A DNA stretch of 64,000 nucleotides from Demequina phytophila (GTDB lineage Bacteria > Actinomycetota > Actinomycetes > Actinomycetales > Demequinaceae): contig NZ_BBLW01000002.1 of NCBI RefSeq assembly GCF_000971135.1, positions 372,001-436,000 on the forward strand. The letters run 5' to 3'. Under the pieces are notes generated by a model, which was not told the origin of the DNA, made no database searches, and saw only the letters and a program-made list of their open reading frames with translations. The position numbers and the translations under genes are program-made. This document shows positions 1 through 64,000 of the stretch, in pieces; position 1 is the stretch's first letter; each line of letters opens with the position of its first letter.

Positions 1-2
1 TC

Positions 3-590
3 GTCAATCCGCGCAAGCACCCGAACTTCGGGTGGACCTGGCTGGCGCGCCTGCTCGCCGGCATGGCGATGGCCGCGCTGTTCACCTACTTCGTCTACTT
101 CATGATCGACGTCCTCGAGGTGCCGCTTCCCGAGGTCGGCGCGAAGGCGGGCCTGCTCACGCTGATCTCCGCGCCCATCTCCGTCATCTTCTTCACCGGC
201 TCCGGCTGGCTGTCGGACAAGATCGGACGCCGCAAGCCCTTCGTCGCCGGGGCTGCCGTGCTCATGGCCTTGGCCCTCGTGATCGCCGCCACGTCGCACA
301 CCTTCTCCGGGTTCGTGGTCGCCTGGTGCGTGTTCGCCGTCGGCCAGTCGATGTACCTCACCGTCGACCTGGCGCTGTGCGCCGCGGTGCTGCCCGACGC
401 CAAGGACGCCGGCAAGGACATGGCGGTGTTCGGCCTCGCGCTCAACATCCCGAACATCCTGGTGCCGGCCGTCGGCCCGGCCGTGCTCGCGCTCGGCGGC
501 GGCCACAACTACGCGCTGCTCTGGATCGGGTCCGCCGTCCTGTGCCTCGCGGGTGCCGCGATCATGCCGCTCATCAAGGGCGTCCGCTAG
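3..590 (+). CDS. MFS sugar transporter, C-terminal part (5' end outside window)
   Basis: This reading frame is open from the first bases of the window, so only the C-terminal ~195 residues of a larger carrier are present. The visible part begins with a cytoplasmic loop (NPRKHPNFGWTW) followed by about six hydrophobic segments. A loop reading SDKIGRRKPF is the typical MFS motif between two helices. The loop style and the directly following glycosidase resemble MFS sugar carriers found beside GH1 enzymes, so uptake of a glycoside or oligosaccharide is the likely job (inference). A strong hairpin follows the stop codon, so read-through into the glycosidase may be limited. Confidence 0.75.
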   Translation, partial: VNPRKHPNFGWTWLARLLAGMAMAALFTYFVYFMIDVLEVPLPEVGAKAGLLTLISAPISVIFFTGSGWLSDKIGRRKPFVAGAAVLMALALVIAATSHTFSGFVVAWCVFAVGQSMYLTVDLALCAAVLPDAKDAGKDMAVFGLALNIPNILVPAVGPAVLALGGGHNYALLWIGSAVLCLAGAAIMPLIKGVR

Positions 591-600
591 CCCACGTGAC

Positions 601-627
601 CGGCCGGGCCCCAGGCGGGCCCGGCCG
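601..627 (+). terminator. Hairpin terminator after MFS gene
   Basis: An 11-bp perfect inverted repeat (CGGCCGGGCCC paired with GGGCCCGGCCG, 5-base loop) starts 10 bases after the MFS stop. It has no long T tail, as is usual in high-GC actinobacteria. Confidence 0.6.
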
Positions 628-665
628 TTCGCTCACCACTCCCCGCAGATTCCGAGGTATCCCGC

Positions 666-1910
666 ATGACCAGCCCGTTCCCGTCCGACTTCCTCTGGGG
701 CGTCGCCACCGCCGGCCACCAGGGCGAGGGAGACAACGTCCACAGCGACATGTGGACGCTCGAGCACACTGTGCCGACGCTGTTCGCCGAGGTCAGCGGC
801 CCCGCGTGCCGCACGTGGGAGCGGTGGGAGGAGGATCTCGACATCGCGGCGGAGCTGGGCCTCAACGCCTACCGTTTCTCCGTCGAGTGGGCGCGCGTCG
901 AGCCCCAGCGCGGCGTGATCGACGAGGCCGCGCTCGATCACTACGAGCAGCTGGTGGACGGGTGTCTCGCCCGTGGCCTCGCGCCCGTGGTCACCTTCAA
1001 CCACTTCGCGTCCCCGCACTGGTTCTCCGCCGCGGGCTCGTGGCTCGCGGACGATGCGGCGGACCTGTTCGCGGCACAGTGCGACCGGGTGATGGCCCGG
1101 TTCGGCGACCGGATCGCCGTCGCGGTCACGATCAACGAGCCGAACCTCGAGCAACTCCTCCACGCGAGCGGGAAACTCCCCGCGGTCGCCGAGCAGATCA
1201 AGCTCGAGATGCTCGAGGCCGCCGCGCGCGACGCGGGCACCGCGCGCTACTACGCCTCGAACGTCATCCCGGCCGCGCTCGAAGCCGAGTTCACTGAGGC
1301 CCTCACTGGGGCGCATCGCGCCGCGGTCGCCGCGATCAAGGCGCGCCGCCCCGACCTGCCGACCGGCGTGTCGATCGCGATCATCGACGAGGTCGCGCTC
1401 GAGGGCGGCGAGGACCGCCGCGACGCCAAGCGCGCCGCGGTCTACGACCACTGGCTGCGGGTCGCGCGCGACGATGATTTCATCGGAGTCCAGAACTACG
1501 AGTCGATCTTCCATGGGCCCGCCGGAGAGGTGGTGCCCGACGGTCCGCGCAACGGCATGGGCACGCTCATCGAGCCCGCGTCGCTCGCCCGCGCGGCGCG
1601 CTACGCGCACCAGGTATCCGGGGTCCCGGTGATGGTGACGGAGCACGGCATGCAGACCGCCGATGATGCGGAGCGCGCGGCGTTCATCCCCGCCGCCCTC
1701 GCGCTGCTCGGCGAGGAGATCGCCGCCGGCACGCCCGTGCTGGGGTACTGCCACTGGACGCTGCTCGACAACTTCGAGTGGATCTTCGGCTACGGGCCCA
1801 AGCTCGGGCTCGTCGCCGTCGACCGCGAGACGTTCGACCGGACCGTCAAGCCATCCGCCCACGTGTACGCGGGCGCTGTGCGCGCCCACCGCGCCGTGAG
1901 CGCGAGCTGA
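666..1910 (+). CDS. Glycoside hydrolase family 1 (beta-glycosidase type)
   Basis: This 414-residue cytoplasmic enzyme opens with the GH1 signature FPSDFLWGVATAGHQGEG. The acid/base glutamate is in TINEPN (E158) and the nucleophile in VTEHG (E326). The C-terminal HWTLLDNFEW...YGPKLGLV block is also typical. Two details differ from textbook beta-glucosidases: the nucleophile motif is TEHG instead of TENG, and the protein is some 40 residues shorter than the usual ~450. It should hydrolyse a beta-glycoside imported by the preceding carrier; the exact sugar cannot be read from sequence. A weak GAGG lies about 9 bases before the ATG. The next gene begins 7 bases after its stop, so the two are probably co-transcribed. 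Confidence 0.88.
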   Translation: MTSPFPSDFLWGVATAGHQGEGDNVHSDMWTLEHTVPTLFAEVSGPACRTWERWEEDLDIAAELGLNAYRFSVEWARVEPQRGVIDEAALDHYEQLVDGCLARGLAPVVTFNHFASPHWFSAAGSWLADDAADLFAAQCDRVMARFGDRIAVAVTINEPNLEQLLHASGKLPAVAEQIKLEMLEAAARDAGTARYYASNVIPAALEAEFTEALTGAHRAAVAAIKARRPDLPTGVSIAIIDEVALEGGEDRRDAKRAAVYDHWLRVARDDDFIGVQNYESIFHGPAGEVVPDGPRNGMGTLIEPASLARAARYAHQVSGVPVMVTEHGMQTADDAERAAFIPAALALLGEEIAAGTPVLGYCHWTLLDNFEWIFGYGPKLGLVAVDRETFDRTVKPSAHVYAGAVRAHRAVSAS

Positions 1911-1917
1911 GGCCGCC

Positions 1918-2757
1918 GTGGCGCTCACCATCGCGACGCGCTGCCGCGTGATCATCGACAACGACTTCGCGGGGGACCCGGACGGTCTCGTGGCCCTCGC
2001 GCACCACCTGCTGTCGCCCGGGCACCGTGTCGACGCCGTCACGAGCTCGCGGCTGTCACCCGTGTTCGGCCCGCCGGACGGTGGGGCGGCCGCGGGCGCC
2101 GTGTACGCCGCCGAGCTCGCCGCGTTGATCGACGGCCCCGTGCCCGAGATCGCAGCCGGACGGGATGTGCCCGTCGACCTCGCCGCCGTGGCGACCGGGT
2201 CGGAGGTGTCCGCCGCGGCTCGCACCATCATCGATCAGGCGCGCAGGGAGGACGATCTCCCTCTCACGCTCGTGTGCGGCGGCCCGCTCACCAACGTCGC
2301 CGAGGCGTTGGCGGCGGCCCCCGATATCGCCGAGCGCCTGAGCCTCGCGTGGGTCGGAGGCTCGCTGGCCGACGCGGAGGAGTACAACCGCGACACCGAT
2401 GCGGAGGCGGCGGCGTTCGTGCTGGGTCTCCCCGCGCTCGAGGTGCGACAGTTCCCCCTCGAGACGTACCGGCGCTTCGCGTGGAGCGTCGCGCAGATCC
2501 AGGACCTGCTGGAAGAGTGCGGCGAGCTCGGCGCGTGGCTGTGGCGGCGCTTCGACGAGCTGCCGCTGCCTCCCGGATTCGCGGTCGACGCCGTGTGGCC
2601 GCTCGGGGACAGCGCGCCCCTGCTCGGCACCGCCCTGTCGGGAGAGTCCAGCGCGTGGGAGGCGGGGGAGCGGACGCTCGTCTGCACCGCGCCCGACGCC
2701 GCGCTCGTCCTGGGCGACATGGCCGCCCTCTTCCGCCGCCACGCGGCACGCGGCTGA
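1918..2757 (+). CDS. Inosine-uridine nucleoside N-ribohydrolase-like protein
   Basis: This 279-residue protein starts at a GTG. The N-terminal motif VIIDNDFAGDPDGL (residues 11-24) is the aspartate cluster that binds calcium in nucleoside hydrolases, in the variant DxDxxxDxD. A second family block is VCGGPLTNVAEAL. Known members cleave the N-glycosidic bond of nucleosides, but this variant subgroup often sits next to sugar genes. A role in cleaving a ribosyl or glycosyl conjugate together with the upstream GH1 enzyme is possible (inference). It is cytoplasmic with no signal peptide. Confidence 0.7.
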   Translation: MALTIATRCRVIIDNDFAGDPDGLVALAHHLLSPGHRVDAVTSSRLSPVFGPPDGGAAAGAVYAAELAALIDGPVPEIAAGRDVPVDLAAVATGSEVSAAARTIIDQARREDDLPLTLVCGGPLTNVAEALAAAPDIAERLSLAWVGGSLADAEEYNRDTDAEAAAFVLGLPALEVRQFPLETYRRFAWSVAQIQDLLEECGELGAWLWRRFDELPLPPGFAVDAVWPLGDSAPLLGTALSGESSAWEAGERTLVCTAPDAALVLGDMAALFRRHAARG

Positions 2758-2777
2758 GCGACTCGTCGCAGGAGGTC

Positions 2778-3998
2778 TCACTCGGGCTCGGGCGCGGCGC
2801 CCGCGAACCGCGCCGCGCCCGGCCGGCGCGCCACGAACGCGACCGCGAGAGGCCCGGCCAGCGCACCCGCGCCCACGACGGCGACGAGCGCCCACGGCGA
2901 CCCGCCCGCTCCCGCCAGCGGTGACGCGAGCGCGCCCGCGGTGAACTGCACGATCCCGAGAAGCCCCGACGCGGCGCCCGCCCGCGTCCGGGCGGCCCCC
3001 ATCGCGAGCGTCGTCACGGACGGGATGATGAAGCCGATGCACGCGATCGCGAGGAACAGCCCCGCCATCACGACCGCGAGCGAGTGGAGGCCGACGCCGA
3101 GCGCGAGCACGGCCGCGCCCGCCGCGGAGCCCGCGTGGCCGGCGGCGAGGATCCGCGTCGACCCCAGACGCGCCACCAGCTGCCGAGTGGTCATCGAGGC
3201 GGTCACGATCCCTATCGCGTTGAGTGCGAACACGTAGCTGTACTGCTGGGGCGTCAGCCCGAACCCGTCCTGCAGGACGAACGACGAGGCGCCGATGTAC
3301 CCGAACAGCACCACGCCGATCGCGCCGGTCGCCGCGAGGTAGGCGAGGAACGGCCGCACGGCGATCACCGCACCGAGCTCGCGCGCGATCGCGCCGGCCC
3401 GCGCGGCGATCCTCCGGTCGGGCGGAAGCGTCTCCGGGAGCGCGCGCGCCGCCACCGCCGTCAGGACCACCGCGGCGCCCGCGAGCACGAGGAACATCCC
3501 GCGCCAGCCGGTGACGCGCGCGAGCGCGCCCCCGAGCAGGGGTGCGATCACCGGAGCGAGCGACGCGACCGCGCCGAGCGTCGCGAACGCGCGACCCGCG
3601 GCCGCGCCCGGATACGTGTCCGCGACGATCGCGCGGGTCACCACGAGGCACGCGGCCGCGGCGAGGCCCGTCGCGAACCGCAGCGCGAGCAGCGTCCCGA
3701 TCGACGGTGCGAGGGCGCTGAGGACATGCAGCACGGCGTACGCGGCCCCACCGGCGAGCAACGGCAGCCGCCTGCCGACCGCGTCGCTCACCGGCCCGAC
3801 CACCAGCTGGCCGCCCGCGATCCCCACGAGCACCGCCGACAGCGTCGCGGCCGCGCCGGCCGCGCTGGTGGCGAAGTCGTCCTGCAGTCGGGGAAGCACC
3901 GGCATGTAGACGTCGGTGGTGAAGACCACGAGCGCGGTGAACAGGGCGAGCAGCGGCACCAGGCGTCGTGGCGCCGCGCGGTCCGCTGCGGGGTTCAC
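2778..3998 (-). CDS. MFS transporter, Bcr/CflA drug-resistance type
   Basis: A 406-residue membrane protein with about twelve hydrophobic segments. Segment 1 ends in the TTDVYMPVLP motif that characterises Bcr/CflA efflux carriers, and the loop motif GPVSDAVGRR follows segment 2. It is the last gene of a five-gene minus-strand operon and overlaps the VOC gene by four bases (ATGA), so it is translationally coupled to the catabolic enzymes. In this setting it may import the substrate or expel a toxic intermediate instead of acting as a general drug pump (inference). Confidence 0.82.
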   Translation of the reverse strand: MNPAADRAAPRRLVPLLALFTALVVFTTDVYMPVLPRLQDDFATSAAGAAATLSAVLVGIAGGQLVVGPVSDAVGRRLPLLAGGAAYAVLHVLSALAPSIGTLLALRFATGLAAAACLVVTRAIVADTYPGAAAGRAFATLGAVASLAPVIAPLLGGALARVTGWRGMFLVLAGAAVVLTAVAARALPETLPPDRRIAARAGAIARELGAVIAVRPFLAYLAATGAIGVVLFGYIGASSFVLQDGFGLTPQQYSYVFALNAIGIVTASMTTRQLVARLGSTRILAAGHAGSAAGAAVLALGVGLHSLAVVMAGLFLAIACIGFIIPSVTTLAMGAARTRAGAASGLLGIVQFTAGALASPLAGAGGSPWALVAVVGAGALAGPLAVAFVARRPGAARFAGAAPEPE

Positions 3999-4417
3999 TC
4001 GGCGGCCGGGCGCTCGAGCAGCTCGACCAGGTTGCCCTCGGGATCGGCGACGAAGGCCATCCGGATCCCCGGCTCGGGGGACGGCCGCGCGGACATCACC
4101 TCGCGTGCGCCCATCCCGAGCAGTCGCGCGAAGGCGTCGTCGAGCCCGCTCACGTCGAAGGCCATGTGGCCGAAGCCCTCTCGCAACGCCGCCTCGGCCG
4201 GGTCCGCGGCCCGCGGGCGGGACGTCGAGCCCTCGCGGTGAAGCAGCTCCAGGCGCCTCCCGTCGGCGTCGATCAGCATGACGAAGTCGAGCGCGATCGG
4301 GTCGACACGTCCGGCGAAGTCCACCCGCATGGTGAAGGCGGCCTGGTACCAGGACGATGCGGCGGCCAGGTCGGCGACGTTGAGGCCCACGTGGTCGAGG
4401 CGTGCGTGTTCAGGCAT
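3995..4417 (-). CDS. VOC-superfamily (glyoxalase/dioxygenase fold) protein
   Basis: A 140-residue protein with the paired beta-alpha-beta-beta-beta modules of the vicinal oxygen chelate fold. The four metal-ligand positions are all present: H9, E57, H84 and E132. It is of glyoxalase I or methylmalonyl-CoA epimerase size, shorter than typical extradiol dioxygenases. Its start lies inside the end of the FAD oxidase gene (8-base overlap) and its end overlaps the MFS gene. Operon context suggests it isomerises or opens a product of the flavoenzymes, but the reaction is unknown. Confidence 0.78.
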   Translation of the reverse strand: MPEHARLDHVGLNVADLAAASSWYQAAFTMRVDFAGRVDPIALDFVMLIDADGRRLELLHREGSTSRPRAADPAEAALREGFGHMAFDVSGLDDAFARLLGMGAREVMSARPSPEPGIRMAFVADPEGNLVELLERPAAE

Positions 4418-5813
4418 GGACGTTCAGCTCCGCGGGGTCGGACGTGAGGTACGAGGCGATGCGCCCGTGCGGGTCGCGGCGCGCCCGGATCTCCTCGAGA
4501 CGGGCGTGGTGCGCGGGGCTGAGGAAGCGGTCGTTGCGCTGCGTGAAGTCGGTGTCGCCGAGGTAGACGCCCACCCCGCCTTCCCGGGCGATCGCCGCGG
4601 TCTGTGCATGCACGCGCGACCGGTACCGCGCATCGTCCCCCTTGTCCTTGTAGATGAGGTACGTCGCGACGTACACGTTGCCCTCGACCGAGAAGGCCAT
4701 GTCGGGCAGCTCACGGGAGGGTGCCCAGCCGTACCAGATCGAGAACGAGTGCTCCGTGTCGAGCCCGCGCCAGACGTCGAGCAGCAGCGGGGCGAGCGTC
4801 GCCGCGTCCGCGTCCGTCCACGCGCAGTCGACCGCGTAACGGTAGCCCTCGGGATTCTGCCCCGCCTGGGCCGCGTTCTCCTCCGCGATCGAGGTGGGCG
4901 CGGTGACGTGGCCGAGCTCGCGCCCCGCGACGGGGCACTCGCCCAGTCCCGCGAGCAGGGCGCGCGCCTCCTCGTCGGAGTCCGCCATGCAGGTCGCGTG
5001 GAGCAGTAGCACGGTCCCGCCGGGGTGTGCGACGCCCTCGTGGAGCGGGACGTCGGGAAGGCGCGTGGCGGCCATGACGGGCTCGACGCGGCGGTCGAGC
5101 GTCGGCAGCACGGCGTGCAGCCAGCGGATCACCTCCTCGGCGTCGTCGAGGTGGAACGTCCACGTGTCGTGCCACATCGACGCCGGCTTGGAATAGGTCT
5201 GCAGGTGGAAGCGGGTGACGATGCCGGGGAAGCCCGGACCCGCGCCGCGCGCCGCCCAGTACAGGTCCGGGTTCTGGGTGGCGTCGGCGCGCACGAGCTC
5301 GCCGTCCGCGGTGACGACGTCGACCGCGACGATGCTCTCGCACGCCCAGCCCATGAGGCGACCGTTCCATCCCTGGCCTCCTTGGAGCAGGAAGCCGCCG
5401 ATCCCGACGCTCGGGCAGTGGCCGCCGGGGAACGCGCGGCCGCGCTCGGCGAGGTACGGGGCGAGCTCCTCGCCGCCCTTCGTGGCGGGTCCGGCGGAGA
5501 CGATCCCGTTCACCTCGTCGTACTCGAGCGTGCGCAGCGCGCCGAGGTCGATGAGCAGCGCGTCGTCGCGCACGCTCCACGCCGCCCACGAGTGGCCCCC
5601 GGAGCGCACGCTGATCGCCCAGCCGCGCTCGACCGCGAGGCGCACGCCCGCGACCACGTCCTCGGCATCAGCGGCCTCGAGCACGGCGGCGGGATAGCGG
5701 TCGGGCCGGCGGGCGTTGAAGACCCGGCCCACGCGGGCCTCCTCGTACCCGGGCTCGCCGCGCATCGTGAGCCGGCCCCGCACCGCGGGTCGCCCGTTCG
5801 TCGCCGCGCTCAT
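4410..5813 (-). CDS. FAD-linked oxidase, berberine-bridge-enzyme type with bicovalent FAD
   Basis: This 467-residue protein has an FAD-binding type 4 domain (RSGGHSWAAWS) and a C-terminal BBE domain ending in NDRFLSPAHHARLEEIRARRDP. Two residues predict bicovalent flavin attachment: H74 in SGGHSW and C133 in GGHCPSVGIGG. Bicovalent members such as carbohydrate oxidases and natural-product oxidases have open active sites and a high redox potential for bulky substrates. No signal peptide is visible. The stop of the gene upstream overlaps its ATG, so it is translated together with the SDR and monooxygenase. It probably oxidises an alcohol or a ring carbon of the unknown substrate. Confidence 0.85.
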   Translation of the reverse strand: MSAATNGRPAVRGRLTMRGEPGYEEARVGRVFNARRPDRYPAAVLEAADAEDVVAGVRLAVERGWAISVRSGGHSWAAWSVRDDALLIDLGALRTLEYDEVNGIVSAGPATKGGEELAPYLAERGRAFPGGHCPSVGIGGFLLQGGQGWNGRLMGWACESIVAVDVVTADGELVRADATQNPDLYWAARGAGPGFPGIVTRFHLQTYSKPASMWHDTWTFHLDDAEEVIRWLHAVLPTLDRRVEPVMAATRLPDVPLHEGVAHPGGTVLLLHATCMADSDEEARALLAGLGECPVAGRELGHVTAPTSIAEENAAQAGQNPEGYRYAVDCAWTDADAATLAPLLLDVWRGLDTEHSFSIWYGWAPSRELPDMAFSVEGNVYVATYLIYKDKGDDARYRSRVHAQTAAIAREGGVGVYLGDTDFTQRNDRFLSPAHHARLEEIRARRDPHGRIASYLTSDPAELNVHA

Positions 5814-6580
5814 CCCACCACCGCCGCGCCGCCGTCGACAGGGATGTTCGCGCCGGACACGTGCCGGGACTCGTCGCTCGCGAGGAACAGGATCGCGTTG
5901 GCGACGTCCTCCGGCTGCCCCCAGCGTCCCAGCGGCACCCGCGAGAGAATCTGCTCGGCGGGGCCGTCGGGGTCCTCGAGCATGGGCGTCGTATGCGGCG
6001 TCTGCGTCATCGCGGGGGAGACGGCGTTCACGCGGATGCCGTGTGGGCCGCCCTCGACCACCAGCTGGGAGGTGAGCGCGAGCACCCCGCCCTTCGCGGC
6101 GCCGTGCGCGTTCTGCGGCATGAACCAGGCCCCACGGGTGGCCGTGATCGACGCGATGTTCACTACCGAGCCGCCGCCGCGGGCGACCAGGTGGGGCCAG
6201 GCGGCGCGCGTCACGAGGAACACGATGTCGAGCTCGTTGCGCATGGTGAAGGACCAGTCCTCGTACGAGAGCACGTCGATCGCGCCGAACCGGATCGCGG
6301 AGGCGTTGTTGACGAGGATGTCGACGCCGCCGCCTAGCCGTGCCGCCTCATCCACCCAGGCCGCGGCTCCGTCGGGTGTCGCGAGGTCGACCGGGGCGAT
6401 CGCGTCCATGCGGCCGCCCTCTGCGCGCACGAGCGCCACGGTCTCCTCGGACGGACCGGGATTGAGGTCGCAGCCGACCACGTGTGCGCCCTCGCGGGCG
6501 CAGGCGAGGGCCGTCGCGCGGCCGATGCCGCCGCCGGTCCCGGTCACCAGGACCGCCTTGCCGGCGAGCCGGCCGGTCAC
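5810..6580 (-). CDS. Short-chain dehydrogenase/reductase with His in place of the catalytic Tyr
   Basis: This 256-residue protein starts at a GTG inside the GTGA overlap with the preceding monooxygenase gene. The cofactor motif TGTGGGIG (residues 13-20), the NNAS motif (91-94) and the catalytic serine (S144) are normal. The YxxxK motif reads HGAAK (159-163), so the catalytic tyrosine is replaced by histidine through a CAC codon (TAC would be tyrosine). The C-terminus GANIPVDGGAAVVG is typical. It may be a dehydrogenase with changed chemistry, a partner subunit, or an enzyme in decay. Its stop overlaps the next ATG. Confidence 0.85.
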   Translation of the reverse strand: MTGRLAGKAVLVTGTGGGIGRATALACAREGAHVVGCDLNPGPSEETVALVRAEGGRMDAIAPVDLATPDGAAAWVDEAARLGGGVDILVNNASAIRFGAIDVLSYEDWSFTMRNELDIVFLVTRAAWPHLVARGGGSVVNIASITATRGAWFMPQNAHGAAKGGVLALTSQLVVEGGPHGIRVNAVSPAMTQTPHTTPMLEDPDGPAEQILSRVPLGRWGQPEDVANAILFLASDESRHVSGANIPVDGGAAVVG

Positions 6581-7815
6581 GCGGGCGACCCGTCGCTCGC
6601 GAGGTCGACGAGCGCGCCGCCGCCGAAGTTCTCGTCGTGGTGCGACGCGGCGCGCAGGATCGGATAAGCGGTGGCGCGCATCTGCGCCTCGTACTCGCCG
6701 ATCGCCGCGGTGAGCTCGACCTCGCCGCGGCCGACGGCCTCGAGCCGGTCCACCAGCAGCGCCGCGTCGTTGAGCGACGTGTTCGCGCCCATGCCGAGCG
6801 TGGGAAGCATCGCGTGCGCCGAGTCGCCGATGATCGTGACGCGTGACGGGGTCCAGCTCTCCGCCGGGTCGAGGAAGCCGAACGGCACCGCGAACATCGA
6901 GTCGAGGTCCATGCCCGCCACGATCGCGCGTGCGGCCGGGTGCCAGCCCTCGAGGGCGTCGAGCATCGCGTCGCGGATGCGCGCCGCGTCCTCGAGCGTC
7001 CACTCGCTGGCGGGCGGCACCGCGGTGCCCGCGGGCACGGTGCAGCTCGCCATCACGTAGGGCGGCACGTCCTCGAGCGCGACGTCGGGGGCGATCTCCG
7101 CCGCCGCCTCGGCCGCCGAGCGGCGCGGACGGTACGTCGCGACGAGAAGCCGCGAACCGTGCCGGTCGACGATCATCTGGACGCCCTCGTCGATCAGCTC
7201 GGGCAGTTGCGCCTGGAGCTCCTCGGTGATGTCGGCGCGCCCGAAGATCCCGATGCCTGCGATGCCCGTGCGGACCACCTGGACGTCCGGCAGCAGCTGC
7301 CGGCGGACCGCGGAGTTGATGCCGTCGGCGCCGACGAGGACGTCGCCGCGCACCGAGGTGCCGTCCGACAGCGTCACGGTGACCCCGGCATCGTCCTGCT
7401 CGAACGAGACCACCGCCGTGCCGGCGTGGTAGACGTCGTCGAGCCGCGCGCGGAGGATCTGACGCAGCTGGCGGCGGTGCACGCCCGTGTCGGGGAAGGC
7501 GCCGTCCTTGGGAGGGATGAGCGGGGGCTGGGAGCTGAGCTCGTTGAGCTGGGAGTCGCGCACGATGGAGCCCGTGCGGACGTAGTTCACCCGAGACGTC
7601 GCCTGGTAGAGCCGGTACAGGTCCTCGGGCAGGCAGCGCCCGAGCGCGTCCCCTCCCATGGGGTTGACGTGCAGGTAGTAGCCCTGCCGGTGCTCGACCG
7701 TGTCGTGGCGTTCGAACACGTCGACCGTGTGGCCCGCGCGCAGCAGGCCGTGGGCCGCGGTGAGGCCGGCGAGACCGCCGCCGGCGATGACGACGTGGAG
7801 GGGCTGAAAGGCCAT
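6577..7815 (-). CDS. FAD-dependent monooxygenase (PHBH/TetX-like class A fold)
   Basis: A 412-residue flavoprotein with all three class A fingerprints: the Rossmann GxGxxG as GGGLAG near residue 12, the DG motif in GADGINSAVR, and the GD motif in IIGDSAHAMLP. Such enzymes hydroxylate aromatic or polyketide-like substrates with NAD(P)H and O2. The sequence recalls TetX-like and aurachin-type enzymes, but substrate cannot be assigned and no antibiotic role is claimed. It is the first gene of the minus-strand catabolic operon, 54 bases behind a promoter carrying the island's shared operator. Confidence 0.85.
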   Translation of the reverse strand: MAFQPLHVVIAGGGLAGLTAAHGLLRAGHTVDVFERHDTVEHRQGYYLHVNPMGGDALGRCLPEDLYRLYQATSRVNYVRTGSIVRDSQLNELSSQPPLIPPKDGAFPDTGVHRRQLRQILRARLDDVYHAGTAVVSFEQDDAGVTVTLSDGTSVRGDVLVGADGINSAVRRQLLPDVQVVRTGIAGIGIFGRADITEELQAQLPELIDEGVQMIVDRHGSRLLVATYRPRRSAAEAAAEIAPDVALEDVPPYVMASCTVPAGTAVPPASEWTLEDAARIRDAMLDALEGWHPAARAIVAGMDLDSMFAVPFGFLDPAESWTPSRVTIIGDSAHAMLPTLGMGANTSLNDAALLVDRLEAVGRGEVELTAAIGEYEAQMRATAYPILRAASHHDENFGGGALVDLASDGSPA

Positions 7816-7857
7816 CGTGCACTCCCTTGTGCGTGGCGGTGACCGGCGAACCGGACG

Positions 7858-7918
7858 ACTTTCGAGACATGAAAGTCGCTTTCAGTCGGATGCTAGCGCC
7901 TTGCGCGTCGCGATTCCA
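7858..7918 (-). promoter_or_regulatory. Promoter and TGAAAG-N3-CTTTCA operator of the monooxygenase operon
   Basis: Reading on the minus strand, a -35 TGGAAT (7918-7913) and a -10 TAGCAT (7895-7890) are 17 bases apart. The operator follows 5 bases later (7884-7870): TGAAAG, CGA, CTTTCA. A further GAAAG half-site lies downstream of it (7863-7859). The same arrangement recurs at three other promoters of the island. An operator on the transcription start suggests repression. Confidence 0.72.
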
Positions 7919-7945
7919 GGGGGCGACACGCGCGGATCGGCCGTC

Positions 7946-8005
7946 TGGACACCCGGCCGATGCGTGCCCTACTGTGATTGAAAGTGACTTTCACGATGTG
8001 AGAAC
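7946..8005 (+). promoter_or_regulatory. Promoter and TGAAAG-N3-CTTTCA operator of the SDR/GlcG operon
   Basis: A -35 TGGACA (7946-7951) and a -10 TACTGT (7970-7975) are 18 bases apart. The operator TGAAAG, TGA, CTTTCA (7979-7993) is followed directly by a third half-site, GATGTGA (7995-8001). The block GAAAGT, three bases, TTTCA, one base, GATGTGA, one base, AAC is shared with the ABC-importer promoter. The two operons flanking this region are divergent and each has its own operator. Confidence 0.72.
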
Positions 8006-8023
8006 TCAAGGAAGAGTGGACAC

Positions 8024-8782
8024 ATGGCGGGTTGGTTGGACCTCGAGGGCAAGGGCGCCCTCGTCATCGGCGCGGGGGGACTTGGCGGCGCGACCGCGCT
8101 GAGCCTGGCCGCCGCGGGCATGCGGACGGCGGTCGTCGACCGCGACGCCGCGGCGCTCGACGCGCTGCTCGCCGCCGCGAGCGCGGCCGGTGGGGAGGTG
8201 GTCGCCCTCGCGGCCGACATCTCGACCCCCGACGCGTGTCGCGAGGTGGTCGCGCGGGCCGTCGAGGCGGTCGGCACGCCCCGCGCGTTCGTGCACGCGG
8301 TGGGCCGCAACGACCGCCGTCCCGTGCTCGAGCTCGGCGACGCCGACTGGGAGGCGATCCTCACCCTCAACCTGTCGACCGCGTGGTGGCTGGGCCAGGA
8401 GGTCGGCCGGCGCATGGTCGAGGCGGGGGAGGGGCGCATGGTGTTCGTGTCCTCGGTGTCCGCGTTGCTCGCGCACGCTCACCACGCTCCCTACGCCGCG
8501 ACCAAGGGCGGCATCAACCAGATGATGCGCGTGATGGCGCGCGAGTGGGCTCCGCATGGTGTCACCGTGAACGCGGTCGGGCCCGGCTACGTCGAGACCG
8601 ACCTCACGCGTGCCTACCTCGACCGCGACGGCCACCGTGAGGAGCTCGAGTCGCTGGTCCCTGCGCGCCGCCTCGGCGTGCCCGCGGAGGTCGCCGATGC
8701 CGTGACCTTCCTGCTCTCCGACCGGGCGCGGTTCATTACCGGTCAGTGCGTGTACGTCGACGGCGGGCGCACCCTCGTATGA
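8024..8782 (+). CDS. Short-chain dehydrogenase/reductase
   Basis: A 252-residue cytoplasmic oxidoreductase, first gene of the plus-strand catabolic operon. The glycine-rich cofactor motif is IGAGGLGG (about residues 15-22), a slightly relaxed form of TGxxxGxG. The catalytic serine is in VSSVSALL, and the YxxxK motif is intact as YAATK. The C-terminus ITGQCVYVDGGRTLV is typical. It overlaps the next gene by four bases (ATGA). It is a full-activity counterpart to the SDR of the divergent operon, which lacks the tyrosine. Confidence 0.88.
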   Translation: MAGWLDLEGKGALVIGAGGLGGATALSLAAAGMRTAVVDRDAAALDALLAAASAAGGEVVALAADISTPDACREVVARAVEAVGTPRAFVHAVGRNDRRPVLELGDADWEAILTLNLSTAWWLGQEVGRRMVEAGEGRMVFVSSVSALLAHAHHAPYAATKGGINQMMRVMAREWAPHGVTVNAVGPGYVETDLTRAYLDRDGHREELESLVPARRLGVPAEVADAVTFLLSDRARFITGQCVYVDGGRTLV

Positions 8783-9762
8783 GCGTGCACCCTCGCGACC
8801 TCCCGCTCGCCGACGCGCGCGCGCTGGTGCAGCGCGCGGTCGACAAGGCCGAGCAGCTCGGTCTGCGTGGGGGTATCGCGGTGGTGGGCGCCAGCGGCGC
8901 GCTCGTCACGGCCTCCCGCCTCGACCGCGGCGGCGCGGGGGGCATGGCGCGCGCACGGTCGAAGGCGTGGATCTCCGCGACCCAGCAGATCCCAAGCACC
9001 GAGCACCTGCACCGCATGACCACCCTGCCCGCGCCCATCGCCTCCGGCTTCGTCACGGTCTCTCCCGAGGCCGTGTTCCCGGGCGCGGGCGGCATGCCGA
9101 TCGTCGTCGACGGGGTGGTGGTCGCGGGGATCGCGGCCTCCGGCGCCACGGTGAGCCCGTTCCTGCCCGCCGACGTGGCCCCGGAGGTGGTCAGCGCCGA
9201 CGGTGAGCCCGCGAACCCGGAGGACCTGCTCATCGCGTACGCGCTCGGCGTGCCCTACGCGGGACAGCACGGCGACGACCGTGCGCGCTGGCGCGAGCGC
9301 TTCGGCGATCTGGTCCTGTCACCCGCGGACAGCCTCGGCATGCGAGCCGCGCCTGCTGCCGTCGTGCAGCACGAGCTCGCCTGGGCCACCGGTCTATGCG
9401 ACGCGGCCATCGCCGCGGCGGCCGCGCGAGGCGTGCGCGTCTCGGTCGCGGTCGCCGATCCCGGCGGCGACACGATCCGCGAGGACCGGATGGACGATGC
9501 GGTGGCTGGGGGCGTCGACGTCGCGCGGGCGACCGCGGCGGCTGCGGCGCGGTTCGGGATGCCCTCCGCGGACCTGGTGCCGGCATTCGGGGTTGCCGCC
9601 CCGTTACTCGATTCGCTCGCGCCCCCGACCATCCTCGCGGCTCCCGGCGCCGTCCCGCTGGTCGTGGACGGACGCGTGATCGGCGGCCTCGGGGTGGGCG
9701 GAGCCGATCCCGGTCTCTGCGCGGAGATCGCCGCGCAGGCTGCCGGAGAGGCCGCGCGATGA
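8779..9762 (+). CDS. Double-domain GlcG/HbpS-family protein
   Basis: A 327-residue protein that appears to hold two copies of the GlcG/HbpS (DUF336) fold. The first copy spans roughly residues 10-150, with IAVVGASGALVTASRLD, SKAWISATQQ and FPGAGGMPIVVDGVVVAGI. The second spans roughly 205-327, with VSVAVADPGGDTIREDRMD, ARATAAAAARFGM and LAAPGAVPLVVDGRVIGGLG. Single-domain members are usually ~140 residues. The family includes haem-binding HbpS and proteins of catabolic operons whose chemistry is uncertain. The ATG start overlaps the SDR stop and its own stop overlaps the next ATG, so the three genes are tightly coupled. Confidence 0.72.
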   Translation: MSVHPRDLPLADARALVQRAVDKAEQLGLRGGIAVVGASGALVTASRLDRGGAGGMARARSKAWISATQQIPSTEHLHRMTTLPAPIASGFVTVSPEAVFPGAGGMPIVVDGVVVAGIAASGATVSPFLPADVAPEVVSADGEPANPEDLLIAYALGVPYAGQHGDDRARWRERFGDLVLSPADSLGMRAAPAAVVQHELAWATGLCDAAIAAAAARGVRVSVAVADPGGDTIREDRMDDAVAGGVDVARATAAAAARFGMPSADLVPAFGVAAPLLDSLAPPTILAAPGAVPLVVDGRVIGGLGVGGADPGLCAEIAAQAAGEAAR

Positions 9763-10703
9763 GCGGCGAGGTGCGCGTCGCCGTGCTCGGCTGCGGTGCG
9801 ATCGGCAGCCTGTACGCGGCCCATCTCGCGCGCGTGCCGGGAGTCGAGGTGTGGGCCGTCGACCCGTGGGCGGAGCACGTGGCGGCGATCGAGCGCGGCG
9901 GGCTGCGCGTCACGGGGCACGCCGACTTCCTTGCGCCGGTGCGCGCGATCACCGACGCCGCCGCGCTGCCCGACTGCGAGCTCGCGATCGTCGCGACCAA
10001 GGCGGGTCATACGCGCGCCGCCGTCGCGGCCGCCGCGCACGCGCTCCGAGGAGCCGCGGTTGCGAGCCTGCAGAACGGCCTCGGCAACGAGGAGGAGATC
10101 GCGGCGGTGGTCCCGCGGGTCATCCGCGGCAGCATCGTCACCGCCGGCGCCGTCACCGCGCCGGGCACCGTCCGCTACGACGCTCCCGGCGACTCCTGGC
10201 TGGGGCCGTTCGAGCCGAGCCCCGCATCGTCCCCCGACATCGCCCGCCTGGCGAGCCTGCTGACCGCAGGCGGCCTCCCCACGTTCGCGATGGACGATGC
10301 CCGCGGCCCCCAGTGGACCAAGGTGGTGTTCAACGCCGCGACCAGCGCGATCGCGGCCCTCACCGGGCTGACGATCGGCCAGGTCTGCACGCACCCGGAG
10401 CTGCGTCGACAGGTCGACGCGCTGATCGCCGAGGCGCTCGCCGTCTGCGCGGCATCGGGGATCTCGCTGCTCCGCGCGCCGGACGAGGCGGTCGAGGAGG
10501 CGGTCGCCGAGGCCTACTGGCACCGCCCGTCGATGCTGCAGGACGTCGCGGCGCGCCGGCCCACCGAGGTCGATGCGCTCAACGGCGGGATCGCGGCCGA
10601 GGGCGAGCGGCTCGGCGTGGCGACGCCGCTGCACGATGCGATGGTCGCGCTGGTGCACGGCCTGGAGTCCGGTTGGACGACCCCCGCGGATGCGGGTCAC
10701 TGA
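9759..10703 (+). CDS. Ketopantoate reductase (PanE/ApbA) family oxidoreductase
   Basis: A 314-residue protein with the N-terminal dinucleotide motif LGCGAIGS (residues 10-17) and the family's C-terminal helical domain (WTKVVFNAATSAIAALTGLTIG, then RPTEVDALNGGIAAEGERLGV). The family reduces ketopantoate to pantoate, but many paralogues in catabolic operons act on other 2-keto or 3-keto acids. Because it sits between a GlcG-like protein and a flavodoxin-like protein under the island's operator, a catabolic role is more likely than pantothenate synthesis; the panB of this window lies 33 kb away. ATG start inside an ATGA overlap. Confidence 0.78.
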   Translation: MSGEVRVAVLGCGAIGSLYAAHLARVPGVEVWAVDPWAEHVAAIERGGLRVTGHADFLAPVRAITDAAALPDCELAIVATKAGHTRAAVAAAAHALRGAAVASLQNGLGNEEEIAAVVPRVIRGSIVTAGAVTAPGTVRYDAPGDSWLGPFEPSPASSPDIARLASLLTAGGLPTFAMDDARGPQWTKVVFNAATSAIAALTGLTIGQVCTHPELRRQVDALIAEALAVCAASGISLLRAPDEAVEEAVAEAYWHRPSMLQDVAARRPTEVDALNGGIAAEGERLGVATPLHDAMVALVHGLESGWTTPADAGH

Positions 10704-10715
10704 CGGAGGCGAGAG

Positions 10716-11624
10716 ATGGGCAAGAAGGTGCTGGGGCTGTCCTGTGGGAACCCGGGCGGCAGCGTCGAGATCCTGACGGTCGAGGCCCTGCGCGCCGCCG
10801 AGGCGGCGGGGGCCGAGGTCGAGCTCGTGCGCCTCGACGACCTGCGGCTGGACCCGGGCGACGGCGGCGACGCGTGGTGGTTCTGGGAGCGGCTCATCGA
10901 CTGCGACGCGTGGATCATCGCCGCGCCGATCATCAGCAGGACGGTGCCTGGGCGCCTCAAGGTGCTCGGCGACCGGCTGCTCGGGCCGAACGCCGACGCC
11001 GCGATCATCGAGGGCCTGCTCGAGGCACGGCGCAGCGGCGAGGACCCCGCGGTGCCGTTCCGCGTCGACGAGCGCGTGCTCCGTCCCCGGGTCGCGGGCT
11101 TCATCGCGTGCGGCGGCGCGCTCACGACGCAGTGGAAGACGCTGGCATTGCCGGTCATGCACACGCTCACGTTCTCGATGAGCACCGCCGTGGTCGACCA
11201 GATGGTGGTGGAGGGCGCGGGCACACCGCGTTCGGTGCTGCTCGATCCCGACGCGATCGCGCGCGCGGAAGCGCTCGGGGCGAACGTCGCGAGCCAGCTG
11301 GGCCGCGGTCTCGACGACGCGGAGTACCTGGGACCTCCCGGGGCGTGCCCGATGTGCCATCTGGACGTGGTGGTGCTGCGCGGCGCGGACGTCGAGTGTG
11401 CGACGTGCGGCGCGCGCGGCCGGCTCGCAGGTGAGGGCGGCACGCTCGAGTGGACCGACCTCTCCGTGTCCGTGATCTCGATGGAGGAGCGCCACGCGCA
11501 CTACCGCGAGATCGTCGACACGGCGCGTGCGCACGCGGATCAGGCGGCTGCCCTCGCGCAGCGCGCCGCGGCCTATGAAGACTTCCCCCTCACGAGGCCG
11601 GGGGAGGCGGCGCAGGCACCGTAA
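10716..11624 (+). CDS. Flavodoxin-like NAD(P)H:FMN reductase with C-terminal zinc ribbon
   Basis: A 302-residue protein. Residues 1-200 resemble the NADPH-dependent FMN reductase/flavodoxin fold: VLGLSCGNPGGS is the phosphate-binding start, and AWIIAAPIISRTVPGRLKVLGDR is the FMN-contact loop. Residues 205-240 form a probable zinc ribbon with two CxxC pairs (C211/C214 and C228/C231). A short helical tail follows. Such reductases can supply reduced flavin to monooxygenases, but here the partner is unknown. A GGAGG-like site lies upstream of the ATG, 12 bases after the PanE-like stop. It is the last gene of this operon. Confidence 0.65.
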   Translation: MGKKVLGLSCGNPGGSVEILTVEALRAAEAAGAEVELVRLDDLRLDPGDGGDAWWFWERLIDCDAWIIAAPIISRTVPGRLKVLGDRLLGPNADAAIIEGLLEARRSGEDPAVPFRVDERVLRPRVAGFIACGGALTTQWKTLALPVMHTLTFSMSTAVVDQMVVEGAGTPRSVLLDPDAIARAEALGANVASQLGRGLDDAEYLGPPGACPMCHLDVVVLRGADVECATCGARGRLAGEGGTLEWTDLSVSVISMEERHAHYREIVDTARAHADQAAALAQRAAAYEDFPLTRPGEAAQAP

Positions 11625-11647
11625 GGTCACATCTTCGTCACGGCGGC

Positions 11648-11723
11648 GCGGATTGTAGACAATCCGCAGGCGCGCCTCTAGCATGATGATCACCGGCGAA
11701 AGTCGTTTTCATGATGTGAAAAC
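11648..11723 (+). promoter_or_regulatory. ABC-importer promoter: GntR-like palindrome plus shared island operator
   Basis: A perfect inverted repeat (GCGGATTGT, AG, ACAATCCGC; 11648-11667) overlaps a -35 TAGACA (11656-11661). A -10 TAGCAT follows at 11679-11684, 17 bases on. The island operator variant CGAAAG, TCG, TTTTCA and its third half-site GATGTGA occupy 11697-11719. The TTGT-AG-ACAA core is a style bound by GntR/FadR-type regulators, so this promoter may take two inputs. Confidence 0.65.
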
Positions 11724-11765
11724 CAGTAGGACACACCCCGATCGCGGACATCAAAGGAGATCCCC

Positions 11766-12788
11766 GTGAGCACCATTCGCCTTCACCCCATGCGCACCTC
11801 GCTGGCCGTCGGAGCCGCCACCGCGCTGCTCGCGCTCAGCGCGTGCTCGTCGACCGGTGGCGAGACCACCACGTCGGAGTCGCCCGCCTCGAGCGCAACG
11901 GCCTCCGCCTCCGCGGCTCCCGCCTCGGACCTGCCCAAGACCCTGGTGTTCGCGCCGCTCGCGCTGTCCATCCCTGCGATGCAGGGACTGTCCGAGGGCG
12001 TGACGGGCTACGGCGGAAGCCAGGGCTGGGAGGTGATCGTCCAAGACCCGAAGCTCGACCCCGCCACTCAGGTGCAGCAGGTCACCGAGGTCCTCGAGTC
12101 GGGCCGTGCGGGCGCGCTGTGGATCATCGCGATCGCCCCGGCGTCGATGACCGACGTGCTCCACGCCGCGCAGGAGAAGGGCGTCCCGGTGCTGATCAAC
12201 GGCGTGCCTGCGGACTACGGCTTCGACGGGCCGCAGGCCGGCATCACCTTCGACACGATCGACTACGAGGCGGGCGGCACCGCGCTCGGGGAGCAGACCG
12301 GCATGTGCATCAACGAGAAGCTCGGCGGCGAGGGCACGGTCATCTACGGAGCGTCTCCCGCGGGCACCGCGGGCAAGGAGGAGTCCGACGCCGCGTTCCT
12401 GGCGGCCCTCGAGGCGACCGCGCCCGGCGTCGAGGTGGTCCAGACCTGGGACATCACGGACCGTGCGGCCTCGCAGACCGATGTCGGCTCGATCCTCCAG
12501 GCGCACCCTGACGTCGACGTGGTCGCGGCCGCCAACGACGAGGGCGTGCTCGGCGCCATCGGCGCGTTCAAGGCGGCGGGCAAGGAGCTCACGTGCGCCA
12601 CGGACTTCGGTGGCAACGACGAGGTGCTCGCGCTGGTCGAGGACGGCACCATGTTCGCGACCGTCGCTCTGCAGTTCGAGCAGGACATGATCCAGTCCTT
12701 CGACACGCTCGCGGAGATGCAGATGGACCCGACCGCGGTCGGTCCCGAGCTCACCGTGCCGCTCGAGGTCACCAGCTCGGCCTCCTGA
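11766..12788 (+). CDS. Sugar-type ABC importer, substrate-binding lipoprotein (RbsB-like)
   Basis: A 340-residue exported lipoprotein starting at GTG with an AGGAG site upstream. The signal peptide ends in the lipobox LSAC (C27), followed by a Ser/Thr/Ala-rich linker. The rest is a type 1 periplasmic binding fold (KTLVFAPLALSIPAMQGLSEGV, then AGALWIIAIAPASMTDVL and a C-terminal DVDVVAAANDEGVLGAIGAF). These proteins bind small sugars, polyols or related compounds outside the cell. It is the first gene of a binding protein-permease-ATPase operon under the island's operator. The ligand cannot be read from the sequence. Confidence 0.88.
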   Translation: MSTIRLHPMRTSLAVGAATALLALSACSSTGGETTTSESPASSATASASAAPASDLPKTLVFAPLALSIPAMQGLSEGVTGYGGSQGWEVIVQDPKLDPATQVQQVTEVLESGRAGALWIIAIAPASMTDVLHAAQEKGVPVLINGVPADYGFDGPQAGITFDTIDYEAGGTALGEQTGMCINEKLGGEGTVIYGASPAGTAGKEESDAAFLAALEATAPGVEVVQTWDITDRAASQTDVGSILQAHPDVDVVAAANDEGVLGAIGAFKAAGKELTCATDFGGNDEVLALVEDGTMFATVALQFEQDMIQSFDTLAEMQMDPTAVGPELTVPLEVTSSAS

Positions 12789-12807
12789 TCGGCACCTGGC
12801 GAAAGAA

Positions 12808-13914
12808 ATGACGATGACCAGTCCCGCTCAGGCGGGCGGCGCGGCGACTCCCGGGACCCCGGGAGCCGCCGCATCGTCCACCCCGCCCACCACTCCCGGC
12901 CCGGCCGTCGCGCCCGCGAAGGACAGCGCCGGCGTGCGCGGGCTCATCTTCCTGCGCGACCGCGGCATCTTCGTGCTGTGGGTCCTCCTCATCGCGGTGT
13001 TCGCGGTGTGGGCCAACCCCTACTTCGCGACGCTCAACAACGCGATCCTCATCGCCAACGCCGCGGCGATCAGCGCGATCTTCGCGGCGGGCGTCGCCGT
13101 CGGGATCATCTGCGGAGCGCTCGACCTGTCGATCCCCGGCGTCGCCGCGCTGTCGAGCTGCGTCGCCGGCTGGATGATCACCAACGGCCTGCCGGTGTGG
13201 CTGGCCCTGGTGGTGGGCATCGTGCTCGGCGCCCTCGTCGGGCTCGTGAACGGGCTGATCTCGCTGCGCGGCTTCAACCCCATCATCGTGACCATCGCGA
13301 TGCTGTCGATCACGTCGGCCGCGGCGGCGATCGTCGCCGGCGGGTACACCTTCCCGGGGCTCACCCAGCTCGACTTCATGGGCACGCAGCGCTACCTCGG
13401 GATCCCCGCGCCCGTGTGGATCACCGCCGGGGTGTTCCTGGTGGGAACCGTGTTCCTCACCAAGACCCGCGACGGCATCCGGCTCATGGCGGTCGGCGGC
13501 AGCGCCGAGGCCGTGCGCCGTTCGGGGATCCACAGCGACCGCTACAAGGTGTTCGCGTTCGTGATCTCGAGCACCTGCGCGGGGCTCGGCGGCCTCGTGA
13601 CCACCGCGACCGTCACCGAGGCCAATCCCAGCGCCAGCCCGGGCCTCATCTTCACCGCGCTCACGGCCGTCGCGCTGGCGGGCGTGTCCCTGGTGGGAGG
13701 CCGCGGAAGCCTCCCACGCGTGCTCGTCGGAGCGCTGGTCCTAGCGACCATCTCCAACGGCCTCACCATCGTCGGCGTGCAGCCGTACTGGGCGACCGGC
13801 GTGACCGGTGCGCTGCTCATCGGGTCGCTCACGCTCGAGCGATGGGTGACCACGTCGGTGTCCAGGCGACTGATGGCGACCGCGCAGGCGTCCGTCCACA
13901 CGGGAACGAGGTGA
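12808..13914 (+). CDS. Sugar-type ABC importer, permease (RbsC-like)
   Basis: A 368-residue membrane protein. The first ~45 residues are a Pro/Ala/Gly-rich cytoplasmic tail, followed by about ten hydrophobic segments typical of the ribose/xylose (BPD_transp_2) permease family. The block NPIIVTIAMLSITSAAAAIV and the later VGGSAEAVRRSGIHSDRYKV coupling region are characteristic. A GAAAGAAATG context gives a modest ribosome-binding site. It lies between the binding protein and the ATPase and presumably works as a homodimer. Confidence 0.88.
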   Translation: MTMTSPAQAGGAATPGTPGAAASSTPPTTPGPAVAPAKDSAGVRGLIFLRDRGIFVLWVLLIAVFAVWANPYFATLNNAILIANAAAISAIFAAGVAVGIICGALDLSIPGVAALSSCVAGWMITNGLPVWLALVVGIVLGALVGLVNGLISLRGFNPIIVTIAMLSITSAAAAIVAGGYTFPGLTQLDFMGTQRYLGIPAPVWITAGVFLVGTVFLTKTRDGIRLMAVGGSAEAVRRSGIHSDRYKVFAFVISSTCAGLGGLVTTATVTEANPSASPGLIFTALTAVALAGVSLVGGRGSLPRVLVGALVLATISNGLTIVGVQPYWATGVTGALLIGSLTLERWVTTSVSRRLMATAQASVHTGTR

Positions 13915-13919
13915 CCCCC

Positions 13920-14711
13920 ATGAACGCCACCACCACCACCACCACGCCCGCGCTCGAGCTCACGGGCATCGACATGCACTACGGCTACGTACGCGCGCTC
14001 GACTCGATCGACTTCCACGTGGGACAGGGCGAGGTGGTCGGCCTGCTCGGCGACAACGGCGCCGGCAAGTCGACGCTGCTCAAGATCATGTCGGGCGCGC
14101 ACCGACCGTCCGCGGGCACCGTCAGGGTCCACGGCGACGAGGTCGAGCTGCACTCGCCCAGCGCCGCCACGCATGCGGGCATCCAGATGGTCTACCAGGA
14201 CCTGGCTCTGGTCGACGCGCTGGACATCGCCACGAACCTCAACATCGGGCGCGAGATCCTGCGTCCAGGCATCTTCGGGCTGCTGGGATTCGTGGATCAC
14301 AAGGCGCAGCGCAAGCGCTCGGAGGCGGAGCTCGACAAGCTCGGGGTGCGCACCGCCGCGATGACCCGGCCCGTCGAGATGCTGTCCGGCGGTCAACGCC
14401 AGGTGGTGGCGCTTGCGCGCAGCGCGACGCGAGTCTCCGGGGAGCAGAACGGCATCCTGCTGCTCGACGAGCCGACCGCCGCGCTCGGCTACGAGCAGAC
14501 CCAGGTGGTCCAGGCGCTGGTGCGACGGATGGCGGACCAGGGCATCGCGATCGTGCTGGTGACGCACAACCTGGCGCTCGCGAACGCGGTCTGCGACCGC
14601 ATGGTGGTGCTCAACCGCGGTCGCAAGGTCGCGGACGTCGTCACCGCCGAGACCGACAACGACCACCTGGTGGGGTGGATCACGGGCGCGCGGGCCTCGA
14701 TGTTCGAGTAG
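13920..14711 (+). CDS. Sugar-type ABC importer, single-domain ATPase (FrcA-like)
   Basis: A 263-residue ATPase with Walker A GDNGAGKST (44-52), signature LSGGQRQ (155-161) and Walker B ILLLDEP (179-185). Most ribose-type systems have a fused double ATPase of ~500 residues; this one has a single domain, as in fructose-type FrcA. The ATG follows the permease stop by five bases. A strong terminator ends the operon. With no transporter gene in the rhamnose cluster nearby, this importer could in principle also serve that pathway, but its operator belongs to the other regulon. Confidence 0.88.
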   Translation: MNATTTTTTPALELTGIDMHYGYVRALDSIDFHVGQGEVVGLLGDNGAGKSTLLKIMSGAHRPSAGTVRVHGDEVELHSPSAATHAGIQMVYQDLALVDALDIATNLNIGREILRPGIFGLLGFVDHKAQRKRSEAELDKLGVRTAAMTRPVEMLSGGQRQVVALARSATRVSGEQNGILLLDEPTAALGYEQTQVVQALVRRMADQGIAIVLVTHNLALANAVCDRMVVLNRGRKVADVVTAETDNDHLVGWITGARASMFE

Positions 14712-14724
14712 CGCACCGGGTGGT

Positions 14725-14758
14725 GCGGCGTCGGCGATCGAGGGGTCGCCGACGCCGC
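14725..14758. terminator. Terminator between convergent ABC operon and MBL gene
   Basis: A 13-bp perfect inverted repeat (GCGGCGTCGGCGA with TCGCCGACGCCGC, 8-base loop) lies 14 bases after the ATPase stop and 10 bases before the end of the convergent gene. It can act in both directions. Confidence 0.65.
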
Positions 14759-14768
14759 GGCGCGTCCA

Positions 14769-15392
14769 TCAGAGGTCGGTCGCCTCGCCGAGCGCGAGGC
14801 GACGCACCACGCCCGCGGGGCTGAATGCGGCGAGCATGCCCGCGTACTTCTCGGGGTCCGCGGTCTCACCCTCATGCATCGGCACGGCGACGCGCGGCGC
14901 GACCGCGTGCACGTAGTCGACCGCCTCGGCGAGCTTGAGCCAAGGGCCGTCGATGGGTACCGCGAGCACCTCCACCGGACGCCCCGGCATCGTGAACGTG
15001 TCCCCAGGGTGAAGGAAACCGTCGATCAGGTATGCGTTGGACGTGCACCCGGGGACGTCGCCGTAGACCGCCGCGTGGATGCCGCCGAGCACCTCGACCT
15101 CGACCCCTGCCACGGCGATCCGGTCTCCGGGGCGCGCGACCGTGACCTCGCCTACCCGGGCCGCCACCGACGGCTCGGAATCGGCGTCCACCACGACCGC
15201 GGCGTCCGGATGGTGCGCGAGGAGGGCCGCGAGGCCGTCGACGTCCACGTGGTCCGCGTGCTGGTGGGTGACCAGGACCGCGTCGAGGCCGCGGAGGTCC
15301 GCGTACGTCGAGAGCACGCCCGGGTCGATGAGCAGGCGAGCGCCCTGGCTCTCGACGAGGAAGCATGCGTGGCCGAGATGCGTGAGCTTCAC
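14769..15392 (-). CDS. Metallo-beta-lactamase-fold hydrolase (UlaG-like)
   Basis: A 207-residue protein with the HxHxDH metal motif THQHADHVD (H43, H45, D47, H48) and the opening MKLTHLGHACFLVES of UlaG/L-ascorbate-6-phosphate-lactonase-like hydrolases. It lacks a signal peptide. It is a single-gene unit with its own copy of the island operator upstream, so it should be expressed together with the importer and the two oxidative operons. A lactonase or esterase step on the imported compound is a reasonable guess, not shown by the sequence. Confidence 0.78.
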   Translation of the reverse strand: MKLTHLGHACFLVESQGARLLIDPGVLSTYADLRGLDAVLVTHQHADHVDVDGLAALLAHHPDAAVVVDADSEPSVAARVGEVTVARPGDRIAVAGVEVEVLGGIHAAVYGDVPGCTSNAYLIDGFLHPGDTFTMPGRPVEVLAVPIDGPWLKLAEAVDYVHAVAPRVAVPMHEGETADPEKYAGMLAAFSPAGVVRRLALGEATDL

Positions 15393-15422
15393 GGGACTCC
15401 TTCGTCACTGCGCCTCACTGAA

Positions 15423-15450
15423 TGAAAGCGACTTCCATCAGTTGATGCTA
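15423..15450 (-). promoter_or_regulatory. -10 box and island operator of the MBL gene
   Basis: On the minus strand a -10 TAGCAT (15450-15445) is followed after 7 bases by the operator half-sites TGGAAG, TCG, CTTTCA (15437-15423) and a trailing GTGA. One base deviates from the consensus. No convincing -35 is seen. This is the fourth copy of the operator and the third with an identical TAGCAT -10. Confidence 0.62.
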
Positions 15451-15542
15451 CTCAACCCCGTCCGCGGGGGCGAGGCCTGACGCGCGCCCGACCGCCGCAT
15501 CGTCCCGTGGGACCAAAGCCCCTCGCACTGCCGTCCCGCGCC

Positions 15543-15554
15543 TGAAACGATTCA
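15543..15554. promoter_or_regulatory. LacI-type rhamnose operator upstream of fucO
   Basis: TGAAACGATTCA, a palindrome with a central CG in LacI-family style, lies 64 bases before the fucO start. The identical 12-mer occurs at the aldolase promoter and, in reverse orientation, at the rhaI/regulator divide. Confidence 0.75.
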
Positions 15555-15617
15555 AGGCGTGGGCGCGTGTCACCAGCGGCGAGACGTCGCGCGCGGGCCC
15601 GGACTGGGAGGTGCAAC

Positions 15618-16784
15618 GTGGCACATCGGATGATCTGGAACCAGACGGCGTACTTCGGCGCCGGCTCCATCGAGGTGATCCCCGGCGAGCTCGAGGCGCG
15701 CGGCTTCACCAGGGCCTTCGTGGTCTCGGACCGCGTGCTGATCGAGACCGGGGTGACGGCGAAGGTGACCGCGCTGCTCGACGCGGCGGGATTCCCGTAC
15801 GAGGTCTACAGCGACGTGCTGCCCAACCCGCCGATCGCCAACGTCCAGGCGGGCGTCGAGGCGTTCAGGGCCGCGGGGGCCGACGTGCTCATCGCCGTGG
15901 GCGGCGGTTCGCCGCAGGACACCTGCAAGGCGATCGGCATCATCGTCGCGAACCCGGAGTTCGCGGACGTGCGCTCGCTCGAGGGCGTGGCGCCCACGAA
16001 GAACCCGTCGGTCCCGATCATCGCGGTGCCCACCACCGCGGGCACGGCGTCGGAGACCACCATCAACTACGTCATCACCGACGTCGAGCGGAACCGCAAG
16101 TTCGTCTGCGTGGATCCGCATGACATCCCGATCCTCGCCGTCGTGGACGCGGACATGATGGCGACCGCGCCGCGCGCGCTCAAGGTCGCGACCGGTCTCG
16201 ATGCGCTCACCCACGCGATCGAGGGCTACACCACCAAGGGCGCGTGGGAGCTGTCCGACCTGTTCCACCTCAAGGCCATCCAGGTGATCGCGGCGTCGCT
16301 GCGCGCGGCCGCCGACGGCGACGGCGAGGCGATGGAGCGCATGGCTCTCGCGCAGTACATCGCCGGTATGGGCTACTCGAACGTGGGCCTGGGCATCGTG
16401 CATGCGATGGCGCACCCGCTGGGCGCGTTCTACTCGGCTCCCCACGGCGTGGCGAACGGCATCCTGCTCGCGCCCGTGATGGCGTTCAACGCTCCGCAGA
16501 CGGGGGAGAAGTACCGCGACATCGCCTCCGCGTTCGGCGTCGAGGACGCCTACGCGATTCCGCTCGACGAGGCGCGCGAGGCCGCGGTGGCGGCGGTGGC
16601 GGCGCTCACCCGCGACCTCGGCAACCCGCTCAGCATCGATGAGATCGGCGCGAAGGCTGAGGACATCCCGGCGCTCGCGCAGGCCGCCTTCGACGACGTC
16701 TGCGCCGGCGGCAACCCGCGCGACACTACCGTCGCGCAGTTCGAGACTCTGTACCGCTCGCTGCTGGGCGTGACGGTCGGGTAG
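15618..16784 (+). CDS. fucO: Lactaldehyde reductase / 1,2-propanediol oxidoreductase
   Basis: A 388-residue iron-dependent alcohol dehydrogenase. The GTG start is preceded by GGGAGG and gives the typical beginning VAHRMIWNQTAYFG. The protein follows E. coli FucO closely from memory: GGGSPQDTCKAIG, PTTAGTASETTINYVITD and GNPRDTTVAQ. Metal ligands are D195, H199, H262 and H276. It reduces the L-lactaldehyde released by rhamnulose-1-phosphate cleavage to 1,2-propanediol, regenerating NAD+ when oxygen is short. It is separated from the main rhamnose operon but shares its operator, and its transcript ends at a strong hairpin. Confidence 0.9.
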   Translation: MAHRMIWNQTAYFGAGSIEVIPGELEARGFTRAFVVSDRVLIETGVTAKVTALLDAAGFPYEVYSDVLPNPPIANVQAGVEAFRAAGADVLIAVGGGSPQDTCKAIGIIVANPEFADVRSLEGVAPTKNPSVPIIAVPTTAGTASETTINYVITDVERNRKFVCVDPHDIPILAVVDADMMATAPRALKVATGLDALTHAIEGYTTKGAWELSDLFHLKAIQVIAASLRAAADGDGEAMERMALAQYIAGMGYSNVGLGIVHAMAHPLGAFYSAPHGVANGILLAPVMAFNAPQTGEKYRDIASAFGVEDAYAIPLDEAREAAVAAVAALTRDLGNPLSIDEIGAKAEDIPALAQAAFDDVCAGGNPRDTTVAQFETLYRSLLGVTVG

Positions 16785-16831
16785 CGCGCCTCGCGTCGCG
16801 CGTGGAGCGCGGCGTCGCGGGATGATGCGCG

Positions 16832-16862
16832 GGAGCCCCGGGTCTGGACGGCCCGGGGCTCC
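16832..16862 (+). terminator. fucO terminator
   Basis: An 11-bp perfect inverted repeat (GGAGCCCCGGG with CCCGGGGCTCC, 9-base loop) lies 47 bases after the fucO stop. Confidence 0.7.
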
Positions 16863-16928
16863 TGTGCGTCCGGAGTGGGCGGGGGAGTGCCACGGTGTTG
16901 CGGGGGCGATGCGCCCCCGTGACGCGCT

Positions 16929-17060
16929 GGTGTGCGCACACCGAGCTGTGCGGGCACCCATGTGTCACCAGCGCGCAGCGGGCACCTATGTGTCATCGCG
17001 ACACGACGAATTGATCGGATGGTGCAGATCCGCCTCCGGAAATCTGCTGGATCCGATCAA
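16929..17060. other. Structured non-coding block between fucO and the aldolase gene
   Basis: The 404-base gap 16785-17188 has a terminator at each side and no credible gene. Its centre holds three repeats. There is a 14-bp perfect palindrome GGTGTGCGCACACC (16929-16942). There are two 20-base near-identical direct copies of GCGGGCACCYATGTGTCAYC (16950-16969 and 16978-16997, period 28). There is also a compound hairpin: TTGATCGGAT (17011-17020) pairs with ATCCGATCAA (17051-17060), and GCAGAT (17024-17029) pairs with ATCTGC (17042-17047) inside it. The block is richer in A/T than its surroundings. It could be the remains of a mobile-element end, a structured RNA or a protein-binding site; none is proven. 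Confidence 0.5.
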
Positions 17061-17133
17061 CGGAGCCGCGCCGCCCACCGCGCCGCCCACCGCGCATCGG
17101 AGTCGCCCCCGCTCCGCGCCCGCCCACGCGAAA

Positions 17134-17166
17134 GGCCCGCGACCCCCTTCACGGGGATCGCGGGCC
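17134..17166 (-). terminator. Terminator of the aldolase gene
   Basis: GGCCCGCGA pairs with TCGCGGGCC, with an inner CCCC/GGGG stem. Read on the minus strand, the hairpin is followed by a short TTTC tail. It lies 22 bases after the stop. Confidence 0.7.
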
Positions 17167-17188
17167 GTCGGCGCGGTTCAGTCCAGCG

Positions 17189-18019
17189 TCACGAGAGCCA
17201 GGGCGAGTCGATGTTGAACGTCTCGGCCACGTTCCGGATCTCCTCCTTGGTGAGGCCCTCGGCGCGGCCGCCGGCGACCAGGTCCATGTACTCGTACTTG
17301 GCGCCGGTCTCCGCGTACTCGACGCGGTCGACGGCGCGGTAGACCGAGATGTCCGAGCGGGACATGGTGCCGTGCTTGGACCACAGCGTGATCTCGAAGT
17401 CGCGCAGGCCCTCGACGTTGGCCTTGCCCATCTCCTCGGAGCCGGGGATGAAGAACGGCAGCACCGCGATGCCCTGCGACAGCGACACGATGCTCTCCGG
17501 CTCCCATCGCAGGATCGCCGCGTTCATGCGGGCGGTGTCGCGGTACGCGGGGATGTGCGAGAGGTAGGTGAGGTGCGGCGGCTGGGCGTGCACCACGGCC
17601 TGGAAGTCGACGCCGCGGCGCTCGACCTGGTCCTGGTGCACCGCGAGGTGCGAGTTGAACTCGGAGGTGAGCTTCGCGAAGCGGCGGGTGTTGGACGTGT
17701 AGAGCGTGCCGGTGACGCCGTCCTCGTGGATGCGCACGGCGCCGATCGCCGCGAGCGGCTCCGCCGCGATCTGGCGCAGGCGGCGGCCCGAGCCGGTCGC
17801 GAGCACGGTGCCGCCGGCGAGCGCGGGTGCGGGCACCGGAAGCTCGATCTCCTCGGCGTGGGGGAAGTGGCGGCGGACCTCCACCTCCCAGCCCATGTAG
17901 ACCGAGATATTGCCGGCGCCGGCCTCGGAGGCCTCGATGTCGCAGATGCGCTCGCCTGCGTGGCCCATCTGCGTGATGATCTCGTCGAGCGTCGGCTTGG
18001 GCTGGTCGGTGATGGCCAC
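17189..18019 (-). CDS. rhaD: RhaD-like class II aldolase (rhamnulose-1-phosphate aldolase family), altered metal site
   Basis: A 276-residue zinc-type aldolase. The GTG start is chosen because AGGAGG lies 8 bases upstream; a longer frame would run through the operator. Similarity to E. coli RhaD is seen in SEFNSHLAVH (E120), VLPFFIPGSEEMGKAN and LWSKHG (H216). The usual HxH zinc pair reads HAQ (144-146), so one histidine is glutamine. It should cleave L-rhamnulose-1-phosphate to DHAP and L-lactaldehyde, but a second, canonical aldolase domain exists in rhaEW nearby. Its own promoter carries the rhamnose operator. The family is sure; the exact activity is less so. Confidence 0.72.
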   Translation of the reverse strand: MAITDQPKPTLDEIITQMGHAGERICDIEASEAGAGNISVYMGWEVEVRRHFPHAEEIELPVPAPALAGGTVLATGSGRRLRQIAAEPLAAIGAVRIHEDGVTGTLYTSNTRRFAKLTSEFNSHLAVHQDQVERRGVDFQAVVHAQPPHLTYLSHIPAYRDTARMNAAILRWEPESIVSLSQGIAVLPFFIPGSEEMGKANVEGLRDFEITLWSKHGTMSRSDISVYRAVDRVEYAETGAKYEYMDLVAGGRAEGLTKEEIRNVAETFNIDSPWLS

Positions 18020-18077
18020 GAGGGTCCTCCTGTGCTCTGCGGCGCGACCCCTGCGGCGCGCCTTGTCCCTGTAGGAA

Positions 18078-18089
18078 TGAAACGATTCA
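18078..18089. promoter_or_regulatory. LacI-type rhamnose operator upstream of the aldolase gene
   Basis: TGAAACGATTCA, identical to the fucO site, lies 58 bases before the GTG of the minus-strand aldolase gene. No clear -10 box was recognised beside it. Confidence 0.72.
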
Positions 18090-18136
18090 ACCACACGTGG
18101 CGCGAGGATGCACGCGCCTAAGGTCCCGGGTGCGTC

Positions 18137-18186
18137 GCGACGATGCGGCGGTGTCCTCAGAGGGGCGGCGGTCAGCGCATCGTTCC
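18137..18186 (-). repeat. Degenerate inverted pair of the dispersed 10-mer after the patatin gene
   Basis: GCGACGATGC (18137-18146) and GCATCGTTCC (18177-18186) are each one mismatch from the genome-wide word and face each other, giving an 8-bp stem (ACGATGCG with CGCATCGT). The pair begins 8 bases after the patatin stop, like the perfect pair at 62715-62766. Confidence 0.5.
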
Positions 18187-18194
18187 TCGGCGGG

Positions 18195-18923
18195 TCAGCC
18201 CGCCAGCGTTGCCTCGGCCGCCGCGCGTCCCGCCTCGACCACGCGGTCGAGGTTCCTTGTCTGCCACCAGGTGCGACCGCGCAGGTCGGGGGAGATCACC
18301 ACGACGTCGGGCCGGCTCTCGAGGGCGCGGACCGTCCTCGAGCTGGAGTACCCGGGCACGTCCCAGTCGGGCGCGACACGCACGGCGATCACGGGCGACG
18401 CGCCGAGGGCGAGAGTCTCCTCGAGCGGCAGGTTGGCCTTGAGCCCGCCGTCGAGAAGGCGTCGCCCCTCGAGCGGGACCGGTCGGAAAAGGCCCGGCAC
18501 GGAGATCGACGCGCGCAGCGCGTCCACGAGTGATCCGCGCTCGATCACCGCCGCACGCCGCGAGCCCAGGTCCGTCGCGACGGCCGCGAAGCGCACGGGC
18601 ATGTCCTCGATGAGCACGTCCCCGCCGATCAGGTCGATCACGGACGCGCGCAGGGCCTCCGCGTCGAGCAGTCCGAAGCCGGGGCGCCACGGCACGCTGG
18701 CGACGTCCTGCCAGCGCACGTCGAGGAGCAGCTCCTCGAGCCGTTCGGGATCGATGCCCATCGCGTACGCGGCGCCCACGAGCGCGCCCGCGGACGTGCC
18801 CACGACCATCGCCGGGGCGATCCCGCGCTCGCGCAGGACCTTCAGCACCCCGATGTGTGCGCCCGCGAGCGTGCCGCCGCCGCCCAGGCACAGTCCCAGC
18901 CCCGGCGCATGGAGGTCGATCAC
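18195..18923 (-). CDS. Patatin-like phospholipase (RssA/YchK type)
   Basis: A ~242-residue serine lipase-fold protein. The oxyanion loop is GGGGTLAGAH, the nucleophile serine is in VGTSAGALVG, and the dyad aspartate is in LLDGGLKANLP. No signal peptide is present. The second GTG (18923) is preferred: a -10 TAGAGT (18936-18931) lies 7 bases upstream, which fits a leaderless transcript; a GTG at 18932 would lie inside the promoter. Bacterial members of this size are cytoplasmic lipid acyl hydrolases of mostly unknown substrate. It is not evidently linked to the rhamnose genes on either side. Confidence 0.82.
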   Translation of the reverse strand: MIDLHAPGLGLCLGGGGTLAGAHIGVLKVLRERGIAPAMVVGTSAGALVGAAYAMGIDPERLEELLLDVRWQDVASVPWRPGFGLLDAEALRASVIDLIGGDVLIEDMPVRFAAVATDLGSRRAAVIERGSLVDALRASISVPGLFRPVPLEGRRLLDGGLKANLPLEETLALGASPVIAVRVAPDWDVPGYSSSRTVRALESRPDVVVISPDLRGRTWWQTRNLDRVVEAGRAAAEATLAG

Positions 18924-18950
18924 GCCCCTCACTCTAGGCGGGCGGACTCG

Positions 18951-18991
18951 CGAAGGCGGGTCCCCCGGGGTGGTGGGGGGGCCCGCCTTCG
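18951..18991 (-). terminator. Terminator of the rhamnose operon
   Basis: CGAAGGCGGG pairs with CCCGCCTTCG (10 bp) around a G-rich loop, 11 bases after the lldD stop. Confidence 0.65.
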
Positions 18992-19001
18992 TCGGGAGCG
19001 G

Positions 19002-20342
19002 TCAGGAGCTGCGGCTGCGCTTCGCGTTCGCGATGAGCGTGGGGGACGATGCCTCGGCCGCCTTGGGCGCGGGACGTCGCCGGGGTGCCGGCTTGGGGGC
19101 GACGGGCGGCGCCACCGGGATCATCCGCTGCAGCTGCGTGACGTGGTCGGGGTTGAGCTCCGCCACGGAGGACACGCCCAGGAGCTTCATGGTGCGCAGC
19201 ACCTCACGCGACAGGATGTCGATCGCGCGGTCGACGCCCTCGCGGCCGCCGGCCATGAGCCCGTACAGGTACGCGCGGCCCACGAGCGTGAAGTCCGCGC
19301 CGCACGCAAGGGCGGCCACGATGTCGGCGCCGGCCATGATGCCCGTGTCGAGGACGATAGTGGTCTTGCCGCCCAGCTCCGCCGCCACCGACGGCAGCAG
19401 CCGGAAGGGGATCGGGGCGCGGTCGAGCTGGCGCCCGCCGTGGTTGGACAGCACCACGCCGTCGACGCCCCGGTCGACCACGGCCTTCGCGTCGTCGAGC
19501 GTCTGGATGCCCTTGACCGCGACCTTGCCCGGCCACTGGTCGCGGATCCACTCGAGGTCGTCGAAGTCGACCGTCGGGTCGAACAGCGAGTCGAGCAGCT
19601 CGCCGATGGTGCCGTTCCACTCGCTGAGCGACGCGAAGGTCAGCGGCTCGGTGGTGAGGAAGTTCCACCACCACTCCGGACGCGGGATCGCGTTCAGGAC
19701 GGTCTTGGGGGTCAGCTGCGGCGGGATGGTGAAGCCGTTGTAGCTGTCGCGCAGGCGTGCGCCGGCGGCGGGCACGTCCACGGTCACCAGCAGCGTGTCG
19801 AAGCCGGCGTCCGCGGCGCGCTGCATCAGCTGCATCGACTTGTCGCGGTCCTTCTGCATGTACAGCTGGAACCAGTTGCGGCCGTCGGGGTTGGCCTCGC
19901 GCACGCCCTCGGGCGACGTGGTGCCCAGCGTCGACAGCGAGAAGGGGATCCCGGCGGCGCCCGCGGCGGACGCGCCCGCGCGCTCACCCTCGGCCTGCAT
20001 CATGCGCGTGAAGCCGGTGGGCGCGATGCCGAACGGCATCGCGGAGCGGCCGCCGAAGATCTCGACGGACGTGTCCACCTGGGACACGTCACGCAGGATC
20101 GCCGGGTGGAACTCGATCTCGCGGAACGCGCGGCGTGCGCGGTTGAGCGACAGCTCCTCCTCAGCGGCGCCGTCCGTGTAGTCGAACGCGCCCTTCGGTG
20201 TGCGGCGCTTCGCGATCGCGCGCAGATCCGCGATGGTGTGCGCCTTGGCGAGGCGGCGCTTGCGGCCGTCCAGCTCGAGCGGCTTGAAGCGCATGAGCGG
20301 AACTAGGTCCGCCGGCCGGGGGATCCGGCGCTCCATCTTCAT
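19002..20342 (-). CDS. lldD: FMN-dependent alpha-hydroxy-acid (L-lactate) dehydrogenase
   Basis: A 446-residue protein of the FMN alpha-hydroxy-acid dehydrogenase family. Visible blocks are [44 protein letters not shown] and the catalytic-histidine motif SNHGGRQLD (near residue 300). The last ~35 residues are a Pro/Ala/Arg-rich, basic, low-complexity tail not needed for catalysis. Members oxidise L-lactate to pyruvate and pass electrons to quinone. It is the last gene of the rhamnose operon, one base after rhaK, and can consume the lactate formed from lactaldehyde by RhaEW. A mycofactocin-type or other hydroxy-acid substrate is the main alternative. Confidence 0.85.
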
Positions 20343-20343
20343 C

Positions 20344-21765
20344 TCACAGTCCCTTCGGGGTGAACACTCGCGGTTTGAACGTACGCGCGACCAGGTCGCG
20401 CAGCGACTCGAGCGAGCCCGAGACCGCGCCCAGGGCGCGTCCCTGGATGAGCACGTTGCCGATCGCGGTCGCCTCGACCGGGCCCGCCATCACGGGAAGC
20501 CCGGCACGGTCCGCGGTGCGCTGGCACAGCAGCTCGTTGAGCGACCCTCCGCCGGTGATGTGGATCCGGGTGACGTCCTGCGCGGACAGGGCCGCCGCAT
20601 CGTGCACCGCGTCGGCGAAGGCCTGCGCGAGGCTCTCGATGATGCAGCGCGCCGTCTCGGCGCGCGTGGCGGGGATCCGGAACCCTCGCGACCCGAGCCA
20701 CGCGGCGACCCGCGCGGGCATGTCGCCCGGCGCCATGAACGCCTCGTCGTTCGCGTCGAACACGTCGACCTCGCCCGGAACGGCGGCGGCCTCCGCGAGC
20801 AGGCGCTCGAGGTCGACCTTCTCTCCGTCCCGCTCCCACTCGCGGATCGACTCCGACAGGATCCACAGGCCCATGACGTTGTGCAGGAACCGGGTGCGGC
20901 CGTCGACGCCGCCCTCGTTGGTGAAGTTCGCCTCGCGTGCGGCGTCGCTGAGCACGGGCGACTCCGTCTCGACGCCCACCAGGCCCCACGTGCCGCACGA
21001 GATGTACGCGCCGCCCGGCTCGGTCATCGGGGTCGCCACCACCGCGGACGCGGTGTCGTGCGAGCCGACCGCGACCACCGGCGTGTCGCCGCCGAGTCCC
21101 GTGACCTCGGCGACGTGGGGGAGGACCGTTCCCACACGCTCGCCCGGCTGGACGATGCGAGGGAACAGCCCGCGCCGCAGGCGCAGCCGGTCCATGAGCT
21201 CGCCGTCCCACTCCTTGGTGCTGACGTCCAGGAGCCCCGTGGTGGAGGCGTTGGTCGCCTCCGCCACGGTCGCGCCGGTGAGGTAGTAGGCCATGAGGTC
21301 CGGCACCAGCAGCAGGCGGTCCGCGACCGCCAGCATGCCGGCCTCGCGCTCCACCGCCAGCTGGTAGAGCGTGTTGAAGGGCAGGAACTGCAGCCCGTTG
21401 CGCGCATAGAGCAGGGAGAACGGTTCGTCCGCGTGCACCAGCTCGACACCGTGGGCGGTGCGCTCGTCGCGGTAGTGGAACGGCTCGCCGAGCACGCGGC
21501 CGCCGCGGAGGAGGGCGTAGTCGACGGCCCACGAGTCGATGCCGATGGATCGGATCGACTCGTCCCAGCGTGTGGCCGAGCGCAGCCCGTCGAGCACGTG
21601 CGCGTACAGCTCCTGGAGGTTCCAGTGCAGGCCGTCCGGCGTGCGGACGGGCCCGTTGGAGAACCGTCCGACCTGACGCAGCTCCAGGGTGTCGGGGCCC
21701 ACCTGACCGACCATGACGCGACCGGACGTCGCGCCGAGGTCGACCGCGGCGACCGCGACCGTCAT
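20344..21765 (-). CDS. rhaB: Rhamnulokinase
   Basis: A 473-residue FGGY-family sugar kinase. The phosphate-binding start [15 protein letters not shown] (about 6-20), [23 protein letters not shown] and the C-terminal [16 protein letters not shown] are rhamnulokinase hallmarks. It phosphorylates L-rhamnulose at O1 using ATP. Its ATG overlaps the rhaEW stop by four bases (21762-21765). It follows rhaEW and precedes lldD in the operon. Confidence 0.92.
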
Positions 21766-23795
21766 CGGAGGAAGGCCGCCGCCACGCCTGCGTCCACGGG
21801 GATGTGGAGGCCGGTGGTGTGCGACATGTCAGGGCCGGTGATGATGGCCGTGGCGTTCGCGACATGCTCGGGGAGCACCTCGCGCTTCAGGATGGTGCGC
21901 TGAGCGTAGAACTTGCCCAACTCGTCCTCCTCGATTCCGTAGGTCTTGGCGCGGTTCGCGCCCCAGCCGCCGGCGAAGATGCCGGAGCCGCGCACCACGC
22001 CGTCGGGGTTGATCCCGTTGACCTTGATGCCGTGCTCGCCCAGCTCGACCGCGAGCAGGCGCACCTGGTGGGCCTGGTCCGCCTTGGTGGCGGAGTAGGC
22101 GATGTTGTTGGGGCCCGCGAACACGGAGTTCTTGGACGCGATGTAGACGATGTCGCCGCCCATGCGCTGCGCAATCATCACGCGTGCCGCGGCCTGCGAG
22201 ACCAGGAAGGATCCCTTGGCCATGACGTCGTGCTGCAGGTCCCAGTCCTTCTCGGTGGTCTCGAGCAGCGGCTTGGACAGCGACAGGCCGGCGTTGTTGA
22301 CCACCAGGTCCACGCCGCCGAACGCGAGCACGGCCTCGCCCATCGCGGCAGCGATGGCCTCGGGGTCCGCGACGTTGGCGGCGACGCCGATGGCGACGTC
22401 GGTGGAGCCGAGCTCCGCGGCCGCGGCCTGCGCCTTCTCGAGGTCGAGGTCGGCGATGACGACGCATGCGCCCTCGGCCGCGAGGCGGGTGGCGATGGCC
22501 TTGCCGATGCCCGACGCGGCGCCGGTGACGAGCGCGACGCGGGTGGCGTGCGACTTGGGCTTGGGCATGCGCTGGAGCTTGGCCTCCTCGAGCGCCCAGT
22601 ACTCGATGTTGAACTTCTCGGCGTCGGAGATGGGCGAGTACGTCGAGAGCGACTCGGCTCCGCGCATGACGTTGATGGCGTTGATGTAGAACTCGCCGGC
22701 CACGCGCGCGGTCTGCTTGTTGGCGCCGAAGGAGAACATGCCGACGCCGGGTACCAGCACGATCGCCGGGTCCGCGCCGCGGATCGCGGGGGACGATGCG
22801 TCGGCGTGGGCGTCGTAGTACGCCTGGTAGTCCTGGCGGTAGGCCTCGTGGAGCTCGTGCAGGCGCGCGACGCAATCCTCGATCGAGGCATCGGCCGGGA
22901 GGTCGAGGACCAAGGGCTTGACCTTGGTGCGCAGGAAGTGGTCGGGGCAGGAGGTGCCCAGCGCCGCGAGGCGCGGGTGCTCCGCGGCGGCCAGGAAGTC
23001 GAGCACCACGGCGTCGTCGGTGAAGTGGCCCACCATCGGGCGGTCGTACGACGCGATGCCGCGGATCACGGGAGCCAGCGCGACGGCCTTGGCCTTCCGC
23101 GCATCGTCCTCCAGCGCGCCGAAGCCCTCGAGCGCGGGGCCGAACGGCTGCGGCTTGCCGTGCTCGGCGATGTAGCGCGCGGCCGTGTCGATGATCTGGA
23201 GAGAGCGCGCCTCGCACTCGTCGGAGGTGTCGCCCCACGCGGTGATGCCGTGGCCGCCCAGGATGCAGCCGATCGCCTGCGGGTTGGCCTCCTTGATGGC
23301 GGCGATGTCGAGGCCCAACTGGAAGCCGGGGCGGCGCCACGGCACCCACACGACCTGGTCGCCGAAGATGGTCGCGGTGAGCGCCTCGCCGTCCGCGGCG
23401 GTCGCGATCGCGATGCCGGCATCGGGGTGGAGGTGGTCCACGTGGGCGGCATCGACGAGGCCGTGCATCGCCGTGTCGATCGAGGGCGCTGCGCCGCCGC
23501 GGCCGTGGAGGCAGTAGTCGAACGCGGCGACCATCTCGTCCTCGCGCTCGACGCCGGGGTAGGTGTCGACCAGTCCCTTGAGGCGGTCGAGGCGGAGCAC
23601 CGCGAGGCCGTTGGTGCCCAGCGTGCCGAGGTCGCCGCCGGAGCCCTTGACCCACACGAGCTCGACGTCCACGCCGGTGGCGGGGTCGAGCGCGAGGCCC
23701 TTCGCGGACGTGTTGCCGCCCGCGTAGTTGGTGTTCTTGGGGTCGGAGCCGAGGCGGTTGGAGCGCGCGATGAGCTGCTCGGGGGTGGTGGTCAT
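21762..23795 (-). CDS. rhaEW: Bifunctional rhamnulose-1-phosphate aldolase / lactaldehyde dehydrogenase
   Basis: A 677-residue fusion. Residues 1-~405 are a class II aldolase domain with the canonical zinc pair HLH (H121, H123) and a third histidine in GGHGI (H182). Residues ~418-677 are an SDR domain with TGAASGIG (424-431), S554, Y567 and K571, all intact. The aldolase half releases DHAP and L-lactaldehyde, and the SDR half can oxidise lactaldehyde to L-lactate with NAD+ in the same polypeptide. Homologues are found in actinobacterial and Bacillus rhamnose operons. It sits between rhaM and rhaK. Confidence 0.92.
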   Translation of the reverse strand: MTTTPEQLIARSNRLGSDPKNTNYAGGNTSAKGLALDPATGVDVELVWVKGSGGDLGTLGTNGLAVLRLDRLKGLVDTYPGVEREDEMVAAFDYCLHGRGGAAPSIDTAMHGLVDAAHVDHLHPDAGIAIATAADGEALTATIFGDQVVWVPWRRPGFQLGLDIAAIKEANPQAIGCILGGHGITAWGDTSDECEARSLQIIDTAARYIAEHGKPQPFGPALEGFGALEDDARKAKAVALAPVIRGIASYDRPMVGHFTDDAVVLDFLAAAEHPRLAALGTSCPDHFLRTKVKPLVLDLPADASIEDCVARLHELHEAYRQDYQAYYDAHADASSPAIRGADPAIVLVPGVGMFSFGANKQTARVAGEFYINAINVMRGAESLSTYSPISDAEKFNIEYWALEEAKLQRMPKPKSHATRVALVTGAASGIGKAIATRLAAEGACVVIADLDLEKAQAAAAELGSTDVAIGVAANVADPEAIAAAMGEAVLAFGGVDLVVNNAGLSLSKPLLETTEKDWDLQHDVMAKGSFLVSQAAARVMIAQRMGGDIVYIASKNSVFAGPNNIAYSATKADQAHQVRLLAVELGEHGIKVNGINPDGVVRGSGIFAGGWGANRAKTYGIEEDELGKFYAQRTILKREVLPEHVANATAIITGPDMSHTTGLHIPVDAGVAAAFLR

Positions 23796-23826
23796 GGGGA
23801 GGTTCCTTTCCGGGGGAGGAATCGGG

Positions 23827-24177
23827 TCAGGCGTCCGGCACGCTCGCGGCGAGCTGGTCGGCCAGGTTGAAGATCTCGGTGAGCCGCGGCGCGCCCTGGT
23901 CGGCGCGGTCGCCCTCGAGCGAGACGAAGAAGGGGGCCATGGTCGCCTCCCACCGCGCGGTGCGCGGATCGGCGGCCAGGGCTGCTGCGGAGGCGCTGTC
24001 GTCGTCGGTCTCGTAGTAGCCGACGAGCAGCCCGTCCGGGCGCAGGAACAGCGAGTAGCTCCTGCGCCCGGCGTCGCGGATGGCCGCGAGCATCTCGGGC
24101 CACACCGCGCGGTGTGCGTCGACGTACTCCTCCAGGCGGTCGGGATCGACCTGGAGGGTGAAGCACACGCGGGACAT
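23827..24177 (-). CDS. rhaM: L-rhamnose mutarotase
   Basis: A 116-residue protein of the RhaM family: it opens MSRVCFTLQVDPDRLEEY and contains HRAVWPEMLAAIRDAG and NYSIF-like YSLFLRPDGLLVGYYE. It interconverts the anomers of L-rhamnose to feed the isomerase. It is slightly longer than the usual ~104 residues because of a C-terminal extension. It begins 5 bases after the rhaI stop, and a GGAGG-like stretch follows before rhaEW. Confidence 0.92.
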   Translation of the reverse strand: MSRVCFTLQVDPDRLEEYVDAHRAVWPEMLAAIRDAGRRSYSLFLRPDGLLVGYYETDDDSASAAALAADPRTARWEATMAPFFVSLEGDRADQGAPRLTEIFNLADQLAASVPDA

Positions 24178-24182
24178 GGGTC

Positions 24183-25349
24183 TCAGGCGCCCCAGCCGGC
24201 CTGGACGCCGCCCACGCGGTCGGCGGCGATCTGGGCGAGGTAGCCCGACTCGGCGAACGCCTTCATCGGGTCGGCGGGCAGGCCGCGCTCCTCGCGGTAC
24301 GTCGCGAGGTCGGCGCGGACGTCCGTGTAGAAGGCGTCCATCATGATGCCGTTGGCCTTGAGCACGTCGCCCTCGGCCTGCGCCGTGTCCAGCGCGTCGC
24401 GGTCGAGCAGCAGCGCGCGGGCCGTCATCTCCTGGACGTTGAGCACCGACCGGATCTGGCCCGGGATCTTGTCCTCGATGTTGTGGCACTGGTCGAGCAT
24501 GAACGCGGTGTCGCCGTCCTTGCCGTAGCCGCCGCCGCGCAGCACCTCGACGATGATGCGGAACAGCTGGAACGGGTCCGCCGCGCCCACGATCAGGTCG
24601 TCGTCCGCGTAATTGCGCGAGTTGAAGTCGAACGATCCGAGCTTGCCCAGGCGCAGCAGCTGCATGACGATGAACTCGATGTTCGTGCTGGGGGCGTGGT
24701 GGCCGGTGTCGAGGCAGACGGTGGCGCGCTCGCCGAGGGCCGCGCACTGCGCGTAGCTGGTGCCCCAGTCCGGCACGTCCATGTGATAGAACGCCGGCTC
24801 GAAGATCTTGTACTCGAGCACCAGGCGCTGCTCCGCGCCGATGCGGTCGTAGATCTCCTGCAGCGACTCCTGGAGGCGGTCCTGGCGGCCGCGCATGTCG
24901 TCCTGGCCGGCGTAGTTGGTGCCGTCCGCGAGCCAGATCTTCAGGTCGCGGCTTCCGGTGGCGTCCATGATGTCGATGCACTCGAGGTGGTGGTCGACCG
25001 CGGTGCGGCGGATCTTCTCGTCGCGGTGCGTGAGCGAGCCGAGCTTGTAGATGTCCGCCTGGAACGTGTTCGAGTTGATGGTGCCGAGCGCGACGCCCAG
25101 GTCCTCGGCGTGCCGGCGGAGCGCCGAGTAGTCGTCGACCTTGTCCCACGGGATGTGGAGCGCGACGGTGGGGGCGAGCCCGGTGAACTTGTGCACCTGC
25201 GCGGCGTCCGCGATCTTCTCGAACGGGTCGCGGGGCGTGCCCGGGGTGCCGAACACCTTGAAGCGGGTGCCGGAGTTGCCGAAGGCCCACGAGGGCAGCT
25301 CGATGGCCTGCTCCTCGAGGCGGCTGGCGACGTGACTGCTGAAGGCCAT
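24183..25349 (-). CDS. rhaI: L-rhamnose isomerase, RhaI type
   Basis: A 388-residue TIM-barrel isomerase of the Pseudomonas/Streptomyces RhaI type instead of the E. coli RhaA type. Visible blocks are LPSWAFGNSGTRFKVF, NSNTFQADIYKLGSL, the metal-site stretch VLEYKIFEPAFYH, CLDTGHHAPSTNIEFI and FDFNSRNYADDDLIVGA. It converts L-rhamnose to L-rhamnulose with divalent metals. It is the first gene of the operon; the rhamnose operator lies 49 bases upstream and an AAAGGAGA site precedes the ATG. Confidence 0.93.
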   Translation of the reverse strand: MAFSSHVASRLEEQAIELPSWAFGNSGTRFKVFGTPGTPRDPFEKIADAAQVHKFTGLAPTVALHIPWDKVDDYSALRRHAEDLGVALGTINSNTFQADIYKLGSLTHRDEKIRRTAVDHHLECIDIMDATGSRDLKIWLADGTNYAGQDDMRGRQDRLQESLQEIYDRIGAEQRLVLEYKIFEPAFYHMDVPDWGTSYAQCAALGERATVCLDTGHHAPSTNIEFIVMQLLRLGKLGSFDFNSRNYADDDLIVGAADPFQLFRIIVEVLRGGGYGKDGDTAFMLDQCHNIEDKIPGQIRSVLNVQEMTARALLLDRDALDTAQAEGDVLKANGIMMDAFYTDVRADLATYREERGLPADPMKAFAESGYLAQIAADRVGGVQAGWGA

Positions 25350-25397
25350 CGTGTCTCTCCTTTGAGTGTGCCGGGACGGTGACGCCCCGCTCTGCTG

Positions 25398-25440
25398 TGA
25401 ATCGTTTCAAAATCTACGACCCCGGCGGCGCTCGCGTCAA
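25398..25440 (-). promoter_or_regulatory. rhaI promoter with LacI-type operator
   Basis: On the minus strand a -35 TTGACG (25440-25435) and a -10 TAGATT (25416-25411) are 18 bases apart. The operator TGAAACGATTCA (25409-25398) follows the -10 by one base, covering the transcription start. It lies between rhaI and the divergent LacI gene and may control both. Confidence 0.78.
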
Positions 25441-25509
25441 GTCGGGCGGGCCTCCCGGGCGTGTTGGAAGGATTCAGTATCCTGATCCGACCAGGGTGGA
25501 GGAGGAGCG

Positions 25510-26511
25510 ATGGCGGTCAGCGTCAAGGAGGTCGCGGCGCTCGCGGGCGTGTCCGTCGGGACGGTGTCGAACGTCCTCAACCGGCCCGAGCACGTCAAGC
25601 CCGACACCATCCGTCGGGTCCAGGACGCGATCGACGAGCTCGGCTACGTTCCCAACAGCGCCGCCCGCCAGCTCCGCGAGGGGCGCAGCCGCTCGCTCGC
25701 CCTCGTGGTGCTCGACGTCGCCAACCCGTTCTTCACGGACGTCGCGCGCGGCGCCGAGGCTCGTGCGGCGGAGGACGGGCTCACCCTGTTCCTCGCCAAC
25801 TCCGACGACTCGACCGACCGCGAGGCGCTCCACCTCGACGTCTTCGCACAGCAGCGCGTGGGCGGCGTGCTGGTCTCGCCCGTCGGCGAGGACCTGTCCC
25901 GGCTCGAGACGATGCGCGGGCACGGCATCCCCGTCGTGCTGGTCGATCGAGAGGCGGGGGAGTCGGCCTTCTCCTCGGTGTCCGTCGACGACAAGGCGGG
26001 GGGCGCGCTCGCCGCGCGCCACCTGCTCGAGACCGGTAGGCGACACCTCGCGTTCGTGGGCGGGCCGCTGCGCATCCGTCAGGTCGCGGACCGCTTCGAG
26101 GGTGCGTCCTCGGTGGTCGCGGGCGAGCCGGACGCGACGCTGCGGCTGTTCGGCACCGACGAGATGACCCTCAACGAGGGCCGGCGCGTGGGCGAGGCGC
26201 TGGTGCCGCTCATCAAGGACGGCCGCGTCGACGGCATCGTCGCCGCGAACGACCTGCTCGCGATCGGCATCCAGCGCGCCCTCCTGTTCGCTGACGAGCC
26301 CGTCCGGATGCCCGAGGACGTCGGTCTCGTGGGCTACGACGACATCGCCTTCGCGGCATCGGCGGTGGTGCCGATCTCCTCGGTCCGCCAGCCCAGCGCG
26401 CTCATCGGGTCGACCGCAGTCGAGCTCATCCTCGAGGCCGGTGACGGTGTCGCGCCCCGTCAGGTGGTGTTCGAACCCGACCTGGTGGTGCGCGCCTCGA
26501 CCGTGGGCTGA
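25510..26511 (+). CDS. rhaR: LacI-family regulator of the rhamnose regulon
   Basis: A 333-residue repressor. The N-terminal helix-turn-helix VSVKEVAALAGVSVGTVSNVLNRPEHV is followed by the hinge and a sugar-binding core (VVLDVANPFFTDVARGAE, GVLVSPV, AANDLLAIGIQRAL, GYDDIAFAAS). The ATG has a strong GGAGGAGG site. It is divergent to rhaI with the operator TGAAACGATTCA between them. LacI proteins bind palindromes with a central CG, and all three such sites in the window stand before rhamnose genes, so the assignment is well supported, though inferred. Confidence 0.87.
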   Translation: MAVSVKEVAALAGVSVGTVSNVLNRPEHVKPDTIRRVQDAIDELGYVPNSAARQLREGRSRSLALVVLDVANPFFTDVARGAEARAAEDGLTLFLANSDDSTDREALHLDVFAQQRVGGVLVSPVGEDLSRLETMRGHGIPVVLVDREAGESAFSSVSVDDKAGGALAARHLLETGRRHLAFVGGPLRIRQVADRFEGASSVVAGEPDATLRLFGTDEMTLNEGRRVGEALVPLIKDGRVDGIVAANDLLAIGIQRALLFADEPVRMPEDVGLVGYDDIAFAASAVVPISSVRQPSALIGSTAVELILEAGDGVAPRQVVFEPDLVVRASTVG

Positions 26512-26514
26512 CCC

Positions 26515-27213
26515 TCAGTCCATGTGCGGGCCGTCGCCGTGGATCTGACGGTGCAGCCGCGCCATCCTCGAGTCGAGCTCCGCGGCCGTCGCCGCGGCCT
26601 CCCGGAGCTCCTCCGTCAGCCGCGACGGCACCGACGCGTCGTACTTGTAGTAGATCCGATGCTCGAGGCTCGCCCAGAAATCCATCGCGATGGTGCGGAA
26701 CTGCACCTCGACGGTCACCGCGGTGGTGCCGGTCGACAGGAACACGGGGATCTCGATGATCGCGTGCAGGCTCTGGTAGCCGTTGGGCTTCGGGGTCGCG
26801 ATGTAGTCCTTCACCTCGAGCACGCGGATGTCGTCCTGCCGCGTCAGCAGCTCGAACAGGCGGTAGACGTCCGTCACGAACGCGCACGTCACGCGCACGC
26901 CGGCGATGTCCGTGATGTGCGCGCGGATCGCCTCGAGATCCCGCGACAGGCCCTTGCGCGCGACCTTGTCGAGGAGGCTCTCGGGCGACTTCACCCGGCT
27001 CGACACGTGCTCGATGGGGTTGTAGTCGTGCAGCTCGAGGAACTCGTCGCGCAGGATCGACAGCTTGGTCTCGACCTCGCGCAGTCCGAACTCGTACTGC
27101 AGCAGGAACCGTTGGATGTCCTTGCGCATCACCCGCACCTGATCGGGCGACAGCGGGGCGGGGGTCGCGCGCGCCAGCGCCGTCATGCTCTCGAACGGTG
27201 TCGTGTCGGTCAT
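26515..27213 (-). CDS. Small alarmone synthetase (RelA/SpoT-domain (p)ppGpp synthase)
   Basis: A 232-residue protein with a synthetase domain only and no HD hydrolase, TGS or ACT domain. Key blocks are ITDIAGVRVTCAFVTDVYRL, DYIATPKPNGYQSLH and FRTIAMDFWASLEHRIYYK. It transfers pyrophosphate from ATP to GTP or GDP. The start at 27213 is chosen because the sequence MTDTTPFES begins there with an AGGGA site; earlier codons give non-conserved, arginine-rich sequence. It ends 3 bases from the convergent LacI gene. RelP/RelQ-type proteins are usually controlled at expression level. Confidence 0.87.
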   Translation of the reverse strand: MTDTTPFESMTALARATPAPLSPDQVRVMRKDIQRFLLQYEFGLREVETKLSILRDEFLELHDYNPIEHVSSRVKSPESLLDKVARKGLSRDLEAIRAHITDIAGVRVTCAFVTDVYRLFELLTRQDDIRVLEVKDYIATPKPNGYQSLHAIIEIPVFLSTGTTAVTVEVQFRTIAMDFWASLEHRIYYKYDASVPSRLTEELREAAATAAELDSRMARLHRQIHGDGPHMD

Positions 27214-27315
27214 CGTGTCCCTGTCGTCGGCGGCGTGGGTGAGTGCGTCCGTAGGTTCTGACGCGCGCCGGGCGCGCAGGGTTCCCGGGGACGATGCGCG
27301 CGCTAGGTTGGCGCC

Positions 27316-28473
27316 ATGACCTCCCTGATCGCCCGGTTGCCGAGGCCCGCGAGCGAGCGCGGACGCGACGCGGTCGGGGCGGCGGTGGTGGCGCTCGTGA
27401 TCCTCGCGATCACCGTCGCGGACGATGGCGCGGCCGGCCTCGTCACGTTCGAGTTCGCGGGCGCCGTGGTCGCGTGCGCGGCGCTGGCGTGGCGGAGATC
27501 GGCTGACCTGTGGGTGCTGGCGGCGGTGGGCGCCGTCTTCGTCGCGGTGAGCCTGGCGACCGGGTCCGTCGCGAACGCTCTGCTCCCTTTGCTGGTCGCC
27601 GTCTACACGGTCGCATCCCGGTCTGCGCACATCCCGGTGGCGCTCGCGATCGGCGCGCTGGCGGTGATCGGGGTGGGCGGCACGGTGGCGCTCTCCACTG
27701 GCGTCGGGCCCTCGGACTCCGTGGTGGTGTCAGGGGAGATCTGGGTGGCGCTCGCCGTGGTGATCGGCATCGCGATGAACCTCTACCGGCGCTCGCTCGC
27801 GCAGGAGCGAGAGCGGGCGCGCCAGGCGGAGGCCACCAGGGACGCGCTCGCACGCACCAAGGTGGCCGAGGAGCGCCTGCGCATCGCGCGCGAGCTTCAC
27901 GACGCCGTCGGACACCACATCGCGGTGATGAACGTGCAGGCGGGCGTCGCGGAGGCCCTGCTCGAGTCGAGCCCGGACCGCGCCGCCGAGGCGCTCGGCA
28001 GGGTGCAGGACGCCGGCGCCCGCGTGCTCGAGGAGCTGCCGGTCATGCTGAGGGTCCTGCGCCAGGGAGAGGACGAGGACAGCCACCCGGTGGCCGGGCT
28101 CGCCGCCGTCGGGGAGCTCCTGGAGCAGGCCCGCGACGCCGGTCTCGACGTGACCTACGAGCGGCGCGACCTGCACGTCGACCTGCCCGCCGCGACCGAC
28201 CACGCCGCGTACCGCATCGTCCAGGAGGCGCTCAGCAACGCGCGCCGCTACGGCACCGGGCATGCGGATGTGACGGTGACGGCGGATGCGTCGAGCCTGG
28301 TGATCGAGGTGCGCAATGCGGCGTCCGGCGCCCACGGCGAGGGATCGGGATTCGGTTTGGTGGGCATGCGCGAGCGCGCGAGCGCTGCGGGCGGGACCGT
28401 CGACGCGGTGCCCGACGGGGACGAGTTCGTGGTGAGGGCGGAGCTCCCCACCCGAGGAGGAGGTGAGCGATGA
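27316..28473 (+). CDS. Sensor histidine kinase, NarL/LiaS-like (HisKA_3)
   Basis: A 385-residue membrane kinase. The first ~155 residues hold about five hydrophobic segments and almost no extracellular domain, so it probably senses within the membrane. A coiled linker leads to the HisKA_3 box RIARELHDAVGHH with phospho-acceptor H195. A short ATPase domain follows (AAYRIVQEALSNARRYG, GSGFGLVGMRER). A -10 TAGGTT (27304-27309) only 6 bases before the ATG suggests a leaderless transcript. It overlaps its response regulator by four bases. Confidence 0.88.
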   Translation: MTSLIARLPRPASERGRDAVGAAVVALVILAITVADDGAAGLVTFEFAGAVVACAALAWRRSADLWVLAAVGAVFVAVSLATGSVANALLPLLVAVYTVASRSAHIPVALAIGALAVIGVGGTVALSTGVGPSDSVVVSGEIWVALAVVIGIAMNLYRRSLAQERERARQAEATRDALARTKVAEERLRIARELHDAVGHHIAVMNVQAGVAEALLESSPDRAAEALGRVQDAGARVLEELPVMLRVLRQGEDEDSHPVAGLAAVGELLEQARDAGLDVTYERRDLHVDLPAATDHAAYRIVQEALSNARRYGTGHADVTVTADASSLVIEVRNAASGAHGEGSGFGLVGMRERASAAGGTVDAVPDGDEFVVRAELPTRGGGER

Positions 28474-29129
28474 CGACTCGCGTGGTGGTGGTCGACGATC
28501 AGGAGCTGATCCGCGGCGGTTTCGTCGCGATCATCGGCACCGCCGACGACATCGAGGTGGTCGGCGAGGCGTCAGACGGTGAGGAGGCGCTGCGGGTGGT
28601 CAGGGAGCAGCGGCCCGACGTCGTGCTCATGGACATCCGGATGCCGGGCGTGGACGGGCTCGAGGCGACCGAGGCGATCGCCGCGGACCCGGAGCTCGCG
28701 GACGTGCGGGTCGTGGTGCTCACGACGTTCGAGGAGGAGCAGTACGTGCTGCGCGCGTTGCGGGGCGGCGCGAGCGGATTCCTGGGCAAGGGCGTCCGTC
28801 CCGCGGAGCTGCTCGGCGCGATCCGCACCATCGCCGCGGGCGACGAGCTGCTGTCCGCCGCCGCGACCCGCGCCGTGATCGCGCACGTGGCCGAGGATCG
28901 GGCCCAGCCGTCCGTCGGCGGCGAGCGGTTCCGGTACCTCACCGAGCGCGAGCGTGAGGTGGTGCTGCTGGTCGCGCAGGGCCTGAGCAACGAGGACATC
29001 GCGACGCGGCTGTTCGTCACGCCGCTGACCGCGAAGACGCATGTCAACCGCGCCATGACCAAGGTGGGCGCGCGGGACCGCGCCCAGCTCGTCGTGGCCG
29101 CGTACCAGGCGGGACTCGCGGGGGACTGA
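28470..29129 (+). CDS. LuxR/NarL-family response regulator
   Basis: A 219-residue partner of the upstream kinase. The receiver domain has acidic residues DD (9-10), phospho-acceptor D55 in VVLMDIRMPG and a lysine in FLGKG. The C-terminal GerE helix-turn-helix reads LTEREREVVLLVAQGLSNEDIATRLF. ATG start inside an ATGA overlap. The next gene, a CPBP membrane protein, is a plausible target or partner by position only. Confidence 0.92.
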   Translation: MTTRVVVVDDQELIRGGFVAIIGTADDIEVVGEASDGEEALRVVREQRPDVVLMDIRMPGVDGLEATEAIAADPELADVRVVVLTTFEEEQYVLRALRGGASGFLGKGVRPAELLGAIRTIAAGDELLSAAATRAVIAHVAEDRAQPSVGGERFRYLTEREREVVLLVAQGLSNEDIATRLFVTPLTAKTHVNRAMTKVGARDRAQLVVAAYQAGLAGD

Positions 29130-29137
29130 ACCCCCGC
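29118..29137 (+). terminator. Short hairpin over the response-regulator stop codon
   Basis: GCGGGGG pairs with CCCCCGC around ACTGAA, which contains the stop codon. An exact copy of the dispersed 10-mer (29136-29145) begins in its last two bases. Confidence 0.45.
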
Positions 29138-29241
29138 ATCGTCCCTACTGCGGACGCGGTACGCGCAAGTGTCTGCGTCTGCCAGATTCCGCGCGGGCAC
29201 GCGCACGGAAGGCTGAAGTCATCACCGATCAAGGAGATGAC

Positions 29242-30006
29242 ATGAGCGCCAACCCCGTGGCCACCACCCCCGCCGCCCCCGCGACGAAGCCTGACCTTCC
29301 GCTGTACGACGGCCCCTTCGCGGTCGACGGTCGCAGGTGGCTCGTGGTGGTCGCCGCATGCGCGGTCGCCTTCGCCCAGCTGGTCCTGCTCCCCGTGCCG
29401 GGCGGACCGGTGATCCAGCAGTGGGTGCACGCGATCCTGCTGCCCGCGATTCCGCTCGCGGCGCTCGCCTGGGCGGCGCCCCGCGGATGGACCGGCATCT
29501 TCCGCAAGGTCGGCCCGCGCCAGGTCGTCCAGATGTTCGGCTTCGGTGTCCTCAACCTCACCGTCACCTTCGGTGTCGCGATCCTCCTCAACAACCTGAT
29601 CGGCGGCAACGCGAACCCCGCCGGAGACATCCTCGGCGATGCGTCCTCCGGCGAGCGCATCCAGTTCTTCCTCGCGAGCATCCCGCAGCTGTGGGGCGAG
29701 GAGCTCATCACCATCCTGCCGCTGCTCGCGATCCTCTCGGTGCTCGTCCGCCGGTTCGGCTGGACGCGCCGCTCGGCGCTCGCCACCGCGTGGATCGGGA
29801 CGGCCGTGATGTTCGGGCTGCTGCACCTGCCCACCTACGACTGGAACATCCTGCAGTGCCTGCTCTACATCGGGCTCGCCCGGGTGTTCCTGACCCTCGC
29901 CTACGTGGTCACCCGGAACCTCTGGGTCTCGACCGGGGCGCACATCGTGAACGACTGGACCATGTTCTCCGTCCCGATGCTGCTCAGCGGCGCGGCGCTC
30001 ATCTGA
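29242..30006 (+). CDS. CPBP-family (Abi/CAAX-protease-like) membrane protein
   Basis: A 254-residue protein with about six to seven hydrophobic segments. The family's first motif is present as EE (E153, E154) in LWGEELITILPLL, but the arginine of the usual EExxxR is isoleucine here. The second motif histidine is H195 (FGLLHLPTYDWN), and the third is HIVNDW (H234). Members are intramembrane proteases or their inactive relatives; the missing arginine makes activity uncertain. A strong AAGGAG site precedes the ATG. It follows the two-component genes in the same direction. Confidence 0.78.
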   Translation: MSANPVATTPAAPATKPDLPLYDGPFAVDGRRWLVVVAACAVAFAQLVLLPVPGGPVIQQWVHAILLPAIPLAALAWAAPRGWTGIFRKVGPRQVVQMFGFGVLNLTVTFGVAILLNNLIGGNANPAGDILGDASSGERIQFFLASIPQLWGEELITILPLLAILSVLVRRFGWTRRSALATAWIGTAVMFGLLHLPTYDWNILQCLLYIGLARVFLTLAYVVTRNLWVSTGAHIVNDWTMFSVPMLLSGAALI

Positions 30007-30085
30007 CCCGTCCGCCCCACCCACGCATTCCCCCACACCACCACCGCGGCGCCATCCCTGCCGCACCCATCAAAGGAGAACGGCC

Positions 30086-31192
30086 ATGAGCCGCAGCACC
30101 ACCCGCCGGGTGATCCCCGGCATCGTCACCCTCGGACTCGCCGCAGGCGCGGTCCTGATCCCCAACGCCGCGTTCGCGGCGGACTGCGCGTCCGTCGCCG
30201 GCGGCAAGGCCCCCGCCGCGACCGCGGAGGGCGCGGTCTCCGTGGCCCCCATCGGTGTGGGAGCCGTCAATGTGTCGAACCCGACCGCGGGATCGGTCGA
30301 CCTGCTCGCCACCGTGGTCGGGTCGAACGGCGGCGTCCACACGCCGCTCATCGCGACCGTGGCGCCCGGCGAGACGACCCTCGTCGAGCTTCCCGACTTC
30401 GCCGGCTACCTCGACGACGGACTGTCCGTCGCCGAGGTCACTCTGCGGGCCATGAGCCAGGACGAGCAGGCGCTCGCCACCCTCGTCCTGCCTGCAGGCA
30501 ACACCGCCACCACGCCCGAGCCGCAGCAGCAGGTGCCGGAGACGCCGCGTCAGCTGCGTCCGGAGCTGCTGAACTTCGTGCCTGGTCAGGAGGAGCAGGT
30601 GACCCCGCCGCGTCTGGAGCAGGGCACGCCCGAGCCGCAGCAGCAGGTGCCGGAGGCGCCGCGTCAGCTGCGTCCGGAGCTGCTGAACTTCGTGCCTGGT
30701 CAGGAGGAGCAGGTGACCCCGCCGCTGCTTCCGCAGCGCACCCCGGAGGCCTCGCTCGCCGATATCGAGCGCGTGAGCGCCGAGCTCGCGCCCAAGCCCG
30801 AGCTGCGCGCTCAGGGCACGCCCGAGCCGCTCGCGGACACCTCCGCCACCGACTCCCTCTCGACCGGTTCCCAGACTCCGTCCGTCGCGGACCAGCAGAC
30901 CCCCATCCCTGCTGCCGCGACGGACGGTACCCACGTCATCGACAACGGCGTCGATGACACCACCGTGTCGGCTTCGGGGGGCGCCGACACTCCTCGGGTC
31001 GAGGCGGTCGCCGCCGACACTCCTCGGGTCGAGGCGGTCGCCGCCGACACGGCGCGCATCGGAGGGGATGCTCCCGCCGCGACCCTGTCGCACACCGGCG
31101 TCGATGGTTCCACGCTCGCCCTCGGTGGTGCGGGGCTCGGCGCGGTGATCCTCGGTGGGGCGCTCCTCGCGCTTCGTCGGGTGCGTGGCTGA
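30086..31192 (+). CDS. Surface protein with tandem repeats and an LPxTG-like sorting signal
   Basis: A 368-residue exported protein. A signal peptide covers about residues 1-31 (cleavage near AFAAD). Residues ~32-135 are a small beta-rich region with two cysteines not both obvious. A Pro/Gln/Glu-rich stalk then contains two copies of a 38-residue repeat and later two copies of TPRVEAVAAD. The end reads LSHTG, a hydrophobic segment and RRVRG, the layout of a sortase signal with Ser-His at the variable positions. No sortase gene is in the window. The function is unknown; a cell-wall-anchored stalked protein is the best description. Confidence 0.72.
   Translation: MSRSTTRRVIPGIVTLGLAAGAVLIPNAAFAADCASVAGGKAPAATAEGAVSVAPIGVGAVNVSNPTAGSVDLLATVVGSNGGVHTPLIATVAPGETTLVELPDFAGYLDDGLSVAEVTLRAMSQDEQALATLVLPAGNTATTPEPQQQVPETPRQLRPELLNFVPGQEEQVTPPRLEQGTPEPQQQVPEAPRQLRPELLNFVPGQEEQVTPPLLPQRTPEASLADIERVSAELAPKPELRAQGTPEPLADTSATDSLSTGSQTPSVADQQTPIPAAATDGTHVIDNGVDDTTVSASGGADTPRVEAVAADTPRVEAVAADTARIGGDAPAATLSHTGVDGSTLALGGAGLGAVILGGALLALRRVRG
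30511..30724 (+). repeat. 114-bp tandem repeat inside the surface protein gene
   Basis: Copy 1 is 30511-30624 and copy 2 is 30625-~30724. They differ by one base (GAGACG versus GAGGCG) over about 100 bases, indicating a recent duplication. The unit encodes 38 residues beginning TPEPQQQVPE. Confidence 0.85.
30991..31050 (+). repeat. 30-bp perfect tandem repeat inside the surface protein gene
   Basis: Two identical 30-base units (30991-31020, 31021-31050) encode TPRVEAVAAD twice, just before the sorting signal. Confidence 0.85.
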
Positions 31193-31221
31193 CCGCCACG
31201 CGATCGCGCCGCGGTGCGGCA

Positions 31222-31255
31222 CCAGCGGCCCCGGGGGAAACCCCGGGGCCGCTGG
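31222..31255 (+). terminator. Strong terminator after the surface protein
   Basis: A 15-bp perfect inverted repeat (CCAGCGGCCCCGGGG and its complement) with a GAAA tetraloop (31237-31240), 29 bases after the stop. Confidence 0.75.
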
Positions 31256-31318
31256 CCGTCCGGCCCCGTCACGGCGGCCTTCCACGCCCGACGTTCACTC
31301 ACGCGTTACCCTCGCACC

Positions 31319-32536
31319 GTGACAGACGACCGTGACGGCACCCCGGGCGGCGGCGACCAGCCGCGCCGCATGCCGCCCTCGATCCAGCCCCGCAGCGGGC
31401 AGGAGCGCCCCGGCGGGGCCCGCCCGGCCCAGCCGGTGCGCCGCGAGAGCGTCCGACCCCAGCCCGCCGCCGAGCCCTCTGCGGTCCGCCGTTCTCAGGC
31501 ACCGCAGACCCCGGCGCCGCAGGTTCAGCCGCGCCCCGCATCGTCCCCAGGGGACACCCCGGGCCAGGCGCCGGTCGCGACGGCCACGCCTCCCAAGAGG
31601 CGCAAGAAGCGCCATCCGATCCGCAACACCATCCTCGCGCTGCTGGGCATCCTCGCGATCGCGCTCACCGTGTTCTACTTCTGGGTCGACTCGAAGATCA
31701 ACCACGTCGACGCGCTCAGCGGCGCCGCGGGCACGCCGGGATTCACGGTGCTCATCGTCGGGTCGGACTCGCGCGAGGGCTGGGACGACGACGGCACCGA
31801 GGGAGCGCGGACCGACACCATCATGGTGCTGCACAAGCCCGAGTCGGGTCCCACAGCGCTCATCTCGATCCCGCGCGACTCCTACGTCGAGATCCCCGGG
31901 TACGGCGCGAACAAGATCAACGCGTCGTTCTCGTTCGGCGGGCCGCAGCTGCTGGTCGAGACCGTCGAGGGCGTCACCAACCTCACCATCGACCGGTACC
32001 TGGAGGTCGGATTCACCGGCGTCGGGGAGATCGTCGACGCGCTGGGCGGCGTGCGCCTCTGCTACGACCACGACGTCGACGACAAGCTCAGCCGCCTCAA
32101 GTGGAAGGCCGGCTGCCACAAGGCCGACGGGCAGAAGGCCCTTGCGTTCTCCCGGATGCGGTACAGCGACCCGCTGGGCGACATCGGGCGCACGCAGCGC
32201 CAGCAGCAGGTGGTCGGAGCGGTGGCTGACGAGATCATGAGCCCCGCGACCATCCTGAACCCGTTCACGCTGGTGCCGGTGGTCGACGCGGGCCTCGGGG
32301 CGTTCCGCGTGGATGAGGAGGCCGGGCCGTTCGACCTCGCGCAGGTGGCGCTCGCCTTCCGCTCGGCGCTCGGGGGCGAGGCCGTGACCGGCACGCCGCC
32401 GATCGCGTCGATGGGCTACTCGGTGGCGGGCGTCGGCTCGACGGTCCTGCTCGATCCCGAGCAGGAGGACAAGTTCTGGAAGAAGATCGCCAACGGCACG
32501 TTCAAGCCTGGAGCGGAGGTGGGTGGCGTCGGCTAG
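31319..32536 (+). CDS. LytR-CpsA-Psr family cell-wall glycopolymer ligase
   Basis: A 405-residue membrane-anchored enzyme. A ~95-residue Pro/Arg-rich cytoplasmic tail precedes one transmembrane segment (about 100-122). The LCP domain follows: TVLIVGSDSREGW, ARTDTIMVLH, ISIPRDSYVEIPGYG, KINASFSFGG and the arginines of FSRMRYSDPLGDIGRTQRQQ. It transfers lipid-linked glycopolymers to peptidoglycan. The GTG start has no ribosome site; a -10 TACCCT (31307-31312) 6 bases upstream suggests a leaderless transcript. Confidence 0.88.
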   Translation: MTDDRDGTPGGGDQPRRMPPSIQPRSGQERPGGARPAQPVRRESVRPQPAAEPSAVRRSQAPQTPAPQVQPRPASSPGDTPGQAPVATATPPKRRKKRHPIRNTILALLGILAIALTVFYFWVDSKINHVDALSGAAGTPGFTVLIVGSDSREGWDDDGTEGARTDTIMVLHKPESGPTALISIPRDSYVEIPGYGANKINASFSFGGPQLLVETVEGVTNLTIDRYLEVGFTGVGEIVDALGGVRLCYDHDVDDKLSRLKWKAGCHKADGQKALAFSRMRYSDPLGDIGRTQRQQQVVGAVADEIMSPATILNPFTLVPVVDAGLGAFRVDEEAGPFDLAQVALAFRSALGGEAVTGTPPIASMGYSVAGVGSTVLLDPEQEDKFWKKIANGTFKPGAEVGGVG

Positions 32537-32542
32537 GTCCGC

Positions 32543-33436
32543 TCAGTCGACGTTGCGGGTGGGCCGCGTGGCCTGCGCGCCCCAGCGGATGCCTCGCGTG
32601 ACCAGCCCGGCGGCGACCGGTCCGAACGTCCGGCTGGCCCACCGATCGCGACCGAGCGCCGCGCGGGCCCAGTCCGGCAGCAGCGCCACGGCGCCGGACG
32701 CCAGCATCCCGTAGGGCAGCGCCATCGCGCGCGACACGGGCGGCTCGCGGAGCAGGAACGCCGCGGCGTCGAGCGCGGCCTCCGTCGCCTCGAGCTCGGG
32801 CCGGTACTCATCGATCGCGAGGCGCAGGTCCGCGACTGTCTCGGGCAGGGGCGCGGCACCGAGCCGCGCGCCCACGGTCGCCGCCTGTGCCACGTACTCG
32901 TCGCAGGCGGCGGGGGACAGGGGCCGCGCGCCGTAGCGCAGGTGCGCCGCGAGGAACGAGTCGACCTCCGCGACATGCACCCAGCGCAGGAGGTGCGGGT
33001 CGCTCGCGCGGTACTCGCGCCCGTCCGGCGCGCGACCGCGGACCCGCTCGTGCACCGCGCGGATCCGGTCCACGGTGTCCTGCGCGTCCTCGACGGTCCC
33101 GAACGTGGTGAAGGCCAGGAAGGTGGCCGTCCGCGTGAGGCGCCCCCACGGGTCGCCTCGGTAGCCCGAATGCCCCGCCACCCCCGCCATCGCGAGGGGG
33201 TGGAGCGACTGCAGCAGCAGCGCACGGATCCCGCCGACGTACATCGACGCGTCGCCGTGCACCACCCTGATCGCGCTGCCCGGCGGGAACCATCGGGGCC
33301 CTGGCGTCTCGTGGACGCGCGCCCGCACGGCGGGGCCGTCGGGCCCTCCGACCTTGGCGAACAGCGCGGCGCCCATGCGCGCTCGCACGCGCTCGACGGG
33401 GTTCGCGCGATGCGCGGGATTCGCCGGAGCCGACAT
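32543..33436 (-). CDS. DUF2236 (MpaB/rubber-oxygenase-like) protein
   Basis: A 297-residue, mostly helical protein with the DUF2236 pattern: AIRVVHGDASMYVGGIRALLLQSLHPLAMAGVAGHS, FGTVEDAQDTVDRIRAVHERVRG, and LRWVHVAEVDSFL. The conserved histidines and arginines of this family bind haem b in characterised oxygenases. No signal peptide is present. A -10 GATACT lies 6 bases before the ATG, again a leaderless arrangement. Substrate unknown. Confidence 0.82.
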   Translation of the reverse strand: MSAPANPAHRANPVERVRARMGAALFAKVGGPDGPAVRARVHETPGPRWFPPGSAIRVVHGDASMYVGGIRALLLQSLHPLAMAGVAGHSGYRGDPWGRLTRTATFLAFTTFGTVEDAQDTVDRIRAVHERVRGRAPDGREYRASDPHLLRWVHVAEVDSFLAAHLRYGARPLSPAACDEYVAQAATVGARLGAAPLPETVADLRLAIDEYRPELEATEAALDAAAFLLREPPVSRAMALPYGMLASGAVALLPDWARAALGRDRWASRTFGPVAAGLVTRGIRWGAQATRPTRNVD

Positions 33437-33592
33437 GCCGCCAGTATCGCCCGCTCCGGCGGGACCGTGCGCCGGCCAGGTTAGGATGGCGCGCCGGTCT
33501 CACTCCGTGGTGAGCAGCACGCGTGGGCGGCATTCGACCCCGCCCTGCCGGCCGCCGACGAGTACCGTCCCTGGTAAGGAGGATCCGACCGG

Positions 33593-34984
33593 ATGCCCAA
33601 GCGATCAGTCGCGTCCCTGTACGCGCGCACCACCACCCAGCGCGCACGCGCCTACGTGACCGTGTGGACCGTGGTGCTGCTCTTCTCAGGACAGGGGTTC
33701 CGGTACCTCCTCGGCGTGCCGCTCTACAGCGCGCTCGTCGCGCTCACGGTCGCCGCGGTGATCGTCAGCTTCCGCCGCTTCCTCAAGAAGCTGCGCGTCC
33801 CGCCCCTCATCGGCACGTTCGTCGCGTTGGCCGCGCTCAGCACCCTGTGGTCCGCGACGCGCGGCGTGACGGCTCTCGCGGCCTCCGTGCTCGCCGTCAC
33901 CACCTTGGTCGCGGTGCTGATCGCGCGGGGCACCTCGCGCGGCCAGTTCATGGCGTTCCTCTATCGGGGCCTCCAGGTGAGCCTGTTCCTGGGCATCGTG
34001 TTCGAGCTGATCGTCGCGTTCGTGGTGCGCGCGGATCTGCCGCCGCTCGCGACCGACCTGTCGAGCATCGCGAAGGTGGATGGCGGCGGCGAACCGATCC
34101 TGTGGTCGCGCAACAACCTCCTGGTCGGCGGGCCCATCCAGGGCTTCGTCGGCAACCGCAACCCCTTCGCGGCGATCGCGCTGTTCACCGCGATCGTCGC
34201 GGTGATCGTGCTGCTCGAGCGTCGCATCCGGCTGGTTGACGGACTGGTCACCTTGGCCGCGGCGATCGCGGTGCACCTGCTCACGCAGTCCGCGACCGTG
34301 ACCGTGGCGGCGGCCTATCTCACCGGCCTCACGGTCGCGGCGCTGATCATCCGCCGCGTGAGCGAGCCCTTCAAGCGACGCATCTCCTTCGCGGTGCTCG
34401 CCTGCACCGCGATCGTCGCGGTGCTCACCCTCAAGTTCCGCGCGGAGATCTTCGCGATGTTCGATCGCGGCCCCGACGCCACCAACCGCACCATGATCTG
34501 GGACCAGGTCGTCAACTTCGCGTGGCAGCGACCCGAGGGCTGGGGCTACGTGGGCTATTGGCCCATCTGGGAGGAGCCCTACGCGACCATCGTCGACAAG
34601 GCCGGCGTGGTCGCGGCGCACGCGCACAACGCGTTCCTCGACTCGTGGCTCCAGCTGGGGCTCATCGGCGTGACGCTGCTGCTGGTGATGGTGGTGCTCT
34701 CGTTCGGCAGCGCGTGGCGTCTGGTCGAGCGCGCGAGCCGTGGCGACACCTACATCCCGCTCGGGTGGGCGCTGCTCACGGCGGCGCTCGCGCTCCAGGC
34801 GCTCACCGAGTCGCGCCTGCTCGTCGAGGGCGGCTGGTTCCTGCTGGTGGTCCTCTACTGCTCCGGACCGGGCGTGTTCACGCTCGCGATCCTGGATCGC
34901 GACCTGGTCCGCACCGGTGGCCGCAGCGACGACCCGGCGCACGCCGAGGACCCCGTCTCCGTGCTCACCCGTCCGCCGCTCTAG
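33593..34984 (+). CDS. O-antigen ligase / Wzy-like polytopic membrane protein
   Basis: A 463-residue protein with about ten to twelve hydrophobic segments and a large loop. The stretch IQGFVGNRNPFAAIALF and the loop YATIVDKAGVVAAHAHNAFLDSWLQLGLIG match the O-antigen ligase/polymerase family, whose H-N-x-x-L loop is catalytic. In Gram-positive bacteria such proteins polymerise or attach cell-surface polysaccharide, consistent with the LCP ligase nearby. The ATG has AAGGAGG upstream. The C-terminus is a short cytoplasmic tail. Confidence 0.8.
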   Translation: MPKRSVASLYARTTTQRARAYVTVWTVVLLFSGQGFRYLLGVPLYSALVALTVAAVIVSFRRFLKKLRVPPLIGTFVALAALSTLWSATRGVTALAASVLAVTTLVAVLIARGTSRGQFMAFLYRGLQVSLFLGIVFELIVAFVVRADLPPLATDLSSIAKVDGGGEPILWSRNNLLVGGPIQGFVGNRNPFAAIALFTAIVAVIVLLERRIRLVDGLVTLAAAIAVHLLTQSATVTVAAAYLTGLTVAALIIRRVSEPFKRRISFAVLACTAIVAVLTLKFRAEIFAMFDRGPDATNRTMIWDQVVNFAWQRPEGWGYVGYWPIWEEPYATIVDKAGVVAAHAHNAFLDSWLQLGLIGVTLLLVMVVLSFGSAWRLVERASRGDTYIPLGWALLTAALALQALTESRLLVEGGWFLLVVLYCSGPGVFTLAILDRDLVRTGGRSDDPAHAEDPVSVLTRPPL

Positions 34985-35030
34985 CGGTGCGCCCCTAGAC
35001 TCCCGTCAGCACCTGTCCGAAGGAGGACCC

Positions 35031-36083
35031 ATGCGCGCGACCCTCATCCACGGCGAGCGGGACATCCGCGTCGAGGACGTTCCCGACCCCGTCCTGAGCA
35101 GCGGCCGCGATGCCGTGGTCCGCGTGGTGGCCGCGTGCGTGTGCGGTTCCGACCTGTGGCCCTACCGTGGGGTGACGGAGACGGCCGCCCCGAAGCGGAT
35201 CGGCCACGAGTTCGTGGGCGTGGTCGAGCAGGTGGGCGAGGCGGTCGAGACGATCCGGCCCGGCGACTTCGTGATCGCGCCGTTCTACCAGTGCGACAAC
35301 ACGTGTGTGAACTGCCGCAACGGTGCGAGCGTCAGCTGCCAGCACGGCGGCTGGTGGGGGTCCGCGACCGACGAGCTCGGCTTCGCCGACGGCGGCCAGG
35401 GCGAGCGCGTCCGCGTCCCGATGGCGGACGGCACCCTGGTCGCGGTGCCGGGCGGCATGCCGGACGATGCGCTGGTTCCGGGCCTCCTGACGCTGTCAGA
35501 CGTCATGGGCACGGGTCACCACGCGGCCGTCTCCGGCGGCGTCACGGAGGGCTCCACCGTCGCGGTCGTCGGCGACGGCGCGGTGGGGCTGTGCGCGATC
35601 ATCGCCGCCAAGCGCCTGGGCGCGTCGCGGATCGTCGCGATGTCGCGCCACGCCTCGCGGCAGGCACTCGCGCGCGAGTTCGGCGCCACGGACGTGGTGC
35701 CCGAGCGTGGCGAGGAGGGCATCGCGCGCCTCAAGAAGATGTTCGACGGCATCGGTCCGGATGTGGTGCTCGAGTGCGTGGGCACCAAGGAGTCGATGGA
35801 TCAGGCGCTTCGATCCGCGCGTCCCGGCGGTCAGGTGGGCTTCGTGGGGGTGCCCAACGGCGGCCCGGAGCTCCCGGTGCGGCAGATGTTCAACACCAAC
35901 GTGGGCGTGCGCGGCGGCGTCGCACCCGTGCGCGGGTACATCGAGGAGCTGCTCCCGGAGGTGCTCGACGGGAGCATCGAGCCCGGCCGCGTGTTCGATC
36001 TCGAGCTGCCGCTCGAGGAGGCCGCACAGGCGTACCGCGCCATGGACGAGCGCACGGCGATCAAGGTGATGCTGCGTCCGTGA
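35031..36083 (+). CDS. Zinc-dependent alcohol dehydrogenase (MDR family)
   Basis: A 350-residue medium-chain dehydrogenase. Catalytic zinc ligands are C38 (CVCGSD) and H59/E60 (GHE). The structural zinc lobe is intact with C88, C92, C95 and C103. The cofactor motif is VVGDGAVGLCAI. The ATG has an AGGAGG site. Its stop overlaps a GTG of the following secreted nuclease gene, so the two are probably translated from one message. The substrate is unknown; glutathione-independent formaldehyde-type and polyol-type enzymes are possible relatives. Confidence 0.87.
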   Translation: MRATLIHGERDIRVEDVPDPVLSSGRDAVVRVVAACVCGSDLWPYRGVTETAAPKRIGHEFVGVVEQVGEAVETIRPGDFVIAPFYQCDNTCVNCRNGASVSCQHGGWWGSATDELGFADGGQGERVRVPMADGTLVAVPGGMPDDALVPGLLTLSDVMGTGHHAAVSGGVTEGSTVAVVGDGAVGLCAIIAAKRLGASRIVAMSRHASRQALAREFGATDVVPERGEEGIARLKKMFDGIGPDVVLECVGTKESMDQALRSARPGGQVGFVGVPNGGPELPVRQMFNTNVGVRGGVAPVRGYIEELLPEVLDGSIEPGRVFDLELPLEEAAQAYRAMDERTAIKVMLRP

Positions 36084-37075
36084 CGCGACCCATGCTCGTC
36101 CGCTTCACCGAGTCACCGCTCACGCGGCTCGCGGCCCTCGCGGCGGCGACCCTCGCGCTCGCCGCGTGCTCCACGCCCACGGAGACGTTCGCGCCGGGCG
36201 CGCCCGCCGCATCGTCCCCCTCCGCGACCCCCGTCGCGATCGAGGCCGCGCCGTCGGCGAGCCCGGCGTCCTCGGTCGAGCGGCTCGCGCACGGCACGGC
36301 GTACGCGGCGCTGCTCGGGCTGGAGGTCAAGGGCCGCGCCCCCAAGACCGGGTACGCGCGCGAGGAGTTCGGCGACGCCTGGTTCGACGTCGACGGCAAC
36401 GGGTGCGACACCAGGAACGACATGCTGCGGCTGCGGCTCACCCGCCAGGAGCTCGACGGCGTGTGCACGGTGATGTCGGGCAACCTCGCTGACCCGTACA
36501 CCGGCACGTGGATCCGCTTCGAGCGCGGGGGAGCGTCCGAGGTCGACATCGACCACCTGGTCGCGCTGTCGGACGCGTGGCAGAAGGGCGCCGCCGGCTG
36601 GGCGTTCGGGAAGCGCGTCGCCTTCGCCAACGACCCCCTCAACCTCGAGCCGGTGGACGCGGGCGCGAACCGTCAGAAGGGCGACGCCGACGCGGCGACG
36701 TGGCTGCCGGCGAACAAGGGGTTCCGGTGCCAGTACGTCGCGCGCCAGGTCGCGGTGAAGGACAAGTACGAGCTCTGGGTCACGCAGGCCGAGCTCGACG
36801 CGATGATCCTCGTGCTCGACGCCTGTCCGGACGAGGACCTGCCGGAGGGCGACGCGCCGACGATCGCTGTGAACGCGGGCAAGGCCCCTCCGGCGCCCGC
36901 CACGCCGAAGCCGAGCGCGACCGCCGAGCCGGCCGGCGCATCGTCCACCGACCCGCGCTTCGACTACTGCACCGATGCGATCGCGGCCGGCTACGGCCCG
37001 TACGTCCGCGGCGAGGACGAGGAGTACGGCTGGTACCGCGACGGCGACTCTGACGGCACCGTCTGCGAGCGCTGA
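36080..37075 (+). CDS. Secreted HNH-family nuclease lipoprotein with excalibur domain
   Basis: A 331-residue protein from the overlapping GTG (327 from the ATG at 36092). A lipoprotein signal ends in LAAC, followed by a Ser/Ala/Pro linker. The central domain has the secreted HNH pattern (DUF1524/GmrSD C-terminal type): EVDIDHLVALSDAWQKGA, FANDPLNLEPVDAGANRQKGD and a CQYVARQ block. A second Pro/Ala linker leads to an excalibur calcium-binding motif (GWYRDGDSDGTVCE) at the end. It is likely anchored outside the membrane and degrades or processes DNA there. Confidence 0.82.
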   Translation: MTRPMLVRFTESPLTRLAALAAATLALAACSTPTETFAPGAPAASSPSATPVAIEAAPSASPASSVERLAHGTAYAALLGLEVKGRAPKTGYAREEFGDAWFDVDGNGCDTRNDMLRLRLTRQELDGVCTVMSGNLADPYTGTWIRFERGGASEVDIDHLVALSDAWQKGAAGWAFGKRVAFANDPLNLEPVDAGANRQKGDADAATWLPANKGFRCQYVARQVAVKDKYELWVTQAELDAMILVLDACPDEDLPEGDAPTIAVNAGKAPPAPATPKPSATAEPAGASSTDPRFDYCTDAIAAGYGPYVRGEDEEYGWYRDGDSDGTVCER

Positions 37076-38890
37076 TCAGACCTTCGCGTAGATCCCGTCG
37101 ATCACGTCCGCGAAGTGCGCCTCGACCTGCTTGCGGCGGACCTTGAGCGAGGCGGACATCTCCTCGTACTTCTCGGAGAGCTCGCGGGGGAGGACGCGCC
37201 ACTCGCGGATGGCCTCCGCGCGGGAGACCAGCAGGTTGGCCTGGTCGATGATGTGCTGGATGTGCTCGCGTACCGTCGCGTGCTGCGCGGCCTCGGCGGC
37301 GGACATCGATGGCAGGCCCTTGGACTTCAGCCAGCCGGGCAGCATCGTCTCGTCGAGCGACAGCAGCGCGCCGATGAACGGCTTGCCGTCGCCCACCACC
37401 ACGACCTCCTGGATGAGCGCGTACGGCCGGATGGCGTCCTCGAGGCTCGCGGGCTGGACGTTCTTGCCGCCCGCGGTCACCAGGATCTCCTTCTTGCGGC
37501 CGGTGATGGTGAGGAAGCCGTCGGCGTCGATCGAGCCGAGGTCGCCGGTGTGGAACCAGCCGTCGGTGACCACCTCGGCGGTCGCCTCGGGGTTCTTCCA
37601 GTAGCCGACGAACATGTTGGGGCCCTGGGCGAGCACCTCGCCGTCCTCCGCGATGCGGACCGAGCCGCCGGGGTACGGGTAGCCGACGGTGCCGACGCGG
37701 ACGTCGGTGGGCGGGTTGACCGTCATGGGGCCGGCGAGCTCCGTGGAGCCGTAGCCTTCCATCACCGCGATGCCGAGGCCGCCGTAGAAGTGCGAGACGC
37801 GGGGCACCAGGCGGGCGCCGCCGCACACGATGTGACGCAGGTTGCCGCCGAGCGCGGCGCGCACCTTGTTGAGCACGAGGGCGTTCGCGATCGCCATCTG
37901 CGCGCGCAGGACGATGCCGTGCCGGCCGCGGCGCACCCGGGCCTCGTCGACCTTGCGGGCCACGAAGGCGCTCCAGCGGAACAGCTTCTGCTTGATGCCG
38001 CCGCCGGTGCGCTCGTCGACCACGTTGTAGAAGGTCTCGAGCACGCGCGGCACCGCCATGAGCCAGGTGGGCTTGAACGTGGCGAGGTCGGAGGCGAGGG
38101 TCTTGTGGGTGGGCGCGAAGCCGATCACGGCCTCGCACGCCAGCGCGAGGATCTCGATGTGGCGCGCGAGCACGTGTGCCAGCGGCAGGAACAGCAGGAT
38201 CCTCGCGTCGTTGTGCGCGAGCGTGCCGAACTCCGAGTGGGCGGCGCCGTTGAGCGAGTGCTCGACGAACGCACGGTGGCTGAGCGCGACGCCCTTGGGA
38301 CGGCCGGTGGTGCCGGACGTGTAGACGATGGTCGCGACGTCGTGCGCGCGGACGTCCGCGGAGGCCGCGAGGAGGGTGGCGTCGTCGACGATCGCGCCGG
38401 CCTCCGCCAGCACGTCGAGCGCGGGCTCCTCGGAGCCGTCGATCACCAGGATGCGCGGCGCGGGGGTGAGGTCGTGCGCGGCGGCGGCCATCGCATCGTC
38501 CTCCACGATCAGCATCGCGAGCTCCGCGTCCTCCCTGATCCACGCGAGCTGGTGCGCCGACGAGCTCGGGTACACCGGCACCGTGATCGCGCCCGCGGCC
38601 TGGATGGCGAAGTCGAGCACCACCCACTCGTAGCGGGTGTTGGCCTGGAGCCCGACGGTCTGCGTCGGTGCGATCCCCATCGCGATCAGGCCCTTCGCGG
38701 CGCGGCTCACGTCCTCCTGGAACGTGGCGCGGCTCACCGGCACCCACGCGCCGGTGGCGTCCTTGTACTCGGCGAAGATGCGCTCCGGGTCCTCCGAGAC
38801 GCGATCGCGCAGCAGCGAGGTGAACGTGTAGTCGGCGGGCTTGTGGACCAGCTGGGGCGTCGTCGACTCAGCGAAGGGGGACTGGCTCAT
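37076..38890 (-). CDS. Long-chain fatty-acid-CoA ligase
   Basis: A 604-residue AMP-forming ligase. The P-loop-like motif TIVYTSGTTGRPKGVALSHR, the A5 motif GYGSTELAGP, the core GWFHTGDLGSIDADGFLTITGRKKE and the lysine-bearing C-terminal region (SASLKVRRKQVEAHF) are complete. It activates fatty acids to acyl-CoA via acyl-AMP. Its length and VSRATFQEDVSRAAKGLIAMG start match the FadD15/Faa-like class of actinobacteria. It abuts the convergent nuclease gene and has a palindrome-rich promoter. Confidence 0.9.
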   Translation of the reverse strand: MSQSPFAESTTPQLVHKPADYTFTSLLRDRVSEDPERIFAEYKDATGAWVPVSRATFQEDVSRAAKGLIAMGIAPTQTVGLQANTRYEWVVLDFAIQAAGAITVPVYPSSSAHQLAWIREDAELAMLIVEDDAMAAAAHDLTPAPRILVIDGSEEPALDVLAEAGAIVDDATLLAASADVRAHDVATIVYTSGTTGRPKGVALSHRAFVEHSLNGAAHSEFGTLAHNDARILLFLPLAHVLARHIEILALACEAVIGFAPTHKTLASDLATFKPTWLMAVPRVLETFYNVVDERTGGGIKQKLFRWSAFVARKVDEARVRRGRHGIVLRAQMAIANALVLNKVRAALGGNLRHIVCGGARLVPRVSHFYGGLGIAVMEGYGSTELAGPMTVNPPTDVRVGTVGYPYPGGSVRIAEDGEVLAQGPNMFVGYWKNPEATAEVVTDGWFHTGDLGSIDADGFLTITGRKKEILVTAGGKNVQPASLEDAIRPYALIQEVVVVGDGKPFIGALLSLDETMLPGWLKSKGLPSMSAAEAAQHATVREHIQHIIDQANLLVSRAEAIREWRVLPRELSEKYEEMSASLKVRRKQVEAHFADVIDGIYAKV

Positions 38891-38897
38891 GCCTGCA

Positions 38898-38934
38898 ATC
38901 CTAGGCTACGCGACCGTAAGTTACGGGGGCGTAA
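38898..38934 (-). promoter_or_regulatory. Leaderless promoter and overlapping CGTAA/TTACG operator of the acyl-CoA ligase
   Basis: A -10 TAGGAT (minus strand 38903-38898) lies 7 bases before the ATG. Upstream, three alternating half-sites CGTAA, G, TTACG, GGGG, CGTAA (38915-38934) form two overlapping palindromes across the -35 region. The style suggests a TetR-type repressor; which one is unknown. Confidence 0.55.
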
Positions 38935-39099
38935 GTCCCGACACGCAGACACCGCGGGCTCGTTCCGGTCCGCCGGGTGGTTCGTTCCGCACGGTCGGCG
39001 GGGCGACACCCCGTGCGCGGGGGGACGATGCAGGGGCCGGGTCGGCGTGGCGCGCTCGGGACCGTGCGCAGCGAAGGATGGACGGGGTTGTCATTGCGC

Positions 39100-39111
39100 A
39101 TATCGCGATAT
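39100..39111. promoter_or_regulatory. Palindrome upstream of the PadR gene
   Basis: ATATCGCGATAT, a perfect 12-bp palindrome, continues into ATATCG and lies in a locally A/T-rich stretch 42 bases before the PadR start. PadR regulators commonly bind such A/T-rich palindromes at their own promoter, so autoregulation is likely. Confidence 0.6.
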
Positions 39112-39153
39112 ATCGTGAGTGGCACACGATAAGACTGAAGAGAGGAGCGAGTC

Positions 39154-39849
39154 ATGAGGCACTCGCATCATCACCCCGGGCCGCGCGGATTCCGCGGCAT
39201 GAACCCCGGCCCCGCATGGGCCGCCACCCCTGAGCCCGGCGAGCTCCCTGAGTACGGCGCGCGCCGCCGTCGAGGCGGCTTCGGGGACCACGAGGGCCCT
39301 GCCGGCTTCGACGGGCCACGCGGCCGCGGTCGTGGCGGACGCCACGGCGGACCGGGCGGACCCGGCCACGGGCCCGACGGTCGCGGTCGCGGCGGGCGAG
39401 GCGGCCGTCCCCGCGGCGACGTGCGCGTCGCGATCCTGCTGCTGCTCGCGGACCAGCCTCGCCACGGCTACGACCTCATCAAGGAGATCGAGGAGCGCAG
39501 CGGGGGAGCGTGGGTGCCGAGCCCCGGCTCGATCTACCCGACCCTGCAGGTGCTCGAGGACGAGGGCCTCGTCACCGTCGAGCTGGTCGACGGGCGCAAG
39601 ACCGCGTCGCTCACCGAGTCCGGCGAGGAGTGGGCCGCGGAGCACGCCGTCGAGCTCGACGCGCTGTTCCAGGTCGACGACCGCAAGGAGCAGGCGATCG
39701 CGCTGCGTCGTGAGCTGCACGAGCTGCACGAGGCGGTCTCGCACATCGTGCGGCGCTACGACCGGCCCGACGTGGCCGCGAAGGCGACCGCGGTGGTCGC
39801 GACGGCGCGGCGCGACCTGTACCGGCTGCTTGCGGAGGACGGGGACTGA
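39154..39849 (+). CDS. PadR-family regulator with a His/Gly/Arg-rich N-terminal extension
   Basis: A 231-residue protein. The winged-helix domain begins near residue 90: DVRVAILLLLADQPRHGYDLIKEIEERSGGAWVPSPGSIYPTLQVLEDEGLVTVE, the standard PadR layout, followed by helices for dimerisation. The first ~88 residues are low complexity, starting MRHSHHHPGPRG and continuing with RGRGG/GGRHGG repeats, which could bind metal or nucleic acid. The ATG has an AGAGGAG site. A 9/10 match to the dispersed 10-mer and a small C5/G5 hairpin follow the stop. Confidence 0.88.
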   Translation: MRHSHHHPGPRGFRGMNPGPAWAATPEPGELPEYGARRRRGGFGDHEGPAGFDGPRGRGRGGRHGGPGGPGHGPDGRGRGGRGGRPRGDVRVAILLLLADQPRHGYDLIKEIEERSGGAWVPSPGSIYPTLQVLEDEGLVTVELVDGRKTASLTESGEEWAAEHAVELDALFQVDDRKEQAIALRRELHELHEAVSHIVRRYDRPDVAAKATAVVATARRDLYRLLAEDGD

Positions 39850-39871
39850 CCCGACCGTCGCATCGGCCCCC

Positions 39872-40495
39872 TTAGGGGGTGCCGGCCTCGAGCCGCGGAG
39901 CGATCCGCGCCTCGAGGCCGCTGCGCACCGCGGGCCATTCGCGGTCGAGGATCGAGAAGACCACCGTGTCGCGCAGCGTGCCGTCGTGCCAGCGCTGATG
40001 CTGGCGCAGCACGCCGTCCTGATGGGCGCCCAGGCGCGCGATCGCGGCGCGTGACTGGTGGTTGTGCCAGTGCGTGCGGAACTCGACAGCGACGCACCGC
40101 AGGTCCTCGAACGCCCTGCGGAGCAGCAGCAGCTTCGCTGCGGGGTTGATGCCTGTGCCGTGCGAGGCGCGGCTCAGCCACGTGCTGCCGATCTCGACGC
40201 GCCCGTTCGCCGGATCGAGGTTGAGGTACGTCGTCATGCCCACGGCGCGCCCGTTCCGCGCGTCCACGATCGCCCACGGCGCCACACGGCCCTCCCGCTG
40301 CGCGGCGAGCCGGGCCTCGATCTCGTCGGCCATGCCCTCGGGCGCCGGGATGCGGGTGTACCAGAGGGTGTGCAGGTCGCCCACGGCGTCCACGAGATCG
40401 GGACGATGCGCGGAGGACAGCGGTTCGAGCCGCACCAGGGCGTGGGTCAGGGTGGGGGTCGCGTGCAGGTCCGACGCGGGGGCGTCAGCGGTCAC
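39872..40495 (-). CDS. GNAT-family N-acetyltransferase (RimJ/RimL-like)
   Basis: A 207-residue acetyltransferase. It begins at a GTG inside the GTGA overlap with ppgK, with HALVRLEPLSSAHRPDLVDAV typical of RimJ/RimL-like proteins. Strand 4 and the acetyl-CoA loop read VEIGSTWLSRASHGTGINPAAKLLLLRRAFEDL, and QSRAAIARLGAHQDGVLRQH follows. The substrate, perhaps a protein N-terminus or a small amine, cannot be told. It is the last gene of a map-ppgK-GNAT operon. Confidence 0.83.
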   Translation of the reverse strand: MTADAPASDLHATPTLTHALVRLEPLSSAHRPDLVDAVGDLHTLWYTRIPAPEGMADEIEARLAAQREGRVAPWAIVDARNGRAVGMTTYLNLDPANGRVEIGSTWLSRASHGTGINPAAKLLLLRRAFEDLRCVAVEFRTHWHNHQSRAAIARLGAHQDGVLRQHQRWHDGTLRDTVVFSILDREWPAVRSGLEARIAPRLEAGTP

Positions 40496-41319
40496 GCGTC
40501 CGAGTGCTCCTTCGCCGCCTTCTTCTTCGCGGACTTCTCCGCCGCCTTGGCCTCGTCGCGCTCGTGCTTCATCTCGACCGCGGCGGCGGCCGCCGCGCCG
40601 ACGATCCCGGCGCCGTTGAGCAGCTCCGCGGGGATGATCGGGGCGCGCAGGCGCAGCTTGGGCAGGAACATGTGGTGCGACTTGGACACGCCGCCGCCCA
40701 CGATGATGAGGTCCGGCCACAGCAACCGCTCCATCTCGGAGTAGTACTTCTGCAGCTGCTCGATCCACTGGTCCCAGTCGTAGCCGTACCGGTCGCGCGC
40801 GGACTCGGCGGCGCGATCCTCGGCGTCGTGACCGTCGATCATGATGTGACCCAGCTCGAGGTTGGGCACCAGAGTGCCGTCCACGATCATCGCCGTGCCG
40901 ATCCCGGTGCCCAGCGTGGTCATGAGGATCGAACCGCGCCGCCCGTGCGCCGCGCCGAACTTGTACTCGCCGAACCCGGCGGCATCGGCGTCGTTGAGCA
41001 CATGGACGTCGTGGCCCGCGTAGTCGCGGATGATCGCGCGCAGGTCGGTGCCGATCCAGGAGTCGTCCACGTTGGCGGCCGTCTTGACGATGCCGTGCTG
41101 GACCACGCCGGGGAACGCCACCCCGATGGGGACCTTCTTCGACGGGTTGAACTTCGCGATCACCTTCGCGACGGTGCGCGCGATCGCGTCCGGCGTCGAC
41201 GGCTGTGGGGTGGGGATCCGGTAGCGGTCCTCGGTGAACTTTCCGGTCTTGAGGTTGACGGGCGCGGCCTTGATGCCGGTGCCGCCGATATCGACTCCGA
41301 TGGCGATGTTCTTGCTCAT
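40492..41319 (-). CDS. ppgK: Polyphosphate glucokinase
   Basis: A 275-residue ROK-family kinase. The phosphate-binding motif is GVDIGGTGIKAAPV (8-21), with the catalytic aspartate in VLNDADAAGFGE and the actinobacterial PPGK block LTTLGTGIGTAMIVDG and LELGHIMIDGHDAEDRA. It phosphorylates glucose with polyphosphate or ATP. The C-terminus is lysine-rich. ATGA overlap with map upstream and GTGA overlap with the acetyltransferase downstream show tight coupling. Confidence 0.92.
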   Translation of the reverse strand: MSKNIAIGVDIGGTGIKAAPVNLKTGKFTEDRYRIPTPQPSTPDAIARTVAKVIAKFNPSKKVPIGVAFPGVVQHGIVKTAANVDDSWIGTDLRAIIRDYAGHDVHVLNDADAAGFGEYKFGAAHGRRGSILMTTLGTGIGTAMIVDGTLVPNLELGHIMIDGHDAEDRAAESARDRYGYDWDQWIEQLQKYYSEMERLLWPDLIIVGGGVSKSHHMFLPKLRLRAPIIPAELLNGAGIVGAAAAAAVEMKHERDEAKAAEKSAKKKAAKEHSDA

Positions 41320-42197
41320 GGCAGCGTGAGGACCTCCGGTCCGGTCTCCGTGATGACGATGGTGTGCTCGAACTGCGCGACCCACGAGCGGTCGTCGGTG
41401 ACCACGGTCCAGCCGTCGTCCCACTCGTGGTTCTCCTCCGAGCCCATGCACAGCATCGGCTCGACGGTGAAGACCATGCCCACCTCGATGACGTCCGCGT
41501 GGTGCGGCGCCGCGTCGTAGTGGGGGATGACCAGGCCCGTGTGGAACGCGGGTCCCACGCCGTGGCCGGTGTAGCTGCGCACGGACTCGAAGCCGTGGCG
41601 CGCGGCGTACTTCTCGATCACGCGGCCGATCACGTTGACCTCGCGGCCCGGCTGCGCGGCCTTGATGCCGCGCATCATCGCCTCGTGTGTGGTCGAGACC
41701 AGCTTCTGCGCCCCGTCGGAGCCCTCGCCCGCGATGAACGAGCCGCAGTTGTCGCCGTGGACTCCGTCCTTGAAGGCCGTGATGTCGACCTTGACGATGT
41801 CGCCCTCCTCGATCACGGTCGAGTCGGGGATGCCGTGGCAGATGACCTCGTTGACGGAGGTGCACAGGGCCTTGGGGAACGCCGGGCGGCCGGCCGCGCC
41901 CGGGTATCCGAGGGTCGAAGGATAGGCGCCGTGGTCGAGCACGAACTCGTGGCCGATCCGGTCCAGCTCGTCGGTGGTGACGCCCGGCGCCACGTGCCGA
42001 CCGACCTCGGCGAGCGCCTGCGCCGCGATGCGCGCGCTGATGCGGATCTTCTCGATGGTCTCGGCGCTGTGGACGTCGCCGCCGGTCCACAGCGACGCGC
42101 GCTTCTTGCCCACGTACTCGGGCCGCGCGATCGACGCGGGGACCTGGCGGACGGGGGACACGACGCCCTTGGTGATGCTCTCGCGTACGGGGCTCAT
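41316..42197 (-). CDS. map: Type I methionine aminopeptidase
   Basis: A 293-residue enzyme that removes initiator methionine. Metal ligands D138, D149, H212, E246 and E277 and the substrate histidine H121 are present (VDITAF, GVHGDNCGSF, TGHGVGPAFH, VFTVEPML, FEHTIVIT). The N-terminal ~40 residues with PASIARPEYVGKK are the extension common in actinobacterial MapB. The ATG at 42197 is chosen because a -10 TAGACT (42210-42205) lies 7 bases before it; a GTG at 42215 would precede the promoter. Confidence 0.93.
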   Translation of the reverse strand: MSPVRESITKGVVSPVRQVPASIARPEYVGKKRASLWTGGDVHSAETIEKIRISARIAAQALAEVGRHVAPGVTTDELDRIGHEFVLDHGAYPSTLGYPGAAGRPAFPKALCTSVNEVICHGIPDSTVIEEGDIVKVDITAFKDGVHGDNCGSFIAGEGSDGAQKLVSTTHEAMMRGIKAAQPGREVNVIGRVIEKYAARHGFESVRSYTGHGVGPAFHTGLVIPHYDAAPHHADVIEVGMVFTVEPMLCMGSEENHEWDDGWTVVTDDRSWVAQFEHTIVITETGPEVLTLP

Positions 42198-42228
42198 GCC
42201 TGGCAGTCTATTCACGGAGGCGATGCCG

Positions 42229-42429
42229 ATGTCACCCGAGAGCGACCACCCGGTCGAGTACTTCTACAACACGAAGACCAGGATGGTGGAGAAGGGGCGT
42301 CAGAGCTCCTGGGAGCACCTCATGGGACCGTATGCGACGCGCGAGGAGGCGGCGGGCGCGCTCGAGATCGCGAAGCACCGCAACGACGCGTGGGAGGACG
42401 ACGACCGCTGGGACGACGACCGGGGCTAG
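42229..42429 (+). CDS. Small SPOR-like protein (66 residues)
   Basis: A short acidic protein, MSPESDHPVEYFYNT..., with the stretch SSWEHLMGPYATREEAAGALEIAKHRNDAWEDDD. The GPYATREEA pattern is the SPOR-type beta-alpha module, and homologues with this layout are common beside map in actinobacteria. GGAGG sits 8 bases before the chosen ATG; an ATG 6 bases earlier is too close to it. The protein has no membrane segment. It is divergent from map and its stop overlaps the stop of the convergent membrane gene. Confidence 0.72.
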   Translation: MSPESDHPVEYFYNTKTRMVEKGRQSSWEHLMGPYATREEAAGALEIAKHRNDAWEDDDRWDDDRG

Positions 42430-42887
42430 TCGGTCGCGCCGTGCGCGACGACGGGACGATGCGCGTCCCAGGCGACCACGAAGCCCACCAGCGACGCCCC
42501 GGCGTGGACCAGCACGAGCACCAGCGCGAGCACATAGCCCAGGTGGGCGAGGCCGGCCTCGGGGAAGTCCCGCGCGAGGGCGACGATCGCGCTCACCAGC
42601 TCGACGGCAGCCGCCACGAGCCCCGCTCGCGCGCTGCGCACGGTCGCGTGCCGGCCGGCCGCGACGACGGTGAGCACCACCGCCGTCCCGAACGCCGCGA
42701 ACAGCGCCACGAGCCACGGCATCGCGCCCTCGATGCCCTCCGACGTGCCGAGCCATCCCTGCCCGCGCGCCTCGGAGAAGGCCCGAACACCTTGCGCGGC
42801 CAGCACCCACAGTGCCGCTCCGGCGCCCGCCGCGACCCACGCGAAGGCGCGTACTCCACGCCCGGTGACCGCCGCATCGTCCCCCAT
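42426..42887 (-). CDS. Four-helix integral membrane protein of unknown function
   Basis: A 153-residue protein with four clear hydrophobic segments (about 12-32, 54-75, 83-105 and 113-137) and short charged loops. No family was recognised. A -10 TAACGT (42900-42895) lies 7 bases before the ATG, so the message is probably leaderless. Codons 2-5 contain an exact copy of the dispersed 10-mer, and another lies near the C-terminus. Confidence 0.68.
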   Translation of the reverse strand: MGDDAAVTGRGVRAFAWVAAGAGAALWVLAAQGVRAFSEARGQGWLGTSEGIEGAMPWLVALFAAFGTAVVLTVVAAGRHATVRSARAGLVAAAVELVSAIVALARDFPEAGLAHLGYVLALVLVLVHAGASLVGFVVAWDAHRPVVAHGATD

Positions 42888-42897
42888 AGCAGGGACG

Positions 42898-43749
42898 TTA
42901 CACGTGGTGCCGCCAGGAGTGCTGGGGCTCGTAGCCGAGGAGGCGGCGTGCCTTGTCGATCCCGAGCAGCGTCTCGTGCTCCGCGAGCTCCTTGACAACG
43001 GGAACGCCGGGGAACTCGGCGGCCGCAAGGTCGGCGGAGGAGCGAGACATCACCGTGTCGGCGTTGGCGACGATGAAGCGGTCGAAGCCGCGGGGCTCGT
43101 AGTCGAGCGCGCGCACCACCGCCTGGGCGCCGTCGCGCCCGTCGATGTAGCCCCACAGGTTCCAGCGGCGCAGAGTCGGATCCGCGTCGAATGCCGGGAA
43201 CGCGGCGTAGTCCTCGACGTCCATGACGTTGGAGAAGCGCAGCGCGATGATCTTGAGCGCCGGGTCCCACCGGCACAGCTGGATCGCCATCTGCTCCTCG
43301 AGGTGCTTCACGAGGGAGTAGTTCGACTCGGGGCGGGCGTCGTACTCCTCGTCGACGGGGATGTACGGCGGGGGAGTCTCGAACGGCAGGCCCAGCACCG
43401 TCTCGGAGGAGGCGTAGACGACGTTCGTGATGCCTGCGCGGCGGGCGCCCTGGAAGACGTTGAACGTCGCGAGCATGTTGTTCTGGAACGTCGCCGTGTC
43501 CGTCATCTGGCCCGGCGCGGGGATCGCCGCGAGGTGGACCACCGCGTCGACGTCGCCGTAGCGGTCCTGGACGCCGAACATCGCGTCCATCGCCTGGCCC
43601 GCATCGGCGAGGTCGATGCGCGTGTAGTCCATCGCGGGGGCGATCGGCTTGGCGTCGAGCCGGTGGACCTGGTGGCCGTCCTCGCGCAGGCGCGCGACCA
43701 CGTGGAGGCCCAGCTTGCCCTCGGAGCCGGTGACGATGATGGAGGACAT
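42898..43749 (-). CDS. NAD-dependent epimerase/dehydratase (extended SDR)
   Basis: A 283-residue sugar-nucleotide-type enzyme. The NAD motif is VTGSEGKLG (6-14), the serine region VVYASSETVLG, and the YxxxK motif YSLVK. LRFSNVMD and the C-terminal LLGYEPQHSWR are typical. Sequence style recalls uronate dehydrogenase-like and GDP-sugar epimerase-like members, but the substrate is unclear. It begins 2 bases after the panB stop, so it shares the panB transcript without obvious metabolic link. Confidence 0.82.
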   Translation of the reverse strand: MSSIIVTGSEGKLGLHVVARLREDGHQVHRLDAKPIAPAMDYTRIDLADAGQAMDAMFGVQDRYGDVDAVVHLAAIPAPGQMTDTATFQNNMLATFNVFQGARRAGITNVVYASSETVLGLPFETPPPYIPVDEEYDARPESNYSLVKHLEEQMAIQLCRWDPALKIIALRFSNVMDVEDYAAFPAFDADPTLRRWNLWGYIDGRDGAQAVVRALDYEPRGFDRFIVANADTVMSRSSADLAAAEFPGVPVVKELAEHETLLGIDKARRLLGYEPQHSWRHHV

Positions 43750-43751
43750 CT

Positions 43752-44558
43752 TCAGCTCTCGAACGTGTGCTCGGCGGCGGGGAAGGTCACGGCCTTGACC
43801 TCGTCGACGTAGGCGGCGGAGGCGTCGATCATCGCCTGGCCCACGGCGCCGAACTGCTTGGAGAAGCGGGGGTGCCACTCGCCCACGCCTGCCATGTCGA
43901 GCCAGACGAGCACCTGGCCGTCCGTGTCGGGGCCCGCGCCGATCCCGATGGTGGGGATGTCGAGTGCCTCGGTGACGGCCTTCGCGGCGGGCGCGATCAC
44001 CATCTCGAGCACCACCGCGAACGCGCCGGCCTCCTGGAGGGCGAGCGCGTCGGCCACGAGCTCCTCGATGCCGTGCTCGCCGCGGCCCTGGATGCGGCGG
44101 CCGCCCAGCGCGTTCTCGCTCTGGGGCGTGAAGCCCAGGTGGCCGCAGAACGGGATGCCGGCGTCCGTCACGGCCTTGACCTGGCGGGCGATGCGGCGGC
44201 CGCCCTCGAACTTGATGGCCTGCGCGCCCGAGAGCTTCATCATGCGGATCGAGGACTCGACCGCCTGCTCGGGGGAGACCTCGTACGAGCCGAACGGCAG
44301 GTCCGCGACCACGAACGCGTGCTCGGCGCCGCGGGCGACGGCGCGGGCGAACGGGATCATCTCGTCGAGGGTGAGCGGGACGGTCGACTCCATGCCGAGC
44401 ATGTTGTCGCCCAGGGAGTCCCCGACCAGGAGCATGTCCGCGCCGCCGGCGTCGAACGCGCGCGCGGTGGGGAAGTCGTAGGCGGTGAGCATGGCGATCT
44501 TCTCGCCGCGCTGCTTCATCTCCTTGAAGTGGTGGATCCGGACCTTCTTGCGAGTCAT
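43752..44558 (-). CDS. panB: 3-methyl-2-oxobutanoate hydroxymethyltransferase
   Basis: A 268-residue TIM-barrel enzyme of pantothenate synthesis. It carries the family blocks MLTAYDFPTARAFD, LVGDSLGDNMLGMESTVPLTLDEM, AIKFEGG and GIPFCGHLGFTPQS, with the metal-binding aspartates of VGDS and VADLPFGSY. It adds a hydroxymethyl group from methylene-tetrahydrofolate to 2-ketoisovalerate. It lies between nadE and an epimerase gene on the minus strand. Confidence 0.95.
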   Translation of the reverse strand: MTRKKVRIHHFKEMKQRGEKIAMLTAYDFPTARAFDAGGADMLLVGDSLGDNMLGMESTVPLTLDEMIPFARAVARGAEHAFVVADLPFGSYEVSPEQAVESSIRMMKLSGAQAIKFEGGRRIARQVKAVTDAGIPFCGHLGFTPQSENALGGRRIQGRGEHGIEELVADALALQEAGAFAVVLEMVIAPAAKAVTEALDIPTIGIGAGPDTDGQVLVWLDMAGVGEWHPRFSKQFGAVGQAMIDASAAYVDEVKAVTFPAAEHTFES

Positions 44559-44585
44559 GGCTTCACCTTCTCACGAGGTACCGGG

Positions 44586-46226
44586 TCAGACCTCGCGCCA
44601 GCGGGACGTGATGGGGAGGCGGCGGTCGCGACCGAATGCCAGGGCCGTCACCTTGGGGCCCGGCGGGTACTGGCGACGCTTCCACTCGGCGCGGTCGACC
44701 AGGGACAGCACCTTGTCGACCACGGCCGGGTCGAAGCCGCGTGCCAGCAGCTCCTCGCGGCCCTCGGCGTGCTCGACGTACGCGTCGAGGACCTCGTCGA
44801 GCAGCTCGTAGGGAGGCAGGGAGTCCTGGTCCGTCTGGCCGGGTCGCAGCTCCGCGGACGGCGGCTTGGTGATCGAGCTCTCCGGGATGGGCGCGACCTC
44901 GCCGCGCGACTCCGCGTACGCGTTGCGCCAGCGCGCGAGCTGCCACACGCGCGTCTTGTCGAGGTCCTTGAGCGGCGCGAAGCCGCCGATCGACCCCGCG
45001 TCGTAGATGGTGGCGTATCCCGTCGCGAGCTCCGACTTGTTGCCCGGCGCGATCACCAGGTGGCCCTCGCGGTTGGAGATGCCCATGAGGATGACGCCGC
45101 GCAGGCGCGCCTGGAGGTTCTCCTCGGCGACGCCGGTGAGCGCGAGCTGGTCCTGGAACGCGCCGACGAGCCGAGCGATGGGTTCCACCCGGTAGTCCGC
45201 GCCGATGCGCTTGGCGAGGTCCGCCGCATCGTCCTTCGAGTGATCCGAGGAGAACTCGGACGGCATGGACACGCCCACGACGTTCTCGCCGCCGATCGCG
45301 TCCGCCGCGATCGCGGCGGTGAGCGCGGAGTCGATGCCGCCGGACATGCCGAGGATCACGGAGCGGAAGCCGTTCTTCAGGACGTAGTCGCGCAGGCCGG
45401 TGACGCAGGCCCAGTAGGCCTGCTCGTCGGCGGACTCGTGCGGGGCGAGGCCCGCGACCGGCGCATCGTCCCCGACCGGGGGCACGTCCCACACCATCAG
45501 GGCGTCGGTGAAGCCCGGCGCGGCCGCCACGATCTCGCCCGTCGCGGACACGATGAACGAGTGACCGTCGAACACGAGGTCGTCCTGCCCACCCCACAGG
45601 TTGACGTACGCCACCGGCGCACCCACCTCGGCGGCCCTCCTCGCGGCGAGCTCGACGCGGGTGTGGCCCTTGCCCTCCTCGAACGGCGACCCGTTGAGCA
45701 CCAGCAGGACGCGCAGGCCCTGGTCCGCGAGCTGGGCGACGGTGCCGCCGTCCTGCCAGATGTCCTCGCAGATCGCTACGCCCACGGGGGACGATGCCAC
45801 CGTCACCACGCAGGGGTCCTCGCCTGCCGCGAAGATGCGGCGCTCGTCGAACACGCCGTAGTTGGGCAGGTGGTGCTTGTTGTAGCGCGCCTGGACCGCG
45901 CCGCCGGAGAGCACCACGGCCTGGTTGAAGGGGCGGCCCGCGCGGGAGACGCCGAGGGTGCCGAGCACCGCCGTGAGGTCGCCCAGGCCCTCCGCGGCGA
46001 GCGTCGCGGCGATCTCCTCGACGGAGCGCGCGGCGGCACGCTGGAAGCTCTCCCGCAGCGCGAGGTCCTCGATGGGGTATCCCGTGGTGGTCATCTCGGG
46101 GAACACCACGACATGCGCTCCGAGCGCCGCCGCCGCGCGGCAGCGGTCGAGGATCAGCGCGGCGTTACCAGCGATGTCGCCCACGCAGGTGTTGATCTGG
46201 GCGAGGGCGATGCGGAGGTCGGACAT
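44586..46226 (-). CDS. nadE: Glutamine-dependent NAD+ synthetase
   Basis: A 546-residue two-domain enzyme. The N-terminal nitrilase domain has the triad E44 (FPEMTTTGYP), K117 (RYNKHHLPNYG) and C153 (AICEDIWQDG) and produces ammonia from glutamine. The C-terminal ATP-pyrophosphatase domain has GMSGGIDSALT (SGGIDS 295-300). It amidates nicotinic acid adenine dinucleotide. A -10 TACGCT (46238-46233) 6 bases before the ATG indicates a leaderless transcript. It is divergent from glnA2. Confidence 0.95.
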   Translation of the reverse strand: MSDLRIALAQINTCVGDIAGNAALILDRCRAAAALGAHVVVFPEMTTTGYPIEDLALRESFQRAAARSVEEIAATLAAEGLGDLTAVLGTLGVSRAGRPFNQAVVLSGGAVQARYNKHHLPNYGVFDERRIFAAGEDPCVVTVASSPVGVAICEDIWQDGGTVAQLADQGLRVLLVLNGSPFEEGKGHTRVELAARRAAEVGAPVAYVNLWGGQDDLVFDGHSFIVSATGEIVAAAPGFTDALMVWDVPPVGDDAPVAGLAPHESADEQAYWACVTGLRDYVLKNGFRSVILGMSGGIDSALTAAIAADAIGGENVVGVSMPSEFSSDHSKDDAADLAKRIGADYRVEPIARLVGAFQDQLALTGVAEENLQARLRGVILMGISNREGHLVIAPGNKSELATGYATIYDAGSIGGFAPLKDLDKTRVWQLARWRNAYAESRGEVAPIPESSITKPPSAELRPGQTDQDSLPPYELLDEVLDAYVEHAEGREELLARGFDPAVVDKVLSLVDRAEWKRRQYPPGPKVTALAFGRDRRLPITSRWREV

Positions 46227-46300
46227 GGGTCAAGCGTAGGGCGCGCGGCGCGCCCGACCGGGACACACGTTCGTCACACGGATGGGGCAAGATGGGCGCC

Positions 46301-47635
46301 ATGGACAAGCAGCAGGAATTCGTGCTCCGCACCGTCGAGGAGCGTGACATCCGCTTCATCAGGCTCTGGTTCACCGACGTGCTGGGGATCCTCAAGTCGG
46401 TGGCGATCGCGCCGGCGGAGCTCGAGAACGCGTTCGCCGAGGGCATCGGCTTCGACGGGTCGGCCGTCGAGGGCCTCACCCGCGTGTACGAGGCGGACAT
46501 GGTCGCGAAGCCGGACCCGGCGACGTTCCAGATCCTGCCGTGGCGCGGCGAGCGCCAGGGCGCGGCGCGCATGTTCTGCGACATCTTCACGCCGGACGGC
46601 GAGCCCGCGCTGTCGGACCCGCGCCAGGTGCTCAAGCGCACGCTCGACAAGGCGTCCGCGCAGGGGTTCAGCTTCTACACCCACCCCGAGATCGAGTTCT
46701 ACCTGTTCAAGCAGTTCGAGCGCGGCCAGCAGCCCGTGCCCGTGGACCGCGCCGGGTACTTCGACAACGTGCCCCGCGGCACCGCGCACAACTTCCGCCG
46801 CGAGGCGATCACCATGCTCGAGAACATGGGCATCTCGGTGGAGTTCAGCCACCACGAGGCCGGCCCGGGTCAGAACGAGATCGACCTGCGGTACGCGGAC
46901 GCGCTCACCACCGCGGACAACGTCATGACGTTCCGCACGGTCATCAAGGAGGTCGCGCTCGAGCAGGGCGTGTTCGCCTCCTTCATGCCCAAGCCGTTGT
47001 TCGAGTCCCCGGGCTCCGGCATGCACACGCACCTCAGCCTGTTCGAGGGGGACCGCAATGCGTTCTTCGAGGCGGGTGCGGACCACGGGCTGTCGCTGGT
47101 CGCGCGTCAGTTCATGGCGGGTCTCCTGCGCCACGCGCCGGAGATCACGGCGATCACCAACCAGTACGTCAACTCGTACAAGCGGCTGTGGGGCGGCGCC
47201 GAGGCGCCGTCGTACGTGTGCTGGGGCTCGAACAACCGCTCCGCGCTGGTCCGAGTCCCGCTGCACAAGCCGGGCAAGGGCCAGTCGACCCGCGTCGAGT
47301 ACCGCGCGATGGACTCGGCCGCGAACCCTTACCTCGCGTTCGCGGTGCTGCTCGCGGCCGGCATGAAGGGCATCGAGGAGGGTCTCGAGCTGCCCGAGGG
47401 CGCGGAGGACGACGTCTGGGAGCTGTCCAACGCGGAGCGTCGGGCCATGGGCTTCGAGCCGCTGCCGACGTCGCTCGCGGAGGCCATCGCGGAGATGGAG
47501 CGCTCGGAGCTGGTCGCGGAGACGCTGGGTGAGCGCGTGTTCGACTTCGTGCTCCGCAACAAGCGTGCCGAGTGGGAGGCGTACCGCGCCCAGGTCACAC
47601 CGTACGAGCTCGACACCTACCTCTCCGTCCTCTAG
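46301..47635 (+). CDS. glnA2: Type I glutamine synthetase, GlnA2 class
   Basis: A 444-residue enzyme starting MDKQQEFVLRTVEERD, the standard start of actinobacterial GlnA2. Catalytic blocks are THPEIEFYLF, EFSHHEAGPGQNEIDLRY, PGSGMHTHLSLF and NPYLAFAVLLAAG. The adenylylation tyrosine of GlnA1-type enzymes (NLYDLP) is replaced by VWELSNAERRAMG, so this enzyme is probably not a GlnE target. A -10 CAAGAT lies 7 bases before this ATG; an ATG at 46292 would overlap it. Confidence 0.93.
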   Translation: MDKQQEFVLRTVEERDIRFIRLWFTDVLGILKSVAIAPAELENAFAEGIGFDGSAVEGLTRVYEADMVAKPDPATFQILPWRGERQGAARMFCDIFTPDGEPALSDPRQVLKRTLDKASAQGFSFYTHPEIEFYLFKQFERGQQPVPVDRAGYFDNVPRGTAHNFRREAITMLENMGISVEFSHHEAGPGQNEIDLRYADALTTADNVMTFRTVIKEVALEQGVFASFMPKPLFESPGSGMHTHLSLFEGDRNAFFEAGADHGLSLVARQFMAGLLRHAPEITAITNQYVNSYKRLWGGAEAPSYVCWGSNNRSALVRVPLHKPGKGQSTRVEYRAMDSAANPYLAFAVLLAAGMKGIEEGLELPEGAEDDVWELSNAERRAMGFEPLPTSLAEAIAEMERSELVAETLGERVFDFVLRNKRAEWEAYRAQVTPYELDTYLSVL

Positions 47636-47645
47636 GGGAGGCGCG

Positions 47646-50645
47646 TTGAGCGCACGCGAGGTCTCCTTCACCACGCTGCTGCGGCGCGCGGGTGCGGCCG
47701 ACCCCGCCCGTGCCGCCGGCCTGGTCGAGGAGATCCAGACCGCGGCGGGTGTCACGCTCGAGGACCCGGCCACGCTGGTCTCCTACCTGGCGGATCCCGA
47801 CGCGGGCCTGCTGCAGCTGCTGCGCCTGGTCGAGTCCGCGCGCGACGCGGGTCACCTCGAGACGCTGCGCCGGCTCGCGACCATGCGTGCCGGCGCCAAG
47901 CTGGGCGTGCTGCTGGGCGGGTCGCTCGCGCTGGGCGACTTCCTCATCCGACATCCCGAGTTCATCGCGGACTTCACCGAGTGGCCCGAGGACGAGCCGT
48001 TCTCGGTGGTCGACGTCCGCGCCGTCCTCCTCGAAGCGGTGGGTGCGGATCCGGCGGACGATGCCCCGGTCGCCGCCATCGGCGGCGCCGAGGGCATCGC
48101 GGCGATGAGGGTGGCGTACAGGCGCGCGCTGATGAGGGTCGCGGCGGAGGACCTCTACACGGACGCGGCGCCGACACTGATGCCGGCGGTCGGGGCGGCG
48201 CTCGCGGACCTCGCGGGGGCCGCGCTCGAGGCCGGCCTCGCGATCGCGCGCCACGACCAGCCCGACCACGCCGCGACCCGCCTCGCGATCATCGCGATGG
48301 GCAAGTGCGGCGCGCGCGAGCTCAACTACGTGTCGGACGTCGACGTGATCTATGTCGCCGAGCCCGCCGAGGGCGTCGAGGACGCCCGCTCGCTCCAGGT
48401 GGCGACGCGTCTCGCCGTCGCGGCGGCGAAGGCATGCGGCGGGATGGGCGTCGAGCCGGCGCTGTGGGAGGTGGACCCGAACCTGCGTCCCGAGGGGCGG
48501 GACGGTCCGCTCGTACGGAACCTGGCCTCGCATCGTGCCTACTACGACCGGTGGGCGGAGACCTGGGAGTTCCAGGCGCTGCTCAAGGCGCGCCCGGTTG
48601 CCGGCGATCCCGCGCTCGGGGCGGCTTACGTCGACGCGCTGTGGCCCTTGGTGTGGAGCGCCGTCGAGCGGCCCGGATTCGTCGAGTCCGCGCAGGCGAT
48701 GCGCCGCCGCGTCGAGCAGCACGTGCCCGCTGCGGAGGCCGACCGTCAGATCAAGCTGGGCCCGGGCGGGCTGCGCGACGTCGAGTTCACCATCCAGCTG
48801 CTGCAGCTGGTGCACGGCCGCTCCGACGAGTCGTTGCGGGTGCGCGGCACGCTCGACGCGCTCGCACGGCTGCGCACCGCCGGATACGTGGGCCGGCCGC
48901 AGGCGGCCACCATGGACCGTTCGTACCGGCAGTTGCGCGTGTGGGAGCACCGGTTGCAGCTGCGCAAGCTCACACGGACGCACCTCATGCCCGACGACGA
49001 CCAGGCGCGTCGCGTGCTCGCGCGCGCGTCCGGCTTCGCGACGGTCGGGTACATGGACGAGGTGTGGACGGACATCCGCCGCGACGTGCGCGCGATGCAC
49101 CTCGAGATGTTCTACCGGCCCATCCTCCCCGTCGTCGCGCGCCTCAGCGCGGACGAGGCGAGCCTCGGCGACGCGGCGGCCAAGGCGCGCCTCGCGGCCG
49201 TGGGCTACGTGGACCCGGCCGGTGCGTACCGGCACATCCAGGCGCTGACCGAGGGCGTGTCGCGCTCCGCGGCCATCCAGCGGCAGCTCATGCCCGCGAT
49301 GATCGGCTGGTTCGCGCAGGGCGCCGACCCGGACGCCGGGCTGCTCGCCTTCCGGCAGCTCTCCGAGCAGCTGTCGCGCACGCAGTGGTATCTCAAGCTG
49401 CTGCGCGACTCGGGGACCGCGGCGGAGCGGCTCGCGCGGCTCTTGTCGACGTCGGCATATGTCTCCAAGGCGCTGCTGGCCTCGGGCGAGGCGGTGACCT
49501 GGCTCGACCGCGACGAGGACCTGGCGCCCCGCGACTACGCCCGGCTGTGGGGCGAGGCGGACGCCGTGCTGCGCCGCTCCAACGACCCGCCGCAGGCGAT
49601 CACCGCGCTGCGGGGCCTGCGGCGACGCGAGCTGTCCCGCGTGGCCGCCGCTGACGTGCTGGGCATGATCAACGCGTCCCGGGCCGCCGTGGCCGTGTCT
49701 CACAGCGCGGACATGCTCATCGAGGGGGCGCTGCGCATCGCGCGTCACACCGTGTGCGAGGCGCGAGGGTTGTCCGAGCTGCCCATCAGGTTCGCGGTCA
49801 TCGCGATGGGCCGCTACGGCGGTCTCGAGATGGGCTACCAGTCGGACGCGGACGTGCAGTTCGTGTGGGACGGCGATGCGCCCGACGGGCAGGCGATCGC
49901 GGTCGCGCTCGCCCAGGAGCTGCGGTCGCTGCTGCAGAAGGTCGGGCCGCAGCCGCCTCTGGCGATCGACGCCGACCTGCGTCCGGAGGGCCGCAACGGG
50001 CCGCTCGCCCGCTCGCTCGCCTCGTGCCGCGAGTACTACGGGCGCTGGTCCGACGCGTGGGAGGCGCAGGCGCTGCTGCGCGCGCGTCCGTGCGCGGGTG
50101 ATGTCGAGCTCCGCGAGGCTTTCGTGGAGATGATCGACCGGGTCCGCTATCCGGAGGTGCTGCCGGCGGGCGCGCTTAAGCAGATGCGCCTGCTCAAGGC
50201 GCGCATGGAGGCCGAGCGGCTGCCGCGCGGGATCGACCCGCGTCGGCACCTCAAGCTGGGGCCCGGCGGGCTGTCGGACGTCGAGTGGGTGGTGCAGCTC
50301 ACCCAGCTGCGCCACGGCCGCCGGTACCCGGAGCTGCGCACCACCGTCACCCTCGACGCGCTGGCCGCCGCCGCCGAGCTTGACCTCATCGCGCGGCCCG
50401 ACGCGACCATGTTGCGGTCCGCGTGGGTGCTCGCGACGGACCTGCGTGGGGCTCTCGCGCTGCGCGGCAACGCGAAGGACACGGACGTGCTGCCCGCCGA
50501 CATCCGCGAGCTCGGGGTGCTTGCCGAGATCCTGGGCACGTCGCTCACGGGTTCCCAGCTCGACGAGAAGTACTCGCGCAACTCGCGCCGCGCCCGCGGC
50601 GTGACCGAGCGGCTGTTCTTCGGGTGGGAGGAGGACTCCCGATGA
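47646..50645 (+). CDS. glnE: Glutamine synthetase adenylyltransferase/deadenylylase
   Basis: A 999-residue enzyme with two nucleotidyltransferase halves. The N-terminal half has LAIIAMGKCGARELNYVSDVDVIYV (about 214-238, deadenylylase) and the C-terminal half has FAVIAMGRYGGLEMGYQSDADVQFV (about 715-739, adenylylase). Each is followed by a helical domain (LGPGGLRDVEFTIQLLQL; LGPGGLSDVEWVVQLTQL). The start is a TTG with GGGGAGG 4 bases before it; no better start fits the conserved N-terminus. It adjusts glutamine synthetase activity to nitrogen supply and follows glnA2 as in mycobacteria. Confidence 0.95.
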   Translation: MSAREVSFTTLLRRAGAADPARAAGLVEEIQTAAGVTLEDPATLVSYLADPDAGLLQLLRLVESARDAGHLETLRRLATMRAGAKLGVLLGGSLALGDFLIRHPEFIADFTEWPEDEPFSVVDVRAVLLEAVGADPADDAPVAAIGGAEGIAAMRVAYRRALMRVAAEDLYTDAAPTLMPAVGAALADLAGAALEAGLAIARHDQPDHAATRLAIIAMGKCGARELNYVSDVDVIYVAEPAEGVEDARSLQVATRLAVAAAKACGGMGVEPALWEVDPNLRPEGRDGPLVRNLASHRAYYDRWAETWEFQALLKARPVAGDPALGAAYVDALWPLVWSAVERPGFVESAQAMRRRVEQHVPAAEADRQIKLGPGGLRDVEFTIQLLQLVHGRSDESLRVRGTLDALARLRTAGYVGRPQAATMDRSYRQLRVWEHRLQLRKLTRTHLMPDDDQARRVLARASGFATVGYMDEVWTDIRRDVRAMHLEMFYRPILPVVARLSADEASLGDAAAKARLAAVGYVDPAGAYRHIQALTEGVSRSAAIQRQLMPAMIGWFAQGADPDAGLLAFRQLSEQLSRTQWYLKLLRDSGTAAERLARLLSTSAYVSKALLASGEAVTWLDRDEDLAPRDYARLWGEADAVLRRSNDPPQAITALRGLRRRELSRVAAADVLGMINASRAAVAVSHSADMLIEGALRIARHTVCEARGLSELPIRFAVIAMGRYGGLEMGYQSDADVQFVWDGDAPDGQAIAVALAQELRSLLQKVGPQPPLAIDADLRPEGRNGPLARSLASCREYYGRWSDAWEAQALLRARPCAGDVELREAFVEMIDRVRYPEVLPAGALKQMRLLKARMEAERLPRGIDPRRHLKLGPGGLSDVEWVVQLTQLRHGRRYPELRTTVTLDALAAAAELDLIARPDATMLRSAWVLATDLRGALALRGNAKDTDVLPADIRELGVLAEILGTSLTGSQLDEKYSRNSRRARGVTERLFFGWEEDSR

Positions 50646-51520
50646 GGGCTCTGCGAACCGTGCTCTCGGCGCTGCTCATCCTGGTGGGCGCGTCCCTGAT
50701 CGCCGCGTGGGCGGTGAGCGGCGTGGTGGTGCGCGCGGTCGAGGACGGCACCGCGGTCCACGCGATCGCGGAGCGCGCGCTCGAGGACCAGGCGATCGTC
50801 GACGCGATCGGTACGGCGATCGCGGACGCCACGCTCGACGCCCTTGCCGAGGCCGGCTACGACCTCGGATTCCTCGGCCTCGACGACGTGGTGCGGGGCG
50901 CCATCGAGAATGCGGCCCGCTCGGACGACTTCGCCGACGCCCTGCTCGCGCAGGTGGACGATGCACGGGCGCAGTTCTCCTCCCACGTCACCGAGGAGGA
51001 GCGAGCGCCCGCGCCGCTCGTCATCGAGGTCGACCCGTCGCAGTACGTGAACGCGAGGATCGACGACATCCCGGTGGTGGGGGAGCGGGCGCCCGACGTC
51101 GCCCTCCAGCCGGTGCCGGTCGAGGTGATGAGCGCGTCGGACTTCGAGGACGTGCGGACCGGGTACCGCGCCGTCGAGACCGCGGCGCAGTGGGCGTTGT
51201 GGGCCGGCCTCGCCGCGATCGCGCTCGGGCTGGTGGTCACGCACCGGACCCGATGGTTCATGGTGAAGGCCGGCGCCGCCGTGGCGGTGGTCGCGGGCGG
51301 ACTGTGGCTGGTGCTGCGGTGGTGGGGGGTCGACGCGATCGTCGCCACGCTCCCCGGTGGCGCGGACGGGAGCGCCGGGACCGCATTTGCGCGCATCGTC
51401 ACGGAGGACACGGTGGCGGCGCTGTCCGAGAGGCTCGGCGTGATCGCGGCGGTCGGGTTCGCCGTCGCGGCGGTGTTCCTGGTGGTCGCGCTGCTGACGC
51501 GGCCGCGCGCAGCCGCGTGA
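50642..51520 (+). CDS. Membrane protein of unknown function, ATGA-coupled to glnE
   Basis: A 292-residue protein with one N-terminal hydrophobic segment (about 5-30), an external acidic region of ~150 residues, and three hydrophobic segments near the C-terminus (about 178-195, 203-225 and 255-285). It starts in the ATGA overlap with glnE. The external part (AIAERALEDQAIVDAIGTAIADA) resembles the extracellular domain of small actinobacterial integral proteins without assigned function. No catalytic motif is seen. Confidence 0.72.
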   Translation: MRALRTVLSALLILVGASLIAAWAVSGVVVRAVEDGTAVHAIAERALEDQAIVDAIGTAIADATLDALAEAGYDLGFLGLDDVVRGAIENAARSDDFADALLAQVDDARAQFSSHVTEEERAPAPLVIEVDPSQYVNARIDDIPVVGERAPDVALQPVPVEVMSASDFEDVRTGYRAVETAAQWALWAGLAAIALGLVVTHRTRWFMVKAGAAVAVVAGGLWLVLRWWGVDAIVATLPGGADGSAGTAFARIVTEDTVAALSERLGVIAAVGFAVAAVFLVVALLTRPRAAA

Positions 51521-51561
51521 GCAGGTCGCTCACCGCCTCGTGAGCGGGCCCTCGCCACCCC

Positions 51562-51590
51562 TTGACGGAGTTAACAGTGTTAACTAGCGT
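51562..51590 (+). promoter_or_regulatory. TetR-gene promoter with GTTAAC operator in the spacer
   Basis: A -35 TTGACG (51562-51567) and a -10 TAGCGT (51585-51590) are exactly 17 bases apart. The palindrome AGTTAACA, G, TGTTAACT (51569-51585) fills the spacer. The ATG follows the -10 by 6 bases. This is a textbook autorepressed, leaderless promoter. Confidence 0.8.
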
Positions 51591-51596
51591 GGCGGT

Positions 51597-52193
51597 ATGG
51601 CCGTCGGCGTGCGCGAGCAGATCCTGGGGGCTGCGACGCGCCTGTTCGAGGAGCGCGGCGTGGACGGCTTCTCCATGAGGCAGATCGCCGCCGAGATCGG
51701 CTATTCCGCGACCACGATCTACCACCACTTCGACGACAAGGACGCGTTGATGCTCGCCGTCTGCGAGGACGGCTTCCGCGGCTTCGAGCGCGAGCTGGGC
51801 GCGGCCGTCGCCGGTGCGCCGGATGCCCCCGCCGCGCTCCGGGCGGCATGCGCCGCCTACGTCGACTGGGCGCTCGACCATCCGCTCCACTACGAGGTCA
51901 TGTTCATCCGGCCGCGCGCGTGGGCGATCGGGTCGAACGTGCCCGACCGCGCCGATGGCGGCCGCGCCGATCCGCCCTCGTTCCAGGGGCTGATCGACCT
52001 CGCCGGCTGGGCGGCGCAGGCCGGGGCCGTGCGCGGCGAGGCGCGCGAGGTCGCCGCCCTGCTGTGGTCCGCCATCCACGGGCCCACGTCCCTGTCGATC
52101 AGCATGTCCGACCAGATCCAGGGCCTCGACCGTGAGGCCACTCGTCGCCGCGCCGCGGCGCTCATCGAGGCGGTGCTCGCCTCGCTCGCCTGA
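51597..52193 (+). CDS. TetR-family regulator
   Basis: A 198-residue repressor. The helix-turn-helix reads EQILGAATRLFEERGVDGFSMRQIAAEIGYSATTIYHHFDDKDAL, followed by a ligand-binding helical domain with a C-terminal TetR_C_33-like block (WSAIHGPTSLSIS). Matching GTTAAC palindromes in its own promoter and before the next gene indicate that it controls itself and the epimerase. The start ATG lies directly behind its -10 box. Confidence 0.9.
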   Translation: MAVGVREQILGAATRLFEERGVDGFSMRQIAAEIGYSATTIYHHFDDKDALMLAVCEDGFRGFERELGAAVAGAPDAPAALRAACAAYVDWALDHPLHYEVMFIRPRAWAIGSNVPDRADGGRADPPSFQGLIDLAGWAAQAGAVRGEAREVAALLWSAIHGPTSLSISMSDQIQGLDREATRRRAAALIEAVLASLA

Positions 52194-52247
52194 TCCCCGG
52201 ATCGGGCGTCACCCCTCCCGCCTGCTCAGCCGACGCATCGTCCCGAA

Positions 52248-52260
52248 TTAACACTGTTAA
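52248..52260 (+). promoter_or_regulatory. Second GTTAAC-type operator, before the epimerase gene
   Basis: TTAACA, C, TGTTAA matches the TetR-gene operator and lies 37 bases before the epimerase start. An exact copy of the dispersed 10-mer (52235-52244) lies 3 bases upstream. Confidence 0.72.
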
Positions 52261-52297
52261 CCAAGCCGCTCCGGCGGCATGTTCAGGAGGTATCACC

Positions 52298-53215
52298 ATG
52301 ACTCGTCACGTCGTCCTCGGTACCGGCGCGGTCGGTGCCGCGCTCGTCCGCCGGCTTGTCTCCGACGGTCACGAGGTGACCGCGGTCAACCGCTCAGGTT
52401 CGCGGGGTCGCCTGCCCGATGCCGCGGCCCTGCGCGCGGGAGATGTCACCGACCGCGCGTTCCTCGACTCCGTGGTCGCGGGCGCTGCCGTGGTCCATCA
52501 GGTGACCCAGCCCGCGTATCACCGGTGGGAGGCGGAGTTTCCCGCGCTCCAGCGCGCGGTGCTCGGGGCGGCATCCCGGGCGGGCGCTGCGGTGGTGCTC
52601 GCCGACAACCTCTACGCCTACGGGCCGCCGGACGGCGTGATCGACGCGGCGACGCCGGAGCGGCCGACCACCCGCAAGGGCCGGGTGCGTGCGGCGATGG
52701 CGGCGGAGGCGCTCGCCGCGCATCGTGCCGGGCGGGTGCGGGTCGCGTTATCGCGGCCCTCGAACTACGTCGGGGACGGGTACGCGGTGATGGAGGAGCT
52801 GGTGTTCGGTCCGGCGCGGGCCGCGCGGGTGATGCGATTCCTGGGGCGGCTCGACGTGCCTCACTCGTGGTCGGCGCCTGCCGATGCGGCGCGGACCATG
52901 GCGGCCATCGCGGAGGCCGGCGCGTGGGGGCGGGCGTGGATCGCGCCCACGCTGGAGCCGGTGACCGCACGGGAGCTCGCGCGCCGCGTCTGGGCGGCCG
53001 CGGGGCGTTCCGGCGACCCGAAGGTCCAGGGACTTCGCGGGATGCCGATGCGGGTGCTCGGGGTCGCAGACCGTCGCCTCCGCGAGTCCGCCGAGATGAT
53101 GTACGAATTCGATGAGCCGTTCGTGGTGGATGCTTCCGCGACCGAAGCCGCGCTCGGTGTCCGTGCGTCCGCCTGGGACGAGGTGATCGCGCGGTCGCTC
53201 GTGCGCGCTCACTAG
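52298..53215 (+). CDS. NAD(P)-dependent epimerase/reductase (atypical SDR)
   Basis: A 305-residue Rossmann-fold protein. The cofactor motif is VLGTGAVGAALVRRL (6-20), and later blocks are VLADNLYAYGPPDG and LSRPSNYVGDGYAVM. The YxxxK motif of classical SDRs is not obvious, as in NmrA-like or atypical members. The ATG has CAGGAGG upstream. Pairing with the TetR gene suggests an inducible enzyme acting on a small hydrophobic compound; the substrate is unknown. Confidence 0.8.
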   Translation: MTRHVVLGTGAVGAALVRRLVSDGHEVTAVNRSGSRGRLPDAAALRAGDVTDRAFLDSVVAGAAVVHQVTQPAYHRWEAEFPALQRAVLGAASRAGAAVVLADNLYAYGPPDGVIDAATPERPTTRKGRVRAAMAAEALAAHRAGRVRVALSRPSNYVGDGYAVMEELVFGPARAARVMRFLGRLDVPHSWSAPADAARTMAAIAEAGAWGRAWIAPTLEPVTARELARRVWAAAGRSGDPKVQGLRGMPMRVLGVADRRLRESAEMMYEFDEPFVVDASATEAALGVRASAWDEVIARSLVRAH

Positions 53216-53291
53216 CCCTTCTACTAGGCCATTCGCTGTTCTCCACATCCCTTTTGTCCTGATTGTCAGACCCCGGTGGTGTGATGGTCGT

Positions 53292-54812
53292 ATGGATGCA
53301 CCGCACCTGTTCGATGACTTGCCTGGTGGCTCTGGCGCCGGGTTCGCGTCGGCGTGTGTGGATGCTCGGGTGGCGGTGGGGACGATGCGGTCGCTGGCTT
53401 CCGTGGGCGGCTCGCCGGATGCGGTGGAGCGGTTGGGTGCGGCGGCGCAGGTGGCGCACGAGATGGATCTGGTCCTCGCGCGTACCGCGCGTGACATCGA
53501 GGTCCAGTCCGATGTGCCCGGGGGTGGGCTCGCGAAGCATCACGGCTTCCGCTGCGCGGCCGATCTGGTCGCCTCGCGCATGGGTACCCACAAGGCTGAG
53601 GCGGTCCGGCTGATCGAGATCGGTCGGGCGCTCGAGGAGCGTGAGAAGGGCGGCAAGCCCAAGCCTGATCCGGATGAGCCGAATCCGGGTGAGCCGGATC
53701 CCGACGACCCTGATGAGTCGAATCCTGATGACCCCGAGGACGAGGACGAGGACCGCGGCAAGGACGACCCGCAGCCCGTTCCGCAGGTGCGGTATCGCGC
53801 GATCGTGACAGAAGCCTTGGATGCGGGTCTGATCTCGGCGGACTGTGGCTCGCAGATCCTCATCATGCTCGACTCGCTGTCGGAGGACGTGACGGATGAG
53901 GCGAAGGAGGAGGCCGCAGCCGACCTCGTCAAGCGTGCCCAAGGGTTGGATTCGGGCAAGTTCGCCTCGATCGTGCGCGGTTTCAAGGCCGCGCTGGACG
54001 TGGAGCAGCATGAGCGCACGCTGGCCCAGAAGCGTCGGGAACGGTATCTGAAGATCTGGAACAACCGTGAGGGCATGGTCGAGCTCCACGGCGTGCTCGA
54101 TCCTGAGACCGCCGCACCCCTGCAAGCAGCGTTGAGCAAGCGTGTCGGTGACGCGATTCACGCCAGCCGCAACACCCCCGGCGAGGATGTCCGCACCACC
54201 GAGCAGATGCGTGCCGACGCGCTAGCGGACCTCGCCCGTCACGCCCTGGGCTGTGAGACCACCACCGCCTTGTTCGGCACCACCACCGTCGTCGTCCGCG
54301 CCACCGCAGCCGACCTCGAATCCGGCACAGGTTTAGCTGAGGTCGACGGCTGTGCCACCCCGATCGGGATGAGCATCGCGTTGCGCATGGCCGCCACCGC
54401 GATCATCGTGCCCGCCCTCATCGGCGACAAGGGCGAGCTGCTCAAGCTCGGACACCGCATCTACCCGTTCTCACGCGCCCAACGCATCGCCCTGGGCGAG
54501 CGTGACGGCGGCTGCGCGAAGTGCGGAGCACCCCCGGCATGGGCAGAAGCTCACCACATCATCTTCTGGTCCCGAGGCGGCCCCACGAACCTGTCCAACG
54601 GGGCACTTCTTTGCTCCCACTGTCACCACGTCATCCATGATCAAGGCTGGCAGATCAGAGCCACCGACACCGAGATCTGGTTCATACCCCCAGCATCAGT
54701 CGACCCGACACGCACCCCCTGGCAAGGCGGACGAGCACGCTTCGGCACCCCCCGACCCTGGAACAAGAAGGCCACCACCCACAGCAATAGTTCCGGCACG
54801 CCACCCGAATAG
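53292..54812 (+). CDS. DUF222 / HNH endonuclease (13E12-type) protein
   Basis: A 506-residue protein. The N-terminal ~330 residues follow the DUF222 pattern, interrupted at about 118-160 by an acidic Pro/Asp/Glu linker (PDPDEPNPGEPDPDDPDES is part of it). The C-terminal HNH domain has two zinc CxxC pairs, CAKCG and CSHCH, around EAHHIIFWSRGGPTNLSNG. Such genes occur in many paralogous copies in actinobacteria and mycobacteria; some behave as mobile or selfish elements. Base composition by eye is less G+C-rich than its neighbours, especially in the last 700 bases. No inverted repeats were found around it. Confidence 0.88.
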   Translation: MDAPHLFDDLPGGSGAGFASACVDARVAVGTMRSLASVGGSPDAVERLGAAAQVAHEMDLVLARTARDIEVQSDVPGGGLAKHHGFRCAADLVASRMGTHKAEAVRLIEIGRALEEREKGGKPKPDPDEPNPGEPDPDDPDESNPDDPEDEDEDRGKDDPQPVPQVRYRAIVTEALDAGLISADCGSQILIMLDSLSEDVTDEAKEEAAADLVKRAQGLDSGKFASIVRGFKAALDVEQHERTLAQKRRERYLKIWNNREGMVELHGVLDPETAAPLQAALSKRVGDAIHASRNTPGEDVRTTEQMRADALADLARHALGCETTTALFGTTTVVVRATAADLESGTGLAEVDGCATPIGMSIALRMAATAIIVPALIGDKGELLKLGHRIYPFSRAQRIALGERDGGCAKCGAPPAWAEAHHIIFWSRGGPTNLSNGALLCSHCHHVIHDQGWQIRATDTEIWFIPPASVDPTRTPWQGGRARFGTPRPWNKKATTHSNSSGTPPE

Positions 54813-54824
54813 CTCACCCGCCCC

Positions 54825-54853
54825 GCGGCGCCACCCCTCCCGGGCGGCGCCGC
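54825..54853 (+). terminator. Hairpin after the HNH gene
   Basis: GCGGCGCC pairs with GGCGCCGC (8 bp, 13-base loop), 12 bases after the stop and about 100 bases before the end of the convergent sugar-kinase gene. Confidence 0.5.
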
Positions 54854-54950
54854 ACAGGCACGTCCAGGCGGCCCTGATCCGCACCCGACGCAAGCGCCGC
54901 GAGGGCGTGGCACCGGCGCGGCGACGGCCGGCGCGGATGGGCCGGCGCTG

Positions 54951-55859
54951 CTAGCCCGACGTACGCGCCGCGCGCTCGAGCAGCGGTGAGAGCTGGCTGC
55001 TGGTGACCGCGCGCGCCGCTTGAGAGGCACCCACCTCGAGCGCCTCCCACAAGGCGTCGCCCCGGAGCTCGGCCGCGCCGCCCACCTGCAGTGCGTGCGA
55101 CATCACCCCGGCGGCGAAGGCATCGCCCGCCCCGTTGGGGTCGACCACCGTCACCTGCGGCGCCTCGACGCGCGCGAAGGACCCGTCGGGTCCCACCGCG
55201 ATCGCGCCGTGCGCGCCCAGCGTGCAGATGGCGAGCGTCTTGCCCTCGGCGATGAGCGCGCGCAGGTACGTCGACGGGTGAGTGATGCGATCCCCGTTCA
55301 TCAGCACCACGTCGGCCGCCTCGACGAAGGGCCGGTGGAACGCCTGCTCGCCGTCGTAGTCGTGGACGTCCACCCACACCTCGCGCGCGAGCGCGGTGAC
55401 CTCGGGGATGAGGCTCCGCGACAGGTCGGCGAGGTCCAGGAACACCGCTTGCGCGTGCCCGAGCGCCTCCCGCGCCGTCGCGCGTGCCCGCCGCATCTCC
55501 TCGTCGCCGATCGCCCCCGCCTGCTGCAGGTAGATCGAGACGCGCTCGCCGCGCGCCGACATGAGGTTGAGGTGACGCTCGGTGGGCCCCTCGGTCATGA
55601 CCGCGCGGACGTCCACCCCGCACCCCCGGAGGGTGTCGACGAGGCCCTGGCCCGCGGCATCGTCCCCCTGGGTGGTGAGGAGCGTGGTGGCGACGCCGCG
55701 ATCGACCAGGTGGAGCGCCTTACCGGCGGAGGTGCCACCCAACGCGGTGGAGGAGGACCGCGCGAACACCGTGTGCGGCTCGCGGCGCGGCAGCTCGTCG
55801 AGCTGCACGATCTGGTTCTCGCTCGTGGGTCCCACCACGAGCACGTCGAGCTCAGTCAT
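54951..55859 (-). CDS. PfkB-family carbohydrate kinase
   Basis: A 302-residue ribokinase-fold kinase. GGTSAGKALHLVDRG (41-55) is the substrate-side glycine motif, and VVDPNGAGDAFAAGV (238-252) is the C-terminal PfkB signature with catalytic D246; the usual threonine of DTxGAGD is replaced. It phosphorylates a sugar or nucleoside. The ATG at 55859 overlaps the LacI stop by 8 bases, so it is expressed with the regulator and probably belongs to the alpha-glucosidase unit. Confidence 0.85.
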   Translation of the reverse strand: MTELDVLVVGPTSENQIVQLDELPRREPHTVFARSSSTALGGTSAGKALHLVDRGVATTLLTTQGDDAAGQGLVDTLRGCGVDVRAVMTEGPTERHLNLMSARGERVSIYLQQAGAIGDEEMRRARATAREALGHAQAVFLDLADLSRSLIPEVTALAREVWVDVHDYDGEQAFHRPFVEAADVVLMNGDRITHPSTYLRALIAEGKTLAICTLGAHGAIAVGPDGSFARVEAPQVTVVDPNGAGDAFAAGVMSHALQVGGAAELRGDALWEALEVGASQAARAVTSSQLSPLLERAARTSG

Positions 55860-56883
55860 GCCGTCCGGGCGCGACCGCCGTCGAGCGCCGCACCGTGAGG
55901 TCATAGGGGAGGCGCAGCGCGGGGTGCTGCTGCGAGGCCTGCGGGCGCAGCTCGGCGAGAAGGGTCTCGGCGGCGAGGCGGCCCTGCTCGACCGGCCGCT
56001 GGTCGACGGTGGTGAGCTCGAAGAACTGCCCGAGCTCGTGACCGTCGATGCCGATCACGCTCACGTCCTCGGGGACGCGCAGGCCCAGCGAGCGGGCGGC
56101 GAGGATCGCGCCGATCGCCATCTCGTCGGAGGCGGCGAAGATCGCGGTGGGCCGGCGGCGGGGGTCGCCGAGGATCTGCAGTGCGGCGCGGTGGCCGCCC
56201 TCGATGGTGAAGTCGCCCTCGAGTCGCAGCGCCGGGTCCACCGGCGCCCCGACCGCGGTGAGCGCGTCCTCCCAGCCCTGGCGGCGCCGCTTGGGGAGGT
56301 GGAAGTCGAGGTCGAAGCCCTCGGTACCACCGATGAACGCGATGCGGCGGTGTCCGAGCGACGTGAGGTGGGACGTGGCGAGCTCGGCGACGGCGCGGTC
56401 GTCGAGGCTCAGCGTCGTGACGCCCGCGAGCGGGCCGCCCAGGCCCACCATGGGCTTCCCGAGGTCGTGGATGCGACCCAGCTCCTCCTTGGTGAGCTCG
56501 AGCGACACCGCGATGAACGCGTCGACGCGCTTGCGTCCCAGGAACTCGTTGAAGAGGCGGCGGCGTCGCTCGGGATGACGCGTGGTGTCCTCGAGGTGGT
56601 AGAGCGTGAGGTCGTACCCGGCGTCCGCGAGCGCGCGGTGCGCCCCCTTCAGGACGTTCGCGTAGTACCAGCTGCCCAGGAACGGCATGACGATGCCGAC
56701 GTTCCGCGTGCGCCCCGACGCAAGGGACGATGCGGTGGCCGAGGCGACGTACCCGAGCGAACGTGCCGCGTCCTCCACCTTCTGACGGGTGGCGGCGGAG
56801 ACCGTGGACTTGCCGGACAGCGCGCGGGAGACGGTGGCCGTGGACACGCCGGCCAGCTCAGCGACCCCCTGGATCGTCGCCAC
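55852..56883 (-). CDS. LacI-family regulator of the alpha-glucosidase/sugar-kinase unit
   Basis: A 343-residue repressor. The helix-turn-helix reads ATIQGVAELAGVSTATVSRALSGKSTVS, followed by a sugar-binding core (VGIVMPFLGSWYYANVLKGAH, FIAVSLELT, IFAASDEMAIGAILAAR, VIGIDGHEL). Two successive GTG codons follow a GGAAGGAG site; the second (56883) has the better spacing. It lies between the GH13 gene and the PfkB gene on the same strand. The LacI-type site TGTAAGCGGTTGCA before the GH13 gene is the likely target. Confidence 0.88.
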   Translation of the reverse strand: MATIQGVAELAGVSTATVSRALSGKSTVSAATRQKVEDAARSLGYVASATASSLASGRTRNVGIVMPFLGSWYYANVLKGAHRALADAGYDLTLYHLEDTTRHPERRRRLFNEFLGRKRVDAFIAVSLELTKEELGRIHDLGKPMVGLGGPLAGVTTLSLDDRAVAELATSHLTSLGHRRIAFIGGTEGFDLDFHLPKRRRQGWEDALTAVGAPVDPALRLEGDFTIEGGHRAALQILGDPRRRPTAIFAASDEMAIGAILAARSLGLRVPEDVSVIGIDGHELGQFFELTTVDQRPVEQGRLAAETLLAELRPQASQQHPALRLPYDLTVRRSTAVAPGRHD

Positions 56884-56953
56884 CACGGCTCCTTCCGTCC
56901 GGTGCGCCGGTCCGGCCCGCTCCGGGGCCGGCCGGCGCCACTCTGCGGGAATC

Positions 56954-58624
56954 CTACTCGGGCACCCGAACCCAGACCGTCGCGTCGGCCGGCAGCATGC
57001 CGCCCTCGAGCTCGTGGGAGGCGACGAGCACCTCTCCCGCGACCGCGACGGGCTCGCCGCTGACGTTCGCGACCACGTGGACGTCCCCCACGCGGTGGGA
57101 GAGGACCCCGGCCGGCGCATCGTCCCACGTCACCGTGCCGGTGCCCACCCCGAGGCCCAGCTCGCGGCGCAGCCGCAGCGCGGCGCGGTACATCTCCAGG
57201 GTCGAACCCTCGGCGCCGAGCTGACGGTCGCGTGCGAGCACGCCGTATACCTCGGGCTGCGGCAGCCACGTCTCGCCGGCGGGGGAGAACCCGTACGCAG
57301 GTGCGTCAGCCTCCCACGGCAGCGGCACGCGGCAGCCGTCGCGGCCGTAGCGCTCGCCCTCGGTGCGGTGCCACGTGGGGTCCTGGCGCGCGTCGCCGGG
57401 GATGTCGATGGCCTCGGGAAGGCCCAGCTCCTCGCCCTGGTAGAGGTACGCGCCGCCGGGCAGCGACAGCATGAGCAGCGAGGCCGCCCGGGCGCGTCGG
57501 ATGCCCTCGTCGATGTCGGGCAGGCCGGGGGAGTCCGGGCCCACGCCGTGGCCCTGCGGGGTGTCCTCGCCGAGCGCGAGGCGCGTGGCGTGGCGGATCA
57601 TGTCGTGGTTGGACAGCACCCACGTCGACGGGGCGCCCACCGCGCCGAACGTGGCGATCGAGTCGTCGATCACCTTGCGCAGCGCCGCGGCGTCCCACGG
57701 CGTCTCCATGTAGCCGAAGTTGAACGTCTGGTGCATCTCGTCGGGGCGCACCCAGTTCGCCATGAACTCGAGCGGGTACACCCAGGCCTCGGCGGCGAGG
57801 ATGCGGTCGCCCTCGTACTCGTCCACCACGGTGCGCCAGCGGCGCCACACCTCGTGCACGCCGTCCTGCGCCCAGTACGGCGACTTGGTGGCGGCGCCGC
57901 CACCCATCGACGCCTCCTCGTCCGACTGGACGAAGTCCGGCAGGCCGTCCGCCTTGATGAGGCCGTGCGCGACGTCGACACGGAAGCCGTCGACGCCGCG
58001 GTCGAGCCAGAAGCGCAGAGTGTCGTCGAACTCGGCCCGCACCTCCTCGAGCTCCCAGTTGAAGTCGGGCTGGGAGGTGTCGAAGATGTGCAGGTACCAC
58101 TGGCCGGGGGTGCCGTCGGGCTCGTTGACGCGGGTCCACATGGGGCCGCCGAACACGGACTCCCAGTTGTTCGGGGGCAGCTCACCGTGGGTGCCCTTGC
58201 CGTCGCGGAAGATGTAGCGCTCGCGCTCGGGCGAGCCCGGGCCCGCCTCAAGGGCGGCTTGGAACCAGGGGTGCTGGTCGCTCGAGTGGTTCGGCACGAT
58301 GTCCGCGATGACCCGCAGCCCGAGCTCGTGAGCGCGCGAAACCATCGCGTCGAAGTCCGCGAGCGTGCCGAACAGCGGGTCCACGTCGCGGAAGTCGGAC
58401 ACGTCGTAGCCGGCGTCCTTCTGGGGGGAGCGGTAGAACGGCGACAGCCAGATCGCGTCCACCCCGAGGTCCGCGAGCGAGTCGAGCCGGGCCGTGATGC
58501 CGCGCAGGTCGCCCACGCCGCTGCCATCCGAGTCCGCGAAGGATCGCGGGTAGATCTGATAGATGACGGAGGAGCGCCACCACTCCTGGTCGGGCGTGCG
58601 GGGGGCGGCGTCGGTGTGGGCCAC
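56954..58624 (-). CDS. GH13 alpha-glucosidase (oligo-1,6-/alpha-1,4-glucosidase type)
   Basis: A 556-residue cytoplasmic enzyme starting at a GTG with GAGAGGA upstream. The catalytic residues are D217 (GFRVDVAHGL), E279 (LAAEAWV) and D341 (LSNHDM). Region I is IADIVPNHSS and region V QPDFNWE. The set fits exo-acting alpha-glucosidases cleaving maltose-, isomaltose- or sucrose-like sugars. It lacks a signal peptide, so its substrate must be imported. It is the first gene of the GH13-lacI-pfkB unit. Confidence 0.9.
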   Translation of the reverse strand: MAHTDAAPRTPDQEWWRSSVIYQIYPRSFADSDGSGVGDLRGITARLDSLADLGVDAIWLSPFYRSPQKDAGYDVSDFRDVDPLFGTLADFDAMVSRAHELGLRVIADIVPNHSSDQHPWFQAALEAGPGSPERERYIFRDGKGTHGELPPNNWESVFGGPMWTRVNEPDGTPGQWYLHIFDTSQPDFNWELEEVRAEFDDTLRFWLDRGVDGFRVDVAHGLIKADGLPDFVQSDEEASMGGGAATKSPYWAQDGVHEVWRRWRTVVDEYEGDRILAAEAWVYPLEFMANWVRPDEMHQTFNFGYMETPWDAAALRKVIDDSIATFGAVGAPSTWVLSNHDMIRHATRLALGEDTPQGHGVGPDSPGLPDIDEGIRRARAASLLMLSLPGGAYLYQGEELGLPEAIDIPGDARQDPTWHRTEGERYGRDGCRVPLPWEADAPAYGFSPAGETWLPQPEVYGVLARDRQLGAEGSTLEMYRAALRLRRELGLGVGTGTVTWDDAPAGVLSHRVGDVHVVANVSGEPVAVAGEVLVASHELEGGMLPADATVWVRVPE

Positions 58625-58710
58625 GGTGTCCTCTCGGTTCGCGTCGTGCTCGGCTCTCGGGCACGAAGGAACCCGCGTGCGCATCGTCGGACTCGCGGGG
58701 TCACGCCCAA

Positions 58711-58724
58711 TGTAAGCGGTTGCA
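58711..58724. promoter_or_regulatory. LacI-type operator before the GH13 gene
   Basis: TGTAAGCGGTTGCA (complement TGCAACCGCTTACA) fits the LacI-family pattern with central CG and lies 86 bases before the GTG of the alpha-glucosidase. It differs from the rhamnose operator, in keeping with a second LacI protein. Confidence 0.68.
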
Positions 58725-58863
58725 GTTGTGTGGCGCAAACCGGCTCGGCCGGGCCCGTGAGACGTCCGGCACACGGGCGGGAATCCCGGGCCCCGACTGG
58801 TTGTTACGTCACCCATTCGCGCCCGCGCGCAACGGCGGGCGGGCGCGCAGACGAGGAGGACCC

Positions 58864-59598
58864 GTGACCGCGATCTGCCCCAGCCGCCGCCGCGCCGAGC
58901 GCGAGGCGACCCGCCCCGCCGAGCTCGCCGCCGCATCGTCCCCGGGCCCTCTCGACCCGCCCAGCGCCACCGTCCGCACCGCGGTGACCGTGCCGCTGAG
59001 GTTCCCCGACGGCTACGCGACCACCGGCCGCGTGGTGACCTTCGACGGGCTCGTGGACGGTCGCGAGCACCTCGCGATCGGGCTGGGCGACTGGGAAGGC
59101 GCGCTCGAGCGTTTCGCCGCCGGGGGAGAGGCGCCGCTGGTCCGCCCGCATTCGGAGTGCCTCACCGGGGACGTGCTCGGCTCGGAGCGCTGCGACTGCG
59201 GCCCACAGCTGCGCGAGGCGGTCGAGCGCATCGCCGAGACCGGCGGGTTCCTGCTGTACCTGCGCCAGGAGGGCCGTGGGATCGGGCTGTACGCCAAGCT
59301 CGACGCGTATGCGCTCCAGGACGCGGGGCTCGACACGTACGAGGCGAACCTCGCGCTCGGCCACGGCGAGGACGAGCGCGACTACGCGCCCGCCGCGCAG
59401 ATGCTGCGCGCCGTGGGAGCGAACCGGATCCGGCTGCTGTCCAACAACCCCGACAAGGCCGCGCAGCTCGAGCTGCTGGGCGTCGACGTTGAGCAGCGCG
59501 TGCCCACGGGAGTCCACCTCACCGACGCCAACGCCCGCTACCTGGCCGCGAAGGTCGAGCACACGGACCACACCCTGACGCTGCCCGGCCTCCGCTGA
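58864..59598 (+). CDS. ribA: GTP cyclohydrolase II
   Basis: A 244-residue enzyme catalysing the first step of riboflavin synthesis from GTP. The zinc cysteines C99, C110 and C112 are in HSECLTGDVLGSERCDCGPQ, and YLRQEGRGIGLYAK, ANLALGHGEDERDY and RLLSNNPDKAAQLE are complete. It stands alone, without a fused DHBP synthase domain. The first ~40 residues are a non-conserved Ala/Pro/Arg-rich extension. The GTG has GAGGAGGA upstream. No FMN riboswitch was recognised in the 5' region. Confidence 0.92.
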   Translation: MTAICPSRRRAEREATRPAELAAASSPGPLDPPSATVRTAVTVPLRFPDGYATTGRVVTFDGLVDGREHLAIGLGDWEGALERFAAGGEAPLVRPHSECLTGDVLGSERCDCGPQLREAVERIAETGGFLLYLRQEGRGIGLYAKLDAYALQDAGLDTYEANLALGHGEDERDYAPAAQMLRAVGANRIRLLSNNPDKAAQLELLGVDVEQRVPTGVHLTDANARYLAAKVEHTDHTLTLPGLR

Positions 59599-59678
59599 CG
59601 CCTCGCGCGACCGCCCCGCCTGGCAGACTGGCAGACGCGGGGCCCGCGCGGGTCCGTACGGGGGCCGAGGGAGGCGCG

Positions 59679-60749
59679 GTGAAGCGGATCGTCGTGTGCT
59701 GTGACGGCACGTGGAGCAAGGCCGACCAGGCCCGGCCCACCAACGTGGTCAAGCTGTACCGCGCGGTCCTGCCCACGGCGCCCGACGGCGTCGAGCAGCG
59801 TGTCCACTACCTGCCGGGCGTCGGGACGAGGCCCGGTGAGCGGATCCTGGGCGGCGTGTTCGGCTGGGGTCTCTCGCGCGAGGTCCGCGACGGCTACCGC
59901 GCGGTCGCCGAGGACTACGAGCCCGGCGACCAGATCTTCCTGCTCGGCTACAGCCGCGGCGCGTACACGGCGCGCTCCATCGCGGGGTTCCTGCGCAACG
60001 CCGGCGTGCTCCGACCCGAGCACCTGGGGCGGCTCGACGAGGCCTACGACCTCTACCGCGACCGCTCGCACGACAGCGCCCCCAGCGCGGCGCGCGCGGA
60101 GGAGTTCCGTGCCGCCTACTCGCACCCCGACCTCGAGATCGAGTTCGTCGGGGTGTTCGACACGGTCGGATCGCTGGGCATCCCCGGCTCCTCGATCCCC
60201 GTGATCAAGTGGTTCAACCGGCGCTGGAGCTTCCACGACACCACGCTGTCGAGCAAGGTCCGTGCCGCCGCGCACGCGCTCGCCATCGACGAGCAGCGCA
60301 CCGCGTTCGCGCCCACCCTGTGGGACAGGCCCGACCGCGACCCCGCACAGGTGCTCGAGCAGGTGTGGTTCGCCGGTTGCCACTCCAACGTGGGCGGGGG
60401 CGGCGGCGCGAACACCGGGCTCTCCGACATCGCGCTCGGGTGGATCGCGCACATGGCCACGCGCAGGGGGCTCGCGTTCGGGGACGATGCGTTCGTCGCG
60501 GGCCACCATGTCGCCACCGGGGCCTCGGGGACGGCTCCGTACGCGCCCGACTCGATGGCCGACTTCACGGACTCGCGCAGCGGGCCGTTCAAGCTGTGGG
60601 CGCCGTTCGTGCGGCCGCTGCTCGCCGCCAAGGACGGCAACGAGACGCTGTCCTCGACCGCGGTGGCCCGCCACGCCGCGCGCCCCAACACCAAGCCGCA
60701 GAACCTCATCGACGCGCTCGCGGGCGCGCACCGCATCACCGAGGTGTGA
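59679..60749 (+). CDS. DUF2235 alpha/beta-hydrolase-fold protein
   Basis: A 356-residue protein beginning at GTG with GAGGGAGG upstream. The opening RIVVCCDGTW, the nucleophile elbow FLLGYSRGAYTAR (S92), the aspartate in FVGVFDTVGSLG and the histidine in WFAGCHSNVGGG are the DUF2235 hallmarks. In Proteobacteria this domain occurs in type VI phospholipase effectors; in actinobacteria it appears without secretion genes and its role is unknown. No signal peptide is visible. A small gene of unknown function follows in the same direction. Confidence 0.85.
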   Translation: MKRIVVCCDGTWSKADQARPTNVVKLYRAVLPTAPDGVEQRVHYLPGVGTRPGERILGGVFGWGLSREVRDGYRAVAEDYEPGDQIFLLGYSRGAYTARSIAGFLRNAGVLRPEHLGRLDEAYDLYRDRSHDSAPSAARAEEFRAAYSHPDLEIEFVGVFDTVGSLGIPGSSIPVIKWFNRRWSFHDTTLSSKVRAAAHALAIDEQRTAFAPTLWDRPDRDPAQVLEQVWFAGCHSNVGGGGGANTGLSDIALGWIAHMATRRGLAFGDDAFVAGHHVATGASGTAPYAPDSMADFTDSRSGPFKLWAPFVRPLLAAKDGNETLSSTAVARHAARPNTKPQNLIDALAGAHRITEV

Positions 60750-60798
60750 GCGAGGCGCTCGACTCTGGCAGACTCCCGCCATCGGAGAGGGGTGAACG

Positions 60799-61215
60799 GT
60801 GCTCGGTCAGATCGTGAGCGGTGTTCTCGCCGGCACTGCGATGGACGGCTTGTTCGGCTACTGGACGCGGCGCGGCATGGCGGCGGACGCCTTGAGGCTG
60901 CAGCGCAAGGGCATCCTGCGGGGCTCGATCCGAGCCGTCGACGGCCGGCTCGGCAAGTTCGGCGACATGTGGCTCTCCACGGACTGGCAGGTGTCGCCCG
61001 GCCGCATCCACGTCGGCTCGACCACCGTGGTCGTGGAGAGCGTCGACCGCGCGATCCGGCGCGCGAGGCTCGGCGAGTTCGAGCACCCGTCCGTTGAAGA
61101 CATGGTGGTGCTCACCGTGCGCGGTCCCGGCCCGACTGTCGAGGTCGCGATGCACGTCGACCAGGAGGACTGGTTCCGCGCCACGGTGGCGCCGCCCGCC
61201 GCCCCTCCCCGCTGA
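60799..61215 (+). CDS. Conserved-looking protein of unknown function (138 residues)
   Basis: A protein starting at GTG behind GGAGAGGGG. It has one short hydrophobic N-terminal stretch (VSGVLAGTAMDGLFGYW), then a charged mixed alpha/beta region (RGSIRAVDGRLGKFGDMWLSTDWQVSPGRIHVG) and a Pro/Ala-rich end. It could be a membrane-associated small domain. I do not recognise a family. Codon use is that of its neighbours, which supports it as a gene. Confidence 0.65.
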   Translation: MLGQIVSGVLAGTAMDGLFGYWTRRGMAADALRLQRKGILRGSIRAVDGRLGKFGDMWLSTDWQVSPGRIHVGSTTVVVESVDRAIRRARLGEFEHPSVEDMVVLTVRGPGPTVEVAMHVDQEDWFRATVAPPAAPPR

Positions 61216-61236
61216 GCACCGCCGAGGCCCCGCGCC

Positions 61237-62676
61237 TCAGATCGCCAGCCACCCGGTCGCCAGCCCGACCACCCCGACCAGCGCCGCCGCGAGCGAGACC
61301 GCGAGGATCACCGCCTCGCGCGCGCTGAACCAGCGGCGCCCCTGCTCGCGCCGCACCATGATGAACAGGATCGACGCGGGCGCGTAGATGATCGAGGACA
61401 CGAGCACGAAGTCGAGCCCGGCGGCAATCAGCAGGAACACCACGTACGCCGTGGCCAGCACCCCGAGCGCCAGCTCACGACGTCTCTCCCGCGCCTCGAC
61501 CCCGACGGTGCCGTAACCGTCCCGCTGCGCGGCTATCTTCAGCAGGTAGCCCGCCGCGAACAGGAACGGGATGAGCGACAGCGCGCTCGTGAGGTCCACC
61601 ACGAAGTTCACCGCGTCCGCGGACACGAGCACCACCAGCAGCATCGCCTGCGACAGCACCGTGGTGGTGAGCAGCGCCGCCACAGGCACGTCCCGGTCGG
61701 ACTGCCGCGCGAGGAAGCGGGGCATGTCGCGATCCTTGGCGGCCACGAACAGCAGCTCGGCGGCGATCATGGTCCACGCCAGGTACGCCCCGAGCACGGA
61801 CACGATCAGCCCCACCGAGACGAACACCGAGCCCCACCCGCCGACCGCCGCCTCCAGCACGCCCGCCATCGACGGCTGCCTCAGCTGCGCCATCTCGGAG
61901 GCGGGCATGATCCCGTAGCTCACCATGGTCACGGAGGCGAAGATCGCGAACACGCTGAGGTAGCCGAGCACCGTCGCGCGGCCCACGTCCTTGCGCCGGC
62001 GCGCGTGCCGCGAGTACACGCTGGCGCCCTCGACACCCAGGAACACGAACACCATCACCAGCATGGTCGCGCGCACCTGCGCGAACAGCGCCACGTCCGA
62101 CGGCCCCGCCATGTTCTCCGCGAACACCTGCGGGTCCACGTAGAACAGCGCGATCACGATGAACACGAGGATGGGCACCAGCTTCGCGAGCGTGACGATC
62201 CGGTTGATCGCGGCCGCCTCGCGCACCCCTTGACGCACCAGCAGGTAGAAGCCCCACAGCCCTGCGCTCGAGAGCAGCACCGCCAGCACCGTGTCGCCCT
62301 CGCCGAGCGCCGGGAACAGCCCTCCCAGCGTGGACATGATGAGCACCCAGAAGGACACGTTGCCCACGCACGTGGTCGCCCAGTAGCCGAACGCGGAGAA
62401 GAACCCCAGGTACTCCCCGAAGCCGGCTTTCGCGTATGCGTAGATGCCGGCGTCGAGGTGAGGCTTGCGGTTCGACAGCGCCTGGAACATCAGCGCGAGC
62501 GTGAGGGTGCCGATCCCCGCGATGGTCCACGCGATGAGCGCGCCCGACACGCCGGTCGCCTCCGCGAAGCGGCCCGGCAGGGTGAACACGCCGGCGCCCA
62601 CCATGGTGCCCACCACCATCGTGGTCATGGTGAGCAGGGAGAGCTTGACGGGCGCGCGCTCGGCGGTCTCGCTCAT
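61237..62676 (-). CDS. APC-family amino-acid permease (basic amino acid/antiporter type)
   Basis: A 479-residue protein with about twelve hydrophobic segments. Segment 1 carries the substrate motif MVVGTMVGAGVFTLPGRFAEATG, and IAWTIAGIGTLTLALMFQALSNRKP follows, typical of arginine/ornithine-type antiporters (ArcD/LysI group). The start is MSETAERAP with GGAGGAG upstream. It probably exchanges a basic amino acid for its decarboxylated or deiminated product, but no such enzymes are in the window. Confidence 0.85.
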   Translation of the reverse strand: MSETAERAPVKLSLLTMTTMVVGTMVGAGVFTLPGRFAEATGVSGALIAWTIAGIGTLTLALMFQALSNRKPHLDAGIYAYAKAGFGEYLGFFSAFGYWATTCVGNVSFWVLIMSTLGGLFPALGEGDTVLAVLLSSAGLWGFYLLVRQGVREAAAINRIVTLAKLVPILVFIVIALFYVDPQVFAENMAGPSDVALFAQVRATMLVMVFVFLGVEGASVYSRHARRRKDVGRATVLGYLSVFAIFASVTMVSYGIMPASEMAQLRQPSMAGVLEAAVGGWGSVFVSVGLIVSVLGAYLAWTMIAAELLFVAAKDRDMPRFLARQSDRDVPVAALLTTTVLSQAMLLVVLVSADAVNFVVDLTSALSLIPFLFAAGYLLKIAAQRDGYGTVGVEARERRRELALGVLATAYVVFLLIAAGLDFVLVSSIIYAPASILFIMVRREQGRRWFSAREAVILAVSLAAALVGVVGLATGWLAI

Positions 62677-62714
62677 GCGCCCTCCTCCCGTCCCCTCGAA
62701 ACCTAGCAAGTCCA

Positions 62715-62766
62715 GGGACGATGCGCGGGGTGAGGGGTCGCGCGGACGTCGCCCGCGCATCGTCCC
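62715..62766 (-). terminator. Terminator-like inverted pair of exact 10-mer copies
   Basis: GGGACGATGCGCGGG (62715-62729) and CCCGCGCATCGTCCC (62752-62766) are perfect 15-bp inverted copies with a 22-base loop, beginning 4 bases after the stop of the ZIP-like gene. Both arms contain the dispersed 10-mer. Confidence 0.7.
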
Positions 62767-62770
62767 CCCG

Positions 62771-63454
62771 TCAGGATGCGGCGAGCGTGAGGCCGAAGCC
62801 CACCACCGCCCAGATGCCCGCCGCGATCCGTCCCTTCTCGTACGCGAACGGGATCATCGACGTGGTGAGCATGGCGATGAGCGCGCCGGTGGTGAGCGCC
62901 GCGAGACGCGCGCCGTTGACGGACCCCACGGCGTCGGCGACGCCGTAGCCGATCGCGGAGGCCGCGCCCGCCGCGACCACCACCGAACCCCACAGCAGCA
63001 GCTGCTTGCGGGCGGGCCAGCCGCTCGTCCGCATGTCCGCCGCGGGCGGCAGGGCCTGCGGGATGTTCGACACCCACACCGATACCGCGAGCGCGGGGCT
63101 CACCAGCCCGGCGACCATCTGGATGCCGAAGATGAGCGACTCGGGCAGCGCGTCCACGATGTTGCCCACCACGATCCCCATGGCTCCCGAGGACCCGAAG
63201 CGGCGCTCCACGAGCGTGTCCGCGATGACGTAGACGAACCCGCCGACCAGCAGCCAGATGCCGATCTCGCGGTTGCCGAGCGACGCCTGCGCCTCGGGGA
63301 CCAGCTGGAACGCAGCGGCGGCGATCAGGGCGCCGGCACCGAGCCCGGCGAGCTGGCCGACCGCGCGGTCGGCCAGGGTGAACCGGTAGACCACCAGACC
63401 GGCGAGCAGCAGGGACGACTGCGCCGCCACGCCCACCAGCAGAGCCTCGATCAC
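62771..63454 (-). CDS. ZIP-like (metal cation) membrane transporter
   Basis: A 227-residue protein with about seven hydrophobic segments. GAGALIAAAAFQLVPEA and GNIVDALPESLIFGIQ follow the pattern of ZIP transporter helices 2 and 4, but the metal-binding HxxPE reads DALPES, so the usual histidine is aspartate. The GTG at 63454 is chosen because a -10 TACCGT (63466-63461) stands 6 bases upstream; an ATG at 63472 lacks any ribosome site. Zinc, manganese or another divalent ion is possible. Confidence 0.72.
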   Translation of the reverse strand: MIEALLVGVAAQSSLLLAGLVVYRFTLADRAVGQLAGLGAGALIAAAAFQLVPEAQASLGNREIGIWLLVGGFVYVIADTLVERRFGSSGAMGIVVGNIVDALPESLIFGIQMVAGLVSPALAVSVWVSNIPQALPPAADMRTSGWPARKQLLLWGSVVVAAGAASAIGYGVADAVGSVNGARLAALTTGALIAMLTTSMIPFAYEKGRIAAGIWAVVGFGLTLAAS

Positions 63455-63503
63455 GTTCTCACGGTAGGGCATCCGCGCTGGTGGGGCGCGGGATCGCGGA
63501 GGG

Positions 63504-63977
63504 TCACACCCGTGCGGGTGCGCCCCGCATGACCAGCGGCTCGTCGAGCAGGCCCGCGTACGCCGCACGCTCCGCGTCCGTGAGCGAGCGCGGGCGCTGA
63601 GTCTCGGGGTCCAGGTACACGAGCGTGGTGACCACGCGCGCGTACTCCTCGCCGGTGGTCGCGCGCAGCACGTGGTGGATCTCGCAGCTCGCCCGGCCCA
63701 GGCGTGCCGCCCAGATGTCCACCACGACGGGTGCGGGGGACCACGTGAGCTGGCGCACGTACTCGACCTCGTGGCGGGCCACCACCACGGGCGCGCGGCC
63801 TCCGCGCGTCACCACGCCGCCCGCGTCCGTGCCCGAACCCAGGGCCCCCCGGATGAGCGGGTGGAGCGCTCTGATCCGCACCTCCTCGAGCAGAGTGAGG
63901 TACGCGACGTTGTTCACGTGGCCGTTGGAGTCGATGTCCGCCCACCGCAGCTCCACCGGGACCGTCAGCCGGGGCAT
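63504..63977 (-). CDS. Hotdog-fold acyl-CoA thioesterase (4HBT family)
   Basis: A 157-residue protein with the 4HBT signature LRWADIDSNGHVNNVAYLTLLEEVR (residues 10-34 hold it; the acidic and histidine residues are D14/D16 and H20). EVEYVRQLTWSPAPVVVDIWAARLGRASCEIHH is the second strand set. It hydrolyses acyl- or hydroxybenzoyl-CoA-type thioesters. The gene is complete in the window; an exact 10-mer copy (63991-64000) lies just upstream of its ATG. Confidence 0.87.
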   Translation of the reverse strand: MPRLTVPVELRWADIDSNGHVNNVAYLTLLEEVRIRALHPLIRGALGSGTDAGGVVTRGGRAPVVVARHEVEYVRQLTWSPAPVVVDIWAARLGRASCEIHHVLRATTGEEYARVVTTLVYLDPETQRPRSLTDAERAAYAGLLDEPLVMRGAPARV

Positions 63978-64000
63978 CCGGGCGACCGCCGCATCGTCCC

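Follow-up and report, generated by a model that had tools for sequence, protein, structure and literature searches.

Described uptake-sequence systems

Uptake-type words have so far been reported only from two Gram-negative families, and a 2025 paper names the Neisseriaceae and the Pasteurellaceae as the only families known to have them. In the Neisseriaceae the DUS, recognized by the receptor ComP, is a word of 9-12 bases present in hundreds to thousands of copies, with a preference for intergenic positions, inverted pairs, and dialects that retain an inner core and follow the core phylogeny (PMC3630211, PMC12616744); placement between genes is described as permissive, and the dialects as congruent with the core tree (PMC3630211). 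The USS of the Pasteurellaceae has an exact core with a sharp drop at one mismatch, further conserved positions beyond that core, and about two thirds of its copies in genes (PMC1939737, PMC2346458, PMC12616744). The fall from exact to singly mismatched forms is sharp in both H. influenzae and N. gonorrhoeae, and mismatched forms are still somewhat over-represented in H. influenzae and Neisseria (PMC1939737); in H. influenzae 65% of copies are genic at about 86% coding, and Pasteurellaceae words lean toward gene ends (PMC2346458). Among actinobacteria, transformation of Micrococcus luteus depends on a Flp/Tad pilus; comEA, comEC and tad genes matter for it (PMC4322843, PMC8467076, PMC6370729), and the term "uptake sequence" is absent from the main texts of PMC4322843 and PMC8467076.

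The word analyzed here, GCATCGTCC, comes from Demequina phytophila and was followed from a 64-kb stretch of DNA (the window) to the whole genome and its relatives. Most of the hallmarks of a DNA uptake sequence that we tested are found in it: it resembles the DUS in copy number, inverted pairs, intergenic preference and dialects, and the USS in its exact core, extra conserved positions and genic share. It is unrelated to the DUS/USS words GCCGTCTGAA and AAGTGCGGT (PMC3630211), and as the host is a Demequina, a high-GC actinobacterium, membership of the DUS and USS families proper is ruled out. Compared with the DUS, inverted pairs are fewer and no ComP-like receptor emerged from the type IV minor pilins compared; compared with the USS, the extra positions are an upstream CC instead of AT-rich downstream segments, and there is neither a gene-end bias nor an overall enrichment of mismatched forms.

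Abundance and extent of the word

The 10-mer GCATCGTCCC occurs 25 times in the window, 14 on the plus and 11 on the minus strand (Table 1). The preliminary description, which had reported 24 copies (13 and 11), was thus right about over-representation and one copy short; its estimate of about fifteen one-mismatch copies was too low, as we count 33, and its statement that the first 10.2 kb hold no exact copy does not stand, given the copy at 4630 and four 9-mer-only copies in that part. Exact and one-mismatch copies together number 58; in 100 dinucleotide shuffles the mean was 14.6 and the highest count 24. The palindrome CGCGATCGCG is likewise enriched in the window.

Across the Demequina genome (2,984,965 bases) there are 903 copies of GCATCGTCCC (463 on one strand, 440 on the other), about 90 times the 10 (6 and 4) of the reversed control, so the genome-wide count bears out the original observation. 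The true unit is the 9-mer GCATCGTCC, with 1,538 copies genome-wide (766 and 772 by strand; reversed control 21) and 41 in the window, a density of about one copy per two thousand bases. Within 502 kb, 276 exact copies stand against 14.4 expected (19.1-fold), and one-mismatch words drop sharply to their expectation (339 vs 345, 0.98-fold), only those with a last-position mismatch being raised (1.8-fold). The word is not self-complementary and its flank is asymmetric: a conserved CC sits 4-5 bases upstream, giving a full motif of about CCNNCGCATCGTCCC. Gaps between copies are near-random (coefficient of variation 0.92), and no marked strand skew is seen across eight sampled stretches, for example 65 vs 53 in 200 kb.

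Table 1. Copies of the 10-mer, and of the 9-mer where it occurs without the tenth base, in the window
Word	Position	Strand	Location	Remark
GCATCGTCCC	4630..4639	+	in gene	
GCATCGTCCC	10224..10233	+	in gene	
GCATCGTCCC	15497..15506	+	intergenic	
GCATCGTCCC	19043..19052	-	in gene	
GCATCGTCCC	22790..22799	-	in gene	
GCATCGTCCC	27288..27297	-	intergenic	
GCATCGTCCC	29136..29145	+	intergenic	
GCATCGTCCC	31538..31547	+	in gene	
GCATCGTCCC	36209..36218	+	in gene	
GCATCGTCCC	39022..39031	-	intergenic	
GCATCGTCCC	40400..40409	-	in gene	
GCATCGTCCC	42453..42462	-	in gene	
GCATCGTCCC	42874..42883	+	intergenic	
GCATCGTCCC	45463..45472	+	in gene	
GCATCGTCCC	45788..45797	-	in gene	
GCATCGTCCC	52235..52244	+	intergenic	
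GCATCGTCCC	53379..53388	-	intergenic	
GCATCGTCCC	55657..55666	+	in gene	
GCATCGTCCC	56724..56733	-	in gene	
GCATCGTCCC	57117..57126	+	in gene	
GCATCGTCCC	58933..58942	+	in gene	
GCATCGTCCC	60481..60490	-	in gene	
GCATCGTCCC	62715..62724	-	intergenic	inverted pair, left arm
GCATCGTCCC	62757..62766	+	intergenic	right arm of inverted pair 62715-62766; stem-loop possible
GCATCGTCCC	63991..64000	+	intergenic	
GCATCGTCC 9-mer only	1049..1057	-	in gene	
GCATCGTCC 9-mer only	4352..4360	-	in gene	
GCATCGTCC 9-mer only	7388..7396	+	in gene	
GCATCGTCC 9-mer only	9492..9500	-	in gene	
GCATCGTCC 9-mer only	10292..10300	-	in gene	
GCATCGTCC 9-mer only	12871..12879	+	intergenic	
GCATCGTCC 9-mer only	21150..21158	-	in gene	
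GCATCGTCC 9-mer only	23101..23109	+	in gene	
GCATCGTCC 9-mer only	28214..28222	+	in gene	
GCATCGTCC 9-mer only	35462..35470	-	in gene	
GCATCGTCC 9-mer only	36938..36946	+	in gene	
GCATCGTCC 9-mer only	37909..37917	-	in gene	
GCATCGTCC 9-mer only	38493..38501	+	in gene	
GCATCGTCC 9-mer only	45226..45234	+	in gene	
GCATCGTCC 9-mer only	48056..48064	-	in gene	
GCATCGTCC 9-mer only	50956..50964	-	in gene	

Placement and pairing

In the 502 kb, GCATCGTCC is about four times denser between genes than within them (1.77 vs 0.41 per kb), and 67% of the copies are genic at 90% coding. For the 10-mer in the window our own gene calls place 10 of the 25 copies between genes, where the preliminary description had eight of 24. 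The 184 genic copies show no bias toward gene ends, being spread over the deciles of gene length as 20, 23, 18, 16, 19, 18, 14, 23, 10 and 23.

Twelve inverted pairs lie within 80 bases of each other in the 502 kb, compared with five in the opposite arrangement and five in tandem, at offsets of 24-27 (seven pairs), 40-41 (four) and 58; 10 of the 12 are outside called genes. An exact partner is found on the stem side of 19 of the 92 intergenic copies and on the wrong side of four. The share of paired copies is larger in Neisseria than in Demequina, and pairing looks secondary here, as has been proposed for Neisseria.

Dialects and conservation

The word is strongly conserved in a sister species (90.3% identity): of 138 copies, 120 are identical, as against 229 of 480 control-word sites. 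Related dialects of the word, three in all (GCATCGTCC, GCATCGGCC and AGCGTCGGGC), account for 36 of 44 Demequina genomes (16, 18 and 2, respectively), and a clear word is absent from the other eight. All three share the core GC-TCG--C together with an upstream C(C), and they are nearly, not fully, exclusive in each genome: G103 has 1,294 copies of GCATCGTCC and 664 of GCATCGGCC. On an rpoB tree of 30 of the genomes the dialects largely track the phylogeny, with two changes of the G label and two of the T label; misplaced are G384, in which the G dialect is weak, and G393, which has the T dialect and rpoB neighbors that do not.

Competence and pilus genes

The check for com and pil genes proposed in the preliminary description was positive: the Demequina genome encodes comEA, comEC, a type IV pilus operon and a Tad/Flp locus, the latter with tadA, tadB, a Flp-like pilin and two small genes positioned like tadE and tadF. 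This genome has the comEA-comEC and Tad/Flp genes in common with Micrococcus luteus, and the type IV pilus operon in addition. As comEC is present in 40 of 41 Demequina genomes whether or not they carry the word, it does not discriminate between them. Among the Demequina genomes searched for a receptor, no correspondence is seen between dialect and the minor pilins encoded in the type IV pilus operon. To our knowledge transformation has not been reported for Demequina, although a literature search is no proof of absence.

Proposed function and alternatives

We consider it likely that GCATCGTCC is the uptake sequence of this Demequina species, maintained by biased uptake through a competence pilus, and the best reading of the data would be an actinobacterial uptake-sequence system that evolved independently. 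A putative surface DNA receptor of the pilus would prefer word-bearing DNA over other DNA; because of this preferred binding, the fragments taken up and recombined would carry the word, and such molecular drive would let copies accumulate and persist across the chromosome, regardless of strand and wherever coding permits. ComEA and ComEC would then move one strand into the cell, and the related dialects of other Demequina lineages would arise because receptor and word co-evolve. Transformability of the cells, a preference of uptake for the word and the identity of the receptor are inferences; for the last of these our first guess, by analogy with Micrococcus luteus, would be the Tad/Flp pilus, followed by the type IV pilus. 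An uptake sequence was also the reading named first in the preliminary description, ahead of a methylation target, a nucleoid-protein target or a binding site of another kind. It is supported by the dialects with their shared core, by the abrupt change from exact to one-mismatch forms, by the presence of some inverted pairs, and by the competence and pilus genes.

That codon-pair, amino-acid or base-composition bias makes the word is practically inconceivable. Genic copies of GCATCGTCC divide into 91 sense and 93 antisense, in frames reading Ala-Ser-Ser in sense (64), the next sense frame (22), Asp-Asp-Ala in antisense (87) and the remaining three (11), so that, with 151 of 184 in two of six frames, protein sequence restricts where the word is placed; of the earlier claim that it occurs in all frames and on both strands, the strand balance holds and an even spread over frames does not. 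Some control words, too, lie slightly above synonymous shuffles (reversed word 4 vs 0.9, GCATCGGCC 31 vs 20.3, GCACCGTCC 27 vs 16.6). Bias is nevertheless refuted by the 184 genic copies themselves, since 40 synonymous-codon shuffles yielded 19.9 on average and never more than 30; codon use is therefore not behind the copy number, as had been proposed from the window. The alternative with the other Ala codon, GCGTCGTCC, is depleted (17 vs 80.8), the word is denser between genes, and seven other genomes behave alike with words of their own. A part in transcription terminators or another RNA element, to which the intergenic location of most inverted pairs might point, is highly improbable given that two thirds of the copies are genic, with both strands about equal, and that intergenic copies are barely denser between convergent genes (2.32 per kb, 13 copies) than elsewhere (1.89 and 1.99 per kb). 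A strand-oriented guide such as KOPS or Chi is no more credible: FtsK loading and Chi do use short, frequent, species-specific words, but the Demequina word is strand-balanced in the window and in whole genomes and without marked skew in larger stretches, counted independently of a mapped origin; the preliminary description had likewise argued from balance.

Enrichment of a methylation target or HIP1-like motif, through methylation-linked repair or selfish restriction-modification, we regard as very unlikely. HIP1 of cyanobacteria, a short word over-represented genome-wide and of unclear function, is a precedent, and the enrichment of CGCGATCGCG fits; HIP1 is a palindrome, however, whereas the Demequina word is non-palindromic, extends to the gapped upstream CC and has dialects, whose changes preserve core and flank as a shared binder would. 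Restriction targets, moreover, are commonly avoided rather than enriched in genomes. It is unlikely, though less so, that the word is bound by a chromosome-organizing, repair or replication protein that needs a site about once in two kilobases and whose specificity drifted between lineages. Dispersed, near-randomly spaced copies conserved in the sister species would suit such a protein, co-evolution with its sites is possible for any DNA-binding protein, and unenriched one-mismatch words fit strict binding of any kind. Against it, 1,538 exact 9-mers are far above the numbers of nucleoid-protein sites known to us, orientation skew is not marked in the sampled stretches, and the replacement of more than 1,000 sites between sister lineages would be hard for an essential protein and expected under uptake drive.

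Wider occurrence

If GCATCGTCC is an uptake sequence, self-recognition of this kind had an independent origin outside the Proteobacteria, in Gram-positives without an outer membrane; natural transformation would be predicted in many species not known as competent, and tagging of donor DNA could become a genetic tool for actinobacteria in which engineering is difficult. Two of the Demequina dialects are one base apart, and their occurrence within one genus offers a ready system for a receptor hunt.

Unrelated words with similar behavior are found in two further actinobacterial families. We give even weight, for and against, to the suggestion that uptake words arose repeatedly in the Actinomycetales (the GCATCGTCC type with its three dialects, CGGCATAC and GAGGCATCC) with a receptor on Tad/Flp rather than type IV pili; repeated origin, if true, would make sequence-selective transformation a widespread kind of mating among high-GC Gram-positives, one that has gone largely unseen. 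The word GAGGCATCC belongs to one of the two families; in the other (f17), CGGCATAC is a strong word in 42 of 79 genomes, and PilM, a marker of type IV pili, was found in only four of the 79.

The word and its motif

The 10-mer GCATCGTCCC is the top-ranked 10-mer of the window, where it has 25 exact copies (14 on the forward strand, 11 on the reverse) against 0.49 expected; exact copies together with the 33 one-mismatch copies come to 58, whereas 100 shuffles average 14.6. On the assembly the window spans C11:372001-436000. The preliminary description had proposed a count over the complete genome of Demequina phytophila, and there the over-representation is borne out, with 463 + 440 copies of GCATCGTCCC versus 6 + 4 for the backward word. 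Its statement that no exact copy occurs in the first 10.2 kb needs correction; an exact copy lies at 4630, and four copies of the 9-mer only are found in the same stretch. The palindrome CGCGATCGCG is also enriched in the window (32 versus 5.8, both strands counted), and likewise in samples from three other Demequina genomes (G293, G340 and G313).

Over 462 kb of D. phytophila sequence, the 9-mer core GCATCGTCC forms the strong part of the motif, flanked by C at positions -5 and -4 (about 80% each), with C also favoured at -1 and immediately 3' of the 9-mer. A stretch of 502 kb has 276 exact copies of GCATCGTCC versus 14.4 expected and no enrichment of its one-mismatch forms (339 versus 345 expected), the Markov expectations being derived from the same sequence as the counts; both C residues at -5/-4 accompany 188 of the 276 copies.

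Placement of the copies and alternative explanations

If the word were a by-product of codon usage, its genic copies should survive synonymous shuffling, and on this ground the codon explanation is ruled out, as the preliminary description had supposed: 453 genes, called with our own codon-model script rather than a standard caller, contain 184 copies of GCATCGTCC versus 19.9 (maximum 30) in 40 synonymous shuffles, and the same result was obtained for seven further genomes with their own words. GCGTCGTCC, which carries a different alanine codon, is depleted (17 seen versus 80.8 in the synonymous shuffles), and the remaining control words equal the shuffles or modestly exceed them. The CC at -5/-4 is similarly frequent in intergenic, sense and antisense copies, and is thus part of the motif and not a codon product. 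The earlier view that copies occur in all three frames can be kept in part only, since 64 + 87 of the 184 genic copies are confined to two frames.

Density of GCATCGTCC is 1.77 per kb between genes versus 0.41 within them, and inverted pairs less than 80 bases apart number 12, 10 of them outside called genes, versus 5 pairs in the opposite orientation and 5 in tandem. Of the 92 intergenic copies, 19 have an exact stem partner and 4 have one on the wrong side; for the 184 genic copies the corresponding figures are 5 and 4. The alternative that the word is part of transcription terminators is rejected for the bulk of the copies, on the grounds that genic copies are strand-balanced and that intergenic copies hardly favour convergent gene ends. 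The spacing of copies is approximately random, and genic copies of GCATCGTCC show no bias toward gene ends.

A dense, exact, non-palindromic and unoriented word that is conserved, prefers intergenic sequence and occurs as lineage dialects sharing a core bears, among the systems known to us, the signature of an uptake sequence. Two sources describe much the same traits for the uptake words of Neisseriaceae (DUS) and Pasteurellaceae (USS) (PMC3630211, PMC12616744), which according to the latter source are the sole families known to have such words. The D. phytophila word differs from them in two respects: mismatched forms are over-represented in the known systems (PMC1939737) but not in D. phytophila, and the bias toward gene ends described for Pasteurellaceae (PMC2346458) is absent here. 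We found no report of an uptake word in actinobacteria among the matches listed from the open literature, which takes in few subscription papers or preprints, and the papers listed for a text search with the word itself are, judging by their titles, apparently unrelated.

Dialects and conservation within Demequina

The core word exists in dialects, each strand-balanced in the genomes that carry it. GCATCGTCC, the T dialect, is present in 929 to 1,864 copies in 16 of 44 Demequina genomes; 18 others carry 584 to 2,018 copies of the G dialect, GCATCGGCC; and a third dialect, AGCGTCGGGC, reaches 908 copies in G357 and 254 in G313. The dialects are nearly, not wholly, exclusive, as five of the 16 T genomes (G103, G028, G243, G145 and G173) also have 447 to 664 copies of GCATCGGCC. 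Among the words searched, no clear one was seen in eight of the 44 genomes (G293, G340, G284, G396, G404, G398, G384 and G397), with 100 kb each sampled for G293 and G340; weak signs of a word are present in G397, G384 and G284. The flank is shared, C or CC being foremost at -5/-4 in all five further Demequina genomes checked. A DNA tree of rpoB, covering 30 of the 44 genomes and with G357 and G313 labelled ‘none’, has a clade of eight of the nine G-labelled genomes (100/100) and a separate clade in which 13 of the 14 T genomes group (100/99), with G384 (weak G) and G393 (T) out of place.

In a sample of the order, 14 of 34 Demequina genomes have 452 to 945 copies of the 10-mer, and none of the 362 genomes outside the genus has more than about 55. 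Many contigs among the matches listed by a pattern scan for inverted word pairs are from Demequina, and others belong to a scatter of genera, among them Gemmiger, Methylobacterium and Nocardia. A 22-base hairpin with GCATCGTCCC arms is present in several copies within a longer dispersed repeat on Gemmiger and Faecalibacterium contigs (L042, L079, L090 and L058); it seems unrelated to the Demequina word.

Conservation was assessed against the sister species D. silvatica (G254), at 90.3% identity over 241,854 aligned bases. Identical there are 120 of 138 aligned word copies, versus 229 of 480 sites for control words (up to 150 words of the same composition, mostly rare permutations). Sites with one mismatch in D. 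phytophila are exact in D. silvatica in 9 of 166 cases, versus 31 of 3,688 for 40 control words. The word is sparser where no alignment to D. silvatica exists (2 copies over 9.1 kb versus 116 over 190.6 kb; the sample is small).

Competence and pilus genes

The preliminary description had suggested a search for comE and pil genes, and comEA, comEC and a type IV pilus operon are all present in D. phytophila.

Competence, pilus and other loci in Demequina genomes (D. phytophila unless another genome is named)
Feature	Location	Content
comEA adjoining comEC	contig C11	comEA with SLBB and helix-hairpin-helix domains
Type IV pilus operon	contig C6	pilB, pilT, pilC, pilA, minor pilins, pilD, pilM, then pilN, pilO (these two named by position only)
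Word-free gap holding the type IV pilus operon	C6:80305-88930 (L154)	8.6 kb; GC 0.645, below genome
Tad/Flp locus	C7:151325-155517	tadA, tadB, Flp-like pilin, two small genes
comEC split in two, G357	G357:C1:2039413-2040200	
comEC split in two, G401	G401:C1:423579-424363	one open frame with internal TGA
CRISPR-like array, G384	L240, 18820 onward	period 61; repeat starts GGATCACCCCCGCTCGCGCGGGGAC

The gap around the type IV pilus operon is one of the largest free of the word. At the Tad/Flp locus the pilin has 53 residues and belongs to Pfam DUF4244; the two small genes are placed like tadE and tadF and have no Pfam match. In Micrococcus luteus, according to three reports, transformation requires tad genes, and comEA and comEC matter (PMC4322843, PMC6370729, PMC8467076).

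The minor pilins of the type IV operon yielded no candidate receptor, as their similarity does not follow dialect: they differ between species irrespective of it, those of D. phytophila are closest to D. silvatica and next to G-dialect species (G210, G045), and in the minor pilin search several T-dialect species gave no match. PF00437 ATPases occur in 41 of 41 Demequina genomes and comEC in 40 of 41; found also in 76 of 79 genomes of another actinobacterial family (f17), comEC is uninformative as a discriminator of word carriers. The split comEC genes reflect either assembly error or decay; G357 has a strong third dialect despite its split gene. The array of G384 tops the word ranking of that genome.

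Unrelated words in other families

Outside Demequina, 18 genomes were surveyed through samples of 16 to 40 kb (G004 and G010, at 2.2 and 6.4 kb, being left out as too short), which revealed two further clear words, CGGCATAC in G017 (f17; L259, L260) and CGAGGCATCCG in G021 (f19; L261, L262), and none in the other 16. The family of G017 may be Dermatophilaceae and that of G021 Microbacteriaceae. Both words occur on both strands, within and between genes and in some inverted pairs, and both exceed synonymous shuffles (16 versus 0.5 for CGGCATAC, 11 versus 0.4 for CGAGGCATCCG).

CGGCATAC is strand-balanced in the G017 family. Of its 79 genomes, 42 hold between 939 and 4,724 copies and the other 37 between 7 and 293; reversed-word controls reach 463 in some of these genomes, so the weaker cases call for caution. 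Though unrelated to the Demequina word, CGGCATAC behaves like an uptake sequence. PilM, found in four of the 79 genomes, fails as a discriminator there; the word is independent of the type IV pilus, which is therefore not its general reader in this family. Among 80 genomes of the G021 family, GAGGCATCC has 1,452 copies in G021 itself, where the reversed word has 5; a congener holds 466 copies, and genomes of six further genera hold 266 to 552. G022 (f20; L275, L276) shows weak enrichment of GCGGCATCG, possibly a further word, at 10 versus 1.7 in 40 kb.
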